Positions 1 through 64,000 of a stretch of 64,000 nt of DNA are shown piece by piece (position 1 is the first letter of the stretch; each line of letters starts with the position of its first letter). The notes below the pieces were generated by a model. That model had not been told where the DNA came from and searched no databases. It saw only the letters and a list, made by a program, of their open reading frames with translations. The translations under genes and the position numbers were made by a program. Source of the DNA: an uncultured Clostridia bacterium (lineage in GTDB: Bacteria > Bacillota > Clostridia > Christensenellales > Pumilibacteraceae); contig CAMUKG010000005.1 of the NCBI GenBank assembly GCA_947089425.1, forward strand, positions 1 through 64,000, in the 5' to 3' direction.

Positions 1-49
1 CGCATACCCGTTTACGAATATGTAGTTCGGGTTCAATCTCTGTCTGTCT

Positions 50-132
50 TGGTGCGGTCGACAGGACTTGAACCTGCATGGTCGCCCACAAGATCCTTAG
101 TCTTGCGTGTCTGCCAATTCCACCACGACCGC
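50..132 (-). tRNA. tRNA-Leu (anticodon AAG)
   Basis: Read on the minus strand it folds as a class II tRNA. The acceptor stem is GCGGUCG/CGACCGC with discriminator A and an encoded CCA at 52-50. The anticodon stem CAAGA/UCUUG encloses the loop CUAAGGA, giving anticodon AAG (Leu, CUU). A short variable arm (UGG-GCGA-CCA) and a T arm with loop UUCAAGU follow. An A34 Leu tRNA is uncommon in bacteria and would normally need deamination to inosine to read CUC. A consensus promoter lies just upstream. Confidence 0.93.
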
Positions 133-143
133 TTAGCTTGACT

Positions 144-173
144 ATTATACTAAAAATAGAAGAAGTTTGTCAA
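144..173 (-). promoter_or_regulatory. sigma-A promoter of tRNA-Leu
   Basis: On the minus strand a perfect -35 TTGACA (173-168) and a perfect -10 TATAAT (149-144) are separated by 18 nt. The -10 ends 11 nt before the first base of the tRNA, which fits a stable-RNA promoter. Confidence 0.85.
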
Positions 174-218
174 ACGTTTTAAAGTAAGTTTAAAAATATA
201 TTTGTGAAATTAGATTTG

Positions 219-247
219 TTGACAAAATTTTCAAATAGCTGTATCAT
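219..247 (+). promoter_or_regulatory. sigma-A promoter of galK-galE
   Basis: TTGACA (219-224), a 17-nt spacer and TATCAT (242-247) lie about 50 nt upstream of the galK start. No obvious operator palindrome was seen around it. Confidence 0.75.
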
Positions 248-300
248 ATTTATAAAGACGGCTTGCGTGTGCGATAAAAAATTTCGGTGAGGTTTTAGCT

Positions 301-1425
301 ATGGCGAATAAAGAAGATTACGAATTGAAAGTGTCGGCGGCGGGAAGAGTGAACCTTATAGGCGAGCATATAGACTATTGCGGCGGCAAGGTTTTTCCTG
401 CGGCGCTCGGAATGCGCAACACTGTGTACGTAAGGGCGAACGGCACGAATAAGATAAATTTGAGTTGGACGACGCTTTCGGATAAGGTTACGCTCGAACT
501 TGACAAACTCGAAGAGTACTGTTCGCTTAAATACGGCAACTATCAAGCGGGTAGCGCGCTCATGTGGAGAAAAGCGGGGCATAAGCTTGTGGGATGCGAC
601 ATGCTTCAAGATTGCACGGTGCCGTTCGGAAGCGGGCTTAGTTCGAGCGCCGCGATAGAGGTTTCCACAATAGCGGCGCTTGCCGCAGTTGCGGGCGAAA
701 AAGCGGAGCCAGTAGAGGTTGCAAAAATAGCGCAACGAGCCGAACGCGAATATGCGGGCGTTAATTGCGGCATAATGGACCAATACGCATCGGCTTGCGG
801 CAAAGCGGGGCACGCAATGCTCCTTGACTGCAACACGCTCGAATGCGAATATGTGCCAGTTAAAACGGGCGATTGTTCGCTTGTGATTATAAATTGCAAC
901 AAACCTCACAGCCTTGTGGATAGCAGGTATAACGAGCGTAGGAGAGAGACCGACGAAGCGTTCCAACTATTGAAAGCGCCCGCGAAAATAAACTGTCTTG
1001 CCGAACTGACTGCGGAGTCGTTCGATGAGCTAAAAAGCCTTTTGCCCGCGAAAATACGGTTGCGCGTGAAGCACGTTGTGGAAGAATGTGAGCGCGTGCG
1101 CCTTGCTGCCGAAGCCATGAAAACGGGCGATATGCGTGCGCTCGGTGTTTTACTTAACTCTTCGCACGCGTCTTTGCGCGACTTATACGAAGTTACGGGC
1201 AAAGAGCTCGACGCGCTTGCGGATGCGGCGCAAAGTCATTCGGCGTGTTTGGGCTCGCGTATGACGGGCGGCGGATTTGGCGGTTGCACCGTTTCGATTG
1301 TGAAAACTAACGCGCTTGACGAGTTCGGAGAATATGTGAAAGAAAAATATAAAAAGGCTACGGGCTACGATGCGTCGGTATATCAAACCGAAATATCCGA
1401 CGGCATAACCGTAGAAAAAATATAA
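301..1425 (+). CDS. galK: galactokinase
   Basis: Phosphorylates alpha-D-galactose to galactose-1-phosphate with ATP, the first committed step of the Leloir pathway, in the cytoplasm. The 374 residues are close to the usual 380-390. Visible signatures are the galactokinase motif GRVNLIGEHIDY (residues 15-26), the GHMP ATP-binding motif VPFGSGLSSSAA (near 103-114) and the C-terminal GHMP motif TGGGFGGCT (near 322-330). A GGTGAGG ribosome site (286-292) supports the ATG. It is followed 21 nt later by galE, so the two form an operon; galT is not in the window. The galactose source could be the GH36 enzyme at 58387, which is inference. Confidence 0.95.
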   Translation: MANKEDYELKVSAAGRVNLIGEHIDYCGGKVFPAALGMRNTVYVRANGTNKINLSWTTLSDKVTLELDKLEEYCSLKYGNYQAGSALMWRKAGHKLVGCDMLQDCTVPFGSGLSSSAAIEVSTIAALAAVAGEKAEPVEVAKIAQRAEREYAGVNCGIMDQYASACGKAGHAMLLDCNTLECEYVPVKTGDCSLVIINCNKPHSLVDSRYNERRRETDEAFQLLKAPAKINCLAELTAESFDELKSLLPAKIRLRVKHVVEECERVRLAAEAMKTGDMRALGVLLNSSHASLRDLYEVTGKELDALADAAQSHSACLGSRMTGGGFGGCTVSIVKTNALDEFGEYVKEKYKKATGYDASVYQTEISDGITVEKI

Positions 1426-1446
1426 CAGGTAAGGAGCGAATTGAAA

Positions 1447-2463
1447 ATGAAAATTTTGGTTACGGGCGGTGCGGGCTACATAGGTTCTCACACTTGCGTC
1501 GAATTGCTTGCGGCGGGGCACGAGCCCGTTATTGTTGATAACTTCGTTAATTCTTCGGAAGAGAGCGTGAAACGAGTAGAACAAATCACAGGTAAAAAAA
1601 TACATCTTTATTGCGGCGACGTGCGCGACGAAAAATTGCTCGACAAAATCTTTTCGGAGCACAAGATAGAATTGGTTATTCATTTTGCGGGGCTCAAAGC
1701 GGTGGGCGAATCGTGCGTTAAGCCGATTGAATATTACGACAACAATTTAGTCGGCACGTTGGCGCTTTTAAACGTCATGCGCGCGCACGGCTGTAAAAAA
1801 ATAGTTTTTTCCTCGTCGGCTACTGTGTACGGCACTCCCGAACGTTTGCCGCTTAACGAAACGTGCCGCGTGGGCGGTACTACCAACCCTTACGGCACGT
1901 CTAAATATTTTCAGGAAATAATGCTCTCCGACGTGTTTAAAGCCGACGGAGAGTGGCGCGTGGTTCTACTTAGGTATTTTAACCCCGTAGGAGCGCACGA
2001 GAGTGGACTTATAGGCGAAGACCCTAAGGGAATACCGAATAACCTCACGCCGTATATTGCGAAAGTGGCTGTTGGAGAACTTAAAGAAGTGGGCGTGTTC
2101 GGAAACGATTATCCCACTCCCGACGGCACCGGCGTGCGCGATTATATTCACGTTGTAGACCTTGCGAAAGGGCACGTTGCCGCCGTAAATAAAATAAAGG
2201 CGGCGGGAGTTCACGTTTACAATCTCGGCACAGGCGTGGGATACAGCGTGCTCGATATGATTCATGCGTTCGAAAAGGCTTGCGGGCACGCGGTACCATA
2301 TGCCGTTAAACCGAGAAGAGCGGGCGACATAGCGGCGTGCTATGCCGACGCGTCAAAAGCAAAACGCGAGCTCGGCTGGGAAGCCAAGCTCGGCATAAAC
2401 GAAATGTGTTCGTCGCTTTGGAAGTGGCAAAGCAAAAACCCTAACGGCTATCGCAATTCGTAA
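1447..2463 (+). CDS. galE: UDP-glucose 4-epimerase
   Basis: NAD-dependent interconversion of UDP-galactose and UDP-glucose (extended SDR fold, cytoplasm). From the ATG at 1447 the protein has 338 residues, the length of E. coli GalE. The Rossmann motif TGGAGYIG is at residues 6-13, the serine region FSSSATVYG near 122-130, and the catalytic Y-x3-K is Tyr149/Lys153, the same numbers as E. coli. An in-frame TTG lies at 1441, but AAGGAG (1431-1436) sits only 4 nt from it and 10 nt from the ATG, so the ATG is preferred. Co-transcribed with galK and convergent with rhaM. Confidence 0.95.
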
Positions 2464-2470
2464 ATTTTCG

Positions 2471-2788
2471 TTATTTAAATTCGAACACCTTTTCGAGCAG
2501 AGGTTGCGCGCCCGTTTCGGGGTCTGCTTCCATGAGCATAACGTCGCGCATGTATTCGTTCCACTTCGCAACAACGGGAGAACTTGCCTGAGTAGTCGCG
2601 GCGAATTCTATTCCTTTTTCGCACTCGTAGTATCCGAAAATTTCGTTGCCGCACAGCCAAATGGAATAATTGCGTATCTCCGCTTGCGCGAGAACGTCTT
2701 TCATGTCTTGCCAAATTTCGTTATGTCTGCGAACGTATTCGTCGCGCTTGCCGTTTAATAAGGTGGCTTTCCAAGCGTATTTTTCCAT
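2471..2788 (-). CDS. rhaM: L-rhamnose mutarotase
   Basis: Interconverts the alpha and beta anomers of L-rhamnose so that imported sugar can enter catabolism; a cytoplasmic dimer in characterised members. The 105 residues match the family length (about 104). Tyr18 and His22, the catalytic pair of E. coli RhaM, are in the same positions, and the tail WNEYMRDVMLME is typical. A GAGG ribosome site precedes the ATG. No rhaA, rhaB or rhaD is in the window, so the gene is isolated from its pathway. It is consistent with the rhamnosidase encoded at 44412. Confidence 0.92.
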   Translation of the reverse strand: MEKYAWKATLLNGKRDEYVRRHNEIWQDMKDVLAQAEIRNYSIWLCGNEIFGYYECEKGIEFAATTQASSPVVAKWNEYMRDVMLMEADPETGAQPLLEKVFEFK

Positions 2789-2834
2789 ATATTTTTACCT
2801 CGTCGTATAGTTGTATTTTTAATTCGAGAACGAA

Positions 2835-4526
2835 CTATTTTGCTTTTATGCAATACAACGCTTTCTCGACGTTTTCGGCGAGATTTTTAAGCGCGCCGTT
2901 CTCGAAAGGCGACGCGAGTCCTGCTTTTTTAATCAGGCGGGGGAACTCTTCGGTTGCGCCAGAACCGACAAAGCCCAAATACGCATCGAACGCTTCGTCG
3001 TAGTTTTCGCGGCTTTTCAGATAGAATTGAAGCGCAACGCTTTGAGCGAGACAGTAGTCGATATAGTAAAACGGATTTTCGTAAATGTGCATTTGATACT
3101 GCCAACGAGTGCCGTTTTCAAGGTAGGGAATGCCGCTTGTGGTAAAATAAGGGCGAAACTCGGCTTCGAGTTCGTTCCAAAGGTTATTGCGCTCTGCGGG
3201 CGTCATTTCGGGCTTAGAATACACTAACTCTTGAAAGTAGTCCACAATGGTGCCGTATGGAATAAAGTTTATAGCTTCGAAAAGATGAGCGTATTTGTAG
3301 TCGTCGGCGCGCTTTCCGAAAAACTTGTTCATGTATTTGTAGCACAAAAATTCCATGCTCATCGAGTGCGTTTCGGCAGTCTCCATTCCGAGCCCCAAGT
3401 CGGGGTCGTGGTTTTGCTTAAACGACATATAAGCGGCAAAAGCGTGCCCCGCTTCGTGGGTGAGAACGTCTACGTCGCCGCTCGTTCCGTTGAAATTAGC
3501 GAGTATGAACGGCTGTTTGAAATCGACGAACGCGTCCATGTAACCGCCGCCCCATTTGCCGTCGCGGGGAAATACGTCGAACGCTTCCGTTGCTAACATC
3601 ATGTCGAAAAATTCGCCCGTGTCTTTTCCCATGTCGCGGTACATTGATTTTCCCGCTTCGAACATTGCTTGCGCGTTAATGACGGGCGCGGGATTGCCGC
3701 ACGCGAAATAGGTGTCGTTGTCGTAAAGCATGAACTTTTCTATGCCGAGCGATTTTTGTAATTCTTTTTTAAGCTTTGTTACAACGGGCACAACGTCGCG
3801 GCGTACGTTTTCGCGGAACGCGCGAATCATGTCGCGGTTATAAGATATTCGCCCCAAAAGATTGTCGCCGAGTTGCACAAAATTTTCGTAGCCGAGAACG
3901 TTTGCGATTTTCGTGCGCACTTTCACAAGGCGGTCGAAAATATCGTCGAGCTTGTCTCCGATTGAAGACAGAGTTTTGCCGAGCGACTCGTATGCCTTTT
4001 TGCGAACTTCGCGCTCGGGCGCCGACATGTGCTTTTTCAGAGCGGAAAGGGGCATACTTTCGTCGTCGAATTCAAAGAGCGTTTCAGCCATTAGTTTAGT
4101 GTATTCGGTGACGATTTTGTTTTCTTCCACTTTATACGGAATGGCTTCGTCGCTCGCGTACTTTACGCTTAGTTCGTATTGTTTTATAATTAGAGGGTGA
4201 ACGAGTTTTTCGACGTCTTTCCTGTGAACGCTGTTTAAAAACGCTTTTTGAAACTTGACGAACTCGGCGCTTATTTTGGGAAGCGCTTCGTCGTAGTAGT
4301 CTTTTTCGCACGAATAAAATTCGTCGCGCGTGTTGAGCGTAAAGCGGGTGAAAGATAGGGAATACATTGTTTGGCAATGTAATACGCTTTTTAGGCACTC
4401 GTTGCGAATAGAGGCGAGTTCTTCGCCGCTTTTTGCCGCAGTCGCTTTGTGGGCGCAATCACGTATTACCGAAATCACGTCTTCATAGTTAACTCTTTCA
4501 TAAGGAAGTTCGCTTACTTTTTGCAT
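2835..4526 (-). CDS. M3 family oligoendopeptidase (PepF/thimet type)
   Basis: A cytosolic zinc metallopeptidase that cleaves short peptides. The 563 residues fit the compact M3 oligoendopeptidase group. The zinc motif HEAGH is at residues 357-361, with a downstream glutamate in ETAETHSMSMEFL as the likely third ligand. There is no signal peptide. GGAG lies 8 nt before the ATG, and a consensus promoter (4588-4560) precedes it. It is divergent from the deacetylase gene. The exact substrate range cannot be told from sequence. Confidence 0.9.
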   Translation of the reverse strand: MQKVSELPYERVNYEDVISVIRDCAHKATAAKSGEELASIRNECLKSVLHCQTMYSLSFTRFTLNTRDEFYSCEKDYYDEALPKISAEFVKFQKAFLNSVHRKDVEKLVHPLIIKQYELSVKYASDEAIPYKVEENKIVTEYTKLMAETLFEFDDESMPLSALKKHMSAPEREVRKKAYESLGKTLSSIGDKLDDIFDRLVKVRTKIANVLGYENFVQLGDNLLGRISYNRDMIRAFRENVRRDVVPVVTKLKKELQKSLGIEKFMLYDNDTYFACGNPAPVINAQAMFEAGKSMYRDMGKDTGEFFDMMLATEAFDVFPRDGKWGGGYMDAFVDFKQPFILANFNGTSGDVDVLTHEAGHAFAAYMSFKQNHDPDLGLGMETAETHSMSMEFLCYKYMNKFFGKRADDYKYAHLFEAINFIPYGTIVDYFQELVYSKPEMTPAERNNLWNELEAEFRPYFTTSGIPYLENGTRWQYQMHIYENPFYYIDYCLAQSVALQFYLKSRENYDEAFDAYLGFVGSGATEEFPRLIKKAGLASPFENGALKNLAENVEKALYCIKAK

Positions 4527-4559
4527 GTTCGTTCTCCGAAAATTTAATTTTATGCGTTT

Positions 4560-4588
4560 ATTATACTCTTATGCGTTCGGTTAGTCAA
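4560..4588 (-). promoter_or_regulatory. promoter of the M3 peptidase gene
   Basis: On the minus strand TTGACT (4588-4583), a 17-nt spacer and a perfect TATAAT (4565-4560) sit about 33 nt before the start codon. Confidence 0.75.
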
Positions 4589-4642
4589 GCGCGAAACTTC
4601 GGTTGTCGCTCGATAAACCGAATAAGTAATACGGTTAAAAAC

Positions 4643-4648
4643 TATACT
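4643..4648 (+). promoter_or_regulatory. possible -10 box of the deacetylase gene
   Basis: TATACT ends 6 nt before the ATG at 4655 and there is no ribosome-binding sequence. The hexamer 17 nt upstream (GAATAA) is not a convincing -35, so this is a tentative leaderless start. Confidence 0.35.
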
Positions 4649-4654
4649 AATCAC

Positions 4655-5476
4655 ATGAGAAAAATATTTTGCGCCGTCGTTGCGGCTTTTTTGTGCTGTT
4701 GCGGTTTTTCGTATGCGACCCAAAGCGCCGAAGTTAGGAGCGTTCCCGTTATAATGTATCATTCGGTGTGCAAAACGAACGTGGGCGAATTTGTTATTTC
4801 ACCCGATTCGCTTCGAGCCGACTTTGAATATTTGAAAGCGCGCGGTTACACTTCGGTATGGGTGCGCGACGTAATAGCTTTTTGCGAGGGAAAGGGCGAT
4901 TTGCCCGAAAAGCCGATTATTTTGTCGTTCGACGACGGCTTTTACAACAACGCTTTTTATGCCGAGAAAATAGCGGCTGAATACGGAATGAAAATAACTT
5001 TGAGCGTCGTTGGTTCTTACGTTCAAAAAGAGGAAGGGCAGAAAACGCGCAGTCCCGTATATTCGTATTTAAATGTCGACGATTTGGCAAGACTATACGG
5101 CGGCGGACGAGTGGAACTTTGCAATCACACTTACGATATGCACAAATCTTCGCCGAGAAAAGGACTTCGCCGAAAGCGCGGCGAATCGTTTGCCGACTAC
5201 GAACGGGCAATAAGAGCTGACAGCGAAAAGTGCCGCGCTTTGGTGCAAACGGCGTGCGGCTGTAAAATGAACGTGTTCACGTATCCTTTCGGTTGTTACA
5301 GCAAAGAGACGCAAAAAATACTTTCCGAAATGGGATACAAAGCAATAATGACGTGCAAAGGCGGAATAAACGTGTTCAAAAAAGGAAGCGTCGAAGGACT
5401 TTTCGATATTATGCGATATAACCGACCCGGAAAAGCCGTCACAAAAGAGTTTTTTAAAAAAATAAAGGTATTATAA
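4655..5476 (+). CDS. polysaccharide deacetylase (NodB/CE4)
   Basis: A metal-dependent deacetylase of N-acetylated cell-wall or other polysaccharide, probably exported. From the ATG at 4655 (273 aa) the N-terminus is a signal peptide (MRKIFCAVVAAFLCCCGFSYA). NodB motif 1 is SFDDG with Asp93/Asp94, and motif 2 is NHTYDMH with His158/His163. The peptide PVIMYHSV before the domain is usual in secreted Bacillota enzymes. The frame is open a further 28 codons upstream, but that would put the signal peptide inside the protein. No Shine-Dalgarno is visible. The substrate (peptidoglycan or exopolysaccharide) is unknown. Confidence 0.88.
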   Translation: MRKIFCAVVAAFLCCCGFSYATQSAEVRSVPVIMYHSVCKTNVGEFVISPDSLRADFEYLKARGYTSVWVRDVIAFCEGKGDLPEKPIILSFDDGFYNNAFYAEKIAAEYGMKITLSVVGSYVQKEEGQKTRSPVYSYLNVDDLARLYGGGRVELCNHTYDMHKSSPRKGLRRKRGESFADYERAIRADSEKCRALVQTACGCKMNVFTYPFGCYSKETQKILSEMGYKAIMTCKGGINVFKKGSVEGLFDIMRYNRPGKAVTKEFFKKIKVL

Positions 5477-5478
5477 AG

Positions 5479-6291
5479 TCAGTTAACCGTGCGATTTTTG
5501 TTCATTTGGGCGATAAAGTCGGACGGGGCACAATGCATTTTTTGTTTGAAAACTTTGGAAAAATAGAGTGAGTCGGAAAAACCCGAGCAAAGCGCCGCTT
5601 TTTTTACCGAAGATTCGCCCTGTTCTATGAGCGAACAGGCGTAGCTTATGCGTAGAGCCGTAACGTAGTCTTTAAAGCGAACGCCCATGTAACGAAAGAA
5701 TAGCTTGCACAAGTATTTTTCGTTATAGTTGAAAATTTCGGCAAGCGATTTTATGCCGAGCTCGCAGTCGGCGAAGTTTTCGTCCACATATTTCTTAATT
5801 TTCGCCAATGTGTTTTGAGAGCTTCCGCAAGCCGCATAGTTTATAAGTTTAGAGGCGGAGTAATCCAAAATCGCTCGCGATATAAGGTCGACGTTTTTAG
5901 GATTTGAGCTGTCGAGCGCTTCAAGCCAAAACGGAATAAGCGAGTCATTTCTCTCGAAAACAACGTTTTCTACGTCGGGCGTTATTCTATTTATAAGCGC
6001 GTTTGCGCCGAGCCCTATAAAAGAAACATAGGCATAGTTTAATTCGTCGGTGCTTTTAATCGAGTAGCATGTTGCGGGTTCGGTAATAAAAATATTACCT
6101 TTTTCTATAAACCTACTTTTGCCGTCGCGCGTTAAAACCCCTTTTCCGCTAATCACGAGGTGAAGAGCGTACACCGAGCGTATTGACGGAAACTCGGCGG
6201 AACATTTTGTTTCGAGCACAAAATTTACTGTGTTTAGTTCTTCGGGAGCGCCGCTTGACGGAACAAATCTGCAAATATTGTCGTAAAGCAT
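5479..6291 (-). CDS. AraC-family transcriptional regulator
   Basis: A 270-residue one-component regulator. The N-terminus resembles an AraC cupin sensor domain (LHLVISGKGVL, GNIFITEP), and the last 100 residues are the double helix-turn-helix (IKSLAEIFNYNEKYLCKLFF and VKKAALCSGFSDSLYFSKVFK). The frame is open to 6363, but the consensus promoter lies inside that stretch, so the ATG at 6291 is the realistic start; it follows the -10 by 9 nt with no ribosome site. It is divergent from the Gfo/Idh-DMT pair, which it probably controls. The effector is unknown. Confidence 0.88.
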   Translation of the reverse strand: MLYDNICRFVPSSGAPEELNTVNFVLETKCSAEFPSIRSVYALHLVISGKGVLTRDGKSRFIEKGNIFITEPATCYSIKSTDELNYAYVSFIGLGANALINRITPDVENVVFERNDSLIPFWLEALDSSNPKNVDLISRAILDYSASKLINYAACGSSQNTLAKIKKYVDENFADCELGIKSLAEIFNYNEKYLCKLFFRYMGVRFKDYVTALRISYACSLIEQGESSVKKAALCSGFSDSLYFSKVFKQKMHCAPSDFIAQMNKNRTVN

Positions 6292-6300
6292 AGTAAATAC

Positions 6301-6329
6301 ATTATAAATGCTCGGAGCGGAATTGTCAA
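6301..6329 (-). promoter_or_regulatory. consensus promoter of the AraC gene, near-leaderless
   Basis: On the minus strand a perfect TTGACA (6329-6324), a 17-nt spacer and a perfect TATAAT (6306-6301). Only 9 nt (6300-6292) separate the -10 from the ATG, so the transcript should begin within about 4 nt of the start codon. Confidence 0.8.
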
Positions 6330-6372
6330 ACGAGAATGTGACTTTTTTACATGTTGTGCGCACTTATTTCCA

Positions 6373-6401
6373 TTGCGGCTTTTGCGATTTGGTGATATAA
6401 T
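6373..6401 (+). promoter_or_regulatory. promoter of the Gfo/Idh-DMT pair
   Basis: TTGCGG (6373-6378), a 17-nt spacer and a perfect TATAAT (6396-6401) lie 36 nt before the start codon, divergent from the AraC promoter. Confidence 0.65.
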
Positions 6402-6437
6402 TACGACAGCGAGCAAAACGCGGGAGGTATAAACATT

Positions 6438-7682
6438 ATGAATAAAGTGAAACTCGGCATAGTGGGAGTTTATCGCGGTAAATCGATGATAAATTATTGT
6501 GCGCAAGATTGCAGAGTGAAATTAGCGGCAATTTGCGATATTTGGAAAGAAGGACTCGAAAACGTGCGGGCGGAACTTAAAAACGACGAAATTAAGTTCT
6601 ACGATAATTTCGACGAGTTTTTGGCAAACGCGGATATCGATGCGGTAGTGCTTGCAAACTATGCTACCGAGCACGCTCTTTTGGCAATAAAGTGCATTAA
6701 CGCGGGTAAGCACGTGTATAGCGAGGTTTTACCCGTTCAAAACATGGCGGAGGCGGTTAAACTTACCGAAGCCGTAGAGAATAGCAAGGCAATTTACGCC
6801 TATGCCGAAAATTATTGCTATATGGCGGCGCCGCGAGAGATGAAACGCGCTTTTCGAGCGGGTGAACTCGGTAAGTTCGAATACGGTGAGGGCGAATATT
6901 TTCACAACTGCGAAGCGGGTTGGGCAGATTTGACGTATGGCGACGAAAACCATTGGCGAAATCGCATGTACGCTAATTTTTATTGTACTCATTCGGTGGG
7001 ACCGCTTTTGTATATCACTGGGTTGCGTCCCGTTAAGGTTACGGGGTTCGAACTTCCGTATAACGAGCGAATGGCTCGCATGGGCGCGAAGAGCGGACTT
7101 GCGGGAATAGAGATGATTACTCTTGAAAACGGCGCCGTGATAAAGAGCGTTCACGGAGTGGGAATCAGCAAAAATTCGGTGTGGTTCAGCGTATACGGCT
7201 CTAAGGGAACTATGGAAAGCGGGCGCGAAGCCGTGCAAGGTTCGGAAGGCGTGAACAAGGTTTACACAAACCTCGACCGTTATGACGGAGAGTGCGTGGA
7301 ACGGTTTATCGCATATAATCCCGTAGACGCGTTTACTGTGCGGGCGAACGCCAACGGTCACGGCGGTTCCGATTTTTATTCCATATATAATTTCATAAGC
7401 AAAATTTCGGGAGAGAAAGACGCCGACGTTATAGACGTTTACGAGGCGCTCGACATGTTTTTTCCCGGACTGCTCGGGTATCGTTCGGTTTTGAACGGCG
7501 GCGTGCCTATTGAAATTCCCGATTTCAAAAATCCTAAGGCGCGTGAAAAATATCGCAACGACACGGCGTGCACAGACCCCGCCGTTGCCGGCGAGCAACT
7601 CATTCCGTCGTATTCCAAAGGCGTTCCGCCGGTGCCGAAAGCGGTGTACGACGCTTTGCGCAAAAAGTGCAATATAAGATAA
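6438..7682 (+). CDS. Gfo/Idh/MocA family oxidoreductase, atypical active site
   Basis: A cytoplasmic protein of 414 residues with the two-domain fold of NAD(P)-dependent sugar dehydrogenases: an N-terminal Rossmann region (VKLGIVGVYRG, then AAICDIW and DAVVLANYATEHA) and a C-terminal Gfo/Idh domain. The family's EKP motif, which carries the catalytic lysine, reads here as SEVLP (residues 95-99), so the lysine is missing. That could mean a different chemistry, as in glycosidase-like relatives, or a non-dehydrogenase role. GGGAGG ribosome site. It is followed 31 nt later by a DMT transporter, suggesting uptake and conversion of one compound. Confidence 0.85.
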   Translation: MNKVKLGIVGVYRGKSMINYCAQDCRVKLAAICDIWKEGLENVRAELKNDEIKFYDNFDEFLANADIDAVVLANYATEHALLAIKCINAGKHVYSEVLPVQNMAEAVKLTEAVENSKAIYAYAENYCYMAAPREMKRAFRAGELGKFEYGEGEYFHNCEAGWADLTYGDENHWRNRMYANFYCTHSVGPLLYITGLRPVKVTGFELPYNERMARMGAKSGLAGIEMITLENGAVIKSVHGVGISKNSVWFSVYGSKGTMESGREAVQGSEGVNKVYTNLDRYDGECVERFIAYNPVDAFTVRANANGHGGSDFYSIYNFISKISGEKDADVIDVYEALDMFFPGLLGYRSVLNGGVPIEIPDFKNPKAREKYRNDTACTDPAVAGEQLIPSYSKGVPPVPKAVYDALRKKCNIR

Positions 7683-7713
7683 AGACGGTTGCGCATTATA
7701 GTCGTTTCGAAAA

Positions 7714-8652
7714 ATGGGCACTTGTTTTTTATTGCTTGCGGCGGGACTTCTTTTTTCGTTGCAGTTTTGCTTAAACAAATATTTTCAAACTTACAAGCCG
7801 AAAGGAGAAAGCTCTTCGGTTAGGTTTGCTTTATTCGGAAAATCAGCCGCATCGATTTTTTTCTTACTGCTTATTCCGCTTACTTGCCGAACTTATTTCG
7901 GCAACGGTTACACCGTTTTGGTGGCGGCGGTTCAGGCGGCGTTAAATTTATTGATAACGCTTTTGGGAGTGCGCGTATTGTCGGAGGGTAGCGTGGCTTT
8001 GTATACTCTTGCGATGATGCTCGGCGGAATGGCTGTGCCCGTAGTGTTCGGAGTGTTTTTGTTCGGGGACTCGTTTGGTTGGCTTCGCGCTCTTGCTTTT
8101 TTGTTGATTGCCGTAGCTGTGGTTTTGTCGGTGGGCGGCGAGCGCAAAAAGCCGACTGTGAGAGCGGCGGTTATGTATGCGGCGCTGTTTTTATGCAACG
8201 GGTTTATAGGAGTGTTCACTGCGCTTCACACAAACGCGTGGGGCGAGACCGTTCCCGACGTCACTTTTATGTTTACCGCATGTTGGGTGGCTACGGCGTG
8301 TTATTTACCCGTGCTTGCGGGAACCGCGCTATACGAGCGGCGCAAATTCGAGCGCATGACAAAAGAAAGCACGCCCTTAACACATTTGAAAAATTTAAGT
8401 AAAAAAACGAAAATTTTTTACATATTGTCGCCTGTGCTTGCGGGCGTTTTTAACGGCGTTGCGAATTTTTTGATTGTAATAGGCACTGCCGCCGACGGTA
8501 TAGGCTCGGCGGTGACTTTTCCGCTCGTAACGGGCGGCACGATTTTATTTACCACGCTCACGTCGCTATTTTTCTATAAAGAAAAGCCGAGCTTAAAAAA
8601 GTGGCTCGGCATTGCGCTCATCATTGCGGCGCTTGTTATTTTCATTTTGTGA
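7714..8652 (+). CDS. DMT-superfamily (EamA-like) membrane transporter
   Basis: An integral membrane protein of 312 residues with about ten hydrophobic segments in two similar halves, the layout of drug/metabolite transporters. A polar loop near residues 205-230 contains lysines (NLSKKTKIF). The C-terminal helix ALIIAALVIFIL follows a short basic turn (EKPSLKKWLG) typical of EamA proteins. No clear ribosome site precedes the ATG. The close spacing suggests translation coupled to the oxidoreductase gene upstream. The substrate is unknown. Confidence 0.75.
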   Translation: MGTCFLLLAAGLLFSLQFCLNKYFQTYKPKGESSSVRFALFGKSAASIFFLLLIPLTCRTYFGNGYTVLVAAVQAALNLLITLLGVRVLSEGSVALYTLAMMLGGMAVPVVFGVFLFGDSFGWLRALAFLLIAVAVVLSVGGERKKPTVRAAVMYAALFLCNGFIGVFTALHTNAWGETVPDVTFMFTACWVATACYLPVLAGTALYERRKFERMTKESTPLTHLKNLSKKTKIFYILSPVLAGVFNGVANFLIVIGTAADGIGSAVTFPLVTGGTILFTTLTSLFFYKEKPSLKKWLGIALIIAALVIFIL

Positions 8653-8661
8653 TGCGGAAAA

Positions 8662-9213
8662 TTATTTTTTCATTAGCTCTATTTTTTGCCCGTACTTTTT
8701 CTTGTAGTTTTCTATGCATGCGCTTATTATTTTGAGCGCTTCTTCTCGGTCCGCAACTTCGTTTACCGCCGTTTGCTTGTTTTCGAGCTGTTTGTACACC
8801 GAAAAGAAGTGGCGCATTTCATCGAATATATGCGCGGGTAATTCCGAAATATCCTTATAATTGTTGTAGGTGGGGTCGCTGTACGGTATGGCGATTATTT
8901 TTTCGTCGTTCGCGCCGTTGTCGAGCATGGTTATAACGCCTACGGGATAGCACCGAACCATGCTCAGCGGCTCCAAACTTTCGCTGCACAGCACAAGCAC
9001 GTCGAGCGGGTCGCCGTCGTCCGACAGAGTGCGGGGAATGAACCCGTAGTTGGCGGGATAGTGGGTTGACGTGTAGAGAATGCGGTCGAGAATCAAAAGC
9101 CCCGTCTCTTTGTCGAGTTCGTATTTTTGCTTATAGCCTTTCGGTATTTCTATAACGCCTATAAAATCTTCGGGGGATATTCTTTTCGGGTTGATGTCGT
9201 GCCAAACGTTCAT
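8662..9213 (-). CDS. ppa: inorganic pyrophosphatase, family I
   Basis: Hydrolyses pyrophosphate to phosphate in the cytoplasm, driving biosynthetic reactions. The protein has 183 residues. The family I signature DDGDPLDVLVL starts at Asp65, giving the metal-binding aspartates 66, 68 and 71. The substrate region YPANYGFIP is at 52-60 and KxxxExD-type lysines are near the N-terminus. AAGGAG lies upstream of the ATG. It is convergent with the DMT transporter and stands as a single gene. Confidence 0.94.
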   Translation of the reverse strand: MNVWHDINPKRISPEDFIGVIEIPKGYKQKYELDKETGLLILDRILYTSTHYPANYGFIPRTLSDDGDPLDVLVLCSESLEPLSMVRCYPVGVITMLDNGANDEKIIAIPYSDPTYNNYKDISELPAHIFDEMRHFFSVYKQLENKQTAVNEVADREEALKIISACIENYKKKYGQKIELMKK

Positions 9214-9307
9214 TTATGTAACTCCTTGTAAAATAATATTTTTTATCGGTTTGCGCATTCTATCTTTAAACGGAATGCGGAACGTTCTGTTTGGGGAGGT
9301 AAAAACA

Positions 9308-9442
9308 ATGTCTGAAAAAAAGACGGAAGACGTTTTAAAGTGTCCCGAATGTGACCCGTTCGGGAGCTATACGGGAGTTGTTACCGACGAATTCGGCTTT
9401 CCCGTTTTCGAAGAGCCCGTGCAAGACGCGGACGACTTATAG
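9308..9442 (+). CDS. small acidic protein with one CPEC motif
   Basis: A 44-residue protein that I do not recognise. A strong GGGGAGG lies 7 nt before the ATG, so translation is likely. It has an acidic composition and a single Cys-Pro-Glu-Cys at residues 12-15, half of a zinc ribbon, which could bind metal as a dimer or act as a redox pair. The frame is open upstream to 9191, but that part lacks a ribosome site. It lies alone between ppa (divergent) and cls (convergent). Confidence 0.65.
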   Translation: MSEKKTEDVLKCPECDPFGSYTGVVTDEFGFPVFEEPVQDADDL

Positions 9443-9449
9443 CCTGATT

Positions 9450-10982
9450 TCACATGAGCGGCGCGAACAACCTAAGCACGGAGCGTGCAAGTTTTGTGAG
9501 CGCCGTAACGTCGGTAGCTTCTTCATAGGTGATTTGCTTGCACTTGTCGAGCGTGTCGAGGTAGTCGTTTTTCACGTCGGCTATCGCGGGCACGCCGTAC
9601 ATAAACGCGCCGCATTCGTAATGCAGATAAAAAGAACGATAGTCGAGATTGCACGTTCCCACAAACGCGATGCTGTCGTCGCATACCGCGCTTTTGGCGT
9701 GAACGAAGCCGGGCAAATATTCGTAGATTTTAACTCCCGATTTGAGCAAAACGGGGTAGAACGAACGCGACATTATAAACACGAGCTTTTTGTCGGGAAT
9801 ATGCGGAAGAGTTATTCTCACGTCTACTCCGCTTTCGGCGGCAAGACAAAGCGCCGTTACGAACTCGTTGTCGGGCACAAGATAGGGTGTGTTTAAATAA
9901 ACGTATTTGTCGGCGTTGTGTATTATAGTCATTAGCCCTTTTTCTATGGGTTGAACGTTTTTTGCGGGGTCGGACGACACGGGTTGCACAAAGCCTTTGC
10001 ATTCTTTTTGCGGAAGCTTGGGCAAATATCCGTCGGCGGGCGAGCTTTCTTTTTCGAGAAATTGCCAAAAGTGCAAGAACATAACTGCAAACGATTGAGC
10101 CGCTTCGCCGTCTAATCTTACGGCGGTGTCTTTCCAGTGCCCGAATTTGTCGATTTCGTTAATGTATTCGTCGGCAAGGTTGGCGCCTCCCGTGTAGGCT
10201 ACCGAGCCGTCGATTACGGTTATTTTGCGGTGGGTGCGGTTGTTCATTCTAATGTTAAACGTGGGTTTTATTTTGTTGAAAACGTGAGTTTTCACACCCA
10301 TAGCGTTCAACTTTTTTGCGTATCCTGCGGGGAGAGTGAATAAGCAACCGATGTCGTCGTAAATAAGGCGAACGTCCACTCCTGCGGCGGCTTTGGCGCA
10401 CAGTATATCGAGTATGCCGTTCCAACATTTGCCGCGCTCTATTATAAAGTATTCCATAAAAATATAACGTTCGGCTTTTTCGAGGTCGGCTTTCATTGCG
10501 GCAACGAAGTCTTCTCCCAAAGGATAATAAGTAACGTCGGTGTCGCCGTAAAGAGGGTAGCCGCTTTGAGTAAACAAAAGTTCGCTGAGTTTTCGCGCAT
10601 CGTCGGTTAAAAGAGGCAAATTGCTTATTGTGCGTTCGCGCGCGTTTGAGTAGTATTCGCGGCTCTTTTTTTCGCTTTCTTCGAACCGTTTGCGCACCCG
10701 TCTTTTCAGTTTCGCCGTTCTGCCGAAGCTGATATACATCATTCCGCCGAAAAGCGGCACGAGAAGCAGGGGAATAACCCACGCAAGTTTATAGCCCGGA
10801 TTTGCGTCTTTGCCGAGAATAAAAAGACACACGAAAAGGCTTAATAAACTGAACGCGGCATATATCCACGCCGAAATCGAGGTGATAACGAGCAAAAGCA
10901 TGACGCTAAACGCTATTTGCAACAAAAAGAAAAAAGCGGTTACAACTATTTTATTCGTAATAATTTTGAAAAGTTTTCTCAT
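9450..10982 (-). CDS. cls: cardiolipin synthase
   Basis: A membrane enzyme of the phospholipase D superfamily that makes cardiolipin from phosphatidylglycerol. The 510 residues match the Bacillota ClsA type. Two or three N-terminal membrane helices (about residues 8-75) are followed by two HKD motifs, the first from His251 (HRKITVIDG) and the second from His428 (HAKSAVCDD), each followed by a GGAN or GTCN strand. There is no Shine-Dalgarno; the ATG lies 8 nt after a perfect -10 box, a near-leaderless start. Confidence 0.92.
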   Translation of the reverse strand: MRKLFKIITNKIVVTAFFFLLQIAFSVMLLLVITSISAWIYAAFSLLSLFVCLFILGKDANPGYKLAWVIPLLLVPLFGGMMYISFGRTAKLKRRVRKRFEESEKKSREYYSNARERTISNLPLLTDDARKLSELLFTQSGYPLYGDTDVTYYPLGEDFVAAMKADLEKAERYIFMEYFIIERGKCWNGILDILCAKAAAGVDVRLIYDDIGCLFTLPAGYAKKLNAMGVKTHVFNKIKPTFNIRMNNRTHRKITVIDGSVAYTGGANLADEYINEIDKFGHWKDTAVRLDGEAAQSFAVMFLHFWQFLEKESSPADGYLPKLPQKECKGFVQPVSSDPAKNVQPIEKGLMTIIHNADKYVYLNTPYLVPDNEFVTALCLAAESGVDVRITLPHIPDKKLVFIMSRSFYPVLLKSGVKIYEYLPGFVHAKSAVCDDSIAFVGTCNLDYRSFYLHYECGAFMYGVPAIADVKNDYLDTLDKCKQITYEEATDVTALTKLARSVLRLFAPLM

Positions 10983-10990
10983 TACAATAA

Positions 10991-11019
10991 ATTATAGCAC
11001 TGAAATCTTACAAAAGCAA
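10991..11019 (-). promoter_or_regulatory. promoter of cls, near-leaderless
   Basis: On the minus strand TTGCTT (11019-11014), a 17-nt spacer and a perfect TATAAT (10996-10991). Eight nucleotides (10990-10983) separate the -10 from the ATG. Confidence 0.72.
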
Positions 11020-11073
11020 GCTTATACGAAAACGACTCTTGTTTTTCGAAAATTAAATAGTTTTTCGAAATTG

Positions 11074-11102
11074 TTGCATATTTTGACGCAAAATGTTATA
11101 AT
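11074..11102 (+). promoter_or_regulatory. promoter of the small membrane protein gene, leaderless
   Basis: TTGCAT (11074-11079), a 17-nt spacer and a perfect TATAAT (11097-11102) are followed by six nucleotides and then the ATG at 11109, so the A of the ATG would be at or next to +1. Confidence 0.72.
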
Positions 11103-11108
11103 AGCGTT

Positions 11109-11456
11109 ATGAACAGAAACAAAGTAAGGCGTATTATTGCGATTATAGCGCTTGTGTTTATGGTTATAGCGTCGGTTACGTTAGTGATTGTGTTTATAAA
11201 TCCCGACTATTTGCACGGCGCTTTCGGCTATATTGCGCTCATATCTTTTTTGCTTGGAGTGGGATTTTTCGTTATTGTTAAATTTGTGCTCAAAGAGGAA
11301 ACCGCCGCGCCTCAGTATTTGCCCGCGCCCGACGACGAAGAAGATAATGCCGCCGAAAAGGCGAACGACGGGCAAGAAAACGACGAAAACTCCGATTCGC
11401 AAGACGACGAAAAAGACACGACCGAAACTCAACCAGAAAAAAATTCGGCGGAGTGA
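11109..11456 (+). CDS. small membrane protein with acidic tail, unknown function
   Basis: 115 residues, not recognised. A short basic N-terminus (MNRNKVRR) leads into two membrane helices (about residues 9-30 and 38-60), then a proline-containing linker and a 50-residue tail very rich in Asp, Glu, Asn and Gln. The topology suggests both ends in the cytoplasm. It has no ribosome site and the start codon sits 6 nt after the -10, the clearest leaderless arrangement in the window. It is convergent, one base apart, with the next gene. Confidence 0.65.
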   Translation: MNRNKVRRIIAIIALVFMVIASVTLVIVFINPDYLHGAFGYIALISFLLGVGFFVIVKFVLKEETAAPQYLPAPDDEEDNAAEKANDGQENDENSDSQDDEKDTTETQPEKNSAE

Positions 11457-11457
11457 G

Positions 11458-12237
11458 TTACTTTCGTTTTACTTTGCGTTTTCTCTCGTAAGGGCGAAAG
11501 CGGCAAAAAGCGGCAAGCACTACCGAAATCGACGCTATTATAACGTATAGCCCCGAATACGGCACAAACCTTGCCCACAGCAAGAGCACGATTGCCGAAA
11601 AGAGAAATTTTCTCGCGTTTTGCTTTTTCAGCGCGCCCGCCGCAAGTTCGCCGAATTTTCGTTTTTTCGGCTCTAACTTCATTGTTTCGGTGGGGGCGCA
11701 ACCGAGCTTAGAGAAAAAGTCGTACACTTTTTCGAAGTCCCAAATTTCCGCCGTAGGCTCGGATAGAAGACTTGCCGTTTCGGCGGCGTCCGTTTCCGCC
11801 CCGTATGCCGAAAGAATAACGAGCTTTTTCGCGCCGAGTTTTGCGGCGGCGGAATAACGCTCGGCAAGAGTTGCGGCTCCTATTTTTTCGGGTACGAGAC
11901 GCACGGAAAAAGCTGTTTTGCCAGCAAAAACAAATCCGTTTTTCTCCGACGGAATAGCGCGGTTGGAAATAGCTCGCACCGTGAACGCCTGAGCGTATTC
12001 GGGAGGCGAAAACAAAAACTTGTTCATAAGCTCGCCGAGTTTTCGCTTTTTGACTTTCGGCGCTTTGCGTTTTTCGGCAAGTCGCCCCGTAAAAAAAGCG
12101 AGAGCGACCGCCGCAGTAAGCGACGAAAGAATTATTACAGAAGTTTTGCGAGTGAAATAGCCCGCAATTACCGAGCAAAGCAAAAACAGCGCCGCTACGG
12201 TCAGCACCGTGTCGATTACGGTTGAAATTTTTTTCAT
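11458..12237 (-). CDS. membrane protein of unknown function
   Basis: 259 residues, not recognised. Two N-terminal membrane helices (about 8-29 and 33-50), a soluble alpha/beta centre (about 70-190, strands FTVRAISN, KKLVILSAYG and TAEIWDFEKVYDFF) and two C-terminal helices (about 210-245), ending in a basic tail. The centre has the rough pattern of a restriction-endonuclease-like or Rossmann fold, but I see no catalytic motif. A possible GATAAT -10 (12249-12244) lies 6 nt before the ATG and there is no Shine-Dalgarno, so this may be another leaderless start. Confidence 0.6.
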   Translation of the reverse strand: MKKISTVIDTVLTVAALFLLCSVIAGYFTRKTSVIILSSLTAAVALAFFTGRLAEKRKAPKVKKRKLGELMNKFLFSPPEYAQAFTVRAISNRAIPSEKNGFVFAGKTAFSVRLVPEKIGAATLAERYSAAAKLGAKKLVILSAYGAETDAAETASLLSEPTAEIWDFEKVYDFFSKLGCAPTETMKLEPKKRKFGELAAGALKKQNARKFLFSAIVLLLWARFVPYSGLYVIIASISVVLAAFCRFRPYERKRKVKRK

Positions 12238-12323
12238 AGCATAATTATCGACAGGGCAGGCGGGTTTTAAACAAAGCGGGCTTGAATATAAACTGCTCTG
12301 CTAAGGAAAAGGTTCAAAAAAAT

Positions 12324-13328
12324 ATGCAAACGTTGATTCTCGACTCCAAAGAAGAAAATATCGCGAAATGCGCCCGATATATCGCGCGCGGCGGAGTGGT
12401 GGCGTTTCCCACCGAAACGGTTTACGGACTCGGCGCCGACGCGTTTAACGCCGACGCGGTAAAAGAAATTTTCCGCGTCAAAGGGCGCCCGTCCGACAAT
12501 CCGCTCATAGTTCACGTTTGTTCCGCTCGCGGCATACGCGAAGTTGCCGAAAACATTTCTCCGCTTGCCGAAAAGCTCATTTCCGAATTTATGCCGGGCG
12601 CTCTTACGCTCGTACTTAAAAAGAAAAAGGGATTGCCGGATTGCGTTACGGCGGGGCTCGATACCGTTGGGGTGCGAATGCCGAGCAATTCCGTTTGCCG
12701 CGAGTTTTTGCGCGCATGCGGCGTTCCGATTTGTGCGCCGAGCGCCAACACGAGCACAAAGCCGTCGCCCACTTGCGCGCAACATGTGTACGACGATTTA
12801 TACGGCAAAATTCCGTATGTGCTTGACGGCGGCGAGTGTGAAATCGGACTCGAATCAACTATTTTGGACGTTAGCGGCGCGGCTCCGCGATTGCTTAGAG
12901 CGGGCGGAATATCCAAAGAAGCGCTCGAAAAGGCGTGCGGGTGCAGTATAGAGGTTGTTGCGGGAAACACTGTGGCGCTTTGTCCCGGAATGAAATATAA
13001 GCACTATTCGCCAAAAGCGGAAGTGTTGTTCTCGGCTTATTACGGCGGAATGAGCGAGCGAATAGCCGAAGTGTACGACACCCTCGTTTTGTCGGGTAAG
13101 CGTCCCGTAATTTTGTGCGCCGACTTCAACGCCGAAAAATACGGCGAAAGAAAAATGTATAAAATGGGCGCCGACTATCGCGCTTACGCCCGTTTGCTGT
13201 TCGCTTCTTTGCGTAGAGCGGACGCCGAAAATTACGACACCGTGCTTGCCGAAGGGGTGCCGAGCGACGGAATAGGCGCCGCAATAATAAACCGTTTGGT
13301 TAAATCGAGCGGCGGCAAAATAATTTAA
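12324..13328 (+). CDS. tsaC: L-threonylcarbamoyladenylate synthase (Sua5/YwlC)
   Basis: Makes threonylcarbamoyl-AMP from threonine, bicarbonate and ATP for the t6A modification of tRNAs reading ANN codons. The 334 residues match the long Sua5 type: a YrdC domain (PTETVYGLGADA, KGRPSDNPLIVHV, PSANTSTKPSPT) and a C-terminal Sua5 domain from about residue 225 (GMKYKHYSPKAE). The ATG at 12324 is used; the frame is open 14 codons upstream but the family begins here. It is followed by ywlE and rpiB, the same order as ywlC-ywlE-ywlF in Bacillus subtilis. Confidence 0.93.
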   Translation: MQTLILDSKEENIAKCARYIARGGVVAFPTETVYGLGADAFNADAVKEIFRVKGRPSDNPLIVHVCSARGIREVAENISPLAEKLISEFMPGALTLVLKKKKGLPDCVTAGLDTVGVRMPSNSVCREFLRACGVPICAPSANTSTKPSPTCAQHVYDDLYGKIPYVLDGGECEIGLESTILDVSGAAPRLLRAGGISKEALEKACGCSIEVVAGNTVALCPGMKYKHYSPKAEVLFSAYYGGMSERIAEVYDTLVLSGKRPVILCADFNAEKYGERKMYKMGADYRAYARLLFASLRRADAENYDTVLAEGVPSDGIGAAIINRLVKSSGGKII

Positions 13329-13359
13329 GTTGACTAAATAGGGAGGTTTTGTTACAGCT

Positions 13360-13836
13360 ATGGCAAAGAAAAAAGCGGCGGCGCCGAAGAAAAAAATAGT
13401 CTTCGTGTGCACGGGCAACACTTGCCGCAGTCCGATGGCGGAATTCCTTTTTCGATATATTTTGAGTAAAAAGCGCAAACTTTCTTTATATGACGTTTCG
13501 AGCGCTGGGCTTGCCGCCGAAGAAGGAGCGCCCATGACCGAGAACGCTGTGCTTGCGCTCAAAAAACTCGGCGTATCCGTGCGAAAAAAACACGTTTCGA
13601 AGCAACTTACGAGGGCGGAGGCGAGCGAAGCAGATTTAATAGTTTGCATGACGGCGTCGCATGCGGCTTCGCTTCGCGAGTTCGGTTCCAAAGTTAAGTC
13701 GGTGGGCGAACTCACGGGAGGGCACGACGTGCCCGACCCTTACGGCGGCGATTTAAACGTCTATCTTAAAACGGCTGAATATCTTATGTATGCGTGCGAA
13801 GACGTGTTTGCCGCCGCTCAATCTTTGAGCATTTAG
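13360..13836 (+). CDS. ywlE: low-molecular-weight phosphatase, probable protein-arginine phosphatase
   Basis: 158 residues with the LMW phosphatase P-loop CTGNTCRS (Cys17 to Ser24) and the general acid Asp126 in DPYGG. The residue after Asn in the loop is Thr21. In B. subtilis YwlE a threonine here selects phospho-arginine, while tyrosine phosphatases carry a bulky aliphatic residue. With the tsaC-ywlE-rpiB order this points to removal of McsB-type arginine marks; McsB itself is not in the window. GGGAGG lies upstream of the ATG. Tyrosine phosphatase activity cannot be excluded. Confidence 0.85.
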   Translation: MAKKKAAAPKKKIVFVCTGNTCRSPMAEFLFRYILSKKRKLSLYDVSSAGLAAEEGAPMTENAVLALKKLGVSVRKKHVSKQLTRAEASEADLIVCMTASHAASLREFGSKVKSVGELTGGHDVPDPYGGDLNVYLKTAEYLMYACEDVFAAAQSLSI

Positions 13837-13889
13837 AAGTGACGCGAAATCGAATTTGCAAAATTTCACATAAAAAGGTTGTTAAAATC

Positions 13890-13918
13890 TTGCAAAACTT
13901 TACCGAATATGATACAAT
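13890..13918 (+). promoter_or_regulatory. promoter upstream of rpiB and the V-ATPase operon
   Basis: TTGCAA (13890-13895), a 17-nt spacer and TACAAT (13913-13918) lie in the 122-nt gap before rpiB. Because rpiB and the ATPase genes are closely spaced, this may drive the whole cluster. Confidence 0.65.
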
Positions 13919-13958
13919 TTAACTATGCATTAGTTGTAAAGGAGCATGTTTTAAGCGT

Positions 13959-14402
13959 ATGATAGCCATAGGGTGCGACCACGCGGCGCTCGAACTTAAA
14001 AAAAGCATTATAGCTCATATCGAGTCATGCGGCTTCGAAGTTAAAGACTTCGGCTGTTTTACGAGCGAGGCTGTTGATTATCCCGTGTATGCGCGCAAGG
14101 TTTCTCAAGCGGTGGCAAGCGGCGAGTGCGAAAAGGGCATACTAATTTGCGGCACGGGAATAGGAATGAGTATAGCCGCCAATAAAGTTGAAGGCATTCG
14201 TTGCGCGCTGTGCGGCGACACGTTTTCGGCGAGAGCCACGCGCCAACATAACGACGCGAATATTCTCGCGCTCGGCGAGAGAGTTGTGGGCAAAGGGCTT
14301 GCGCTCGATATAGTTGATGTGTTTTTGAACACAGAGTTTTCGGGCGAAGAGCGGCACGTGCGCAGAATAGCGCTGATTGAGCCGAAAGAGAGCAAAAACT
14401 AA
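13959..14402 (+). CDS. rpiB: ribose-5-phosphate isomerase B
   Basis: Interconverts ribose-5-phosphate and ribulose-5-phosphate, or related aldose phosphates, in the cytoplasm. 147 residues of the RpiB/LacAB family. The N-terminal motif is IAIGCDHAALELK, the active-site loop is CGTGIGMSIAANK with Cys64 as base, and His97 lies in RQHNDAN; these match E. coli RpiB Cys66 and His99. AAAGGAG lies 13 nt before the ATG, a long spacing. The start of the V-ATPase operon follows 33 nt later. Confidence 0.92.
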   Translation: MIAIGCDHAALELKKSIIAHIESCGFEVKDFGCFTSEAVDYPVYARKVSQAVASGECEKGILICGTGIGMSIAANKVEGIRCALCGDTFSARATRQHNDANILALGERVVGKGLALDIVDVFLNTEFSGEERHVRRIALIEPKESKN

Positions 14403-14435
14403 GCTTCGTTTTATGGCAGGGGAATAGGTTAGAAA

Positions 14436-14756
14436 ATGATAGAAGAAGTTCTGAACGAAATAAATGCCGCCGAAGAAAAGGCGGCGCAAATACTTGCCGA
14501 CGCAAGGCAGTCGGCGAGAGATATAGCGCTCTCGGTAGTTTCCGAGTCGGAAGCGGTGAGAGCGGAATTTGCCGAAGAAACCAAGCGCTTAACCAAACGA
14601 ATTATAGAAGAGGCGCAAGCTTTGGCAACTCGCGAAGCCGCAGCTTCGGCGAAAGAAGCGGAACTCGCGGCGCAAGCTCTTGTGAGAGGCGCCGAAAAAA
14701 ACGTCCGTTCGGTAGGCGAGTGGCTTGCGGATAAGCTTATAAAAGGCAAGGCGTAG
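14436..14756 (+). CDS. V-type ATPase subunit G/H (peripheral stalk)
   Basis: 106 residues, almost entirely a charged alanine-rich coiled coil (residues 1-95), as in the AhaH/NtpF stalk subunit that pairs with subunit E to hold the catalytic head still. It is the first gene of a nine-gene cluster in the order H-I-K-E-C-F-A-B-D. The identification rests on coiled coil, length and position, because this subunit is poorly conserved. Confidence 0.8.
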   Translation: MIEEVLNEINAAEEKAAQILADARQSARDIALSVVSESEAVRAEFAEETKRLTKRIIEEAQALATREAAASAKEAELAAQALVRGAEKNVRSVGEWLADKLIKGKA

Positions 14757-14764
14757 GCGGGAAT

Positions 14765-16741
14765 ATGGCTATCGCTAAAATGAGCCGATTGCGTCTTGTG
14801 GGACTCAAATCGGATAAAAACAGAATAATGAACGAGCTTGTGCGAAGCGGCTCGTTCGAGGCTGCTTCGGCTACGGTAAGCGGCGAAACGCCGCTCGACC
14901 GCACTCACCTCGACAGAGTTCTTGCTCGGCAAGCAAAAGTCTCTTTTGCGGTGAATTATTTGTCTTCGTGCGCCGACGAATACCTTTCGTTAAAAAAGGC
15001 GAACGATTCGGCTGTTAAAAAAGGAAAGGCGGAACCTATCGAGTCGGCGCCGGTAGAGAAGAAAAAGCAAAGCGGCAGGCAAATTATAGGGTACGACGAT
15101 TTTTACGACGTTGCCGCGAAAGAATACGAACTCGCAGCGGTTTGCGACGAACTGGAAAAATTGAATTTCGCTCGACTCGAATATAAGTCGCAGCTTCAAA
15201 AAAATCGCAATAGGTTGCGCGGCGTAACTCCTTACGTGGGATTCCCGCTCAAACTGTCGGCAATTTCGGACGGCGCTAATGTGTCGGTACTTTTGGCATA
15301 TTCTTCGTCGCCTTTTGTTCCCGATTTCGGAGACACTGCGCTTTTTTGCGAGACTTATCCTTCCGCGTCGGGTACGCTTTTGGGAATAGTGTGCAGAGTA
15401 TGCGATAAAGAAAAGGTCTCGGCTGTGCTCGCGGGAGCAAAATACGCGTTGTGCCCGTTGCGCGACGATTGCACGGCGTCACAGCTAAGCGAATCGATTA
15501 AAGCGGAGATTAAAGAGGCGGAAGAAAAGGACGTTGCCGCTCTTTATCGCGCGCTCGACTATTACAAGTATCTTGCCGATTTAAAAGTTTTGTACGACGT
15601 CATGGGGCAAGACGTGGAAAAGTCGGAAGCGGAGCTCGAATTCGTGTCTACGGCGAACACTTTCGTTGCCGAAGGTTGGCTTCCGAGCGAGCGTGCCGAA
15701 AAGGTTATAGGGCGAATAAAGAGCAAAACCGAAAAAATTATAGCGGAGCTTTCGGAGCCCGAAGAGGGCGACACTCCGCCCACTCTTGTGGTGAGCAAAA
15801 AAATAGTCGAGCCGTATGAAGACATAACGAATATGTACAGCGTGCCCGCTTATCGCGAAATAGACCCCAACCCGTTTATGGCTGTGTTCTTCTTTCTGTT
15901 TTTCGGTATAATGATTGGCGACGCGGGTTACGGGCTTGTGCTGAGCGTAGGCGGACTTATAATTTTGAAATGCGTGCGTCTTGAAAAGGGCACGGCGCGC
16001 ATGATTGCACTGTTTGCTATGGGCGGCATATCCGCCGTAGTGTGGGGGCTGTTGTTCGGCGGAGTGTTTGCCATAAGCGCAATTCCCGCGCTGTGGTTTA
16101 ACCCTATGGAAGAGCCCTTAATGATGCTCGGGGTGTCAATCGCGCTCGGCGCCGTTCAACTCCTTGCGGGTTACGCTCTTCATTCGGCTAAAATGTTTCG
16201 CGACGGAAAACCGCTCGACGCGATTTTCGACAGTTTGTTTATTTTCGTTCTGTTCGGCGGTCTTGCCTGCATAGCGCTTGATATGCTTCTTAAACCGAAG
16301 GCGCCGCTAATCACGGTAGGGCTTGCTCTTATCATAGTTTCGCTTGTCGGAATTTTGTGCACGGCGGGGCGGCATAATAAGGGTGTGCTTTCCAAAATAA
16401 TGGGCGGCTTTTCGGGACTTTACGGGCTTGTGAACCTGCTTAGCGATTTACTTAGCTACGCCCGCCTTTTCGGGCTCGGACTTGCGAGCGGCGCGATAGG
16501 GCTTGCTTTCAACACGCTCGGCAGTCTGTTTTTCACCATGCCCGTTCCCGTGTTGGGATACGTTATAGGGTTTATAATTTTAATACCGTTGCACGCGTTC
16601 AATTTGGGAATAGGGGTGCTCGGCGCCTACGTTCACAACGCGCGTTTGCAATTTTTGGAGTTTTACGGAAAGTTCTACGAGGGAGACGGACGAATGTTCA
16701 GCCCGATGGGAGAAAAAACAAAATACGTTCGGTTCGGCTAA
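14765..16741 (+). CDS. ntpI: V-type ATP synthase subunit I
   Basis: The stator membrane subunit (a-subunit equivalent) that lines the ion half-channels. The 658 residues match NtpI. The N-terminal half is a long soluble coiled region (to about residue 365). The C-terminal half has about eight membrane helices, including the conserved stretch FFLFFGIMIGDAGYGL and the helix LSYARLFGLGLASGA, which contains the essential arginine as Arg567. It starts 8 nt after subunit H. The second-last helix region PLHAFNLGIGVLGAYVH is also typical. Confidence 0.94.
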   Translation: MAIAKMSRLRLVGLKSDKNRIMNELVRSGSFEAASATVSGETPLDRTHLDRVLARQAKVSFAVNYLSSCADEYLSLKKANDSAVKKGKAEPIESAPVEKKKQSGRQIIGYDDFYDVAAKEYELAAVCDELEKLNFARLEYKSQLQKNRNRLRGVTPYVGFPLKLSAISDGANVSVLLAYSSSPFVPDFGDTALFCETYPSASGTLLGIVCRVCDKEKVSAVLAGAKYALCPLRDDCTASQLSESIKAEIKEAEEKDVAALYRALDYYKYLADLKVLYDVMGQDVEKSEAELEFVSTANTFVAEGWLPSERAEKVIGRIKSKTEKIIAELSEPEEGDTPPTLVVSKKIVEPYEDITNMYSVPAYREIDPNPFMAVFFFLFFGIMIGDAGYGLVLSVGGLIILKCVRLEKGTARMIALFAMGGISAVVWGLLFGGVFAISAIPALWFNPMEEPLMMLGVSIALGAVQLLAGYALHSAKMFRDGKPLDAIFDSLFIFVLFGGLACIALDMLLKPKAPLITVGLALIIVSLVGILCTAGRHNKGVLSKIMGGFSGLYGLVNLLSDLLSYARLFGLGLASGAIGLAFNTLGSLFFTMPVPVLGYVIGFIILIPLHAFNLGIGVLGAYVHNARLQFLEFYGKFYEGDGRMFSPMGEKTKYVRFG

Positions 16742-16775
16742 AACGCGGTTTAATTTCGGCACTCGTGTCGGTTAA

Positions 16776-17294
<519 letters not shown>

Positions 17295-17381
17295 TTTGTG
17301 GAAAAGCGTTGATTTTTGCATAGCGGCAAAGATAAATTTTTTGTCGCGGCGTTTTGCGCTTTTGTTCGAGAGGTAAATGGA

Positions 17382-17963
17382 ATGGAAGGTAAAGAAGCTA
17401 TTATAGCGGAAATTATAGGCAAAGCGGAGCGAGCGGCGGCGGGACTCATTTCCGACGCGGAAGCCGAACGCGACTTGGCGCTTGAAAAGGTGCGGGCGGA
17501 AGAATCTCGAAAAAGAGAGGAAGCGCTCAATGCGGCGCGCGTTTCCGCCGACGAAATTATAGCTCGCGGAAAAACGCTGTCAAGCCTCGAAGCGCGCAAA
17601 ACGGAACTTGCGGCAAAACAGAAAGTTCTCGACATGGCATTCGAAGAAGCCGCCAAAAAAATTCTGAATATGACCGACCATATTTACCGCGAGTTTATAG
17701 GCGAACTTATAGAGAAATACGCCGAAGACGGCGACAGCGTAATAGTTGCCGAACGCGACGCAAAGCGGTTGCATGCCGAATGGCTTGCTTCGCTCGGCAA
17801 CAAATGCGGCAAAAGCCTTTCGCTTTCTTCTCGAACTCACGGAGGAAAGGGCGGAGTTATTTTGTCGGGCAAAACGAGCGACAAAAATTTTACGCTCGAA
17901 ACTATGTTTGCTTCGCTTCGCGACACGGCGCTCACGAGCGCGGCGAAACGGCTTTTCAAATAA
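17382..17963 (+). CDS. ntpE: V-type ATP synthase subunit E (peripheral stalk)
   Basis: 193 residues from the ATG at 17382, preceded by GAGAGG; the open frame before it (from 17316) does not fit the family. Residues 1-110 are a charged coiled coil that pairs with subunit H, and the rest is the compact head (IVAERDAKRL, GGVILSGKTSDKNFTLETMFASLRD) that binds the top of the catalytic hexamer. The pattern GG[VI]-x9-N-x6-R-x5 near the end is characteristic of subunit E. Confidence 0.9.
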   Translation: MEGKEAIIAEIIGKAERAAAGLISDAEAERDLALEKVRAEESRKREEALNAARVSADEIIARGKTLSSLEARKTELAAKQKVLDMAFEEAAKKILNMTDHIYREFIGELIEKYAEDGDSVIVAERDAKRLHAEWLASLGNKCGKSLSLSSRTHGGKGGVILSGKTSDKNFTLETMFASLRDTALTSAAKRLFK

Positions 17964-17972
17964 GGATAGAAA

Positions 17973-18935
17973 ATGGTAACGAAGATATACGCAAACGCCA
18001 TAGCCAAATACAACGAAGGGAAACTGCTCGACGCGGAAAAAATACGCCGCTTGCTCGACGCGGAATTTTCCGACGCCGTAAAAATGCTTTGCGATTACGG
18101 ATACGGCGGCGGCACGGTTGACGCTAAGAGCTACGACATAGACGCGTTTATATCTTCGGAAACTGCGGCTCTTATAGACTATGTTTTTTCGAGTTCGCCT
18201 AACGTTTATCTTTCGCGAGTTCTCACAAACAGGTTTTTGTACGGAAACGCCAAAGCTTATTATAAAGCGCGCGTTTCGGGAAAACCGCTTTCGGTAGCCG
18301 TGTATTATATGGACGACGGCGAAATTCGCGGCGGAATAGAGCGGGGAGAATATGCGGCGTTACCTAAGTTTATGGGCGAAGCGCTCGAAGAACTCGACGC
18401 TGAGTTTGTTGATTCCAAACCCGACCCCAAGCGCATAGACGTGCGCTTAACAAACGCTATGTATGCCGACAGTTTGTTTTGCGCCAAAAAATCGAGAAGC
18501 AAATCGCTCCGCGAATTCGTTAGCGGGGAAATAGACCTAACGAACATAATTTCGGCATTGAGAGCTCGCTTGCTGAATGTGAGCGAAATCGCGCTCGAAA
18601 AGTTGTTGATTTCGGGCGGCGAACTTGAATTAGACGATATTGCGGAAATTTACCGTTCCGACAGTCCGCTTGCACTTATTGCCGATACTCGTTACGGATT
18701 TATAACGGAAGAAATCGAAAAACTCGATTTGCCTCTTTTGGAAGCTCGCGCCGACGATTTTCTTTCTCAAATCTGGCAACCTCATGCGGAGGATATGCTT
18801 TCGCTTTCGCCGTTTGTTAGCTACTTTATTGCGCAATTAAACGAATACAAGACTGTTAAAACCGTTTTAACGTGTATTAAAAACAACGCTCGCGGAGAAA
18901 TTGCGTCTCGGCTGAGAGCTTTCGGAAGAATATAG
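17973..18935 (+). CDS. ntpC: V-type ATP synthase subunit C (rotor-stalk connector)
   Basis: 320 residues, mostly helical, matching the d/C-subunit family (about 330) that caps the membrane ring and holds the central stalk. Features seen are an N-terminal repeat (YANAIAKYNEGKLL), the tract EFVSGEIDLTNIISALRARLLN near residue 180 and the C-terminal EYKTVKTVLTCIKNNARGEIASRLR, a family hallmark. AAGGA ribosome site. The gene lies 10 nt after subunit E. Confidence 0.9.
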   Translation: MVTKIYANAIAKYNEGKLLDAEKIRRLLDAEFSDAVKMLCDYGYGGGTVDAKSYDIDAFISSETAALIDYVFSSSPNVYLSRVLTNRFLYGNAKAYYKARVSGKPLSVAVYYMDDGEIRGGIERGEYAALPKFMGEALEELDAEFVDSKPDPKRIDVRLTNAMYADSLFCAKKSRSKSLREFVSGEIDLTNIISALRARLLNVSEIALEKLLISGGELELDDIAEIYRSDSPLALIADTRYGFITEEIEKLDLPLLEARADDFLSQIWQPHAEDMLSLSPFVSYFIAQLNEYKTVKTVLTCIKNNARGEIASRLRAFGRI

Positions 18936-18951
18936 GGGGCACACCGTAGCA

Positions 18952-19275
18952 ATGATTAAAAGCGGAAAAATCGCTGTTATAGGCGATAAAGACAGCGTGC
19001 TTGCGTTCAGAGCTGTTGGCGTGGAAACGTTTTGTTCAAACGGAATGTTTGAAACCAATGATTTGCTCAAAAAGCTTAAAGACGAATACGCCGTAATATT
19101 TATAACCGAAGAACTTGCCGCGCAGGTCGAAGAAACTCTGAACAGACTGAAATCGCGCGCGTATCCCGCCGTTATTCCCATACCCGGCGGTTTGGGCACA
19201 AACGGTTTCGGACTGAAAGGAATAAAACGAGACGTCGAAAAAGCAATCGGCGCGGATATTTTATTCGACGATTGA
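18952..19275 (+). CDS. ntpG: V-type ATP synthase subunit F
   Basis: A small central-stalk subunit of 107 residues with the CheY-like fold of the family: IAVIGDKDSVLAFRAVGV at residues 7-24, YAVIFITEELAAQV in the middle, and PAVIPIPGG at 72-80. It regulates or couples rotation of subunit D. It lies between the C and A genes as in other bacterial V-ATPase operons. Confidence 0.93.
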   Translation: MIKSGKIAVIGDKDSVLAFRAVGVETFCSNGMFETNDLLKKLKDEYAVIFITEELAAQVEETLNRLKSRAYPAVIPIPGGLGTNGFGLKGIKRDVEKAIGADILFDD

Positions 19276-19330
19276 CATATTACAAAAAAAGGTTACCTTA
19301 AAAATTGCGCGGTTGGCGCGGAGGTAGAGA

Positions 19331-21094
19331 ATGGAAGGCAGAATAATAAAAGTTTCGGGACCGCTCATTGTGGCGGAAAACATGCAAGACGTTAAAATGT
19401 ACGACGTTGTGCGCGTGAGTTCGGAGCGCCTTATAGGCGAAGTAATAGAATTGCGCGGCGATAAGGCGTCTATTCAGGTATACGAGGAAACGAGCATGTT
19501 GGGACCGGGCGAAGAAGTCGTTTCGACGGGCGCGCCGCTTTCGGTTGAACTCGGACCCGGACTTATAGAGGGAATTTTCGACGGAATACAACGCCCGCTC
19601 GGCGAGCTCGTGCGTAAGAGCGGCGACCGTATAGGGCGCGGAATAGACGTGAGCGCATTGAGCCACACTAAAAAATGGAATTTCGTTCCCAAGAAGAAGA
19701 CGGGCGAATTTGTGACGGGCGGCGACATAATAGGCGTAGTGCAGGAAAACGCCGTTGTTGAGCACCGCATCATGTTGCCCGTAGGCGTGGAAGGAAAACT
19801 CACCGCGATTTTCGACGGCGAAAAAACGGTTGACGATGTCGTGGCGACGGTTGAGGATAAAACGGGAAAAGTTCATTCCGTTACAATGCTTCAAAAATGG
19901 CCGGTGCGCAGAGGCAGACCTTATCGCGAAAAAATGGCGCCCGAACAGCCTATGATTACGGGGCAACGCGTTATAGACACGCTGTTTCCCATAGCGAAAG
20001 GGGGCGTGGCGGCGGTTCCCGGTCCGTTCGGCAGCGGCAAAACGGTAGTTCAGCACCAACTTGCCAAATGGGCGGACGCGGATATAATAGTTTACGTGGG
20101 GTGTGGAGAGCGCGGCAACGAAATGACTGACGTTCTCAACGAGTTCCCGCATTTGACAGACCCGAAAACGGGTCAGCCGCTTATGAAGCGCACTGTTCTT
20201 ATCGCGAACACTTCGGATATGCCTGTGGCGGCGCGCGAGGCGAGTATATACACGGGCATTACAATAGCCGAATATTTCCGCGACATGGGATATAACGTTG
20301 CGATTATGGCGGATTCGACTTCTCGTTGGGCGGAAGCGTTGCGCGAAATGAGCGGACGACTCGAAGAAATGCCCGGCGAAGAAGGATACCCCGCGTATCT
20401 CAGCAGTCGTTTGGCGGAGTTTTACGAGCGCGCGGGCGTAGTTAAGCTATTAGGGAGCGGCGAGCGAGTGGGCTCGGTTACCGCAATAGGCGCGGTTTCT
20501 CCTCCCGGCGGCGATATGTCGGAGCCGGTCAGCCAAGCCACGTTGAGAATAGTAAAAGTATTTTGGGGACTTAGCGCGTCGCTTGCGTCAAAACGCCATT
20601 TCCCCGCAATCGATTGGCTCACGAGTTATTCGCTGTACGGCGACAGACTTGCGGGGTGGTATACCGAACACGTTGCGCCAGACTGCAATTCGTACCGCGC
20701 GGCGGCTATGCGTATTTTGCAGGAAGAAGCGCAACTCGACGAAATTGTGCGACTTGTGGGCATGGACGCGCTTTCGCCTCGCGACCGCCTCACTATGGAA
20801 GCCGCGAAGTCGGTGCGCGAAGACTATTTGCACCAAAACGCTTTCCATGAGACCGACACATATTCGTCTATGGAAAAGCAGTATAAAATGCTGAAACTCA
20901 TTATAGACTACTATCATTTCGGAATAGAAGCGCTTGAAAAGTCGGCGTCGCTTAACGATATACTTTCAATACCCGCGCGCGACAAGATAGGAAGAAGCAA
21001 ATATATTCCCGAAGCGGAACTCGCCACGTTCGACGCTATTTCCGCCGACATGAAAGCTCAACTCGGAGAACTGCGCGAGAGCGACGAATTTTAA
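19331..21094 (+). CDS. ntpA: V-type ATP synthase subunit A (catalytic)
   Basis: The ATP-hydrolysing or -synthesising subunit, 587 residues. The Walker A motif GPFGSGKT is at residues 231-238. The 'non-homologous region' that separates A from F-type beta subunits is present around 115-200 ([22 protein letters not shown]). [17 protein letters not shown] and [32 protein letters not shown] are diagnostic. GCGGAGG ribosome site. Downstream lies a 134-nt gap with a duplicated ribosome-site sequence. Confidence 0.97.
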
Positions 21095-21125
21095 TTTTTG
21101 TCGATAAAAATTTAGCATAGACTAT

Positions 21126-21225
21126 GTAAGTTAGGAGTCGGAAAACTTAAAGCGGCGAATTTATTTTTCTAAATCGAAGCAAATCAATTTGCGGCATAAG
21201 CAAACGTAAGTTAGGAGTCGGAAAA
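21126..21225 (+). repeat. 20-bp direct repeat containing the subunit B ribosome site
   Basis: The sequence gtaagttaggagtcggaaaa occurs at 21126-21145 and again, identical, at 21206-21225. The second copy supplies the TTAGGAG ribosome site of the subunit B gene (ATG at 21229). The first copy is followed by no start codon or reading frame. A short palindrome (GCAAAT/ATTTGC) lies between them. It looks like a recent tandem duplication or a relic of a lost small gene. Confidence 0.85.
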
Positions 21226-21228
21226 AGA

Positions 21229-22608
21229 ATGCAAAAAGAATATCGCACAATAAAAGAGGTGGTGGGGCCTCTCATGCTCGTTGAGAACGTTGAGAACGTG
21301 AAATACAACGAGCTTGTTGAAATAGAACAGGCAAACGGGGAAGTGCGGCAAGGCAAGGTGCTCGAAATAAATCGCGACCGCGCGCTCGTTCAGCTTTTCG
21401 AGGCGAGTCAGGGGCTCAAAATTTCGTCGTCTAAGGCGCGTTTTTTGGGCAAGAGCATAGAACTGAAAGTTTCGCCCGACATGCTCGGACGAGTGTTCGA
21501 CGGCATGGGACACCCCAAAGACGGCGGACCCGAAATTATACCCGAGAAGAGCGTGGATATAAACGGTTCGCCCATAAACCCGTCGGCGCGCGATTATCCC
21601 GACGAATTCATTCAAACGGGAATATCCGCAATCGACGGCTTGAACACTCTTGTGCGCGGTCAGAAGTTGCCCGTGTTTTCGGTGAGCGGCTTGCCGCACG
21701 CAAACCTTGCGGCGCAAATCGCCCGTCAGGCAAAAGTGCTCGGCGAGGGGAGTAAGTTCGCCGTAGTGTTCGCCGCAATGGGCATAACCTACGAAGAGGC
21801 GGATTTCTTTATTTCAGACTTTAAAAAGACGGGGGCAATCGACCGCACGGTGCTGTTTATGAACCTTGCGAACGACCCCGCAATAGAGAGAATAGCCACG
21901 CCGCGCATGGCGCTCTCGGCGGCTGAATATTTGGCTTTCGAGCTCGGAATGCATGTTTTGGTTATTATGACAGACATAACAAACTATGCCGAAGCTATGC
22001 GCGAGGTCAGCGCGGCGCGAAAAGAGGTACCGGGACGGCGCGGCTATCCGGGATATTTATACACCGACCTTGCCTCCATTTACGAGCGCGCGGGCAAAAT
22101 ACGCGGCAAAGAGGGCTCTATAACGCAAATTCCCATTCTCACTATGCCCGAAGACGACAAAACGCATCCCATTCCCGACCTTACGGGTTACATTACCGAA
22201 GGGCAAATTATTCTTTCGCGCGAGCTTTACAAAAAGGGCTTTAATCCGCCGATTGACGTGTTGCCGTCGCTGAGCCGATTAAAGGATAAAGGCATAGGAA
22301 AGGGAAAGACGCGCGAGGACCACGCCGACACCATGAACCAGCTTTTCGCCGCTTATGCTCGCGGCAAAGAAGCGAAAGAACTAAGCGCGATTTTGGGCGA
22401 CGCGGCGCTTACCGACGTCGATAAGAAATACGCCAAATTCGCGGAAGAATTCGAACGCCGCTATATATCGCAGGGGTTCGATTGCAATCGCGACATCGAA
22501 GAAACGCTCTCGATAGGTTGGGAACTTTTGTCGATATTGCCAAAGAGCGAACTGAAACGAATTAAAGACGAATACATTGAAAAATATTTGCCCGAGAGGA
22601 AAGAATAA
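21229..22608 (+). CDS. ntpB: V-type ATP synthase subunit B
   Basis: The regulatory, non-catalytic nucleotide-binding subunit of the head, 459 residues as expected. Typical stretches are [19 protein letters not shown] at the N-terminus, [28 protein letters not shown] near 121-148 and [23 protein letters not shown] near 270. There is no intact Walker A, which is normal for subunit B. The stop is followed one base later by the subunit D ATG. Confidence 0.97.
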
Positions 22609-22609
22609 T

Positions 22610-23239
22610 ATGGCGAGACTCGCTGTTAATCCCACACGCATGGAGTTGAGGCGGCTTAAAACGCGTCTTAAAACCGCAACGCGCGGGCACAAACTTTTAA
22701 AAGACAAGTCGGATGAAATGGTGCGTCGTTTTATGGAAATGGTGCGCCTCAATAAATCGCTCCGCGAGGAAATCGAGGGCGAGGTGGCGGAAGCTCTTCG
22801 CAGTTTTATGTTGGCTCGCGCCGTCTCTTCATCCGAAGATATAGAACAGGCGCTGTCAATGCCCAAAGTTGAGGTAGTGTTGGAGGCGGGCACAAAAAAT
22901 ATTATGGGCGTAGACGTGCCCGACGTGAAAATAACCATGCCCACGCCCGAGGATTTGTTGCCGTATGCGTTCGCGGGCACTCCGAGCGACCTCGATTCCG
23001 CAGTAATAAAAATTTCCACGCTCACCGAAAAATTGCTCCGCCTTGCCGAAGTGGAAAAAACGTGCAACATGCTCGCCGACGAAATAGAAAAAAACCGTAG
23101 GAGAGTAAACGCTCTCGAATACGTTATGATTCCGCAACTCAACGAGACAATAAAATATATTCTCATGAAGCTTGACGAGAACGAGCGCGGCAATCTTACG
23201 AGGCTTATGAAAGTGAAATCGATGATGCAAGAAAATTAG
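22610..23239 (+). CDS. ntpD: V-type ATP synthase subunit D (central shaft)
   Basis: 209 residues from the ATG at 22610 (GAGAGG 12 nt upstream). Two long coiled-coil ends (about residues 10-70 and 145-205) would form the rotor shaft, with a variable middle. The N-terminal motif NPTRMELRRLKTRLKTATRGHKLLKDK and the later RRVNALEYVMIPQLNETIKYI are family signatures. It is the last gene of the ATPase operon. Confidence 0.95.
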   Translation: MARLAVNPTRMELRRLKTRLKTATRGHKLLKDKSDEMVRRFMEMVRLNKSLREEIEGEVAEALRSFMLARAVSSSEDIEQALSMPKVEVVLEAGTKNIMGVDVPDVKITMPTPEDLLPYAFAGTPSDLDSAVIKISTLTEKLLRLAEVEKTCNMLADEIEKNRRRVNALEYVMIPQLNETIKYILMKLDENERGNLTRLMKVKSMMQEN

Positions 23240-23373
23240 TCTTTTATAGGTGCCGGTGTCTTATAAATACAAATCTGTCGCAATTATATGCGGTAAAAAA
23301 TGCGCTAAAAAAACATATTTTGTCGAAATGCCTCGTATATATTCTTGTAACGAATATTGCGGGGTGTTTTTTT

Positions 23374-24057
23374 ATGAAAGCATTTTTCAAACGAGCGGGA
23401 TTTGTAGCGGCGGTGTTATTGCTCTCGCTCTCGGCATTGTGCGGTTGCGGAAGTTCGCAACTTGAAAAAAACATGAACAATGTGTCGGAATTGAGAAACA
23501 GGCTGTTTGCCGCCGAAAGCGCCGATTATAAGCTCACGGCAATATCGGGAGTGAGGGAAGAGCCTTATTCGCTCGACGGCGTGAGTTCGAATAAACGCGA
23601 TTTCACGGTTTTAACCGTAACGCCGACAGTGTTTTCGGCGGCTCAATCATATAGATATAAAACCGAAATAAACGGCACTACCTACGAGGGCGACCTCTTG
23701 CCGCACCCGTTCGCTCAATCGCTTTCGGTCGATATCCCCGCAACGGCAACAGGCGATTTTACGGTAACGGTGTTTGGTGGCGGAGAACAAACTTTCGAAC
23801 TCAAAAACTCAGTGCAGGGCGAAATTATAAGCGCAGAAAAGGCGTTCGATATAGCGCTCGACAAACTTAAAAACGAGTTGAAAAAATTCCGTTCCAAAGG
23901 CAAATTGCACGCCGAAATATACGTGCGACTTATGGAAAATCCGATAGACGGCAACGGCGGCTATTTTTGGTACGTTTCTTTTGTGGGGGAAGATAAAGTT
24001 ACGGTTGCGGTGCTGTTGCGCGGCGACACAGGCGCGGTTGCGGCAACGCGAATTTAA
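23374..24057 (+). CDS. lipoprotein of unknown function
   Basis: 227 residues from the ATG at 23374. The signal peptide ends in a lipobox (ALCGC, lipidation on the last Cys), so it should be anchored outside the membrane. The body is beta-rich with a helical section near residues 150-175 (SAEKAFDIALDKLKNELKKF) and an ending, YFWYVSFVGEDKVTVAVLLRGDTGAVAATRI, that resembles a PepSY-like strand pattern. I do not recognise a family. The upstream sequence has only a weak GGGG ribosome site. Confidence 0.7.
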   Translation: MKAFFKRAGFVAAVLLLSLSALCGCGSSQLEKNMNNVSELRNRLFAAESADYKLTAISGVREEPYSLDGVSSNKRDFTVLTVTPTVFSAAQSYRYKTEINGTTYEGDLLPHPFAQSLSVDIPATATGDFTVTVFGGGEQTFELKNSVQGEIISAEKAFDIALDKLKNELKKFRSKGKLHAEIYVRLMENPIDGNGGYFWYVSFVGEDKVTVAVLLRGDTGAVAATRI

Positions 24058-24178
24058 CGCGCGGAATTTCGAATGATATTTTTTAAATTCGGAGCGAAAA
24101 CATGACGCTTTCGGGCACATAACTTTCGGTTAAAATATGAAAAGTTGTAAAAAGCCCGAAAAATCGTTTAAAAACGAT

Positions 24179-24206
24179 TTGCAAATTTTAAGATTTGTGA
24201 TATAAT
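24179..24206 (+). promoter_or_regulatory. promoter of the 24240 gene
   Basis: TTGCAA (24179-24184), a 16-nt spacer and a perfect TATAAT (24201-24206). Reading the -35 one base earlier gives TTTGCA with a 17-nt spacer. Confidence 0.6.
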
Positions 24207-24239
24207 TAGGGGTAATACGAGTGTAGAGGTAGTTTCCTT

Positions 24240-27070
<2,831 letters not shown>

Positions 27071-27072
27071 AC

Positions 27073-27093
27073 GACCAGATATTCGGTCTTTTT
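27073..27093 (+). terminator. possible weak terminator after guaB
   Basis: GACC (27073-27076) and GGTC (27085-27088) form a short stem followed by a run of T. Four base pairs with an 8-nt loop is weak. Confidence 0.35.
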
Positions 27094-27188
27094 GCCTAAC
27101 TCTGTTGCAAACGCAATATGGGCGTGTAAATCTTTGCTTTGAAGCGCAAATAAAAGAAAAATTCGGCGCTGCCGAAAAAGGAGTGAAA

Positions 27189-28151
27189 ATGAAAGTATCG
27201 GTACTCGGTTGCGGCAGGTGGGGTTCGTTCCTTGCTTGGTACAATAATCGACTCGGGAATAACGTTATTAGTTTCGGCCCCGAACATGATTACAGTTATC
27301 AAATTTTAAAGAATACGGGACGCAACGAATACGTGCGTTTCGACGAAAGCATAAAAGTGTCTTGCAACCTCGACGAGGCTTTGAATCATGCCGAAGTGGT
27401 AATTATAAGCATATCGAGTCAGGGGTTGCGCGGATTTGCGTCCGAAATTGCCAAACGCAATATAAAAGGCAAAAAATTCGTGCTTTGCATGAAAGGCATA
27501 GAAGAAACTACGGGCAAGCGTTTGAGCGAGGTAGCAATAGAGAGCGGCATTCCCAAAGAAAACGTTGCCGTGTGGGCGGGTCCCGGTCATATTCAGGAAT
27601 TTACCAAGAACGTGCCCAACTGCATGGTGATAGATTCTTACAACGAGGAACTCACTAAATTTTTGGCAGACTCGTTTAAGAGCGATTTGATACGTTTTTA
27701 TTACGGAAACGACATAATAGGCACCGAAGTGGGCGCCGCTACCAAAAACATTATGGGAATTGTGGCGGGAGTGCTCGACGGACTGAACTATGCCACGCTT
27801 AAAGGTCCTCTTATGGCGCGCGGCGCGCGGGAAGTGGCGCGTCTTATAAAAGCGCTCGGCGGCAACGAACTTTCGGCATACGGGCTTTGTCATCTCGGAG
27901 ATTACGAAACGACGCTGTTTTCGCTTCACAGCCATAACCGCAAGTGGGGAGAGGCTTACGTTTTGGGTCAACCGTTCGATAAACTTGCCGAAGGCGTGGC
28001 GACGGCGCGCGCCGTAAGCAAAGTGGCGCGTAGGCTTAAAGTTGATATGCCGCTAACCGAAGCTGTGAACGAAATGATTACTCAAAAAACTCCGCCCAAA
28101 GCGCTCCTTGCAACTCTTTTCGAGCGCGACACAAAAAGCGAGTTTAAGTAA
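27189..28151 (+). CDS. gpsA: glycerol-3-phosphate dehydrogenase [NAD(P)+]
   Basis: Reduces dihydroxyacetone phosphate to sn-glycerol-3-phosphate for phospholipid synthesis. 320 residues from the ATG at 27189, with AAGGAG upstream. The Rossmann motif GCGRWG is at residues 7-12, the catalytic lysine is Lys186 in AATKNIMGIVAG, and the C-terminal domain has the family HLGDYETT and SHNRKWGEA stretches. The loop usually written GPSxA reads GPGHIQEF here, a divergence. A strong terminator follows. Confidence 0.9.
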   Translation: MKVSVLGCGRWGSFLAWYNNRLGNNVISFGPEHDYSYQILKNTGRNEYVRFDESIKVSCNLDEALNHAEVVIISISSQGLRGFASEIAKRNIKGKKFVLCMKGIEETTGKRLSEVAIESGIPKENVAVWAGPGHIQEFTKNVPNCMVIDSYNEELTKFLADSFKSDLIRFYYGNDIIGTEVGAATKNIMGIVAGVLDGLNYATLKGPLMARGAREVARLIKALGGNELSAYGLCHLGDYETTLFSLHSHNRKWGEAYVLGQPFDKLAEGVATARAVSKVARRLKVDMPLTEAVNEMITQKTPPKALLATLFERDTKSEFK

Positions 28152-28166
28152 TAAAAGCGTATAGAT

Positions 28167-28197
28167 AAAAACCGTAACTGTGAGTTACGGTTTTTTT
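28167..28197 (+). terminator. rho-independent terminator after gpsA
   Basis: The perfect stem ACCGTAAC/GTTACGGT (28171-28178 and 28184-28191) with loop TGTGA is followed by seven T and preceded by four A, so it can work in both directions between gpsA and the convergent J-domain gene. Confidence 0.88.
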
Positions 28198-28264
28198 ATT
28201 GATTTGCAACGGTTTCGAAAATAAGATTAGGCAATAACGTCGCTAAATCGAGTTTTTTGAGCTA

Positions 28265-29785
28265 CTATTTTTCGTCGGGAGCGTATCCGAGATTAGCCGC
28301 TTGTCTGAAAAACGCCGAGCCTATTATTTTATTTTTGCGAACGCCCTCGCCGTTTGAATAGCACACGCCGAGATTGTAAATTGCGGCGGGGTGGGCTTGT
28401 TCCATAGCTTCGTTAAACCAGTAAACCGCTTGCGCGAAATCTTGCTCCACGTTTTTGCCTTTGTAATAAATTTCGCCGAGAAGATTTTGCGCGTCGGCGT
28501 CGCCCGCAAGAGCGAGGGAGGAAAGCTCGTCGAAATGCGCCCAAAACTCTTTAACCGCGAGTTTGTTTCTGTATTCGGATTGTATGCGCTCGTTTTCTTT
28601 AATTAGCTTGCGTTCGTTTGCAATGCGTTCCGCCGTGCAACCGATAGACGCATTATATGCCGCGCGCTTTTCGGGGTCGGAAAGCACTTCGTAAGCGTCT
28701 TTAACTTTTTGCAGTTTGTTCACGCTTTCATTGTCGGATTTGCCCGAATAATGCGCTTTCAAACGTTCGTATGCGTCTTTTATTTCTTCGTCGTCCGCCC
28801 ATATCAAAACGCCGAGAGTTCCGTAAAGAGTGGGTTTCGATAGCCTGCGGTCGGCTTTTGATTTTTTTGCCCAGTAGTTCGCTTTCGCTTCCATTGAGAT
28901 AAGGAACTTATTGTTTTCGTCAAGTTGGCGTCTAAGTTCCGTTTGCGCCTCTATTCCCGCAAATTCGGTTGTGAGTTCGTTCGTTATTTTATCGAGCTCT
29001 TTGAGCTGTTCTTTTATTTGTTTATGTTTTTCGTGTTGCGATGCGGGGCTCTCCGAAGAGTCGGCAAAACTTATAACGTCGTCGGGGTCAAGTTGCAAGT
29101 CGTTGATTTTTTTCTCCAAATCTTTAATTCGGAGTTGCGCGGCGCTAAACTGTTCTTTCAAAGAGTTTACCGACTCCACCGCTCCGCCGCCCGCCGCCTT
29201 TCTGAGCCACGAGAGTTGAGCTTCGAGGTCTTGAAGTTTTTCGCTTTTTTGCGAAAGTTCGCGGTCGCGGTCAAATAGCTCCTGTTCGAGTTCGCCTCGG
29301 TCGTGTTCGCAATCCGCCACTTTTTTCTTGAATTTTTCTGTGGCGGCGAGCGCGAGACGCAAATTGTTGCTAATACGTATGCGCTCTTTATCGTAGGTAG
29401 CTCTGCTGTCGTTAAAGCCGTGCTCGTATCCCGCTTTATAGGCGCGGTCGTTCACTTCGGTGAGTTGCGCCTGAACCTGAGCTTGAACTTGCGCTTGAAC
29501 TTGCGCCATGAGATTGCGTTGGGTGGCTTCGTCAACGTGGCGAATGCCGTCGGTGGTGAATTTGGGGCCTTCGGCGTTTTTTAATTGCACGTCGTATTCC
29601 GCGCGTAGTTGCGGGTCGGTTAAAATCCTGTTCGCTTCGCTTATGTCGGCAAAACGTTTCGCCGCCTCTTCATTGCCGGGATTAACGTCGGGGTGGTAGC
29701 GTTTTGCGAGCATACGGTAGCGCAATTTGATTTCTTCGTTGCTTGCGCTCGGCTTAACGTTTAAAATCTGGTAATAGTTTTTCAT
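28265..29785 (-). CDS. J-domain protein with second degenerate J domain and Sel1 repeats
   Basis: 506 residues from the ATG at 29785 (GAGGTG upstream). Domain order: a canonical J domain (1-65) with HPD at 31-33; the short tandem repeat VQAQ near 100-112; a long coiled coil to about 310; a second J-like region (about 325-390) where HPD is replaced by HYS (near 341) but the SDPEKRAAYN end is kept; and two Sel1/TPR-like repeats at the C-terminus (AQNLLGEIYYKGK and AAIYNLGVCYSNGEGV). The first domain should stimulate a DnaK ATPase. There is no zinc finger, so it is not classical DnaJ; probably a specialised cochaperone. Confidence 0.85.
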   Translation of the reverse strand: MKNYYQILNVKPSASNEEIKLRYRMLAKRYHPDVNPGNEEAAKRFADISEANRILTDPQLRAEYDVQLKNAEGPKFTTDGIRHVDEATQRNLMAQVQAQVQAQVQAQLTEVNDRAYKAGYEHGFNDSRATYDKERIRISNNLRLALAATEKFKKKVADCEHDRGELEQELFDRDRELSQKSEKLQDLEAQLSWLRKAAGGGAVESVNSLKEQFSAAQLRIKDLEKKINDLQLDPDDVISFADSSESPASQHEKHKQIKEQLKELDKITNELTTEFAGIEAQTELRRQLDENNKFLISMEAKANYWAKKSKADRRLSKPTLYGTLGVLIWADDEEIKDAYERLKAHYSGKSDNESVNKLQKVKDAYEVLSDPEKRAAYNASIGCTAERIANERKLIKENERIQSEYRNKLAVKEFWAHFDELSSLALAGDADAQNLLGEIYYKGKNVEQDFAQAVYWFNEAMEQAHPAAIYNLGVCYSNGEGVRKNKIIGSAFFRQAANLGYAPDEK

Positions 29786-29831
29786 CCTACACCTCGTATG
29801 TAAATTTTGGGCATTTTGTTCTTTACCATAA

Positions 29832-29860
29832 AGTATAGTATTTATTACGCGTTTAGTCAA
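29832..29860 (-). promoter_or_regulatory. promoter of the J-domain gene
   Basis: On the minus strand TTGACT (29860-29855), a 17-nt spacer and TATACT (29837-29832). No CIRCE-like inverted repeat is seen near it, so HrcA control is not supported. Confidence 0.7.
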
Positions 29861-29919
29861 GCATATAGCGCAAATTGTGCGGTTTAACCGCGTTGCGCGC
29901 AAGTATGCTCTCAAACCGC

Positions 29920-29948
29920 TTGCTAAAATCGAAAAGATATGTTATACT
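29920..29948 (+). promoter_or_regulatory. promoter of the phosphorelay operon
   Basis: TTGCTA (29920-29925), a 17-nt spacer and TATACT (29943-29948). Two further TATAAT-like boxes follow within 25 nt, so the exact start is uncertain. Confidence 0.6.
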
Positions 29949-30015
29949 TATACCGTATAATATTATAATACAAAAGCTATGCGCTTTAACAAAAATGCGA
30001 GAGGAAATCTAAAAA

Positions 30016-33012
30016 ATGTTTAAAAAAAGATGGCGTGACATTGTGGTGATAGCAGTGTGTGTGATTGCCGTTACCGTTACGGCGATAGTATATTCCCTTT
30101 TTGCGTCAGACCACATTTTTAAAGAGAGTAAAGAGCATTTAATGGAAATTTACGAGCAAGTGAATTCCAATTTTGCTCAAACCGTATCGAGTCGCAGAAA
30201 ACTTATGAACAGTTGGGGTAAATATATAAATAACTCGGTTAACGATATAAACAACGGAGATACCGAGCGCAGAGAACAGTTTACCGAATTTATGGCGGAA
30301 CAGCAAGCGCAATGGAACTTTACCGAGTTTTACTTTATTAACAGAGACGAGAGCGTAAATTCCGACCCTGACGACGAATACCGTAATATTGTAAACTGCA
30401 AAACTCTGACAGACAACATGGAACAACTTAAATTCAGAAGAAGCCTGAACGAGTTGTTGGCAGAAGACAAAGGCGGCGTGGTGGGAATAGACGATTCGGG
30501 CGAGCAGTTTATGCTGTTTGCCGTTCCTATCGATGAAAACGAATACGACGGATTTAAATATTCGGCAATAGGCATAAAATTTAACGCAAAGGATATGACT
30601 GATATTTTATCGATTCAATCTTTTGGGGCCGAAGGAATTTGTTATGTCGTACTTCCCGAAGGAATCGTTTTGTTACAAACGAATTTCAAACTCGGAAAGC
30701 AGAATAATTATTTGTCTTTTTTAAACGACGAATGCAAAATAGATTATTCCGACATGAAAAGAATACATGCCGATTGGAGCATGGACGGTGGGCAAAGAGC
30801 GGACACCGTACTTTTCAAATGGAACGGGGAACAATATTATCTTTCGTATATTCCCATTGAGTTCGGTGATTGGATGTTACTCGGCGTTGCGTCGGCAAAG
30901 GTCGTTAATAGTAGCATGAACAGATTTCGAACGATTACCGTTTTGGTTATGGGGTCGATATTCGTAGTTATAGGTGCGGTAATCGCGTTAATGGTTATTT
31001 TAACAAACCGTCGCCGCGTTAAAGAAAAAGAGCTCGAAGTGAAGTCGAGAGAGAGCTTGCTCGAATTGCTTACTGTTAACAGCAAAGATATTTTCGTATT
31101 GTTTTCTCCCGATACGTTTAACGCCGATTACGTTAGCACCAACATGGAGCAAGTGCTCGGTCTTAACGCCGAAGAAGTGAAAAAAGATGTTCGCAAGTTG
31201 CTCGACGCCTCAGTTGCGACACATCCGCCGTTTACTACCAAAGGGCTCAAAGCGCTCGATACGGGTCGCACTTGGGAAACGGATATGCAAATGAGAAATG
31301 TAGTGAGTGGCGACGTGTATTGGTACAGAATGTCGCTGTATCACACCGTTTCAGACGGGAAGGATAACTGCGTTATAGTGTTCTCCGACCGCACAAAAGA
31401 GCGCAAGATGAGCGCCGACCTCGAAGTTGCTCTCGACATTGCAAAGTCGGCTAACGAGGCAAAAAGTAATTTCCTTGCAAACATGTCGCACGATATTCGC
31501 ACGCCTATGAACGCAATTATAGGTTTTTCGGCGCTACTTGCTAAAGACGCCGAAAACCCTGACAAAGTGCGCGAATATATTCGCAAAATAGCGTTTTCCG
31601 GACAGCACTTGCTTAGCCTTATAAACGATATTTTGGATATGAGCAAGATAGAGAGCGGAAAAACTTCGCTCAATATAGAGGAATTTAATTTGTCGGAGTT
31701 CCTCGAAGAAGTTTATTCCATGATGATTTCGCAAACGAAAGCAAAAAAACAAAATTTCGACGTGAGAACGAGAGGGCACATGCCCGAACTTGTGCTCGGC
31801 GATAAATTACGGTTAAATCAAATTTTACTGAATTTGTTGTCTAATGCCGTTAAGTACACTCCCAACGGCGGTAACATTGAGCTGATTATAGAATCGCTTG
31901 ATAGAAAAATGCACAATCACGCGCATTTACGATTCGAGGTGAAAGACAACGGAATAGGCATGAGTCCGGAATTCGTGAAAACGGTTTTCGACCCGTTTGC
32001 TCGCGAAAGCAAAGAAGCTACAAAAGAAATTCAGGGCACAGGACTCGGAATGGCTATAACCAAAAACATCGTAAACCTTATGGGCGGAACTATTTCGGTT
32101 GCGAGCGAGCCCGACAAGGGAAGTTCGTTTGTGGTTGAGCTCGAACTTGCGATTTCGAACAAGGAGAAAGTCGACGAAAACTTTTGGGTTCATAACGATA
32201 TCACGAGCATTCTCGTTGTTGACGACGAAGAAGAAGTGTGCATAGACATTAAAGAGCTTATGACCGATACGGGCGTTGAAGTTTCTTATGCGCTCGGAGG
32301 TGCGCAAGCTGTTGAAATGGTGTCTTCCGCGCACGACGAGCACAACGACTACAATATCGTTCTTCTCGATTGGAAAATGCCGGGTATGGACGGCGTGGAG
32401 ACGGCAAAGCGGATACGCAAAAAGGTTGGCAACGAAGTCCCCATTATGGTTCTCACGTCGTATAGCTTTGACGAAATAGAAGAAGAAGCGAAAGGAGCGG
32501 GAATCGATTATTTCTTGACAAAGCCGTTCTTTGTTTCGAATTTCAGAAACGCTATCGTGCAAATTCGCGATTCCGGACACAAAGAAACTCCCGAAAAAGT
32601 TGATGAAGGCGCGTCTATTGCGGGGCTCAAAGTGCTTGCCGCCGAAGACAACGAAATAAATGCGGAAATACTTTTGGAATTGCTCGATATAGAAGAGGTG
32701 AGTTGCGAAATTGCCGAAAACGGCGAAGAGGCGCTCAAAAAATTCGAAAGTTCGGAACCGGGACAGTACGATATTATTTTTATGGACGTGCAAATGCCCG
32801 TTATGAACGGTTACGAGGCTACACGTGCGATTCGCGCATGCTCTCATCCGAACGCCAAGACTATTCCGATAATAGCTATGACGGCGAACGCGTTCGACGA
32901 AGACGTGAGAATGGCTTTGGACGCGGGCATGAACGCTCATTTGGCTAAGCCGATAGATATGTGTAAACTTAAAAATATAGTTGCCGATTTATTGAGGAAC
33001 AAGAATGAATAA
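30016..33012 (+). CDS. hybrid sensor histidine kinase with two receiver domains
   Basis: A membrane sensor of 998 residues. Membrane helices lie at about 9-30 and 305-328, enclosing a Cache-like extracellular sensor. A PAS-like region follows (about 345-460), then HisKA with His492 (SHDIRTPMNAI) and a HATPase with the N, G1 and G2 boxes (DNGIGM, GTGLGMAI). Two receiver domains follow, with phospho-acceptors Asp785 (LLDWKMPGMDG) and Asp924 (FMDVQMPVMNG). It overlaps the next gene by 8 nt. Kinase, regulator and HPt together make a multistep phosphorelay. The signal is unknown. Confidence 0.93.
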   Translation: MFKKRWRDIVVIAVCVIAVTVTAIVYSLFASDHIFKESKEHLMEIYEQVNSNFAQTVSSRRKLMNSWGKYINNSVNDINNGDTERREQFTEFMAEQQAQWNFTEFYFINRDESVNSDPDDEYRNIVNCKTLTDNMEQLKFRRSLNELLAEDKGGVVGIDDSGEQFMLFAVPIDENEYDGFKYSAIGIKFNAKDMTDILSIQSFGAEGICYVVLPEGIVLLQTNFKLGKQNNYLSFLNDECKIDYSDMKRIHADWSMDGGQRADTVLFKWNGEQYYLSYIPIEFGDWMLLGVASAKVVNSSMNRFRTITVLVMGSIFVVIGAVIALMVILTNRRRVKEKELEVKSRESLLELLTVNSKDIFVLFSPDTFNADYVSTNMEQVLGLNAEEVKKDVRKLLDASVATHPPFTTKGLKALDTGRTWETDMQMRNVVSGDVYWYRMSLYHTVSDGKDNCVIVFSDRTKERKMSADLEVALDIAKSANEAKSNFLANMSHDIRTPMNAIIGFSALLAKDAENPDKVREYIRKIAFSGQHLLSLINDILDMSKIESGKTSLNIEEFNLSEFLEEVYSMMISQTKAKKQNFDVRTRGHMPELVLGDKLRLNQILLNLLSNAVKYTPNGGNIELIIESLDRKMHNHAHLRFEVKDNGIGMSPEFVKTVFDPFARESKEATKEIQGTGLGMAITKNIVNLMGGTISVASEPDKGSSFVVELELAISNKEKVDENFWVHNDITSILVVDDEEEVCIDIKELMTDTGVEVSYALGGAQAVEMVSSAHDEHNDYNIVLLDWKMPGMDGVETAKRIRKKVGNEVPIMVLTSYSFDEIEEEAKGAGIDYFLTKPFFVSNFRNAIVQIRDSGHKETPEKVDEGASIAGLKVLAAEDNEINAEILLELLDIEEVSCEIAENGEEALKKFESSEPGQYDIIFMDVQMPVMNGYEATRAIRACSHPNAKTIPIIAMTANAFDEDVRMALDAGMNAHLAKPIDMCKLKNIVADLLRNKNE

Positions 33013-35056
33013 CGTTAAGGCTAAAATATTGATTGTTGACGACTCTGAATTAAACCGCGCATTGCTTTCCGATATGCTTGCCGCCGATTTCGATATTTTG
33101 GAAGCCGAAAACGGCGTTGAGGCAATGGACATTCTTCACGAGCATGAACTCGAAATTTCCTTGATGCTTCTCGATATAGTCATGCCCGTTATGGACGGTT
33201 TCGAAGTGCTGTCGGTTATGAATCAAAAGGAATGGATAAAGTCTATTCCCGTTATTATGATTTCGGCTGAAACGGGAGGTGCGTATATCGACAGGGCGTA
33301 CGATTTGGGCGCGATAGATTACATAAGCCGCCCATTCGACGAGCGCACCGTTAAGCACCGCGTTATGAGCAATTTCATGCTCACCATAAAGCAAAAAGAA
33401 ATGTCGGAGCTGTTGTCGTCGCAAATTTACGAGAAAGAAAAAGATAACAGCTTGATGATAGAAATTTTGTCGCATATAGTGGAATTCAGAAACGGCGAAA
33501 GCGGTTTGCACGTTTTGCACGTTCACGCAATTACGCAAATGCTTTTGGAACGTCTTGTAAAAAAGACGAACAAATACGAGCTTTCCACAAAAGACATTCG
33601 TCTTATTAGCAATGCGTCGGCGCTTCATGACATAGGCAAAATATCTATACCGTCCGAAATACTCAATAAGCCGGGACGATTTACGCCCGATGAATACGAA
33701 ATAATGAAAAAGCATACGGTGGAAGGAGCCAAAATGCTTAGCGACATACCATTCAGAAAAAACGAGTCGCTGATTCGCGTGGGCTATCAAATTTGCCGTT
33801 GGCATCACGAGCGCTACGACGGCAAAGGCTATCCCGACGGTTTAAAAGGCGACGACATACCCATTGCAGCGCAAGTTGTGGCTATGGCGGATGTTTACGA
33901 CGCGCTTACGAGCGAACGGGTTTATAAGCCGCCTTACACGCCCGACGTAGCAATTAAAATGATTTTAAACGGCGAGTGCGGAGCGTTCAGCCCTCTATTG
34001 CTCGAATGCTTAACCGACATAGCGGAATCGCTCAAAACCGAACTCAACGTCATGTCGTTCGGGCACGCTACCGATAATGTAATTCACGACACCGTGAAGC
34101 AGATGCTCAAATCGGACGGCGCGGACGCTTCGAACAGGTCGATACAGCTTTTAGAGCGCGAGCGAACGAAATATCAATATCTTTTGGATATTTCGCGCGA
34201 AATCGTGTTCGAATACAATTCCGTTCCCGAATTTATAAAGCTTTCGGAGCTTGGCGCCGAATCGCTCGGCATTCCCATGAAAATAATAGAGCCCGCGAAT
34301 AACAAAGTTTGGACTCGCATGTTCGCCAAAGAGGATTTCGAGCATTTCGTTGCAAAAATAAAAGAGACGACGCCCGAAAATCCCGTGCTTTCCGAAGAAT
34401 ATTTGCTCACAATAAACCGCGACAAAAAATGGTGTAAGGTTATTGCCAAAGCTATTTGGGGCGACGGCGAATTGCCCGAGTTCGAGGGCGCTGTCGGCAA
34501 AATTGTGGATATAAACGAGGAGTTTGCCGCAATGCAGTCGCTCGAACAAAAAGCCGATTGCGATTCGCGCACCGGGCTTTTCAATCATAACGCTGCAAAG
34601 AGGCGCATATCCGCGATACTGTCGGAGAATAAGGGCAAAAACAAACGCTATGCGCTAACAATGTTCGACCTTGACAATTTTAAAGAGGCGAACGACGTTT
34701 ACGGGCATATTTTCGGCGACGAGGTGCTCGAAGAACTCGCGCGCAGAATAAAGGCGAGCACTCGAAGCACCGATATTGCGGCGCGCATGGGAGGCGACGA
34801 ATTTATTCTGTTTATGGAATATAAAGATACGGTCGAACCTCAAATAAAGAGAATTTTTAAAAATTTGACAGAGCCTTTTAAAGATTTCGACGTGGGCGTT
34901 AGCATGGGCGTGGCATGCGTAGAGAATTACGACGGCGACTACGACACGCTGTTTACTATGGCTGATGCGGCAATGTATACCGTGAAGCGAGACAATAAAA
35001 ATTCATACCGTTTTTACGACGACACTATGAAATCTTTATTGCGTTCCGACGAATAA
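33005..35056 (+). CDS. response regulator with REC, HD-GYP and GGDEF domains
   Basis: 683 residues predicted to act on cyclic di-GMP. The receiver domain (1-125) has phospho-acceptor Asp57, but the conserved Lys near its end is Arg109 (YISRP). The HD-GYP domain (about 145-345) keeps His208-Asp209 and GKGYPDG (273-279), indicating a phosphodiesterase. A PAS-like region with weak similarity follows (about 375-510). The GGDEF domain is intact at 596-600 (RMGGDEF), indicating a cyclase. One protein may thus both make and break the messenger under kinase control. It starts inside the end of the kinase gene. Confidence 0.92.
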   Translation: MNNVKAKILIVDDSELNRALLSDMLAADFDILEAENGVEAMDILHEHELEISLMLLDIVMPVMDGFEVLSVMNQKEWIKSIPVIMISAETGGAYIDRAYDLGAIDYISRPFDERTVKHRVMSNFMLTIKQKEMSELLSSQIYEKEKDNSLMIEILSHIVEFRNGESGLHVLHVHAITQMLLERLVKKTNKYELSTKDIRLISNASALHDIGKISIPSEILNKPGRFTPDEYEIMKKHTVEGAKMLSDIPFRKNESLIRVGYQICRWHHERYDGKGYPDGLKGDDIPIAAQVVAMADVYDALTSERVYKPPYTPDVAIKMILNGECGAFSPLLLECLTDIAESLKTELNVMSFGHATDNVIHDTVKQMLKSDGADASNRSIQLLERERTKYQYLLDISREIVFEYNSVPEFIKLSELGAESLGIPMKIIEPANNKVWTRMFAKEDFEHFVAKIKETTPENPVLSEEYLLTINRDKKWCKVIAKAIWGDGELPEFEGAVGKIVDINEEFAAMQSLEQKADCDSRTGLFNHNAAKRRISAILSENKGKNKRYALTMFDLDNFKEANDVYGHIFGDEVLEELARRIKASTRSTDIAARMGGDEFILFMEYKDTVEPQIKRIFKNLTEPFKDFDVGVSMGVACVENYDGDYDTLFTMADAAMYTVKRDNKNSYRFYDDTMKSLLRSDE

Positions 35057-35104
35057 TAAGTACAAATAATTTTTTACACCCGTTACGGGAAAGGAGTTTT
35101 AAAC

Positions 35105-35458
35105 ATGACGGTTAAAGAATGTTACGCTTTAATCGGTGCCGATTACGACAATGTTTTAAGTAGACTTCGCACCGACGAGAGAATTACCAAATTTTTATTA
35201 AAAGTGGCTGACGACAAAAGTTTCGAACTTTTGTGCGAATCACTTAAAACAAAAAATATGCCCGAAGCTTTCAGGGCGGCTCACACTATAAAAGGCGTTT
35301 GCATGAATTTGTCGCTCACAAAACTGTATGCTTCTGCCGAACGGCTCACAGAAGCGCTCAGAGGAAGAGAAGAATTCGGCGACGACATACCGCCGCTTTT
35401 CGAGCAACTTAAAGCCGATTATGAAAGCACAGTTAACGGCATTAGAATGTTGCAATAA
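35105..35458 (+). CDS. histidine phosphotransfer (HPt) protein
   Basis: A 117-residue, all-helical cytoplasmic relay protein. The motif AAHTIKGVCMNL contains the phospho-accepting His60 and the usual K-G two and three residues on. It should shuttle phosphate between the receiver domains of the hybrid kinase and the REC-HD-GYP-GGDEF regulator encoded just upstream (48-nt gap). A GGAAAGGAG ribosome site supports the start. Confidence 0.9.
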   Translation: MTVKECYALIGADYDNVLSRLRTDERITKFLLKVADDKSFELLCESLKTKNMPEAFRAAHTIKGVCMNLSLTKLYASAERLTEALRGREEFGDDIPPLFEQLKADYESTVNGIRMLQ

Positions 35459-35462
35459 AAAC

Positions 35463-35491
35463 TTTACATTTTTTGCGTCGAGTGATATAAT
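35463..35491 (+). promoter_or_regulatory. promoter of the small coiled-coil gene and cysK
   Basis: TTTACA (35463-35468), a 17-nt spacer and a perfect TATAAT (35486-35491), immediately after the HPt stop codon. Confidence 0.65.
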
Positions 35492-35569
35492 ATTCCATAA
35501 TAATGTGTTGAATTCGTAACAAATAATTGATGGGTTTGCAAAAAACGCAACTAAAAGGAGCTGACTAAA

Positions 35570-35800
35570 ATGTCCAGAAAAAGCGATTTGAAAAAGGCTA
35601 TTGCCGAGAGCGAGCAGGAAATAGAGAATTTGGAGAAAAAACGCGTAAGGTCACAATCCGCTTTGTTGGAGGCTTTTTTAAACCATACCACGCCTAACGA
35701 CGCCGACGCCGAATATTTCAGAGTGTTTACGTCGTTAATCGATTTAGAGCGCGCTAATTTGCGTAAGTTAAACGAAGAGCTCGCCAAACTCGAAGGTTGA
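35570..35800 (+). CDS. small coiled-coil protein, unknown function
   Basis: A 76-residue, highly charged helical protein (KKAIAESEQEIENLEKKRVRSQ, then ERANLRKLNEELAKLEG) with no cysteine and no membrane segment. AAAGGAG lies 9 nt before the ATG and a promoter 79 nt upstream, so it is likely real. It lies 10 nt before cysK and may be co-transcribed with it. Not recognised. Confidence 0.7.
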   Translation: MSRKSDLKKAIAESEQEIENLEKKRVRSQSALLEAFLNHTTPNDADAEYFRVFTSLIDLERANLRKLNEELAKLEG

Positions 35801-35810
35801 AAAGGCGATT

Positions 35811-36737
35811 ATGCCCATTTATAAGAGTATTGCCGAAGCAATAGGAAATACGCCTATTGTCGAGCTTTCGCGCTATGCCGAAAAGTTTGGGCTTAACGCT
35901 CGCATTGCGGCTAAACTCGAATATTTGAACCCCGCAGGCTCGGCAAAAGACAGAGTGGCTTATTCTATGATTTTCGATGCGGAAAACAGAGGGGCGCTTA
36001 AAGCGGGAGCAACGATTATAGAACCCACGAGCGGCAACACCGGGATAGGGTTGGCTTCGCTCGGCGCGGCGAAAGGATACAGGGTTATTTTAACCATGCC
36101 CGAAACGATGAGCAAAGAGAGAATAAACCTTATAAAAGCTTACGGCGCGCAAGTTGTGTTAACCGACGGCAAAAAGGGAATGAGCGGTGCAATAGAAAAA
36201 GCGCGCGAACTGGCCCTGCAAATAGAAGGAAGTTTTATTCCCGACCAATTTTCCAATCCCGCCAACCCCGAAGTCCATTTTAAAACTACGGGGCCCGAAA
36301 TTTGGCGCGACACGTGCGGAGAGCTTAGCGTGTTCGTTGCGGGCGTCGGCACGGGCGGGACCGTGTCGGGCGTGGGAAAGTATTTAAAGAGTAAAAATTC
36401 GGAAATTAAAATTGTGGCGGTGGAACCCGCAAAATCTCCCGTTTTATCGGGCGGCAAGGCGGGAGCGCACGGCATACAGGGAATAGGCGCGGGTTTTATC
36501 CCCGCTAACCTCGATTGCGGAATTTATGACGAAGTTTATGGAGTATCCGACGAAGACGCATTCGAGTGCGCGAGGGAGCTCGGAAAAACCGAAGGTTTTT
36601 TAGTCGGTATTTCTTCGGGCGCGGCGGTTGCCGCCGCAACCGCAATCGCCCGTAGAGCTGAAAATAAAGGAAAGCTTATTGTGGCGTTATTGCCCGACAC
36701 GGGCGACAGGTATCTTTCCGCTTCGCTGTTTTCATAA
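35811..36737 (+). CDS. cysK: cysteine synthase (O-acetylserine sulfhydrylase)
   Basis: A PLP enzyme that makes cysteine from O-acetylserine and sulfide in the cytoplasm. 308 residues, as expected. The PLP lysine is Lys46 in NPAGSAKDR, the substrate loop is PTSGNTGIGLA and the phosphate-binding loop is GTGGTVSGVGKYL. No serine acetyltransferase gene is nearby. An intrinsic terminator follows. Confidence 0.95.
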   Translation: MPIYKSIAEAIGNTPIVELSRYAEKFGLNARIAAKLEYLNPAGSAKDRVAYSMIFDAENRGALKAGATIIEPTSGNTGIGLASLGAAKGYRVILTMPETMSKERINLIKAYGAQVVLTDGKKGMSGAIEKARELALQIEGSFIPDQFSNPANPEVHFKTTGPEIWRDTCGELSVFVAGVGTGGTVSGVGKYLKSKNSEIKIVAVEPAKSPVLSGGKAGAHGIQGIGAGFIPANLDCGIYDEVYGVSDEDAFECARELGKTEGFLVGISSGAAVAAATAIARRAENKGKLIVALLPDTGDRYLSASLFS

Positions 36738-36753
36738 CTGAAAAATATAAAGA

Positions 36754-36787
36754 AAGAGCTTTGCTTTTGCGGCAAGGCTCTTTTTTT
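36754..36787 (+). terminator. terminator after cysK
   Basis: AGAGCTTTGC and GCAAGGCTCT pair (one G-U) around a 7-nt loop, followed by seven T. The AraC gene converges on it and ends just beyond. Confidence 0.82.
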
Positions 36788-36792
36788 GTGCG

Positions 36793-37629
36793 TTACATAA
36801 TGTTTTGTTTTTTGCCGTTTTTCAGATATTGAGTGGGAGAACAGCCGAATATTTTTCGGAACTCGATTGTGTAGTTTTTCGGGTTTTCCCATCCGAGCAT
36901 TGTGGCAATATCGATAATCTTCATATTGCCGAGCATTTTGCACGAATACGTCACTTTATTTTTGTTGTGATAAGCGATTATCGACGTGTTGAAATGCTTT
37001 TTGAACATTTGCGAAACATAACTGTGCGAGTATCCCGTTTTTGCTATGATTTCGTCGATTGAAAGGTAAATGTAATCGAAATAAGTTAGGTGCATATATA
37101 GGTCGTTGAGCCAATCGGGCACGGCGCCGTTGCCCGTTATGTTTTTTGCTATGAAGCAACCGAGCAATTCTATTATTATAGTTTTATGCAGTTGAGAAAG
37201 ATGCTTGGCTTGTTCGCCGTAATCCGGACTTGCGCAGTTGAAAAGCGACGATTTGTGCGATATCGCGTTGAATTCGTCTACCGATAAATTCGTGAGTAGC
37301 GGCTCTTTTCGTGAAAGCAGTTCGTCGTAAAAATTTTCGCCTATCGCGTTGCAAATATTTTTCATGACGTCAACGGTTGCGTAGTAGTCGCGGTAAAGGC
37401 AATCTTTTCCGGAAAAACTTATTTCGTGGTATTCGCTCGGTCGTATTAAAACGAGCGCCCCGTGTTTTAGTTCTTTTACGGGTCCTCCGCACAAAGAATG
37501 TTTGCATGTTCCGTTAAGCACGAGAGCGAACTCGAAAAAGGTGTGCCCGTGCGGCGGTTGCGCGGGACAATACACATTCAAACGCGTGAACGGATTAACG
37601 GCTATTATGGTTTCGTCGAGTATGTTCAT
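36793..37629 (-). CDS. AraC-family regulator of glycan module 1
   Basis: 278 residues: an N-terminal cupin sensor (HGHTFFEFALVLNGTCKHSL, HGALVLIRPSEYHEISF) and a C-terminal AraC DNA-binding domain (LSIDEIIAKTGYSHSYVSQMFKKHFN and IIDIATMLGWENPKNYTIEFRKIFG). It is divergent from the transporter/glycosidase module starting at 37839 and very probably controls it, with a sugar released from the glycan as effector (inference). There is no Shine-Dalgarno; the ATG is 9 nt after the -10 box. Confidence 0.88.
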   Translation of the reverse strand: MNILDETIIAVNPFTRLNVYCPAQPPHGHTFFEFALVLNGTCKHSLCGGPVKELKHGALVLIRPSEYHEISFSGKDCLYRDYYATVDVMKNICNAIGENFYDELLSRKEPLLTNLSVDEFNAISHKSSLFNCASPDYGEQAKHLSQLHKTIIIELLGCFIAKNITGNGAVPDWLNDLYMHLTYFDYIYLSIDEIIAKTGYSHSYVSQMFKKHFNTSIIAYHNKNKVTYSCKMLGNMKIIDIATMLGWENPKNYTIEFRKIFGCSPTQYLKNGKKQNIM

Positions 37630-37638
37630 GGTAATTTA

Positions 37639-37667
37639 ATTGTATCGCAAAATCGCCGAAAAGTCAA
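37639..37667 (-). promoter_or_regulatory. promoter of the module 1 AraC gene, near-leaderless
   Basis: On the minus strand TTGACT (37667-37662), a 17-nt spacer and TACAAT (37644-37639), with 9 nt to the ATG. Confidence 0.7.
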
Positions 37668-37703
37668 CGGGCAACCGTAAAAAGCCGGAAAAATGCTAAA
37701 AAA

Positions 37704-37735
37704 ATCATAAAAAACGGTGTTTTTGATGATAAAAA
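37704..37735 (+). promoter_or_regulatory. candidate AraC operator, direct repeat
   Basis: ATCATAAAAA (37704-37713) and ATGATAAAAA (37726-37735) differ at one base and are exactly 22 bp apart, about two helical turns. The second ends 4 nt before the -35 of the module 1 promoter. A nearly identical ATCACAAAAA lies 6 nt before the -35 of module 2. Position and spacing fit an AraC-type activator. Confidence 0.5.
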
Positions 37736-37739
37736 GGGG

Positions 37740-37768
37740 TTGCTACGAAAAGCAAGGGGATATATAAT
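37740..37768 (+). promoter_or_regulatory. promoter of glycan module 1
   Basis: TTGCTA (37740-37745), a 17-nt spacer and a perfect TATAAT (37763-37768), about 70 nt before the first gene and directly downstream of the direct repeat. Confidence 0.7.
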
Positions 37769-37838
37769 TAAATTGTTATGATACAATATTAAATTTAATG
37801 ATTTTAAAAAATCCGAAAATATTCAAGCGGAGAAAATC

Positions 37839-39176
37839 ATGAGGAGAATTACAGTGAAAAAGCTATCTGCAATTATGTTGTCGTTGGTCTTTCTGTTGTG
37901 CGGATGCTCGTCGGCGCCAAAAGACACGCCGCTCGGCACAAACGCCGAATACGACGTTTTGGGACTCGGGAACATTGCCGTAGGCATGTGGGTTACGCCT
38001 ACCGACGCTTATCGCACCGAAGAACAGTTTAAGTTGCTTTCCGAAAGCGGAATAAACGTTGTGAACGGATTTTGCTATTCGGAAGACACCGATGAAAAGG
38101 TGCAAGCCGTGCTCGATTATTGCGAACAGTTCGGGCTCAAATATCTTTACAGTTCGCTTTCAATCGAGGAAAACATACGCGCCTATAAAGACGCGCCCGA
38201 CGAAAAGCTTATTAGCGCCACTATGGAGCAGATAAACAAATTCGCGTCTCATTCGGCGTATGCGGGGCAGTTGTTTTTAGACGAGCCGTCGGTTGCCTAC
38301 TTCGACGCGTTGAAAGCTTTTATGGGAGCGTATAAAGAAAAATATCCGAATAAGCTTGCCTACGTGAATATGTTACCCAATTACGGCGTTGCGGGATCGG
38401 GAAGTTCGGGCTACGAATCTTACGTTGATAGCTGGCTCGAAAAACTTTCGCCGAATATGTATTCTTACGATAGCTATCCGCTTATAGATTACGACCCTGC
38501 GTTGCCCGGCTACCGCACAGAAATTGAAGATTATTATTACAACCTCGATTTATTGAGAGTTAAAACTCTCAAAGCGGGAATTCCAATGTGGGCGTTTGCG
38601 GCTACTTTGGCTTATGCGCATCCCACAGAACCAAACCGCAGAGAACCCACGCGCGAAGAACTGAGGTGGCAAGTCTTTTCCGACCTTGCGTTCGGCGCTA
38701 AGGGAATTCAATATTTTTGTTACTTCACGCCGAGCCAAGATTCTTACGGAGAGGGTATGGTTACGCGCGGCGGCGTTCCCACCGAACGCTACTACCATGT
38801 GCAAGAGGTGAATAAAGAATTTTCCGCTTACGGAAATATTTTGTTAAACAGCGACGCTGTGGGCGTTATGTTTAACGATTATAGGCGCGACGGGTTCGAT
38901 ATTTATTCGACTCCGCTCGAAAAATTCGGCAAAATCGAAAGCGTGGAAGGCAATCGTTATGTAATAGGCTGTTTCAGCGATAAAAACACGGGCAAGAAAA
39001 GCGTGCTCATATCGCCCACGACGCCGCGCGACGACATAACGCTCACGCTAAACATGGCGAAAGGCGTTAAGAGTGTAACGGCTTATGTCGGCGGCGAAAA
39101 AACTACGCTTGCCGTGAATAACCGTCGTTTAACACTCGATGTTAAACACGGCGACGCCGTTTTGCTCCAACTGTAA
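37839..39176 (+). CDS. lipoprotein of the DEP-motif barrel family, putative glycosidase (paralogue A)
   Basis: 445 residues with a lipoprotein signal (LCGC, Cys23), so it should sit on the outer face of the membrane. The alternating strand/helix body looks like a TIM barrel. It has FLDEP (Asp148-Glu149), YVNMLPNY (175-182), YDSY (210-213) and GAKGIQYFCYF (286-296), shared with the proteins at 46330, 55010 and 57409. Asp/Glu at barrel strand ends suggests glycoside hydrolysis, but I cannot name a family. GGAG precedes the ATG; a GTG five codons later has an AGGAG site and is an alternative start. First gene of module 1. Confidence 0.7.
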   Translation: MRRITVKKLSAIMLSLVFLLCGCSSAPKDTPLGTNAEYDVLGLGNIAVGMWVTPTDAYRTEEQFKLLSESGINVVNGFCYSEDTDEKVQAVLDYCEQFGLKYLYSSLSIEENIRAYKDAPDEKLISATMEQINKFASHSAYAGQLFLDEPSVAYFDALKAFMGAYKEKYPNKLAYVNMLPNYGVAGSGSSGYESYVDSWLEKLSPNMYSYDSYPLIDYDPALPGYRTEIEDYYYNLDLLRVKTLKAGIPMWAFAATLAYAHPTEPNRREPTREELRWQVFSDLAFGAKGIQYFCYFTPSQDSYGEGMVTRGGVPTERYYHVQEVNKEFSAYGNILLNSDAVGVMFNDYRRDGFDIYSTPLEKFGKIESVEGNRYVIGCFSDKNTGKKSVLISPTTPRDDITLTLNMAKGVKSVTAYVGGEKTTLAVNNRRLTLDVKHGDAVLLQL

Positions 39177-39215
39177 TAAAAGTATTTTAAATCGCAGGAA
39201 AAAGGAGAAAAAGTT

Positions 39216-40892
39216 ATGAAAAAGAGGTTTATTGTTTTTGCTCTTGTGCTTACGATGCTTATGCCGTGCGTAGCTTGTTTGGGTTCGGGGAACGAGATAG
39301 ACGAGACCAAGACCCAACTTTATGTAGGCGTGTATGACGGAGGACTCGGAGCCGACAGCGTTTACGCAATGGCGAAAAGGTTCGAAGAAAAATACGCCGA
39401 ACATTCTTTCGAGGAAGGAAGAACGGGCGTTCAAGTGAAAGTTATGCTCAACACTTATAACGACGGACTTGAAAACACTATTGCCGACCTAACGGAAGAA
39501 GTATTTATCGGCACTTCGGCAAACGCGAACTATCTTGCTCGCAAAGGACTTTTAACCGATATTTCGGACGTTTACGACAAGCCGCTGAACTACGATTTCG
39601 TGACGGGCAAAACGGACGCTTCCGCGCCCGACGTTAAGCCCAAAGACAAAATACGCAACGACTTAAAATATTATTACCGAGACGACGAAGGCAAGTATTA
39701 CGGCTTTCCCGGCGCTACCACGTTTTACGGACTTGTGTATGATATTGATTTGTTCGAAGAGCAAAATTTATATTTCGCGAAAGACGGCGGATTTGTGAGT
39801 TCGAAAACGGACGCGCGCTCGGCGGGTCCCGACGGAAACCTCGAAACCGAGTTCGATAACGGGTTGCCAGCGACCTACGAGCAGTTTTTCGAGTTGTGCG
39901 ACAAAATAGTTTCGCTCGATATGACTCCCGTTATGTGGGGCGGCACCGTGCAAGAATACGTAAGCAGTCTTTTAACCGCGCTCGCCGCCGACAACGACGG
40001 AAAAACGCAAACGGAGCTCAATTACAACTATGACGGACTTGCGAACACTCTTGTGTCGAGCGTGAACGGCGATAGCGTGGAGATAGGTGCGAGCGAACAA
40101 ATAAACTCTCGCAACGGCTACAAGCTTTATAAACAAGAGGGCAGGTACCGCGCGCTCGAATTTTTAGAGCGGCTTGTGTCTAATCCCAAATACTTTAACA
40201 AAAGCGACGCAACGAGCAACGCATTCGGCAACACCGACGCGCAAGACGCGTTCCTCACGTCGAAACATCCCGAATTTAACCGCAAACGCACCGCTATGAT
40301 TGTGGAAGGCAACTGGTGGGAAGCGGAGGCTCGCGGAACTTTCCTCGAACTCAGCGCCGAATACGGCGACGAGGATTCGATGGAAACTCGCCGTTTCGGA
40401 ATGTTGCCACTTCCCAAAGCGACGGCGGATAAAGTTGGAGAGCAATACACGTTTTTGGAGCGTTGCGTTGGCGACGGATTTATTAACGGCAATATAGCCG
40501 AATACAAAAAGAATTTGGCTAAGAGTTTCGTGCAGTTTATGTTCACCGACGAATCGTGCGCGGAGTACCTGAAAATAAACAGCATTTGCATGCCGATTGA
40601 ATTCGATATAGGCGACGAATATGCTTCGCTCACCCCTTGGGGCAAAAACATGTACGACTTAAAGCAAAACGCCGTAACCGCCACAATGTATAGTCGCAGT
40701 AAGATTATGCAAAACTACGCTACTGATTTGTGGTATTCGCCAAACCTTTGGCTCAGTAAAGTTGGCGGCACAACCTACACATACCCGTCGTTTGCCATGA
40801 TAAACAACGGCGTGTCGGCAAAAACTTATTTCGACGGACTTTCGGCTTACTGGACGGAAGACACTTGGAAGAGTAAGTTTACCGATATTTAA
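39216..40892 (+). CDS. ABC sugar transporter, substrate-binding lipoprotein (module 1)
   Basis: 558 residues: a signal peptide ending in a lipobox-like CVAC (Cys21), then the two-lobe solute-binding fold of the CUT1 (MalE/LplA-like) class. Signatures include YVGVYDGGLG at the start, TTFYGLVYDIDLFEE, an aromatic MIVEGNWWEAEARG and FVQFMFTDESCAEYLK near the C-terminus. The large size suggests an oligosaccharide ligand. AAAGGAG ribosome site. It is followed by two permease genes; no ATPase gene is present, so a shared MsmX/MsmK-type ATPase encoded elsewhere is implied. Confidence 0.9.
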   Translation: MKKRFIVFALVLTMLMPCVACLGSGNEIDETKTQLYVGVYDGGLGADSVYAMAKRFEEKYAEHSFEEGRTGVQVKVMLNTYNDGLENTIADLTEEVFIGTSANANYLARKGLLTDISDVYDKPLNYDFVTGKTDASAPDVKPKDKIRNDLKYYYRDDEGKYYGFPGATTFYGLVYDIDLFEEQNLYFAKDGGFVSSKTDARSAGPDGNLETEFDNGLPATYEQFFELCDKIVSLDMTPVMWGGTVQEYVSSLLTALAADNDGKTQTELNYNYDGLANTLVSSVNGDSVEIGASEQINSRNGYKLYKQEGRYRALEFLERLVSNPKYFNKSDATSNAFGNTDAQDAFLTSKHPEFNRKRTAMIVEGNWWEAEARGTFLELSAEYGDEDSMETRRFGMLPLPKATADKVGEQYTFLERCVGDGFINGNIAEYKKNLAKSFVQFMFTDESCAEYLKINSICMPIEFDIGDEYASLTPWGKNMYDLKQNAVTATMYSRSKIMQNYATDLWYSPNLWLSKVGGTTYTYPSFAMINNGVSAKTYFDGLSAYWTEDTWKSKFTDI

Positions 40893-40913
40893 AGATAGTT
40901 TGCAGGAGTATTT

Positions 40914-41846
40914 ATGGTTACGGAAGTGAAAAAACGAGCGGGCAAAAAGCGCACGCACGACAGAATATTTTTTGCGTGTTTGGTAACTTTGCCGCTGATA
41001 CATTTTTTCGTTTTCTATATATGCGTGAACTTCAATTCAATTTTGCTCGCTTTTAAGAGCTACAACTCGGACAGCGGCTATTCGTGGGCGGGGTTGCAAA
41101 ACTTTAAAAATTTGTTTTCCGATTTCGGCAAATTCACGTTTTATAAAAAGGCGCTCAAAAATTCTATGCTTGTGTTTTTGGTAGGCACTACCGTTTCGAC
41201 CGTGCTCGCGCTCTTGTTCTCGTATTATATTTATAAAAAAGCGTCGCGAGGTAAAAACGTTTTCAAAGTGTTGCTGTTTATGCCGAGCATAATATCGTCG
41301 ATTGCTATGGCAACCATGTTCAAGCAATTTGCCGACAGCGCAATTCCCAAACTTATTCAAACCGTTTTTCACAAAGAGGTGCAGGGGCTTTTGCAAAATC
41401 CCGACACCACTATGGGAGCTATAATATTTTACAATGTGTGGATAGGGTTCGGCGTGAACATATTGCTGTATTTGGGCGCAATGAACAACATATCCGAGTC
41501 GGTGGTAGAAGCGGCGAAACTCGACGGCGTAACGTTTGTTTCCGAATTTTTCAAAATAACGTTACCGCTTGTGTTCGGAACCGTTCAAACGCTACTCGTG
41601 GTTGCAATAGGCGGAATCTTTATAAATCAGGCGAGTTTGGTGTCGTTTTTCGGCACGACTTCGGAAGAGGAATTTTTTACGATAGGCTATTGGCTTTATA
41701 AAGAAACGGTTAAAAATACGCTCAATAATTCCAACGCGGGGCTTCCTCAACTTTCGGCGTTCGGATTGTTGCTCACTTTCATAACCGTGCCCGTAGTGTA
41801 TTTGTTTAATTGGCTCACGAAAAAATTCGGACCGAGCGCGGAGTGA
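40914..41846 (+). CDS. ABC sugar transporter permease 1 (module 1)
   Basis: 310 residues with six membrane helices, the UgpA/LplB type. The loop that docks the ATPase (EAA motif) is EAAKLDGVTFVSEFFKITLPLV, near residue 200. The GTTVSTVLALLFSYYIYKKASRGKNVFKVLLFMPSIIS stretch is typical of the first partner in CUT1 pairs. CAGGAG ribosome site. The second permease starts 5 nt after its stop. Confidence 0.92.
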   Translation: MVTEVKKRAGKKRTHDRIFFACLVTLPLIHFFVFYICVNFNSILLAFKSYNSDSGYSWAGLQNFKNLFSDFGKFTFYKKALKNSMLVFLVGTTVSTVLALLFSYYIYKKASRGKNVFKVLLFMPSIISSIAMATMFKQFADSAIPKLIQTVFHKEVQGLLQNPDTTMGAIIFYNVWIGFGVNILLYLGAMNNISESVVEAAKLDGVTFVSEFFKITLPLVFGTVQTLLVVAIGGIFINQASLVSFFGTTSEEEFFTIGYWLYKETVKNTLNNSNAGLPQLSAFGLLLTFITVPVVYLFNWLTKKFGPSAE

Positions 41847-41851
41847 GGGAT

Positions 41852-42739
41852 ATGAAAGAAAAAACGAAACGCAAATTCTCATTATCGCCGCTCTCGCTCG
41901 TTATATTCGTAATTCTTATTCTCTACGTTATTTCGCTTTTGGTGCCTCTTTTGTGGTCGCTTCTCACTTCGGTTAAAGGACGTCTTGACTATTTGAACAA
42001 TCCGTTCGGCCTTCCGAAAAAATGGCTGTTTTCAAACTATAAAACCGCCGCCGAAAATTTTGCGTCAAATATCAGCACAAATAAAGGCGTTCGCACGGTG
42101 CAAATTTGGGAAATGCTCTTAAACTCGTTGCTGTTTTCGCTCGGCTCGGCGTTTATAGGCACTTTCGTAACTTGCATAATGGCTTATGCTTCGGCAAGGT
42201 TCAACTTTTTTATGAGCAAAATCATATACGGCATTGTGATAGTTACTATGATTTTGCCGATAGTGGGAAGCTTGCCGTCCGAAATTCAGCTCGTGAAAAC
42301 TCTCGGACTTTACGATTCCATGCTCGGAATGTGGCTCATGAAAGCGGGATTTCTCGGAATGCACTTTCTAATATTTTACGGAGTGTTCAAAGTGCTTCCC
42401 AAAGATTTCTCCGAAGCCGCCTATGTTGACGGAGCGTCTAACCTTGCGGTTATGCTCAAAATAATTTTGCCGCTTGTGCGCAACGCATTCTTCACTATAA
42501 TGCTCATCAAGTTCATAGACTTTTGGAACGACTATTACATGACAATGTCGTTCATGCCGAACATAAAAACGCTCGCTTTCGGACTGTACGAATACAGTCA
42601 GTCGTATAAGCCAGCAATATCGAGCGCGCCGATGAAACTTGCGGGATGTTGCATTCTCGCGGTGCCCATACTTATTCTGTTTTTCTGCTTTCACAATAAA
42701 ATAATGGGCAACGTTTCTATGGGCGGAATAAAAGAATAA
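41852..42739 (+). CDS. ABC sugar transporter permease 2 (module 1)
   Basis: 295 residues from the ATG at 41852, six membrane helices, UgpE/LplC type. The docking loop is EAAYVDGASNLAVMLKIILPLV. The C-terminus ILFFCFHNKIMGNVSMGGIKE is the usual end of the second partner. An upstream in-frame ATG at 41810 lies inside the previous gene and is not favoured. Confidence 0.92.
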   Translation: MKEKTKRKFSLSPLSLVIFVILILYVISLLVPLLWSLLTSVKGRLDYLNNPFGLPKKWLFSNYKTAAENFASNISTNKGVRTVQIWEMLLNSLLFSLGSAFIGTFVTCIMAYASARFNFFMSKIIYGIVIVTMILPIVGSLPSEIQLVKTLGLYDSMLGMWLMKAGFLGMHFLIFYGVFKVLPKDFSEAAYVDGASNLAVMLKIILPLVRNAFFTIMLIKFIDFWNDYYMTMSFMPNIKTLAFGLYEYSQSYKPAISSAPMKLAGCCILAVPILILFFCFHNKIMGNVSMGGIKE

Positions 42740-42788
42740 AACGCCGAAAAATTTATTGAAAAAATGACGCACAGGAGGTCGCGCATTT

Positions 42789-44402
42789 ATGAAAACAAAA
42801 AAGTTACTTACGGTTTTGCTTGCTCTCGTTTTGAGCTTGCCCGTGCTGTCGTCTTGCGGCGAGGTGAAATTCACTATGTCGGACGCCGACCTGCAAATGG
42901 CCATGTACGAAGAGCACGATTTGTCGTTTAAGCTCAAAGGCGCCGATAAATCGGATATAAAGTGGAGCTCTTCCGACCCCAAAACCGCGACGGTACGTAA
43001 CGGCAAAATTACGGCGCTCGCCGTAGGTAACGCAGTTATAACTGGCGAAATTGCGGGTATCAAAAAGGAATGCGCCGTGCTTGTGAGCCGCAACCGCGTG
43101 GGACGAGCTCTCTCGGTGAGCGACAGCAGCGTTAAGCTCGAAGCGGGCGGAAGCAAGACCGTAACCGCTACTTTTAAAGAAAACAGCGAAGTTAAAGACG
43201 TTCCCGTAGTGTGGGAGTCGTCGCGTCCCGAAATAGCGAGCGTGAGCGACGAAGGCGTGATTACGGCGAAAGCTCGCGGCACCGCCGTTGTGTCGGCTTA
43301 CACGCGCTACAAGGGGCAACGCTTCACGCGAGATATTGCAGTTCGCGTTACGGTTACCGAAAATAGCGATGCCGCGCTCGGGTTCGAAGACGAAAACCAT
43401 ACGGGTTCCGAGCTTACTCTTATTGAGTCGGGCAAAACCGAACTCGGTTTTAGCGAGTCCGACAAGGTGTATCGCTATCAAACTGCCGGCGGTTTCGATT
43501 CGCGAGTGTTTGTTGCTCACGCTTACGAAAACGGCAACGAGGCTAAATTCGACCGCCTGTTATTTAAGCTCAAATTCACCGAGCAACCGAGCGAGGGCAC
43601 TTCGCTGTGGCTTGCGGGATATAAAAAAGCGGTGAAAGGAATGCATAACCTCGTCACACAAGACAGTTGCTTTATATTCTACGATGCAAACGGCAAAATA
43701 GCTAAAAGCTTTGACGAAAGCGTTGTGTATACCGTTGCAATAAATTTGAACAAAGCGGGTGACGGCGTAATTAAAGACGGGCAAAAAGCGTTCGAATACG
43801 GTTTTGCTTTCAATGGCACGACAACCGCTTATTTGAGCGACGCAATCCTTTGCTCCGAAGATTATTTTATAGATAACTTCGGCTTCGAGCAACCCGAAGA
43901 ACTTCCCGCTCTTAATTGCGTTTATGCCGAAACGGGCACGGGGCTCAATGTTGGCACCGAACCGCTCGATGAGTTCGATAAATATTGGGTGGCGTACTCG
44001 TCGGGAACGGCTGAGGCGTGGGACAACTGTATTTGGAACAACCGTGTCGCGATAGGGGGCATAGCTTTTTCGCAATACAGAAACTATCAATATATGCGCC
44101 TCGACATAATGTTTACCGACGTGAATATTCGTCACGTTGTGATTTGGACGGGCGGATATTCGGTGCGCTACGAGCCGAGCGGCGTGGTGTCGTCGAGCGA
44201 GGGCACTCCCGAAATGGGCGACCTCAACGTATATTTGGGCGACGAGGAAGTTACGGGTACCCCTCTCGAACCAAATAAGGCTTACACTTTCCGCGTTCGT
44301 ATTCAACGCGACAATCTTGAAAACGTGGCGTTCGGTTTCAGCGTGAACAGCGCGACTAAAAATCCCGTATACTTTGCCGCTCCCGCTTTCACCGACTATT
44401 GA
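42789..44402 (+). CDS. lipoprotein with two Big2-type Ig domains
   Basis: 537 residues. The lipobox LSSC (Cys23) anchors it to the membrane. Two bacterial Ig-like (Big2) domains follow (about 30-102 and 108-195), each with the pattern IxWSSSDPxxATV...GxAVITG and VVWESSRPEIASVS...GTAVVSA. Residues 200-537 form a long beta-rich region in two parts, perhaps carbohydrate-binding (FDSRVFVAHAYENG, FDKYWVAYSSGTAEAWDN). No catalytic motif is seen, so a surface glycan-binding role is inferred. AGGAGG ribosome site. Confidence 0.8.
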   Translation: MKTKKLLTVLLALVLSLPVLSSCGEVKFTMSDADLQMAMYEEHDLSFKLKGADKSDIKWSSSDPKTATVRNGKITALAVGNAVITGEIAGIKKECAVLVSRNRVGRALSVSDSSVKLEAGGSKTVTATFKENSEVKDVPVVWESSRPEIASVSDEGVITAKARGTAVVSAYTRYKGQRFTRDIAVRVTVTENSDAALGFEDENHTGSELTLIESGKTELGFSESDKVYRYQTAGGFDSRVFVAHAYENGNEAKFDRLLFKLKFTEQPSEGTSLWLAGYKKAVKGMHNLVTQDSCFIFYDANGKIAKSFDESVVYTVAINLNKAGDGVIKDGQKAFEYGFAFNGTTTAYLSDAILCSEDYFIDNFGFEQPEELPALNCVYAETGTGLNVGTEPLDEFDKYWVAYSSGTAEAWDNCIWNNRVAIGGIAFSQYRNYQYMRLDIMFTDVNIRHVVIWTGGYSVRYEPSGVVSSSEGTPEMGDLNVYLGDEEVTGTPLEPNKAYTFRVRIQRDNLENVAFGFSVNSATKNPVYFAAPAFTDY

Positions 44403-44411
44403 GAGGAAAAA

Positions 44412-46421
44412 ATGGTATTTGAAAATTCAGAATGGATATGGCTTTCCGATTCCGCCTGCGAAACGAACGAATACGGCGAATTTTTGTGCGAGTTCGTTTT
44501 GCCCGCGTCTGCGGAAATAACGTTGCGAATTTGCGCAAAGTCAGATTACGCCGCGTTCTTAAACGGCGAATTTGCGGGGTTTAATCAATATCCCGATTTT
44601 CCCGACGAAAAGATTTACGACGAGTATTCGCTTAAAGCAAAAAAAGGAAAAAACATGCTCGCGGTGTCGGCGCTGTCTAAAAATTATTCCACGTCGTCGC
44701 ACATGGCGAACGGCAAGGGGATAATATTCGAAGTATTTTCGTGCGAAAAGGAAGTGGCGTGTTCAAGCGTTCGCGTGCTGTCAAGGCTTTCTAAAACTTA
44801 CGCATCGGGCGAATTGCCTTATGTTACAACTCAGCTCGGAATGTCGTTTTCATACGATTTTAGGAAAGAAGACGATTGGAAGACAGGAAATGTGAAAGGA
44901 TTTTCGGAAAGCGTTGTGTGCGACATTAAACGCAATTTTGCGCCCCGTCCCGTGCGAAAACTCGATACAAGCAATATTGTGCCATTTGAGAGCTTGGGAA
45001 AAGGGCTGTACGGCGCGAAACGCGAGTATGCGGGGTATTTGTGTTTCGATATAGAGAGCGACTCCGAAAAGGAGCTGACGGTTTCTTACGGCGAGCATAT
45101 TCTCGACGGAAGCGTGCGAAGAAAAATACATAACCGCGATTTTTCGGTAAAGTTTATTCTCAAAAAAGGGCGCAACGTATTCCGAGAATATTTTTTGCGG
45201 TTCGGGCTTAGATATTTGCAACTCAGTCGCACCGACGTGAGCGTGAACTTTTTGGGTATAGCGGAAGCCGTTTATCCTCACGAATACAAGCGGTATTCGG
45301 GCAAAGCGGTTTCTTGCGAAATTTATGACGTAGCCATTCGCACGCTCGACTGTTGCATACACGAGCATTATGAAGATTGTCCGTGGCGCGAACAGGCGCA
45401 GTACGCTATGGACAGTCGTACGCAAATTCTTTGCGGCTATAAAGCTTTCGGCGAAACGCAAATGCCCGCCGCGTCGCTTAGAGCTATGGCGCACCGACTC
45501 ACTTCGCAAAAGGTGTTGCCCATAACCTCTCCGAGCGACAGCGAGCTTTCCATACCGTCGTTTTCTCTCGTGTATCCTTTAATGCTGAAAGAGTATTATG
45601 ATGAAACGGGCGACAAAAAATTACTGTTCGACGTTTTCGAAAACACGCGAGCAATGCTCGAACATTATATTTCGGTAATGAGCGACGGGCTCATTCCGAC
45701 GCTTGCGGAATGGAACTTTTTCGAGTGGGAAGCGGGGCTCGACAACAGTGACGAAATTTTCGAGCAACGGGCGCAAAGCGACAAATATTCGCTTCCCGTA
45801 AACGCTTTTGCGGTGAAAGCTTTGAATAGTTTCGCTTTTATATGCGACACGCTCGGCTATTGCTCAAACGTAGGCAGTCGATATCGCGAGATTGCCGAAG
45901 GTTTGCGCGAGAGAGCGCACAAAGTTTTTCTCGCCGACGACGGACTTTTCCGAACTTATTTCGAAAAAGGAAAGCTCGAACATTTGAGCGAATATTCGCA
46001 AGTGCTCGCTCTTTATAGCGGAATAGCTGAAAATGAGGAAAGAAAAAAACTGCTTGACCTTATTACGGGCGAGAACGCGCTTGTGCCGCTTACGGTGAGC
46101 AATTACATTTTTAAGTATGAGGTGTTGCTCGAAGCGGGCGGCTATAATGAGTATATAAAGAAAGATATTGAAGAAAAATGGGGTTATATGTTAAAGCGCG
46201 GCGCCACTACGTTTTGGGAAACAATTAAAGGCGCGCAAGACTTTGACGGCGCGGGGAGCTTGTGTCACGGTTGGAGCGCCGTTCCGGTGTTTGTAGCGTG
46301 GGAATTGGAAAAAGGAGAACATAAAGAAAATGAAAAAAAACAAAATATTGCCGTTGGCGGCTCCGGTAGCGGTTCTGTTGGCGGTTCTTATGTGGGGCGC
46401 GTTGTTGCCGACCGCGCGTAA
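44412..46421 (+). CDS. alpha-L-rhamnosidase-like glycoside hydrolase (GH78 type)
   Basis: 669 residues without a signal peptide, so probably cytosolic. An N-terminal beta domain (about 1-285; SEWIWLSDS, SDYAAFLNGEF) is followed by the (alpha/alpha)6 barrel. The GH78 motif EDCPWREQ starts at Glu321, and the far end has TTFWETIKGAQ followed by SLCHGWSAVPVF, also characteristic. It should remove terminal L-rhamnose from imported oligosaccharides. After LEKGEH the frame continues 30 codons in a Gly/Ser-rich, unnatural-looking tail, overlapping the start of the next gene by 92 nt. Confidence 0.85.
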   Translation: MVFENSEWIWLSDSACETNEYGEFLCEFVLPASAEITLRICAKSDYAAFLNGEFAGFNQYPDFPDEKIYDEYSLKAKKGKNMLAVSALSKNYSTSSHMANGKGIIFEVFSCEKEVACSSVRVLSRLSKTYASGELPYVTTQLGMSFSYDFRKEDDWKTGNVKGFSESVVCDIKRNFAPRPVRKLDTSNIVPFESLGKGLYGAKREYAGYLCFDIESDSEKELTVSYGEHILDGSVRRKIHNRDFSVKFILKKGRNVFREYFLRFGLRYLQLSRTDVSVNFLGIAEAVYPHEYKRYSGKAVSCEIYDVAIRTLDCCIHEHYEDCPWREQAQYAMDSRTQILCGYKAFGETQMPAASLRAMAHRLTSQKVLPITSPSDSELSIPSFSLVYPLMLKEYYDETGDKKLLFDVFENTRAMLEHYISVMSDGLIPTLAEWNFFEWEAGLDNSDEIFEQRAQSDKYSLPVNAFAVKALNSFAFICDTLGYCSNVGSRYREIAEGLRERAHKVFLADDGLFRTYFEKGKLEHLSEYSQVLALYSGIAENEERKKLLDLITGENALVPLTVSNYIFKYEVLLEAGGYNEYIKKDIEEKWGYMLKRGATTFWETIKGAQDFDGAGSLCHGWSAVPVFVAWELEKGEHKENEKKQNIAVGGSGSGSVGGSYVGRVVADRA

Positions 46422-48378
46422 CGTTGCCTATGGAGCGGAACTTATGAGCGGAGAAAAATACGTCGATAAAATCGATTCGGCGGCGAACGTCGGGCAAAGA
46501 GCAGATACTTACAACATATCGCTTTTATCCGACAATGCGGGAGCGGTAGGCGACACTTCTCGCGCAATATACGGCTCAAACCCTAACGCAACCGAGAGCT
46601 ATCTCGATTACGCGCTTAAAGGGCAAGATACGGCTGTTGTGTATTTGTATGAGAAGATTTTGACGGGGAACAAGCGTCCCGAGTCTAAGTTGCCGAAATT
46701 TTCGGTAATAGGCACTAATTGGGAAACGGAGCACGCCTCAATCGAAGTCGAATTCGGAAGAAGCAAAGAGCCATTGCGTTATACGAGAATAAAGCTTACC
46801 TATAAGCTCGATTCTCCGTTCTCCGATAAAACTTTGAGAATACATATTTATCCGCAGAGCGAGCCCGAACTTTTGCAGTTGGGGCGTGTGGAACTGTATA
46901 ACTCGGCGCAAACGCAAACCGAAACGGTGAAAATAAACGAAAGCGGGTTTAGCGTGTCGGGGTGGATAACTCCGCCGGAAATCGGCGAGAGCGATATTTC
47001 CGACTCGGTAGACTTCGAAAACGCAATGACCGAACTTGTCGCAAGCGGAATAAACTTTAATTTACCTAATATTTGGAGCGGCGACACGTTGTATTATCGC
47101 AAACGCCTTACCGACGCGTGTTCTAAACTCGGCATAAAAACGCTTGTATACGATGCGGCGCTCATAGATTACTTAAAAGGCGGAAGCTATAATGAGGCTA
47201 CCGCGCGCGCTATGATTGCGGCTTACGCAAGCGATGAGAGCTTTGCGGGGCACTTTATAATGGACGAGCCGAACGGCAACGAACTCGACGCGCTCAAAGT
47301 GGCGGCACAGCGGTATCACGCGCTTTTGCCTAACAAAATATTCTATGTGAATTTGTTTCCCAATTACGCTATTTCGGAGTATGACGAATACTTGAACAAG
47401 TATTTCGACACTATCGGCGAAAGCAGGGTGTCGTACGACTATTATGTGCTCGAAGGCAGAGTGCCCGCCGAATACAAAATGAAAACGACGCACTTGCTGA
47501 ATTTGCAAACTGCGGCTGTTTCGGCGCAGATGCACAATGCCGACCTTTACGCAATTATAGCGTCTACGGGGCACTATAACCCGTCCGACAAGGCGTATCT
47601 TCGCAACATAGGCAGTAAAGCCGATTTGGGATTTCAAGCGTATAGCGCGCTTGCATACGGCGCTAAGGGACTTACTTGGTTCACTTATCTTTCTATGGCG
47701 AACGGAGAGTTCGGCGCACAGCCCGGAATGTTCGACCTTAGCGGAAACAAAACTAAGGTATACGACTACGTTCAAGAGTTGAATGCCGATATAGCTTCGT
47801 TTGCCGACGTTTATCTTAGCTACGATTGGAAGGGCACAATGCTTATAGAAGGTTCTCTCGGCGAGAAAAACGCCAACTTCGAGGCTGTGAGCGAACCGTT
47901 GAAAGAACACGTGGCAATAAGAGGCTTTGAAACGAAGCACGACGTTATTGCGGGAACGTTCAATAACGGCAAAAACGACGCTATGCTTTTGGCGAACTAT
48001 AACGACCCGTCGCTTAACGTTATGCCCGAAGTTACCGTTATTTTCGATAAGCCGTATTTGCTCAAAATTTACTCGAACGGAACGCAAAAGGAAGTGCGAA
48101 TGAAGAGCAATTCCCACACGTTCTATCTTGCTAACGGCGGCGGCGCGTTTATAGAGTTTTCGGAGTTTAAAGACGAACCTACCGACGAACCGAACGGCGG
48201 AGCCGAAAAGCCGCCCGCGAGCGGCAACGAAACGCAAACGCCCGAAGCTAAAAATTCGGGTTGTTCGAGCGCCTTAAAGACTTCTTCTTCCGTAACCGCG
48301 CTTGCGTTCGGAGCCGTAATATTATCGTTAATTATCGGCATGATGCCGAAAAAAATTATAAGGAGAAAATCAAAATGA
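46330..48378 (+). CDS. membrane-anchored DEP-motif barrel protein, putative glycosidase (paralogue B)
   Basis: 682 residues. Signal peptide (1-36); a beta-rich N-terminal domain (about 42-192) also present in the next protein; then the putative barrel with MDEP (Asp312-Glu313), YVNLFPNY (339-346), YDYY (369-372) and GAKGLTWFTYL (444-454); a beta domain; a Pro/Glu/Asn linker; and finally a Cys (GCSSA), a membrane helix and a basic end (KKIIRRKSK). The last part resembles a C-terminal sorting signal. AAAGGAG precedes the ATG, which lies inside the rhamnosidase frame. It is probably displayed on the cell surface to act on polymer. Confidence 0.72.
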   Translation: MKKNKILPLAAPVAVLLAVLMWGALLPTARNVAYGAELMSGEKYVDKIDSAANVGQRADTYNISLLSDNAGAVGDTSRAIYGSNPNATESYLDYALKGQDTAVVYLYEKILTGNKRPESKLPKFSVIGTNWETEHASIEVEFGRSKEPLRYTRIKLTYKLDSPFSDKTLRIHIYPQSEPELLQLGRVELYNSAQTQTETVKINESGFSVSGWITPPEIGESDISDSVDFENAMTELVASGINFNLPNIWSGDTLYYRKRLTDACSKLGIKTLVYDAALIDYLKGGSYNEATARAMIAAYASDESFAGHFIMDEPNGNELDALKVAAQRYHALLPNKIFYVNLFPNYAISEYDEYLNKYFDTIGESRVSYDYYVLEGRVPAEYKMKTTHLLNLQTAAVSAQMHNADLYAIIASTGHYNPSDKAYLRNIGSKADLGFQAYSALAYGAKGLTWFTYLSMANGEFGAQPGMFDLSGNKTKVYDYVQELNADIASFADVYLSYDWKGTMLIEGSLGEKNANFEAVSEPLKEHVAIRGFETKHDVIAGTFNNGKNDAMLLANYNDPSLNVMPEVTVIFDKPYLLKIYSNGTQKEVRMKSNSHTFYLANGGGAFIEFSEFKDEPTDEPNGGAEKPPASGNETQTPEAKNSGCSSALKTSSSVTALAFGAVILSLIIGMMPKKIIRRKSK

Positions 48379-50108
48379 TGAAGGTAAAACAAAGACTGGG
48401 TGTAGTTGCCGCGCTGATACTTGCGTTGACGCTTGTGTTCGGAGGTTTCGCGCATATTGCGGCGCGAGCGGAAGATGCGGGTGGGGGTACTATTTCGCCT
48501 ATTATAGACGAATGCGATTCTACGGTAAATACAGAAGCAAAAGAATATTATTCGGTGGCAATACAAACTTCGGAAGAGGGAAAACCCGATAATCCTAATG
48601 CCGATTTGGGGTTCGGCGCGGACAGTAGATTTATATCCACTAAATCGCCGACAGCAGCACCTACATTGGCAAATATGTGGGAAGCCGATTATGGTTACTT
48701 AAATTATAAAGTGAGCGGGCACAATCTTATCAAAGTTACGGTAGATACCGCACCCGAAGCAGTCGGCGCGTTTGACCCTATATTTGTTTATGCACATAAC
48801 GGCGGCGGAGTTTTGGAAGTAAATAATACGGTCAAGACGCCGTCGAGTAATTGGACGCGAATCGAATACACGTATATAATAGCGGAAGGTGCCGAGTATG
48901 TTCGCGTTATTCCGTCCGCGTATGTGGAGGGCGACGCGAAAGCTATGTGGATGCAACAAATAACCAAAGTTGAAATCACTCGCGTAGAAGAATTGCCTCC
49001 CAAAGACGAGGTTACGGTTGCTCCCGTTTATACCGATATTTGCAACGGTAATGCAATTGAAGGACAGCGCGCCAAAGACGGCGTTTATAATGTTGCCGTG
49101 AATAACGATAGGCAGGATAAAATAGGCGACCCCGACCGCATTATATTCGGCGCAAATCCCGGTGCGGACCAGTCGTACATAGACTATAATCTTAAAAGTC
49201 AGGATACCGTAATAGTAACGGCATACGAGGAAATCCTCGAAAACAATGCGCGTCCCGAAAGTGCGACAATTGTAAAATTTTCGCTTTTCGGAAAGAATTG
49301 GGAAGTTGACGCCACCGAAGTTAAAGTTGAGCTCGGAGATTACGCAACGGGGCGCTGGACTAAATTAAATTTCATATTTAAACTCGATAATGTGAGCGAC
49401 GGCAAAGTGCGCGTGCATATTTACAAGCCAGCCGATGGGCAGAGCGAAATAGAACTCGGTCATGTAGATATTTACGACAGCAACACCGCGAACGTGGCTA
49501 AACTTAACGCAAAGCACGATTTGGAACGCTATTCGTACCTCAAAGGACAAAGCAATTACAGTTCCGTTAAATGGGCTGAACTTCGTAATATTTGCAACGA
49601 GGCGCTTGCGGCAATCGACGGAGCCGAAGATTCGGAAGTGGAAGCGATTGTAACTGAAGCGAAAGCGGACATGAACGCCGTTCTTACCGCCGTTGCCGAA
49701 TTCGAGGCAAACAAAGCCGTTTGGAAGAAAGAAATAACCGATTTTGCCAACGAAAAAGGCGAAAGCAATTACACCGCCGAAAACTGGGCGAAAATTCAAG
49801 GATTCGTAACCGAAGCGCATGAAAAAATCGACGCCGCCACAAGCGACAATGCGGCAACCAATGCCATATTAGACGCTAAGGAAAAAATCAACGAAGTTGA
49901 GAAAAAGCAAGAGGGCGGCAACGGTGACGACGGTAATCCCGACGACAACAATCCTAACGGCGGCGACCAACAAAAACCCGAAGAAACCAAAAAGAAGAAG
50001 TGCGGCGGCGAACTTTCCGCAAGCGGCTTCGCTCTTTCGCTCGGCGCTCTCATGCTCGCAATAGCGGTATGCGCACTCGTCGCTCGCAAAAAAGCAAGCA
50101 AAGAATAA
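48375..50108 (+). CDS. cell-surface scaffold protein with carbohydrate-binding-like and FIVAR domains
   Basis: 577 residues, overlapping the previous gene by 4 nt (ATGA), with AAGGAG upstream. Signal peptide (to about 33); a beta-sandwich-like domain (about 37-205); a second beta domain (about 212-370) homologous to the N-terminal domain of the protein before it (DICNGNAIEGQRAKDGVYNV against KIDSAANVGQRADTYNI); two FIVAR helical repeats (SNYSSVKWAEL and SNYTAENWAKI); an Asp/Asn-Gly linker; then KKCGG, a membrane helix and ARKKASKE. No enzyme motif is seen; it probably binds the glycan at the surface. Last gene of module 1. Confidence 0.75.
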   Translation: MMKVKQRLGVVAALILALTLVFGGFAHIAARAEDAGGGTISPIIDECDSTVNTEAKEYYSVAIQTSEEGKPDNPNADLGFGADSRFISTKSPTAAPTLANMWEADYGYLNYKVSGHNLIKVTVDTAPEAVGAFDPIFVYAHNGGGVLEVNNTVKTPSSNWTRIEYTYIIAEGAEYVRVIPSAYVEGDAKAMWMQQITKVEITRVEELPPKDEVTVAPVYTDICNGNAIEGQRAKDGVYNVAVNNDRQDKIGDPDRIIFGANPGADQSYIDYNLKSQDTVIVTAYEEILENNARPESATIVKFSLFGKNWEVDATEVKVELGDYATGRWTKLNFIFKLDNVSDGKVRVHIYKPADGQSEIELGHVDIYDSNTANVAKLNAKHDLERYSYLKGQSNYSSVKWAELRNICNEALAAIDGAEDSEVEAIVTEAKADMNAVLTAVAEFEANKAVWKKEITDFANEKGESNYTAENWAKIQGFVTEAHEKIDAATSDNAATNAILDAKEKINEVEKKQEGGNGDDGNPDDNNPNGGDQQKPEETKKKKCGGELSASGFALSLGALMLAIAVCALVARKKASKE

Positions 50109-50135
50109 ATAACAAATTGCCTAATGGCTAAGCAA

Positions 50136-50162
50136 AAAGGCTGTCGCTCGCGACAGCCTTTC
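50136..50162 (+). terminator. terminator of glycan module 1
   Basis: A perfect GC-rich hairpin (AAAGGCTGTCGC pairing with GCGACAGCCTTT) about 30 nt after the last stop codon of the module. The T tract after it is short. Confidence 0.75.
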
Positions 50163-50407
50163 TACTGCGTCAGTTCCATGTATGAGATTGCTTCGCTACG
50201 CTCGCAATTTTATTTTTATACGCGTGTTGGCGACTGCGTCGCAATAATGTAGTATGTGAGCCGCTCGCAACATTCGCGGCTCGGCTAAGGGTTGTCGCTG
50301 CGAGCGAGTGAAACGAGCGCGGCAGTCTCGAACATAAAACGAACGACAAGAGTAGATTGCCGCGTCACTCACTGCGTTCGTTCCTCGAAAAAAAAGCTGT
50401 CACTGCG
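50163..50407. repeat. intergenic region of REP-like palindromes and a 15-bp direct repeat
   Basis: No gene is seen here. An imperfect direct repeat, actgcgtca[g/a]ttcca, occurs at 50165-50179 and 50402-50416 and brackets the region. Inside are short stem-loops: ATTGC/GCAAT (50187-50208, the REP-like gattgcttcgctacgctcgcaat type), GCGAC/GTCGC near 50230-50243, GAGCCGC/GCGGCTC (50258-50264 and 50276-50282), and two related GC-rich stretches at 50289-50330 and 50354-50389. The style is that of dispersed REP/MITE-like repeats rather than regulatory DNA. Confidence 0.6.
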
Positions 50408-51343
50408 TCAATTCCAATAAGTGTTGTTTTCTTCGCCGAGTTGAGTTTTAACTATGTTGTTTTGGTGGTTGTTGCGTCTGAATTTTCCCGGCGGTATTCC
50501 CACAAACTTCAAAAAGTTTTGGTGGAAAATAGCTTTGTTGTTGTATCCCGTTTGTTCGCGTATTTCGTCGATTGAAAGGTCTGACGAGGTGAGCAAAAGG
50601 GTGGCGCGGTTAATTCTGTATTTGTTTACATAGGTTTTCACGGTTACGTCGAAGCTGTTGGAAAAAAGCAAATTCAAATAGTTGGGCGAAACTCCGCACA
50701 CGCTCGCAATGTCGTCGAGCGTTATGGCGCGGTTATAATTTTCGTGTATGTAACCCACAGCTTTATTTATGTAGCTCATTCCGGGCATGTGACTTTTGCT
50801 TTTTTCGCATTGTTTTGCCATTAAAAGAAGCGTTGCGCTTAGCAAATAACTTAGGTAGATGTCGTTTTGTCTGTTTATTTCGTTGCCTATGTATTTTTGT
50901 ATCATTAAAATGTTTTGCACAAAGAGTCCGTCGTCCGAAATCCGGGTTACGGGCTTTTTCAGTTGAAAAAACTCGCGAACGCAAGAATCTTTGTTACAAA
51001 GCGCGTTTATGGTAAAGTTATAGTCGGTTGTGTTGGTGAGAGTAAGTTCGAGGTTGTAAATTTTGGTTACAATATTATCGATAGTTATTTTATGAGGAAC
51101 GTTGGCGTCAATAAAAATATACGAGTTGGGGAGAATAGTATATTTTTCGGATTCGCCGCTCGTCGTCTGAAATTCTATTTGAACTTCGCCCATAGCCACA
51201 TACATCATTTCTATGCGGTCGTGACTGTGAAAAATCATGTCGAAACAGTTATAGTAGTGCACATAATAGCCGCTGACCTGAAACCATTTGTTTCGGTTTG
51301 CGGCGGCAAATATCGAATAAGATTGAGGTTTTGCCGTGTTCAT
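50408..51343 (-). CDS. AraC-family regulator of glycan module 2
   Basis: 311 residues from the ATG at 51343. The N-terminal sensor domain includes YYVHYYNCFDMIFHSHDRIEMMYVAMGEVQ, with histidines typical of an AraC cupin. The C-terminal double HTH is ITLDDIASVCGVSPNYLNLLFSNSFD and IDEIREQTGYNNKAIFHQNFLKFVGIPPGKFR. It is divergent from the module 2 transporter genes and probably their activator. An in-frame TTG lies five codons earlier inside the -10 box, so it is not used. There is no ribosome site; the ATG is 6 nt after the -10. Confidence 0.88.
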   Translation of the reverse strand: MNTAKPQSYSIFAAANRNKWFQVSGYYVHYYNCFDMIFHSHDRIEMMYVAMGEVQIEFQTTSGESEKYTILPNSYIFIDANVPHKITIDNIVTKIYNLELTLTNTTDYNFTINALCNKDSCVREFFQLKKPVTRISDDGLFVQNILMIQKYIGNEINRQNDIYLSYLLSATLLLMAKQCEKSKSHMPGMSYINKAVGYIHENYNRAITLDDIASVCGVSPNYLNLLFSNSFDVTVKTYVNKYRINRATLLLTSSDLSIDEIREQTGYNNKAIFHQNFLKFVGIPPGKFRRNNHQNNIVKTQLGEENNTYWN

Positions 51344-51349
51344 AAAAAC

Positions 51350-51378
51350 AGTATACAATATTTTTTATTAAAAAACAA
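51350..51378 (-). promoter_or_regulatory. promoter of the module 2 AraC gene, leaderless
   Basis: On the minus strand TTGTTT (51378-51373), a 17-nt spacer and TATACT (51355-51350), with exactly 6 nt to the ATG. Confidence 0.65.
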
Positions 51379-51387
51379 TACATTTGG

Positions 51388-51435
51388 TGTGATTTTCTTT
51401 ACTTTTGATACAGGAAATGAAAAAAATCACAAAAA
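51388..51435. promoter_or_regulatory. candidate AraC operator of module 2, inverted repeat
   Basis: TGTGATTTT (51388-51396) and AAAATCACA (51423-51431) are a perfect 9-bp inverted repeat, 26 nt apart, between the two divergent promoters. The right arm extends to ATCACAAAAA (51426-51435), which differs by one base from the ATCATAAAAA element in front of module 1 and ends 6 nt before the -35. Confidence 0.5.
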
Positions 51436-51441
51436 TACATC

Positions 51442-51470
51442 TTGAAATGCTCATTTTGCTGTGTTATACT
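51442..51470 (+). promoter_or_regulatory. promoter of glycan module 2
   Basis: TTGAAA (51442-51447), a 17-nt spacer and TATACT (51465-51470), 90 nt before the binding-protein gene. Confidence 0.68.
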
Positions 51471-51559
51471 GTATTCAGGTTTAAACGACCGACAAATTAA
51501 AATTCGCTTTCCGAAATGTGCGGAGAGCGGCAAAAAATCGCAGGAGGTTAGTGGTGATT

Positions 51560-53134
51560 ATGAAAAAACTGTGCAAGCTTTTGAGTTCGTTGCTCGCCGT
51601 TGTGTTTGCAATGGGAATGAGCGGTTGCGGCGGAACTTTGAAAGGCGTGAAAGGAACGCTCAATATAGCGTCGTTCGAGGGCGGTTACGGAAGCACTTGG
51701 GCTACGGCGCTCAAAGACGCTTACCTTGCTCACAATCCCGAAGCTAAGGTTGTTGTAACGTGTAATCCGTTGGTGCGCGAAACCGCTGTAACGGCGCTTC
51801 AAACCAACATGACGGACGTAGACATATTCTTTATAGACGGTGTGGGAGTGGGAACTTATTGCGAAAACTACGGTTCGCTTGCCGACATAAGCGAATTGTA
51901 TTCGCTATCGCCCAAAGCGGGAGCAGACGAAGAAAACACTACCGTTAAAGATAAAATTATGCCAGAAGTCGTTTCCGAAATGGCTTACGGCGGCGATTGG
52001 AAAGAGTTTGAAAACAAATATTACACCGTGCCTTCGCCGTCGGGACCGTGTGCGCTTATTCTAAACACCGACGCGCTCGACAACGCGCTCGGCAAAGGTA
52101 ATTGGCGAGAACCCCGCACCACAAACGAATTGCTCGAACTGTGCGGCGCGATTTCGGCGGCGCAAGCAAAAGTTACGGTGTCGGGAGTGAAACACACCGT
52201 CTATCCGTTTATATACAGCGGCGAGGCTGTGGAGTATTGGCGGTATCTTTACTATCCTTGGATTGCGCAATACGGCGGACTCGAAACTTGGAACAATATG
52301 CAGAACGTGAAAATAAACGGCGAATATTCGCAAGGCGCCTACCGTCCCGAAGCTAAGCTGAAAGCGTTCGAAGTTCTCGAAAAGATAATAAAGAGAAGCA
52401 ACGGCTATTGCGATTCGAGCAGTATGAATAACAGTTTTAACCAAACGCAAAAATATTTCTTGCAGGGAAGGGCGTGCATGTATGTTACGGGCGACTGGTT
52501 CGAAATGGAAGCGGAAAACTCGTCGGACTATAAGGCGAATATAAAGATGGTTCGCACTCCCGTAATATCCGAACTCGCGTCGGTAATACAAAGCGAAAAC
52601 GGAGTTTCTCTCACCGACGAAAAACTGCGCGAAGTAATAAGCGCGATAGACGGCGGCAACGAATCCGCCGACGGAGTAAGCGGCGAAGTATTCGAACAAG
52701 TGCGCACTGCTCGCTCGTACACCTTTACGCTTGCAAACAGTTCGGTGGGATTTGTTCCCGAAGTAAGCGTGAATAAAGACATGGCAATCGATTTTTTGCG
52801 GTTTATGTATAGTGACGAGGGAATAAAAATCGTGTTGCGCGAGTCGAGAAGTTATTTGCCTGTTGTTAACGCGTCCGAAATCAACGCGGAGGGCGAATTA
52901 TCGTCTTTCCGCAAATCGGTGAACGAAATCATGCAGGGCGACACGAAATATATTTATTCTTCGGCGCGCGACCCCATTCATTACCGCGCGGGGCTCGATA
53001 CCTATGTTGGTAACGAAAAGCCCGAAGTTGCTATGGGCAAGAAAACGGGCGCTCTTACAGCAAAAGAATACTTTGAAAAAGAGGGCAGACTGCTTAACGA
53101 AAAGTGGGCGGACTACATGAAGGTTGTCGGATAA
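51560..53134 (+). CDS. ABC sugar transporter, substrate-binding lipoprotein (module 2)
   Basis: 524 residues with lipobox MSGC (Cys23) and a CUT1 solute-binding fold: TLNIASFEGGYGSTWATALKDAYLAHNPEAKVVV at the mature N-terminus, WRYLYYPWIAQYGGLETW in the hinge region and AMYVTGDWF-type aromatic stretches. Little similarity to the module 1 binding protein is visible beyond the fold, so the ligand probably differs. AGGAGG is 12 nt before this ATG; in-frame GTG codons at 51551 and 51554 are alternative starts, the second with better spacing. Confidence 0.9.
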   Translation: MKKLCKLLSSLLAVVFAMGMSGCGGTLKGVKGTLNIASFEGGYGSTWATALKDAYLAHNPEAKVVVTCNPLVRETAVTALQTNMTDVDIFFIDGVGVGTYCENYGSLADISELYSLSPKAGADEENTTVKDKIMPEVVSEMAYGGDWKEFENKYYTVPSPSGPCALILNTDALDNALGKGNWREPRTTNELLELCGAISAAQAKVTVSGVKHTVYPFIYSGEAVEYWRYLYYPWIAQYGGLETWNNMQNVKINGEYSQGAYRPEAKLKAFEVLEKIIKRSNGYCDSSSMNNSFNQTQKYFLQGRACMYVTGDWFEMEAENSSDYKANIKMVRTPVISELASVIQSENGVSLTDEKLREVISAIDGGNESADGVSGEVFEQVRTARSYTFTLANSSVGFVPEVSVNKDMAIDFLRFMYSDEGIKIVLRESRSYLPVVNASEINAEGELSSFRKSVNEIMQGDTKYIYSSARDPIHYRAGLDTYVGNEKPEVAMGKKTGALTAKEYFEKEGRLLNEKWADYMKVVG

Positions 53135-53138
53135 AGCG

Positions 53139-54056
53139 ATGAAAAGCGAGCGAGTGAAAAGTAATTTTTTTCGTAGCAGAAAGATACGGCGAGGCATCTT
53201 TATAGGTGCTATGCTAAGCATAGGACTCATTCAGTTCGGCATTTTCTGGGTTTACGTGAATATCGACTCCATTTTGTTGGCGTTCAAGCTCACTACTCGC
53301 ACGGGAGTGAGTTGGGGGTTCGACAACTTCAAAAGGTTTTTCCACGAGTTCAAAATGCCCGACATGGAGCTGTCGCTCGCCCTTACGAACACGTTTTTGC
53401 TGTTTTTGGTGGGCACCGTAATGGGACTCCCAGTGTCGCTTTTGTTTGCGTACTACCTTTATAAAAAAGTGCCGTGCTCCAAGTTCTTTCGCGTAGTGTT
53501 CTTTCTTCCGTCTATAATATCCGCCGCCGTGCTCGTGGCACTGTTTAAGTATTTGCTTGCGGTCGAAGGACCCGTAAATACCATTCTTTCGGCGCTTACG
53601 GGGCGAGAAGTGAGTATCGAATGGCTCACCGACGAAAAGTATAGCATGGGCACTATTCTGTTCTACGTTTTTTGGACGGGGTTCGGGAGCAATATAGTGC
53701 TCCTCACGGGCGCTATTCACAGGCTTCCCGTCGACGTGCTCGAATACGCGAAACTCGACGGCGTTAAAATGACGCGCGAACTCGTGCAAATTATCATTCC
53801 CATGATATGGCCGACGCTTTCCACTCTTTTGGTGTTTGCAACGGCGGGACTGTTTACGAACTCCGGTCCGATACTGTTGTTCACCGAAGGTCAATACAAA
53901 ACCATGACAATAGGGTACTTTATATTCAGTGAAGTGCAAAGCAATTCCTACGAGTATCCCGCCGCCATAGGGCTTATATTCACAGTGATAGGTTTTCCGC
54001 TCGTGTTGATCGTGAAAGGAGTGCTCGGGAAAATTTTCGAGGATGTGGAGTATTAA
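53139..54056 (+). CDS. ABC sugar transporter permease 1 (module 2)
   Basis: 305 residues from the ATG at 53139, 4 nt after the binding-protein stop. Six membrane helices and the ATPase-docking loop EYAKLDGVKMTRELVQIIIPMI, where the usual EAA is EYA. Its organisation is the same as the first permease of module 1 (YYLYKKVPCSKFFRVVFFLPSIISAAVLVALFK). Only a weak GGA ribosome site is present, so translational coupling is likely. Confidence 0.9.
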   Translation: MKSERVKSNFFRSRKIRRGIFIGAMLSIGLIQFGIFWVYVNIDSILLAFKLTTRTGVSWGFDNFKRFFHEFKMPDMELSLALTNTFLLFLVGTVMGLPVSLLFAYYLYKKVPCSKFFRVVFFLPSIISAAVLVALFKYLLAVEGPVNTILSALTGREVSIEWLTDEKYSMGTILFYVFWTGFGSNIVLLTGAIHRLPVDVLEYAKLDGVKMTRELVQIIIPMIWPTLSTLLVFATAGLFTNSGPILLFTEGQYKTMTIGYFIFSEVQSNSYEYPAAIGLIFTVIGFPLVLIVKGVLGKIFEDVEY

Positions 54057-54101
54057 AATGAATGTAATGTCAGACATATTATCGCATGGGAGAAGCGAAA
54101 A

Positions 54102-54962
54102 ATGCTAAAAAGCTTTTTGAAACGTCCTAAAACCGAGAAAATAGTGCTTTCGCTCGTTTTCGTATTCTTTTTCGTATATGCAGTTACAATCATTCTTCCG
54201 TTCGTGTGGGCGTTTTTGAGTTCGCTTAAAACCGACGACGAATATTACGAAAAGGTGTTTGCGCTACCCAAGCAATGGCTTTTCAGCAATTATATAATGG
54301 CGTTCCGCGAGTTTAAGATAGGCGCCACTTCTATGCTCGGCATGATAGGAAACAGCTTGTGGCTCACTTTTGCGGGTACGTTCGTGGCGGTTATGGTATC
54401 GAGCGCTACGGCGTATATAGTTGCCAAATATCCGTTTTGGGGAAGCAAGCTCATTTACAGAATAGCGATATTCACAATGATTATTCCTATAGTTGGCAAT
54501 CTTCCCGCAACGTATAAGCTCGTTATGCAACTGCAACTTAATAATCCGATAGGAATTTTGGCGCTATACGCGGGCGGGTTCGGCTTCAACTTTATAATTC
54601 TGCACGGGTTTTATAGGTCGGTTTCGTGGACATATGCCGAAGCGGGGTTTATAGACGGAGCTTCCGATTGGAAAGTGTATTGGCGAATAATTTTGCCTCA
54701 GGCTTTGCCCGCCATCGTGTCGATTGCCATACTTAGCTGTATCGGAATATGGAACGACTATTACACGCCGTTTTTGTACCTTAAAAATTCGCCTACTTTG
54801 GCGCTCGGCATTTATCAGTTCGACATTATTCAAACATACCGAAGCAACGTGCCCATTTACTACTGCGCGATACTGCTTTCGGTTCTGCCCATTTTAATCG
54901 TGTTTTGCTGTTTTCAAAACACAATTATGGAAAACACGGTTGCGGGCGGTTTAAAAGGTTGA
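54102..54962 (+). CDS. ABC sugar transporter permease 2 (module 2)
   Basis: 286 residues, six membrane helices, UgpE/LplC type. The docking loop is EAGFIDGASDWKVYWRIILPQA and the C-terminus FCCFQNTIMENTVAGGLKG is usual for the class. GGGAG ribosome site. A 45-nt spacer separates it from the first permease. As in module 1, no ATPase gene accompanies it. Confidence 0.92.
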   Translation: MLKSFLKRPKTEKIVLSLVFVFFFVYAVTIILPFVWAFLSSLKTDDEYYEKVFALPKQWLFSNYIMAFREFKIGATSMLGMIGNSLWLTFAGTFVAVMVSSATAYIVAKYPFWGSKLIYRIAIFTMIIPIVGNLPATYKLVMQLQLNNPIGILALYAGGFGFNFIILHGFYRSVSWTYAEAGFIDGASDWKVYWRIILPQALPAIVSIAILSCIGIWNDYYTPFLYLKNSPTLALGIYQFDIIQTYRSNVPIYYCAILLSVLPILIVFCCFQNTIMENTVAGGLKG

Positions 54963-55009
54963 AACGGAGCAATCCGCTAAACAAAATAAAATTATTTTTT
55001 GGAGGGACT

Positions 55010-57337
55010 ATGAAAAAGAAAAAAAAATGGCTAATCGCCTTGCTTACCGCGCTCGTATGTTTATGCGTGGCGTTTGCAACCGCGTGCGGCACGACGACGG
55101 ACAAACCGAACGGCGACGACGGGGACAAAGAGCCGGGAGGAGACACGACGACGATTATTTCGTCCGACTGGGAAACAATGCCCGAAAACAAGAACGAGAA
55201 CCTGAAATACTTCGGTTATTTTCACGGCGACGGCTTCCGTTCGCAAGGCTCTTACATAAGCGAAATAGCTTCGCTTAAAAACGCCAACGTAATTATGATA
55301 AACTCGGCTTGGAGCCATGCCGCCGCGCAAGAAAGCCTTGCGGCTGTTAAAGCGGCTGGCATGAAAGCGATTTTCTCGGTTCACGGCATGTTTACGGGAG
55401 GAAAGATTACCGAAGCAAACACCGCCACGCTTGTGCCTAATCACGAGGCTGTGTGGGACGAAACCGCTACGTCTATTGCGGAATATATAGAAGACGGAAC
55501 AATTCTCGGATTCTATTTCGACGAGCCCGCTTGGAACGGCGTGCCCGAAGACGCTTTCCGTACCGTAACGAAAATGTTGCGCGATAAATATCCCGATATA
55601 AAAGTTATAACCACAATGACGGGGTACGACATAGGCATTGCGAAATACGAAGGATTTCCCGAATTGAACGCGTCGTATAACGAATACTGCACCGACGTGA
55701 TGTATGACAGTTACGGAAAGTGGAACGACGAAACTCGCCGCGAGTATCTTGAAAAGCTTAAATCCAAAGCGCTCCAAAATCAATGGATTTGGGGTTGCCC
55801 CAAAGGCTTCTCTGATAATCCCGAGCAGACGGGCGAAATGGTTGCCCACATAAAGGGCATGTACACCGAAGCTATTCAGGAACCTCGTTATGCGGGCATT
55901 GTTTCGTTCTCGTATGCCGACGGCATAGAGGGCGACTGGGGCTACGGGCTTCACACGTTCTTTAACAATTCGGGCGATTACTACGATAAAGCCTTAAAGA
56001 ATTTATACGTTGATATAGGGCGAGAAGTAATCGGTTTGCCCGCATGGGACCACTCAAAAGACGTTGACCTTGCGCTTTTGGAGCCTACCGAAGTTTACGA
56101 GCTCGGCGACACTGTGGAACTTCCGGCGGCGGGCGCTCTCGACGGCAACGACAAAGAACTCGAAGTAACCTATTCGGTAACTTCTCCGTCGGGCAAGGCT
56201 ATGGCGGCGGAAAGCTTTAAGGCTACCGAAAGCGGGCATTACACCGTTACGGTGAGCGCGGGCGAGGGCGAAAACAAACAAACCAAATCCACGATAGTGT
56301 CGGTGCGCTATCCCGACGAAATAAGCGTGTTCGATACTCCCGCATATCTTTCGGACGCCGACGGCACCGACCCCGACACATGGTGCTGGCCCCGTCAGAT
56401 AGACACAACGTTCTCTCACGGCGAAACGGGGGGGGGTAGCCTTAAAATAACTCCTCACGCAAAAGACGGAACTTGGCCTCGCATTATTTTTGCGCGCAAC
56501 GGTTATAGACTTTGGGATATTTCGGAATACGATTATATTTCCATGTGGGCGTATAATGCGGGCGACGAGGAAATAAAAGGATTTGCTCTGTTCGTTTCCG
56601 ACGAGGACATAAACAACGGAAATAAAGTGGGCTCCACAGTGAGCTTGCCTTCTAAGGTATGGACGGAAGTTACTCTCTCGGTAGCGAAAGTTAGAGAAAA
56701 TAAGCCAAACCTCGACCTTACTAAGGTGACTATTGTGTATGGTAACGACGCATCCGACTATAAGAACAGGAGTGTGTTCTACGTAGACGACGTTATGCTT
56801 AAAAATAACGAGGAACTTCCCGACCCCAATGTTATTAGCTTCGAGAAAGCCGCCGATTTGGATAGAATAGGCGGAACTGCCGACGATATTTGGCGTTGGC
56901 CGGTGTCGCTCAGCGACGAGCAGGCGCACGGCGGTAGCAAGTCGTTGAAAATAACGGTACGCCAAGAGGGCGGCGCGTGGCCTAACGTTGTGTTTCAAGG
57001 AATAAGCGCGCCCACGTTCGATTTAACAGACGCTTCCGAAATTTCGGTGTGGATTTACTTCGATTCGGAAGAGGGAATTGCAATTGACGGAACTACAAGA
57101 TTCGGGTTCAAAATAAATAACGGCGAAGGGAATAAACAAGCAATAAAAATGTTTGCTATTCCCGCCCGTACTTGGACTAAATTAACCATAACAAAAGAAG
57201 AAATACTTCAGCTTGCAGGGGATATCGATTTAACGCAAGCATGTATTTCCATAGCGTCGGTTGGTAGCGATTATACGAATACTGCAAATTTTTACCTCGA
57301 CGATTTTCTTATCACTGTAAATCAAGAACAGGCTTAA
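55010..57337 (+). CDS. lipoprotein DEP-motif barrel with Ig-like and two carbohydrate-binding-like domains (paralogue C)
   Basis: 775 residues from the ATG at 55010 (GGAGGG upstream). Lipobox TAC (Cys26) and an acidic Gly/Asp/Thr linker. The putative barrel (about 65-385) has FDEP (Asp171-Glu172), MYDSYGKWN (231-239) and GIVSFSY (296-302). An Ig-like domain (about 395-455) and two homologous beta-sandwich domains of about 165 residues follow, each ending in a YxDD strand (VFYVDDVML, NFYLDDFLI). They resemble carbohydrate-binding modules. A run of nine G lies at 56428-56436 in the first of these. An outer-surface glycosidase is inferred; the family is not assigned. Confidence 0.72.
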   Translation: MKKKKKWLIALLTALVCLCVAFATACGTTTDKPNGDDGDKEPGGDTTTIISSDWETMPENKNENLKYFGYFHGDGFRSQGSYISEIASLKNANVIMINSAWSHAAAQESLAAVKAAGMKAIFSVHGMFTGGKITEANTATLVPNHEAVWDETATSIAEYIEDGTILGFYFDEPAWNGVPEDAFRTVTKMLRDKYPDIKVITTMTGYDIGIAKYEGFPELNASYNEYCTDVMYDSYGKWNDETRREYLEKLKSKALQNQWIWGCPKGFSDNPEQTGEMVAHIKGMYTEAIQEPRYAGIVSFSYADGIEGDWGYGLHTFFNNSGDYYDKALKNLYVDIGREVIGLPAWDHSKDVDLALLEPTEVYELGDTVELPAAGALDGNDKELEVTYSVTSPSGKAMAAESFKATESGHYTVTVSAGEGENKQTKSTIVSVRYPDEISVFDTPAYLSDADGTDPDTWCWPRQIDTTFSHGETGGGSLKITPHAKDGTWPRIIFARNGYRLWDISEYDYISMWAYNAGDEEIKGFALFVSDEDINNGNKVGSTVSLPSKVWTEVTLSVAKVRENKPNLDLTKVTIVYGNDASDYKNRSVFYVDDVMLKNNEELPDPNVISFEKAADLDRIGGTADDIWRWPVSLSDEQAHGGSKSLKITVRQEGGAWPNVVFQGISAPTFDLTDASEISVWIYFDSEEGIAIDGTTRFGFKINNGEGNKQAIKMFAIPARTWTKLTITKEEILQLAGDIDLTQACISIASVGSDYTNTANFYLDDFLITVNQEQA

Positions 57338-57348
57338 ACTAAAAATCA

Positions 57349-57391
57349 AACGCGTTGCCCGCCGCGCTCGTATTCGGGCGCGGCGCGCGTT
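57349..57391 (+). promoter_or_regulatory. strong GC-rich intergenic stem-loop
   Basis: AACGCG (57349-57354) pairs with CGCGTT (57386-57391), and CGCCGCGC (57360-57367) pairs with GCGCGGCG (57378-57385) around a 10-nt loop. No T tract follows, so it is not a classic terminator. It ends 17 nt before the next ATG and may adjust transcript stability or expression between the two barrel genes. Confidence 0.55.
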
Positions 57392-57408
57392 AACGCAAAA
57401 GGAACAGT

Positions 57409-58323
57409 ATGGGACAGACTTTATTCGGTATTTTTCACAGCGCCTACGAGCGCGCGCCCTCGTATTTTTTCGAGGCGGCAAAAAGCAATTATATAAACAC
57501 TTTTTTGGTGGAGTCGGACTATCGCAGTGAGGAATTCGCCGTGAGTATGAATGAAATTGCGCGCCGCTCCGATAAAAAAGCATGGCTCGGAGTAACCTAT
57601 CTCGGTTTTAAAAGTATCAATAACGCAACTATTGTCGACAACGGAGAAAGCAAGTCGGAATTTAATCCGACCACCGAATTTCTTGCCGATTACCGTAAAA
57701 ACGTGAACGACATGATTGCCGAACTCAAAGCGCGCGGCTGGTACGACAGCGTTGCGGGATTTTACATGGACGAACCCATGCTGTGGAATATTAAAAACGA
57801 TTGGCTCGAAGAGTTTACGGGGTATTTTCGCACCGAAGCGGCGTCCGAAAAACGCTTTTTCGTTTGCTTTTCCATTGCGGGAGTTGCGCCCGAATTTTGG
57901 ACGATTAACAATATCGAGCCGATAAATCCGAAATCGACGCAATATTTAACGGATATTGCGTTCGACATGTATCACAAATGGAACGCCGATTACAACGAAA
58001 TTTTGCGCCTCATGCTCGAACGCACAGGCAATCGCAAAGATTTGCGGGTGTGGATGATTCCGTGCACTATGAATTACAGAGGAGACAAGAGCGAGGAATA
58101 TTGCATAGAGCATTTAAACGGCTGTTACGAGACTTTAAAAAGACTTCCGTGCAAAGGCGGGCTCATGTGCTTTACTTACTACACTTTTTTGCCCAAAGAG
58201 GAAGCGCTCGGCAATATAGGGCTCGATAAACTTTCGGAAAGCGATTATAAAGACTACTGGCCCGCGCTTGTTTCGCGCATACGCGAAATAGGGCGCGAAA
58301 TCGTGGCGGGCGAGTTGGGTTGA
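57409..58323 (+). CDS. cytosolic DEP-motif barrel protein, putative glycosidase (paralogue D)
   Basis: 304 residues, no signal peptide: a minimal single-domain member of the family. It has YMDEP (Asp121-Glu122), FDMYHKWN (185-192), closely matching MYDSYGKWN of paralogue C, and GLMCFTYY (251-258). It begins directly with the first barrel strand (LFGIFHSAYE) and contains no added domains. AAAGGA precedes the ATG. Lying between a surface paralogue and an alpha-galactosidase, it may finish degradation of the imported oligosaccharide. Function is inferred only. Confidence 0.72.
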   Translation: MGQTLFGIFHSAYERAPSYFFEAAKSNYINTFLVESDYRSEEFAVSMNEIARRSDKKAWLGVTYLGFKSINNATIVDNGESKSEFNPTTEFLADYRKNVNDMIAELKARGWYDSVAGFYMDEPMLWNIKNDWLEEFTGYFRTEAASEKRFFVCFSIAGVAPEFWTINNIEPINPKSTQYLTDIAFDMYHKWNADYNEILRLMLERTGNRKDLRVWMIPCTMNYRGDKSEEYCIEHLNGCYETLKRLPCKGGLMCFTYYTFLPKEEALGNIGLDKLSESDYKDYWPALVSRIREIGREIVAGELG

Positions 58324-58327
58324 GGGT

Positions 58328-58356
58328 TTGACTTTCGGCTCTCGATAGAATATAAT
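58328..58356 (+). promoter_or_regulatory. promoter of the alpha-galactosidase gene
   Basis: TTGACT (58328-58333), a 17-nt spacer and a perfect TATAAT (58351-58356), starting 5 nt after the stop of the preceding gene. The enzyme can therefore be transcribed apart from module 2. Confidence 0.75.
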
Positions 58357-58386
58357 TGAAGCGGAACAAATAGGAGACGAGAAAAC

Positions 58387-60474
58387 GTGAAAATGCAGTT
58401 CAAAGGCTTGGAGTTCGCTCTTACGGGCGGGAAAATAGTTTTAACCGACTGTTTCGGAATGGCAACGTGCAAAGACGCCGAAAAGCTTCCGAATTTCAAT
58501 TTCGTTGAATTGCAAATAGCGGGTGAAAATCACGCTTCGCATTGCGGCGCGAAAATGTTCGAGAGTAGCGAATGGAACAAACTCAAATACATTTCGTATT
58601 CCGAAACTCAAAACAAGCTCGAAATAGTGCAGGCGAGCGAGCTTGTTTCGGTTGCCACTCATTTCGAGGCGTATGACGATACCGACACGCTTCGCGTTTG
58701 GAATACCGTAACGAATATGACCGACGAGCCCATTACGCTCGAACATATTTCGTCGTTCGTTTGTTGCGGATTCGGGCAAAACGGCACCGAAAGCGTAAAT
58801 AATTTGTATCTGCACAAATTTTTCAACAGTTGGCACGTGGAATGTCAGCCCGTGAGAAGTTCGTTTTTCAATTTGGGATTGTTTAACGGAAACGAGCGTT
58901 GCATGAAACGTATTGCGGGTTGCAACACGGGGAGCTGGTCCACAAAGGAAGAGCTTCCGCAAGCGATTATAGAAGACGCCGACACGGGGTGCTTTTTCAT
59001 GTTTCAAATCGAGGCGGCGGGAAGTTGGTATTATGAAATAGCCGACAACAAAAAGCTCGTTTATCTTAACATAGGCGGACCTAACGCCGCTTTTAACGGG
59101 TGGAGCAAAGTTTTGCAGCCGCACGGCGGATTCGTTACCGAAAAGGTTGCAATCGTGGCGGGCGACAGCATAAATAAAGTTGTGGGAGAAATTACGAAAT
59201 ATCGTCGTCATATTGTTAGGAAGAGTAAGCCTGACAAGCAACTCCCCGTTATATTCAACGAATATATGCACCTGAGTTGGGACAATCCGAACGAGGAGAG
59301 AACCAAAAAAGTCGTGCCGTCGGTTGCCGAACTCGGAGCTAAATATTATGTTATAGATTGCGGTTGGCACGACGATTGCCCGCATACCGAAATTTATAAA
59401 AATGTTGGGAAATGGCGCCCGTCGAGCGTTCGTTTTCCGAGCGGAATCAAAGCGATTGTCGATTATATTAAAAGCTACGGAATGAAAGCGGGGCTTTGGT
59501 TGGAACCCGAAATAATAGGTTGCGAGTGCGACGAAATGGAAGACTATTACGGCGACGACGCTTTCTTTTGGCGTAACGGCAAAAAGACGATTACGTCTAA
59601 CCGCAAATTTCTCGATTTTCGCAATGAAAAAGTGCGTAAATACATGTCGGAAACTGTGGCGCGCATGGTGGGCTACGGAGTAGAGTATATCAAATTCGAT
59701 TATAATCAAGATTGCGGCACGGGAAATGAGAAAAACAGCGACAGCGCGGGCGACGGGCTTTCGGAGCACGTTAACGCGTTTTTGTCGTGGCTTGCCGAGC
59801 TCACGGCGAAATATCCCGACGTGATTTTCGAGGGGTGCGCGAGCGGCGGTTGCAGGCTCGACTACAAAACGCTTTCGGCGTTCTCGCTTGCGTCCACTTC
59901 CGACCAAACCGACTATAAAAAATATCCGCATATTGCGGCGAATATTTTTTCGGCTGTTTTGCCCGAGCAAGCGGCTGTTTGGAGTTATCCCGTAGAATCG
60001 CTCGGAATGGACGTTTTCGACGCAGACACTTTCGAGACGGCTAACGCGCGAATATCCGAAGAACAAGTTATTATGAATATGGTTAACGCAATGCTCGGAC
60101 GAATGCACCTTGCGAGCGCGGTTCATTTATTGAGCGACGAAAAGCGCGCTCTTATTAAAGAGGGGATAGAGTTTTGCGATTCGCTCGTCTCTTTTAAAAA
60201 GGAAGCCGTTCCGTATTTTCCTTTCGGTTTCAACGACTTTAACAAGGCTAAGGCGGCTTCGGGGTTGGTTGCGGGGAAAACTTTATTGCTTGCCGTTTGG
60301 AATATGGGCGGCGACGGCGAATTTGAAATTCCGCTACCCGATTTCACCGTTAAAAGCGCGCGCATAGCGTATCCTTCGGCGGCGCGCGAAGAAGCGATTT
60401 GCGATTCTCATTCGGTTAAAATCAAGCTCGGTAATGGAATTAAAGCGCGTTTGCTCGAAATAAAGTTATTATAG
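58387..60474 (+). CDS. alpha-galactosidase (GH36)
   Basis: 695 residues without a signal peptide, so an intracellular retaining alpha-galactosidase. An N-terminal beta-sandwich (about 1-270) is followed by the barrel: CGWHDD (substrate region), GLWLEPEIIG, the nucleophile Asp438 in KFDYNQDCG, the galactose-binding EGCASGGCRLD, and the acid/base Asp506 in STSDQTDYKK. The start is GTG at 58387 with AGGAG 10 nt upstream; the ATG two codons later is too far away. It would supply galactose to galK/galE at the left end of the window. Confidence 0.92.
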   Translation: MKMQFKGLEFALTGGKIVLTDCFGMATCKDAEKLPNFNFVELQIAGENHASHCGAKMFESSEWNKLKYISYSETQNKLEIVQASELVSVATHFEAYDDTDTLRVWNTVTNMTDEPITLEHISSFVCCGFGQNGTESVNNLYLHKFFNSWHVECQPVRSSFFNLGLFNGNERCMKRIAGCNTGSWSTKEELPQAIIEDADTGCFFMFQIEAAGSWYYEIADNKKLVYLNIGGPNAAFNGWSKVLQPHGGFVTEKVAIVAGDSINKVVGEITKYRRHIVRKSKPDKQLPVIFNEYMHLSWDNPNEERTKKVVPSVAELGAKYYVIDCGWHDDCPHTEIYKNVGKWRPSSVRFPSGIKAIVDYIKSYGMKAGLWLEPEIIGCECDEMEDYYGDDAFFWRNGKKTITSNRKFLDFRNEKVRKYMSETVARMVGYGVEYIKFDYNQDCGTGNEKNSDSAGDGLSEHVNAFLSWLAELTAKYPDVIFEGCASGGCRLDYKTLSAFSLASTSDQTDYKKYPHIAANIFSAVLPEQAAVWSYPVESLGMDVFDADTFETANARISEEQVIMNMVNAMLGRMHLASAVHLLSDEKRALIKEGIEFCDSLVSFKKEAVPYFPFGFNDFNKAKAASGLVAGKTLLLAVWNMGGDGEFEIPLPDFTVKSARIAYPSAAREEAICDSHSVKIKLGNGIKARLLEIKLL

Positions 60475-60539
60475 AGTAAATTTTTGACGTGTCTACAACC
60501 GTGTGGCAAATGATTTTTCGAAACATATATGTTGTTTTC

Positions 60540-60568
60540 TTGACAAAATATGTAAATTATTGTAAAAT
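60540..60568 (+). promoter_or_regulatory. promoter of the 60641 gene
   Basis: A perfect TTGACA (60540-60545), a 17-nt spacer and TAAAAT (60563-60568), about 70 nt before the ATG. Confidence 0.68.
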
Positions 60569-60640
60569 ATCAAAAAATGGAAATGCGGCTTTACATAAAT
60601 TATATTGTTAAGACGCATTTTCTATATAGCGGAGAGTGAA

Positions 60641-61060
60641 ATGCGTCGTTTATCGGAATTAACGGGCGGTGGAATACGCCCCCTATGTTCAAAATGGTCG
60701 GAAATTAACGAGATTCATGCGACAACAGATTACGATGTAAGGAAGATGAAAAAGTTCCTTATTACAATAGGGCTTTCAAACATGCCGATAGCTATTTTCG
60801 ATTCGGTTTCTTGGCTTGTTTTGCAAAACCTAAACGGGAACGGAATTCTTATGTGCGAAGCTTACGAGGAATTAGCCGAAAGAGGACGGCAAAGCGTGGA
60901 TGCCGCAAGAACTCAAATGACGTATCACGTTAAAAAGGTTTACGACGAAGTTCGAGGTTCCGTGCTTGCACAATACGGATACGATATAGGCGATAATTTT
61001 GATGGGAATAAGAATTTTATTCACCGAATCAGTATTGTTTTCAGCGTTTTCGAAATGTAA
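60641..61060 (+). CDS. small protein resembling the Spo0A C-terminal DNA-binding domain
   Basis: 139 residues from the ATG at 60641 (GGAG 7 nt upstream). Residues from about 40 (KFLITIGLSNMPIAIFDSVSW) through AYEELAERGRQSVDAARTQMTYHVKKVYDEVRG follow the layout of the Spo0A effector domain: an IG[VL] turn, two helices, then a recognition helix with the R-x-x-x-H-x-x-x-V pattern. There is no receiver domain. If correct it would be a free-standing transcription factor of this class. The similarity is by eye and could be wrong. Confidence 0.6.
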   Translation: MRRLSELTGGGIRPLCSKWSEINEIHATTDYDVRKMKKFLITIGLSNMPIAIFDSVSWLVLQNLNGNGILMCEAYEELAERGRQSVDAARTQMTYHVKKVYDEVRGSVLAQYGYDIGDNFDGNKNFIHRISIVFSVFEM

Positions 61061-61147
61061 TCGGAAATTTGGGACAAAAACGCGTCGGGAATTGTTTTAA
61101 TAGTGAGAAAAGCAAAGCGATTTTTTGCTTATTCGGGAGTTTGCGCA

Positions 61148-61960
61148 ATGAAAAATGCCCGTCGCATAACGATTAAAATATTATTGCCTTTTTTGGCGGC
61201 GCTCATAACGCTTGTCGCTCTTTTGTTTTTGGCATCGCGTTCGGCTTCTTGCTATAATCCTGCGGGCGGCGATGCAAGTTTTACCGAAGACTTTTATTAT
61301 TACGTTGTTCATTCGCGCGAATATAGTTATGTTAGCCTTGACGGGTTTACGCCTAACGCGCAAACCAAAGAGGAAGTGCTCGTTCCCGCGCAATTAGGCG
61401 GATTTCCCGTGCGCTATATGTACCGAGCGAAAGGTTGCGGTTACACGGGAACTCTTAAAAGCGAAAACTTGAAAAAACTGTTTATGCCGAAAACGAGCGT
61501 TCACAGAGGGCAATTCGCTTGCCCGAAACTCGAAAAGATAATACTTTACGATTATTCCGAAAATTTTTTGCAAGAGCTTAGCTATATAAATTCGTCTCAA
61601 AGTAACGCGAAACTGTATGTGAGCAGTAATTTTATGTTGCCGGATAATCAGCAGACCACAAATAAAGCGATTATCGGCGACGGTAAGGAAGTTTACGTTG
61701 CAAACGTGTCGTATATGTATAACTACGATTCGGCGCCAAACTACGGGTATTATTTTATAGACGATTGCGACTATTCGAGCTTAATAACGTTTGTTCCTCC
61801 CGAGCCGATTCGCGACGGGTATTCGTTCGGAGGGTGGTATCGCGAACCCGAATGCGAAACGGCATGGGAGTTCGACGCGGACGCATTGCCTAATGCGCGG
61901 GTTGACGGGGAAATCGAATGTTATACAGAAACGCGACTGTACGCCAAATGGATTCGTTGA
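61148..61960 (+). CDS. membrane-anchored protein with InlB-type (Flg_new) repeat
   Basis: 270 residues from the ATG at 61148 (GGGAG 9 nt upstream); a GTG at 61103 is a less likely start. One N-terminal membrane helix (about 9-30) is followed by an extracellular region with leucine-rich fragments (LKSENLKKLFMPKTSVHRGQFACPKLEKIIL), as in BspA-like surface proteins. At the C-terminus there is one repeat of the Listeria-Bacteroides type (DGYSFGGWYREPECETAWEFD, ending TRLYAKW). Surface adhesion or binding is inferred. Single gene, followed by a strong terminator. Confidence 0.75.
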   Translation: MKNARRITIKILLPFLAALITLVALLFLASRSASCYNPAGGDASFTEDFYYYVVHSREYSYVSLDGFTPNAQTKEEVLVPAQLGGFPVRYMYRAKGCGYTGTLKSENLKKLFMPKTSVHRGQFACPKLEKIILYDYSENFLQELSYINSSQSNAKLYVSSNFMLPDNQQTTNKAIIGDGKEVYVANVSYMYNYDSAPNYGYYFIDDCDYSSLITFVPPEPIRDGYSFGGWYREPECETAWEFDADALPNARVDGEIECYTETRLYAKWIR

Positions 61961-61976
61961 GTTTGAACGTAATAAT

Positions 61977-62003
61977 AAAGAGCCGCAATATTGCGGCTCT
62001 TTT
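61977..62003. terminator. bidirectional terminator
   Basis: A perfect 12-bp stem (AAAGAGCCGCAA with TTGCGGCTCTTT) around a TA loop lies between two convergent genes, with A and T runs on either side. Confidence 0.9.
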
Positions 62004-62018
62004 GTGCGCTTTCAAGCG

Positions 62019-62975
62019 TTAAATCCACCAAGCGTCGGTCGTGTTTGCGTCTTTAATAATTATGTCTTTAAGATATTTGACTGCTTTTGCGAGTCCTTCT
62101 TTGGGAGGCATCAAGCTGTCTTCGTGTTCGATTGAAATCGAGCCCGTGTAACCGACGGCGGCGAGCGCGCTCACTATTTGCTTGAAATCGGCGTTGCCGT
62201 AGCCTACGGTGCGGAAAATCCATGAGCGTTCGAGAACGTTCGCATACGATTTTGTGTCGAGAACGCCGTTAATTTTTGTTTTCGCGTTGTTGATAGCCGT
62301 ATCTTTTGCATGGAAGAAGTATATTGCCTCTCCGAGCGCTTTAACGGCTTCGGCAATATCGACGCCTTGCCAAATAAGATGAGAGGGGTCGAGGTTGGCG
62401 CCGAGCGCTTTTCCTGCGGCGTTTCGCAATTTGAGCATACTTTCAACGCCGTACACCGAAAAACCGGGATGCATTTCTATGCACACTTTAACGCCCTCGT
62501 CGTCCGCAATGCGCGCAATTTTTTTCCAGTAGGGAATTAGCACCTCGTTCCATTGCCATTCGAGCAGTTCGTAAAAATCGTTCGGCCATGCGCACGTTAT
62601 CCAGTTGGGGCACGACGACGTTTTGTCGCCGGGGCAACCCGAAAAGGTGACTACTTTGTCGGTTCCGAGTTTGCGTGCCGTTTTTATTGCGGCAACGAGC
62701 TCGTCGGTTGCTTTTTCGGCAATCGCCTTATTCGGATGAACGCCGTTTCCGTGCACGGAGAGCGCCGACACTGTTAATTCGTTGCGCGCGAACGCGTCGT
62801 TCACTTTTTGAATTTCGGAATTGCTTTTCGAAAGAATGTTTATGTCGGCATGCGCGGTGCCGGGACAGCCTCCGCAACCGAGTTCCATTTGTTCAACTCC
62901 CAAACCGTGCAAGAACGCAAGCGCGTCGGGGAGCGACATATCCGAAAGTACGGGGCTGAATACGCCTAATTTCAT
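62019..62975 (-). CDS. sugar phosphate isomerase/epimerase (AP endonuclease 2 family)
   Basis: A 318-residue cytoplasmic TIM barrel of the xylose isomerase-like class. Metal-ligand glutamates are in VKVCIEMHPGFS (strand 5) and SISIEHED (strand 8), with histidines in LDPSHLIW and YFFHAKD. AAGGAGG lies 8 nt before the ATG. It is downstream of a Gfo/Idh dehydrogenase on the same strand (23-nt gap), a common pairing in inositol or rare-sugar catabolism where the two act in sequence. The substrate is not known. Confidence 0.88.
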   Translation of the reverse strand: MKLGVFSPVLSDMSLPDALAFLHGLGVEQMELGCGGCPGTAHADINILSKSNSEIQKVNDAFARNELTVSALSVHGNGVHPNKAIAEKATDELVAAIKTARKLGTDKVVTFSGCPGDKTSSCPNWITCAWPNDFYELLEWQWNEVLIPYWKKIARIADDEGVKVCIEMHPGFSVYGVESMLKLRNAAGKALGANLDPSHLIWQGVDIAEAVKALGEAIYFFHAKDTAINNAKTKINGVLDTKSYANVLERSWIFRTVGYGNADFKQIVSALAAVGYTGSISIEHEDSLMPPKEGLAKAVKYLKDIIIKDANTTDAWWI

Positions 62976-62998
62976 ATTTAATATCCTCCTTGCAATGT

Positions 62999-64000
62999 TT
63001 AACGTTCGAAATAATGCGGCTTACCCGTTGCCGCCGAGTCGTAAATTCCTTCGAGTATTTTGGTTACTACAAACGCTTGTTCGGGAAGAACAACAAGTTT
63101 TCCTTTTCCCGTAATTGCGTCTAAAAACGTTTTCGCTTCCAAATCGCCTTCGTTAGCGGGTTTGCCGTCGAGATAGGCAAAAGTTCCCGCAACAAAGTCG
63201 GGGCAGTAGGCGAATTTAGCGTTGTTTTTCACGCCGTTAAGTTCGAGTTTGCCCATTTGCGGCATTGTGGCGCCGCCTTTGGTGCCGCAAAGAGTTACGG
63301 ACGCTTCGCGCACGTCGGTTGTGTTGAGCGCCCAAGACGACTCGAGAAAAACGGTGGCGCCGTTTTTCATAACCACAAAACCGAATGCCGAATCTTCTAC
63401 CGTGAATTCTTTCGGGTTCCAATCGCCGCCCGGATTTCCCGTTTGCTTTTCGTTGTTAAGTTTATGATAAGTCGTTCCGCAAGCATAGAGCGGTTCGTAG
63501 TTGTTCATTGAATAGAGCGCCAAATCAAGCGCGTGAGTGCCTATGTCGATTAAAGGTCCGCCGCCTTGTTTTTCTTTATCGAGGAACACGCCCCAAAGCG
63601 GCACTCCGCGCCTACGCACCGCGTGAGCTTTCGCAAAATAAATTTCGCCTAATTCGTTTGCTTCGCAACATTTTTTCAAGAATAGGGAATCGTTGCGATA
63701 TCTGTTTTGGTAGCCGATTGTTAGGAGTTTGCCGCTCTTTTTTTGCGCGTCGAGCATTTTTTGCGCCTCGCGCGAGTTTATTGCCATAGGCTTTTCGCAC
63801 ATAACATGTTTTCCCGATTCGAGCGCGGCAACCGTTATTTCGGCGTGCGACACATTCGGCGTGCAAACGTACACCGCGTCGAGTTCGAGTTTCAGCATTT
63901 CTTTGTAGTCGGTGAAAATTTTCGCTTTGCCGCAAGCGAATTTTTCGTTCATGTCGTCCGCTCGCTCGCGAATTAAGTCGCAAAGCGCCGCAATTTCAAC
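62999..64000 (-). CDS. Gfo/Idh/MocA family oxidoreductase, N-terminus beyond the window
   Basis: 333 residues are visible; the frame stays open to the window edge and the first residues seen (VEIAALCDLIRERADDMNEK) are the second Rossmann strand, so about 30 residues are missing. The active-site motif is intact (CEKPMAINS), unlike the oxidoreductase at 6438. The C-terminal domain includes GGGPLIDIGTHALDLALY with the conserved D-x3-H pair. It is probably an NAD-dependent sugar or cyclitol dehydrogenase acting with the isomerase encoded next to it. Confidence 0.9.
   Translation of the reverse strand, partial: VEIAALCDLIRERADDMNEKFACGKAKIFTDYKEMLKLELDAVYVCTPNVSHAEITVAALESGKHVMCEKPMAINSREAQKMLDAQKKSGKLLTIGYQNRYRNDSLFLKKCCEANELGEIYFAKAHAVRRRGVPLWGVFLDKEKQGGGPLIDIGTHALDLALYSMNNYEPLYACGTTYHKLNNEKQTGNPGGDWNPKEFTVEDSAFGFVVMKNGATVFLESSWALNTTDVREASVTLCGTKGGATMPQMGKLELNGVKNNAKFAYCPDFVAGTFAYLDGKPANEGDLEAKTFLDAITGKGKLVVLPEQAFVVTKILEGIYDSAATGKPHYFER

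Follow-up and report, generated by a model that had tools for sequence, protein, structure and literature searches.

What is encoded by four genes that share a short ordered motif and lie in one glycan locus of an uncultured Clostridia bacterium? The genes, called A, B, C and D here, were studied in a 64-kb stretch of DNA (the window), and all features given below lie on its forward (+) strand. A (37839..39176; 445 aa) encodes a barrel with a C-terminal beta domain, and B (46330..48378; 682 aa) combines a CBM-like N-terminal module, an A-type barrel and a C-terminal membrane helix. C (55010..57337; 775 aa) has a D-type barrel followed by two CBM-like repeats, which resemble each other and are each about 160 residues long; CBM_4_9 (PF02018) is a precomputed annotation on three relatives of C. 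D (57409..58323; 304 aa) is a bare barrel. As read from the translated sequences, A and C carry lipoprotein signals and are likely lipoproteins, the helix of B would lie in the membrane, and a signal peptide was not seen in D. The recognisable partners in the window are a GH78-type rhamnosidase (44412..46421; PF17389, 89.8 bits) and a melibiase-type protein (58387..60474; PF02065, 128.8 bits).

The shared motif was scored as [LMFI]DEP, then [YF]DxY after 50-75 residues, then GxxxFxY after 50-90 residues. Of the window's 178 stop-to-stop segments (100 residues or longer), precisely A, B, C and D contain it, and it never occurs in shuffled versions of these proteins (0 of 20,000 for each, 0 of 80,000 in total). 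A sequence-only reading of this DNA had reported the same order of motifs in the four proteins, and both the order and the starts that it gave for the four open frames are correct. Its strict form of the first element, [FY][LMF]DEP, holds for A, C and D and fails for B, which reads IMDEP. The smaller signatures were found as it had described them, YVN[ML][LF]PNY and GAKG being common to A and B, and [YF]DxYxKWN to C and D.

The proposal that the motifs sit at strand ends of a barrel is borne out by the AlphaFold2 models of A (pLDDT 94.7) and D (pLDDT 93.1) and by the alignments. Both models are barrels, in which DEP ends strand 4 and DxY follows strand 6, and the motifs stand in register. By model and alignment, the DEP of A (D148, E149, P150) is encoded at 38280..38288 and its DxY (D211-Y213) at 38469..38477, and those of D at 57769..57777 and 57964..57972. 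The match of B to the A-family profile places its DEP at 47263..47271 and its DxY at 47437..47445, and for C alignment and profile comparison give 55520..55528 and 55706..55714, respectively.

The four genes had also been described as four paralogues of one unassigned family. When Pfam and NCBIfam were searched for one characterised family hitting all four, only A rose above a cut-off, with a partial match to GH42 (PF02449; 25.3 bits against a cut-off of 21, covering only profile positions 254-374 of 376). The other three proteins stay below the GH42 cut-off and have no Pfam or NCBIfam family above cut-off; the C/D family is unassigned in both databases. The word "one" is too strong. B matches the A-family profile with 100% probability over 389 columns, C matches the D-family profile with 98.8% over 274 columns, and the C and D families match each other, profile against profile, with 99.8%. 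The link between the two pairs is visible only when profiles are compared with profiles: the A and D families match with 85% over 275 columns, in an alignment that brings DEP, DxY and the strand-8 motif into register, and the C and A families with 86% over 164 columns. When one sequence is tested with the profile of the other pair, the match is mostly weak: 0.9% for D with the A profile, 1.6 and 3.0% for A and B with the D profile, and 0.1% for both with the C profile. C with the A profile (49%) is the exception. As controls, single sequences of GH36, an AP-endonuclease-type barrel, IMPDH, two GH20 and GH78 never exceeded 1.5% with any of the three profiles; for a three-sequence GH42 profile the values were 0.2% with the D family and 0.5% with the C family. 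These comparisons suggest that A/B and C/D are two families of what is probably one superfamily.

The suggested diversification inside the locus does not fit the FastTree phylogeny, which was built from 134 sequences (136 unique matches minus two that were not long enough). A falls in a group with A-types of Pumilibacter muris and of metagenomes; the group of B contains the P. muris counterpart of B together with other relatives. Each has nearer relatives in other genomes, A and B are a distance of 3.4 apart, and on this tree a recent duplication in the locus was rejected.

To what extent does the A/B family resemble GH42, which is the best structural match of A? In the profile alignment of the two families (93%), the A-type DE is aligned with the NE of GH42, and Ala254 of A (38598..38600) with its strand-7 Glu. 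In the alignment to solved GH42 chains, residue 324 of 4uoq, the title of which names the mutated nucleophile E324A, falls on the same column; in the HMMER alignment of A-type sequences to 5e9a, the strand-4 piece alone was not significant. For counting, 143 profile-matching open frames were collected from 136 loci (L001-L136), of which 138 remained after removal of those with equal last 200 residues, and only rows with a residue at the position were taken into account. D148, E149 and P150 are each kept in all 133 rows, D211 and Y213 in all 137, and N177 in 130 of 133. The nucleophile column holds Glu in one of 137 rows, that from locus L008, which is a real GH42 (673 residues, 481 bits) matched by the A profile over strands 6-8 only. 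None of the other 136 rows has Glu there, and in three of these rows an acid stands one or two positions later; in a 70-row alignment of the family the column contains Ile, Val, Ala, Ser or Phe. DEP is present in 68 of 68 D-type rows, and its three residues in 46, 45 and 46 of 46 C-type rows, respectively, while the corresponding nucleophile position, in our own alignment, is Pro in 67 of 68 D-type rows and Pro or Ala in 44 of 46 C-type rows. The strand-6 DxY also occurs in the real GH42 from L008, so DxY is no sign of a new mechanism.

Thus A-type proteins keep the acid/base Glu of GH42 at the end of strand 4 (E149), but have Asp directly before it in 133 of 133 rows, whereas three GH42s read NE; they lack the strand-7 nucleophile, and A has 445 aa against 647-712 aa for the GH42s compared. 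Judged by its catalytic residues in these alignments, the A/B family is not GH42. The sequence-only reading had remarked in passing that DE stands where clan GH-A has NE, which holds for the A-type, C-type and D-type alignments alike. This is the key point, and it accompanies the loss of the strand-7 nucleophile.

Families of clan GH-A such as GH5, GH2 and GH164 use Asn-Glu together with a strand-7 Glu, and the Asn before the acid/base contacts the 2-hydroxyl of the sugar. The best structural matches of D are GH5 and GH2, but D has Asp-Glu, and Pro at the position of the strand-7 Glu. A kept acid/base, an Asn changed to Asp and a missing nucleophile are together what substrate-assisted catalysis would need. 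Our best reading is that A-D are N-acetylhexosaminidases, that is, predicted TIM-barrel glycoside hydrolases with no acid at the GH42 strand-7 nucleophile position which would act by substrate assistance on N-acetylhexosamine (HexNAc) linkages. The proteins are not ordinary, and the mechanism is a prediction, to which we assign a probability of roughly 0.4. In it, the Glu of DEP would serve as acid/base, as in GH42 and GH123, and the Asp, standing where clan GH-A has Asn, would hold and polarise the 2-acetamido group. The acetamido oxygen would attack C1 to give an oxazolinium intermediate, which water would then open. A, B and C would work extracellularly on a glycan that contains rhamnose and galactose and also bears HexNAc, and imported pieces would be the substrate of D inside the cell. 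It is a tentative suggestion that in both the A-type and the C/D-type proteins a clan GH-A barrel traded Asn-Glu and its nucleophile for Asp-Glu and the acetamido group of the substrate, giving rise to unrecognised families in many phyla.

Two known groups can be compared with this prediction. The beta-N-acetylhexosaminidases of GH20 have an Asp-Glu pair on strand 4 and a substrate-assisted mechanism, and A-D likewise carry an Asp-Glu pair on strand 4; they differ in that A-D have no match to PF00728 and profile comparison with GH20 gives at most 1.0%. The second group is GH123 / DUF4091 (PF13320, beta-N-acetylgalactosaminidase), which has consecutive Asp-Glu on strand 4, often as DEP: among the aligned GH123 sequences DE is present in 19 of 19 and DEP in 12 of 19. 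According to PMC11087588, the Asp of GH123 is the stabiliser of the acetamido group and the Glu the acid/base, and the GH123-type fold includes a beta-sandwich domain at its N-terminus. The C-type profile matches GH123 with 60% over 127 columns around the DE motif and the D-type profile with 39% over 67 columns around DEP; five single GH123 sequences tried in the profile test gave 0.1 to 67%. C and D, which lack a Pfam or NCBIfam family, weakly resemble GH123 around its catalytic DE motif. The A-type profile has no match to the GH123 profile (0.4%), and PF13320 has no match in A-D or anywhere else in the source genome, so membership of GH123 by family search was rejected. A further difference lies in the W-x-Tyr after DE, which is not kept in A-type or D-type proteins. 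Its Tyr is present in 19 of 19 GH123 sequences, and at the same position, as placed by our alignment, the A-type rows have Phe (83), Tyr (22) or Ile (19) among 137, and 67 of 68 D-type rows have Ile or Val. The equation of a 65-residue step from the Asp of DE to an invariant Tyr in GH123 with that of A was dropped, as the GH123 Tyr was read on strand 7 and that of A on strand 6. With Foldseek, D matched the GH123-type NgaAt at E 1.6e-4, but with an rmsd of 10.2; GH123 is not among the structural (VIA) matches listed for A and D, which excludes nothing. The best structural matches, GH42 for A and GH5 and GH2 for D, speak against the prediction. No credible match to a solved structure came from sequence searches that started from A, D or the D alignment, and none of the open-licence papers found describes this family in its title or abstract opening, by which absence from print is not claimed.

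For the genes around A-type genes, we searched 79 loci of titled genome records, the best 79 of at least 535 stretches, with 12 reference proteins (phmmer, 1e-10). The reference kinases pass Pfam BcrAD_BadFG and score below the NagK equivalog cut-off, and the SIS references pass theirs. Among these best 79 of at least 535 loci, a NagK-like kinase occurs in 6, a SIS isomerase-type protein in 5 and GH20 in 3; 9 loci have any of the three and 70 have none. Kinase and SIS occur together in three Cohnella, in Wenjunlia and in an uncultured Clostridia. In one Paludibacter locus (L065), the gene of a GH78-GH20 fusion protein is directly followed by two A-type genes. GH20 matches number 98 in 33 genomes that total some 181 Mb (sizes rounded), which predicts about 0.7 for the 79 loci with their 1.26 Mb; a narrower search found 3. 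All three are from one genus, Paludibacter, so the excess is modest. SIS_2 was counted in 11 genomes only, picked partly for SIS_2 at the loci, and no expectation was derived from it. The source genome has a single GH20 (PF00728) match. It lies on contig C7, which is not that of the window, and starts about 210 bases beyond an A-type match whose frame is short (289 codons) and without the DEP half. A Pfam scan of 18 window genes, which covers the transporter, regulator and some other genes only in part, revealed no amino-sugar gene. The GH20, NagK-like and SIS genes near relatives give the HexNAc reading modest support; against it stand this window scan, the 70 loci with none of the three markers and the single genus of the GH20 loci.

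Another explanation is that A-D cleave a glycan with rhamnose or galactose, as glycosidases or lyases for which the N-acetyl group is not needed, with the Glu of DEP as the acid and the Asp of strand 6 or of DEP as the base, probably inverting. It would account for the GH78 and melibiase partners, the former type being also found near A-type genes in 4 of the 79 loci (best 79 of at least 535), and could draw on the Asp of strand 6, which all 137 A-type rows share. This Asp is, however, also present in ordinary retaining GH42 and is thus likely structural, and it would leave unexplained why Asp has replaced Asn in front of the acid/base. We regard this explanation as rather unlikely.

The proteins might instead be beta-galactosidase-like enzymes of the ordinary retaining kind, with a different carboxylate as the present nucleophile. 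This is improbable, as at the places examined near strand 7 there is no invariant acid in 136 A-type, 68 D-type and 46 C-type rows. The loss of the nucleophile would also suit non-catalytic glycan-binding proteins of glycosidase descent, as would the apparent surface attachment of A, B and C, read from sequence, and the CBM-like repeats of C. Such a role is more improbable still, as Asp-Glu is invariant across many phyla and is kept in 68 of 68 rows by the bare barrel D, which is apparently cytosolic.

A/B is a large multi-phylum family, with at least 535 encoding stretches confirmed in a genome scan, and the Pfam GH42 model touches 60 of 70 of its members at E <=1. D-type genes are rare, being found in 2 of 121 relatives and in 1 of 391 genomes of the class, that one being the source genome, which has five A-type and two C/D-type places. 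Among named genomes, that of Pumilibacter muris was the nearest found, a locus of which (L058) is 82% identical to window positions 36753-48516, and the order A-B-C-D is repeated in genome G002. Joint occurrence of C-type and D-type proteins on a single contig, suggested only by contigs of equal length, was not counted as evidence.

In conclusion, if A-D are N-acetylhexosaminidases with substrate-assisted catalysis, many matches of the GH42 model, among at least 535 A-type stretches, would have another substrate and another chemistry, and the glycan loci with A-type genes, whose products are now often labelled beta-galactosidase, would be misread. The families would then clearly exemplify how a lineage of retaining enzymes can lose its nucleophile and borrow one from the substrate, and the change of mechanism inside one fold would be testable with one inhibitor class and a few point mutants.

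The gene of B (46330-48378; 682 aa), a protein with a CBM-like N-terminal module, an A-type barrel and a C-terminal membrane helix, begins within the rhamnosidase-type GH78 frame (44412-46421), and the two frames overlap by 92 bases. In Pumilibacter muris (L058) these two frames likewise overlap: the GH78 frame ends at 18582 and the B frame is open by 18338. At the end of the window, the last genes (62019-63952) encode AP_endonuc_2-type and GFO_IDH_MocA-type proteins, a family pair that is known to occur in 3-keto glycoside pathways.

The source genome contains two more A-type proteins, L005 and L006, whose open frames run to 1265 and 1196 codons; both have long C-terminal regions past the barrel, with tails that end with Gly/Cys and a hydrophobic stretch. 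On contig C7 of this genome (L007), an A-type gene fragment of 289 codons, which lacks the DEP half, directly precedes the only GH20 (beta-N-acetylhexosaminidase family) match of the genome; this gene is either broken or differently arranged.

In Bacteroidota, the A-type genes are found as tandem pairs (L061, L062, L064 and L065), and the proteins encoded upstream of these pairs, where the locus extends that far, look SusC/SusD-like in sequence. For the 676-residue protein adjoining the A-type gene of a Paenibacillus (L078, 11170-13197), the Pfam search gave no match at E 0.01, and a similar protein is encoded in L077.

Residues 44-192 of B, which make up its N-terminal module, recur with 42% identity in the adjoining protein (48261-50108), which has no barrel. 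The module common to both proteins is likely a glycan-binding or surface module.
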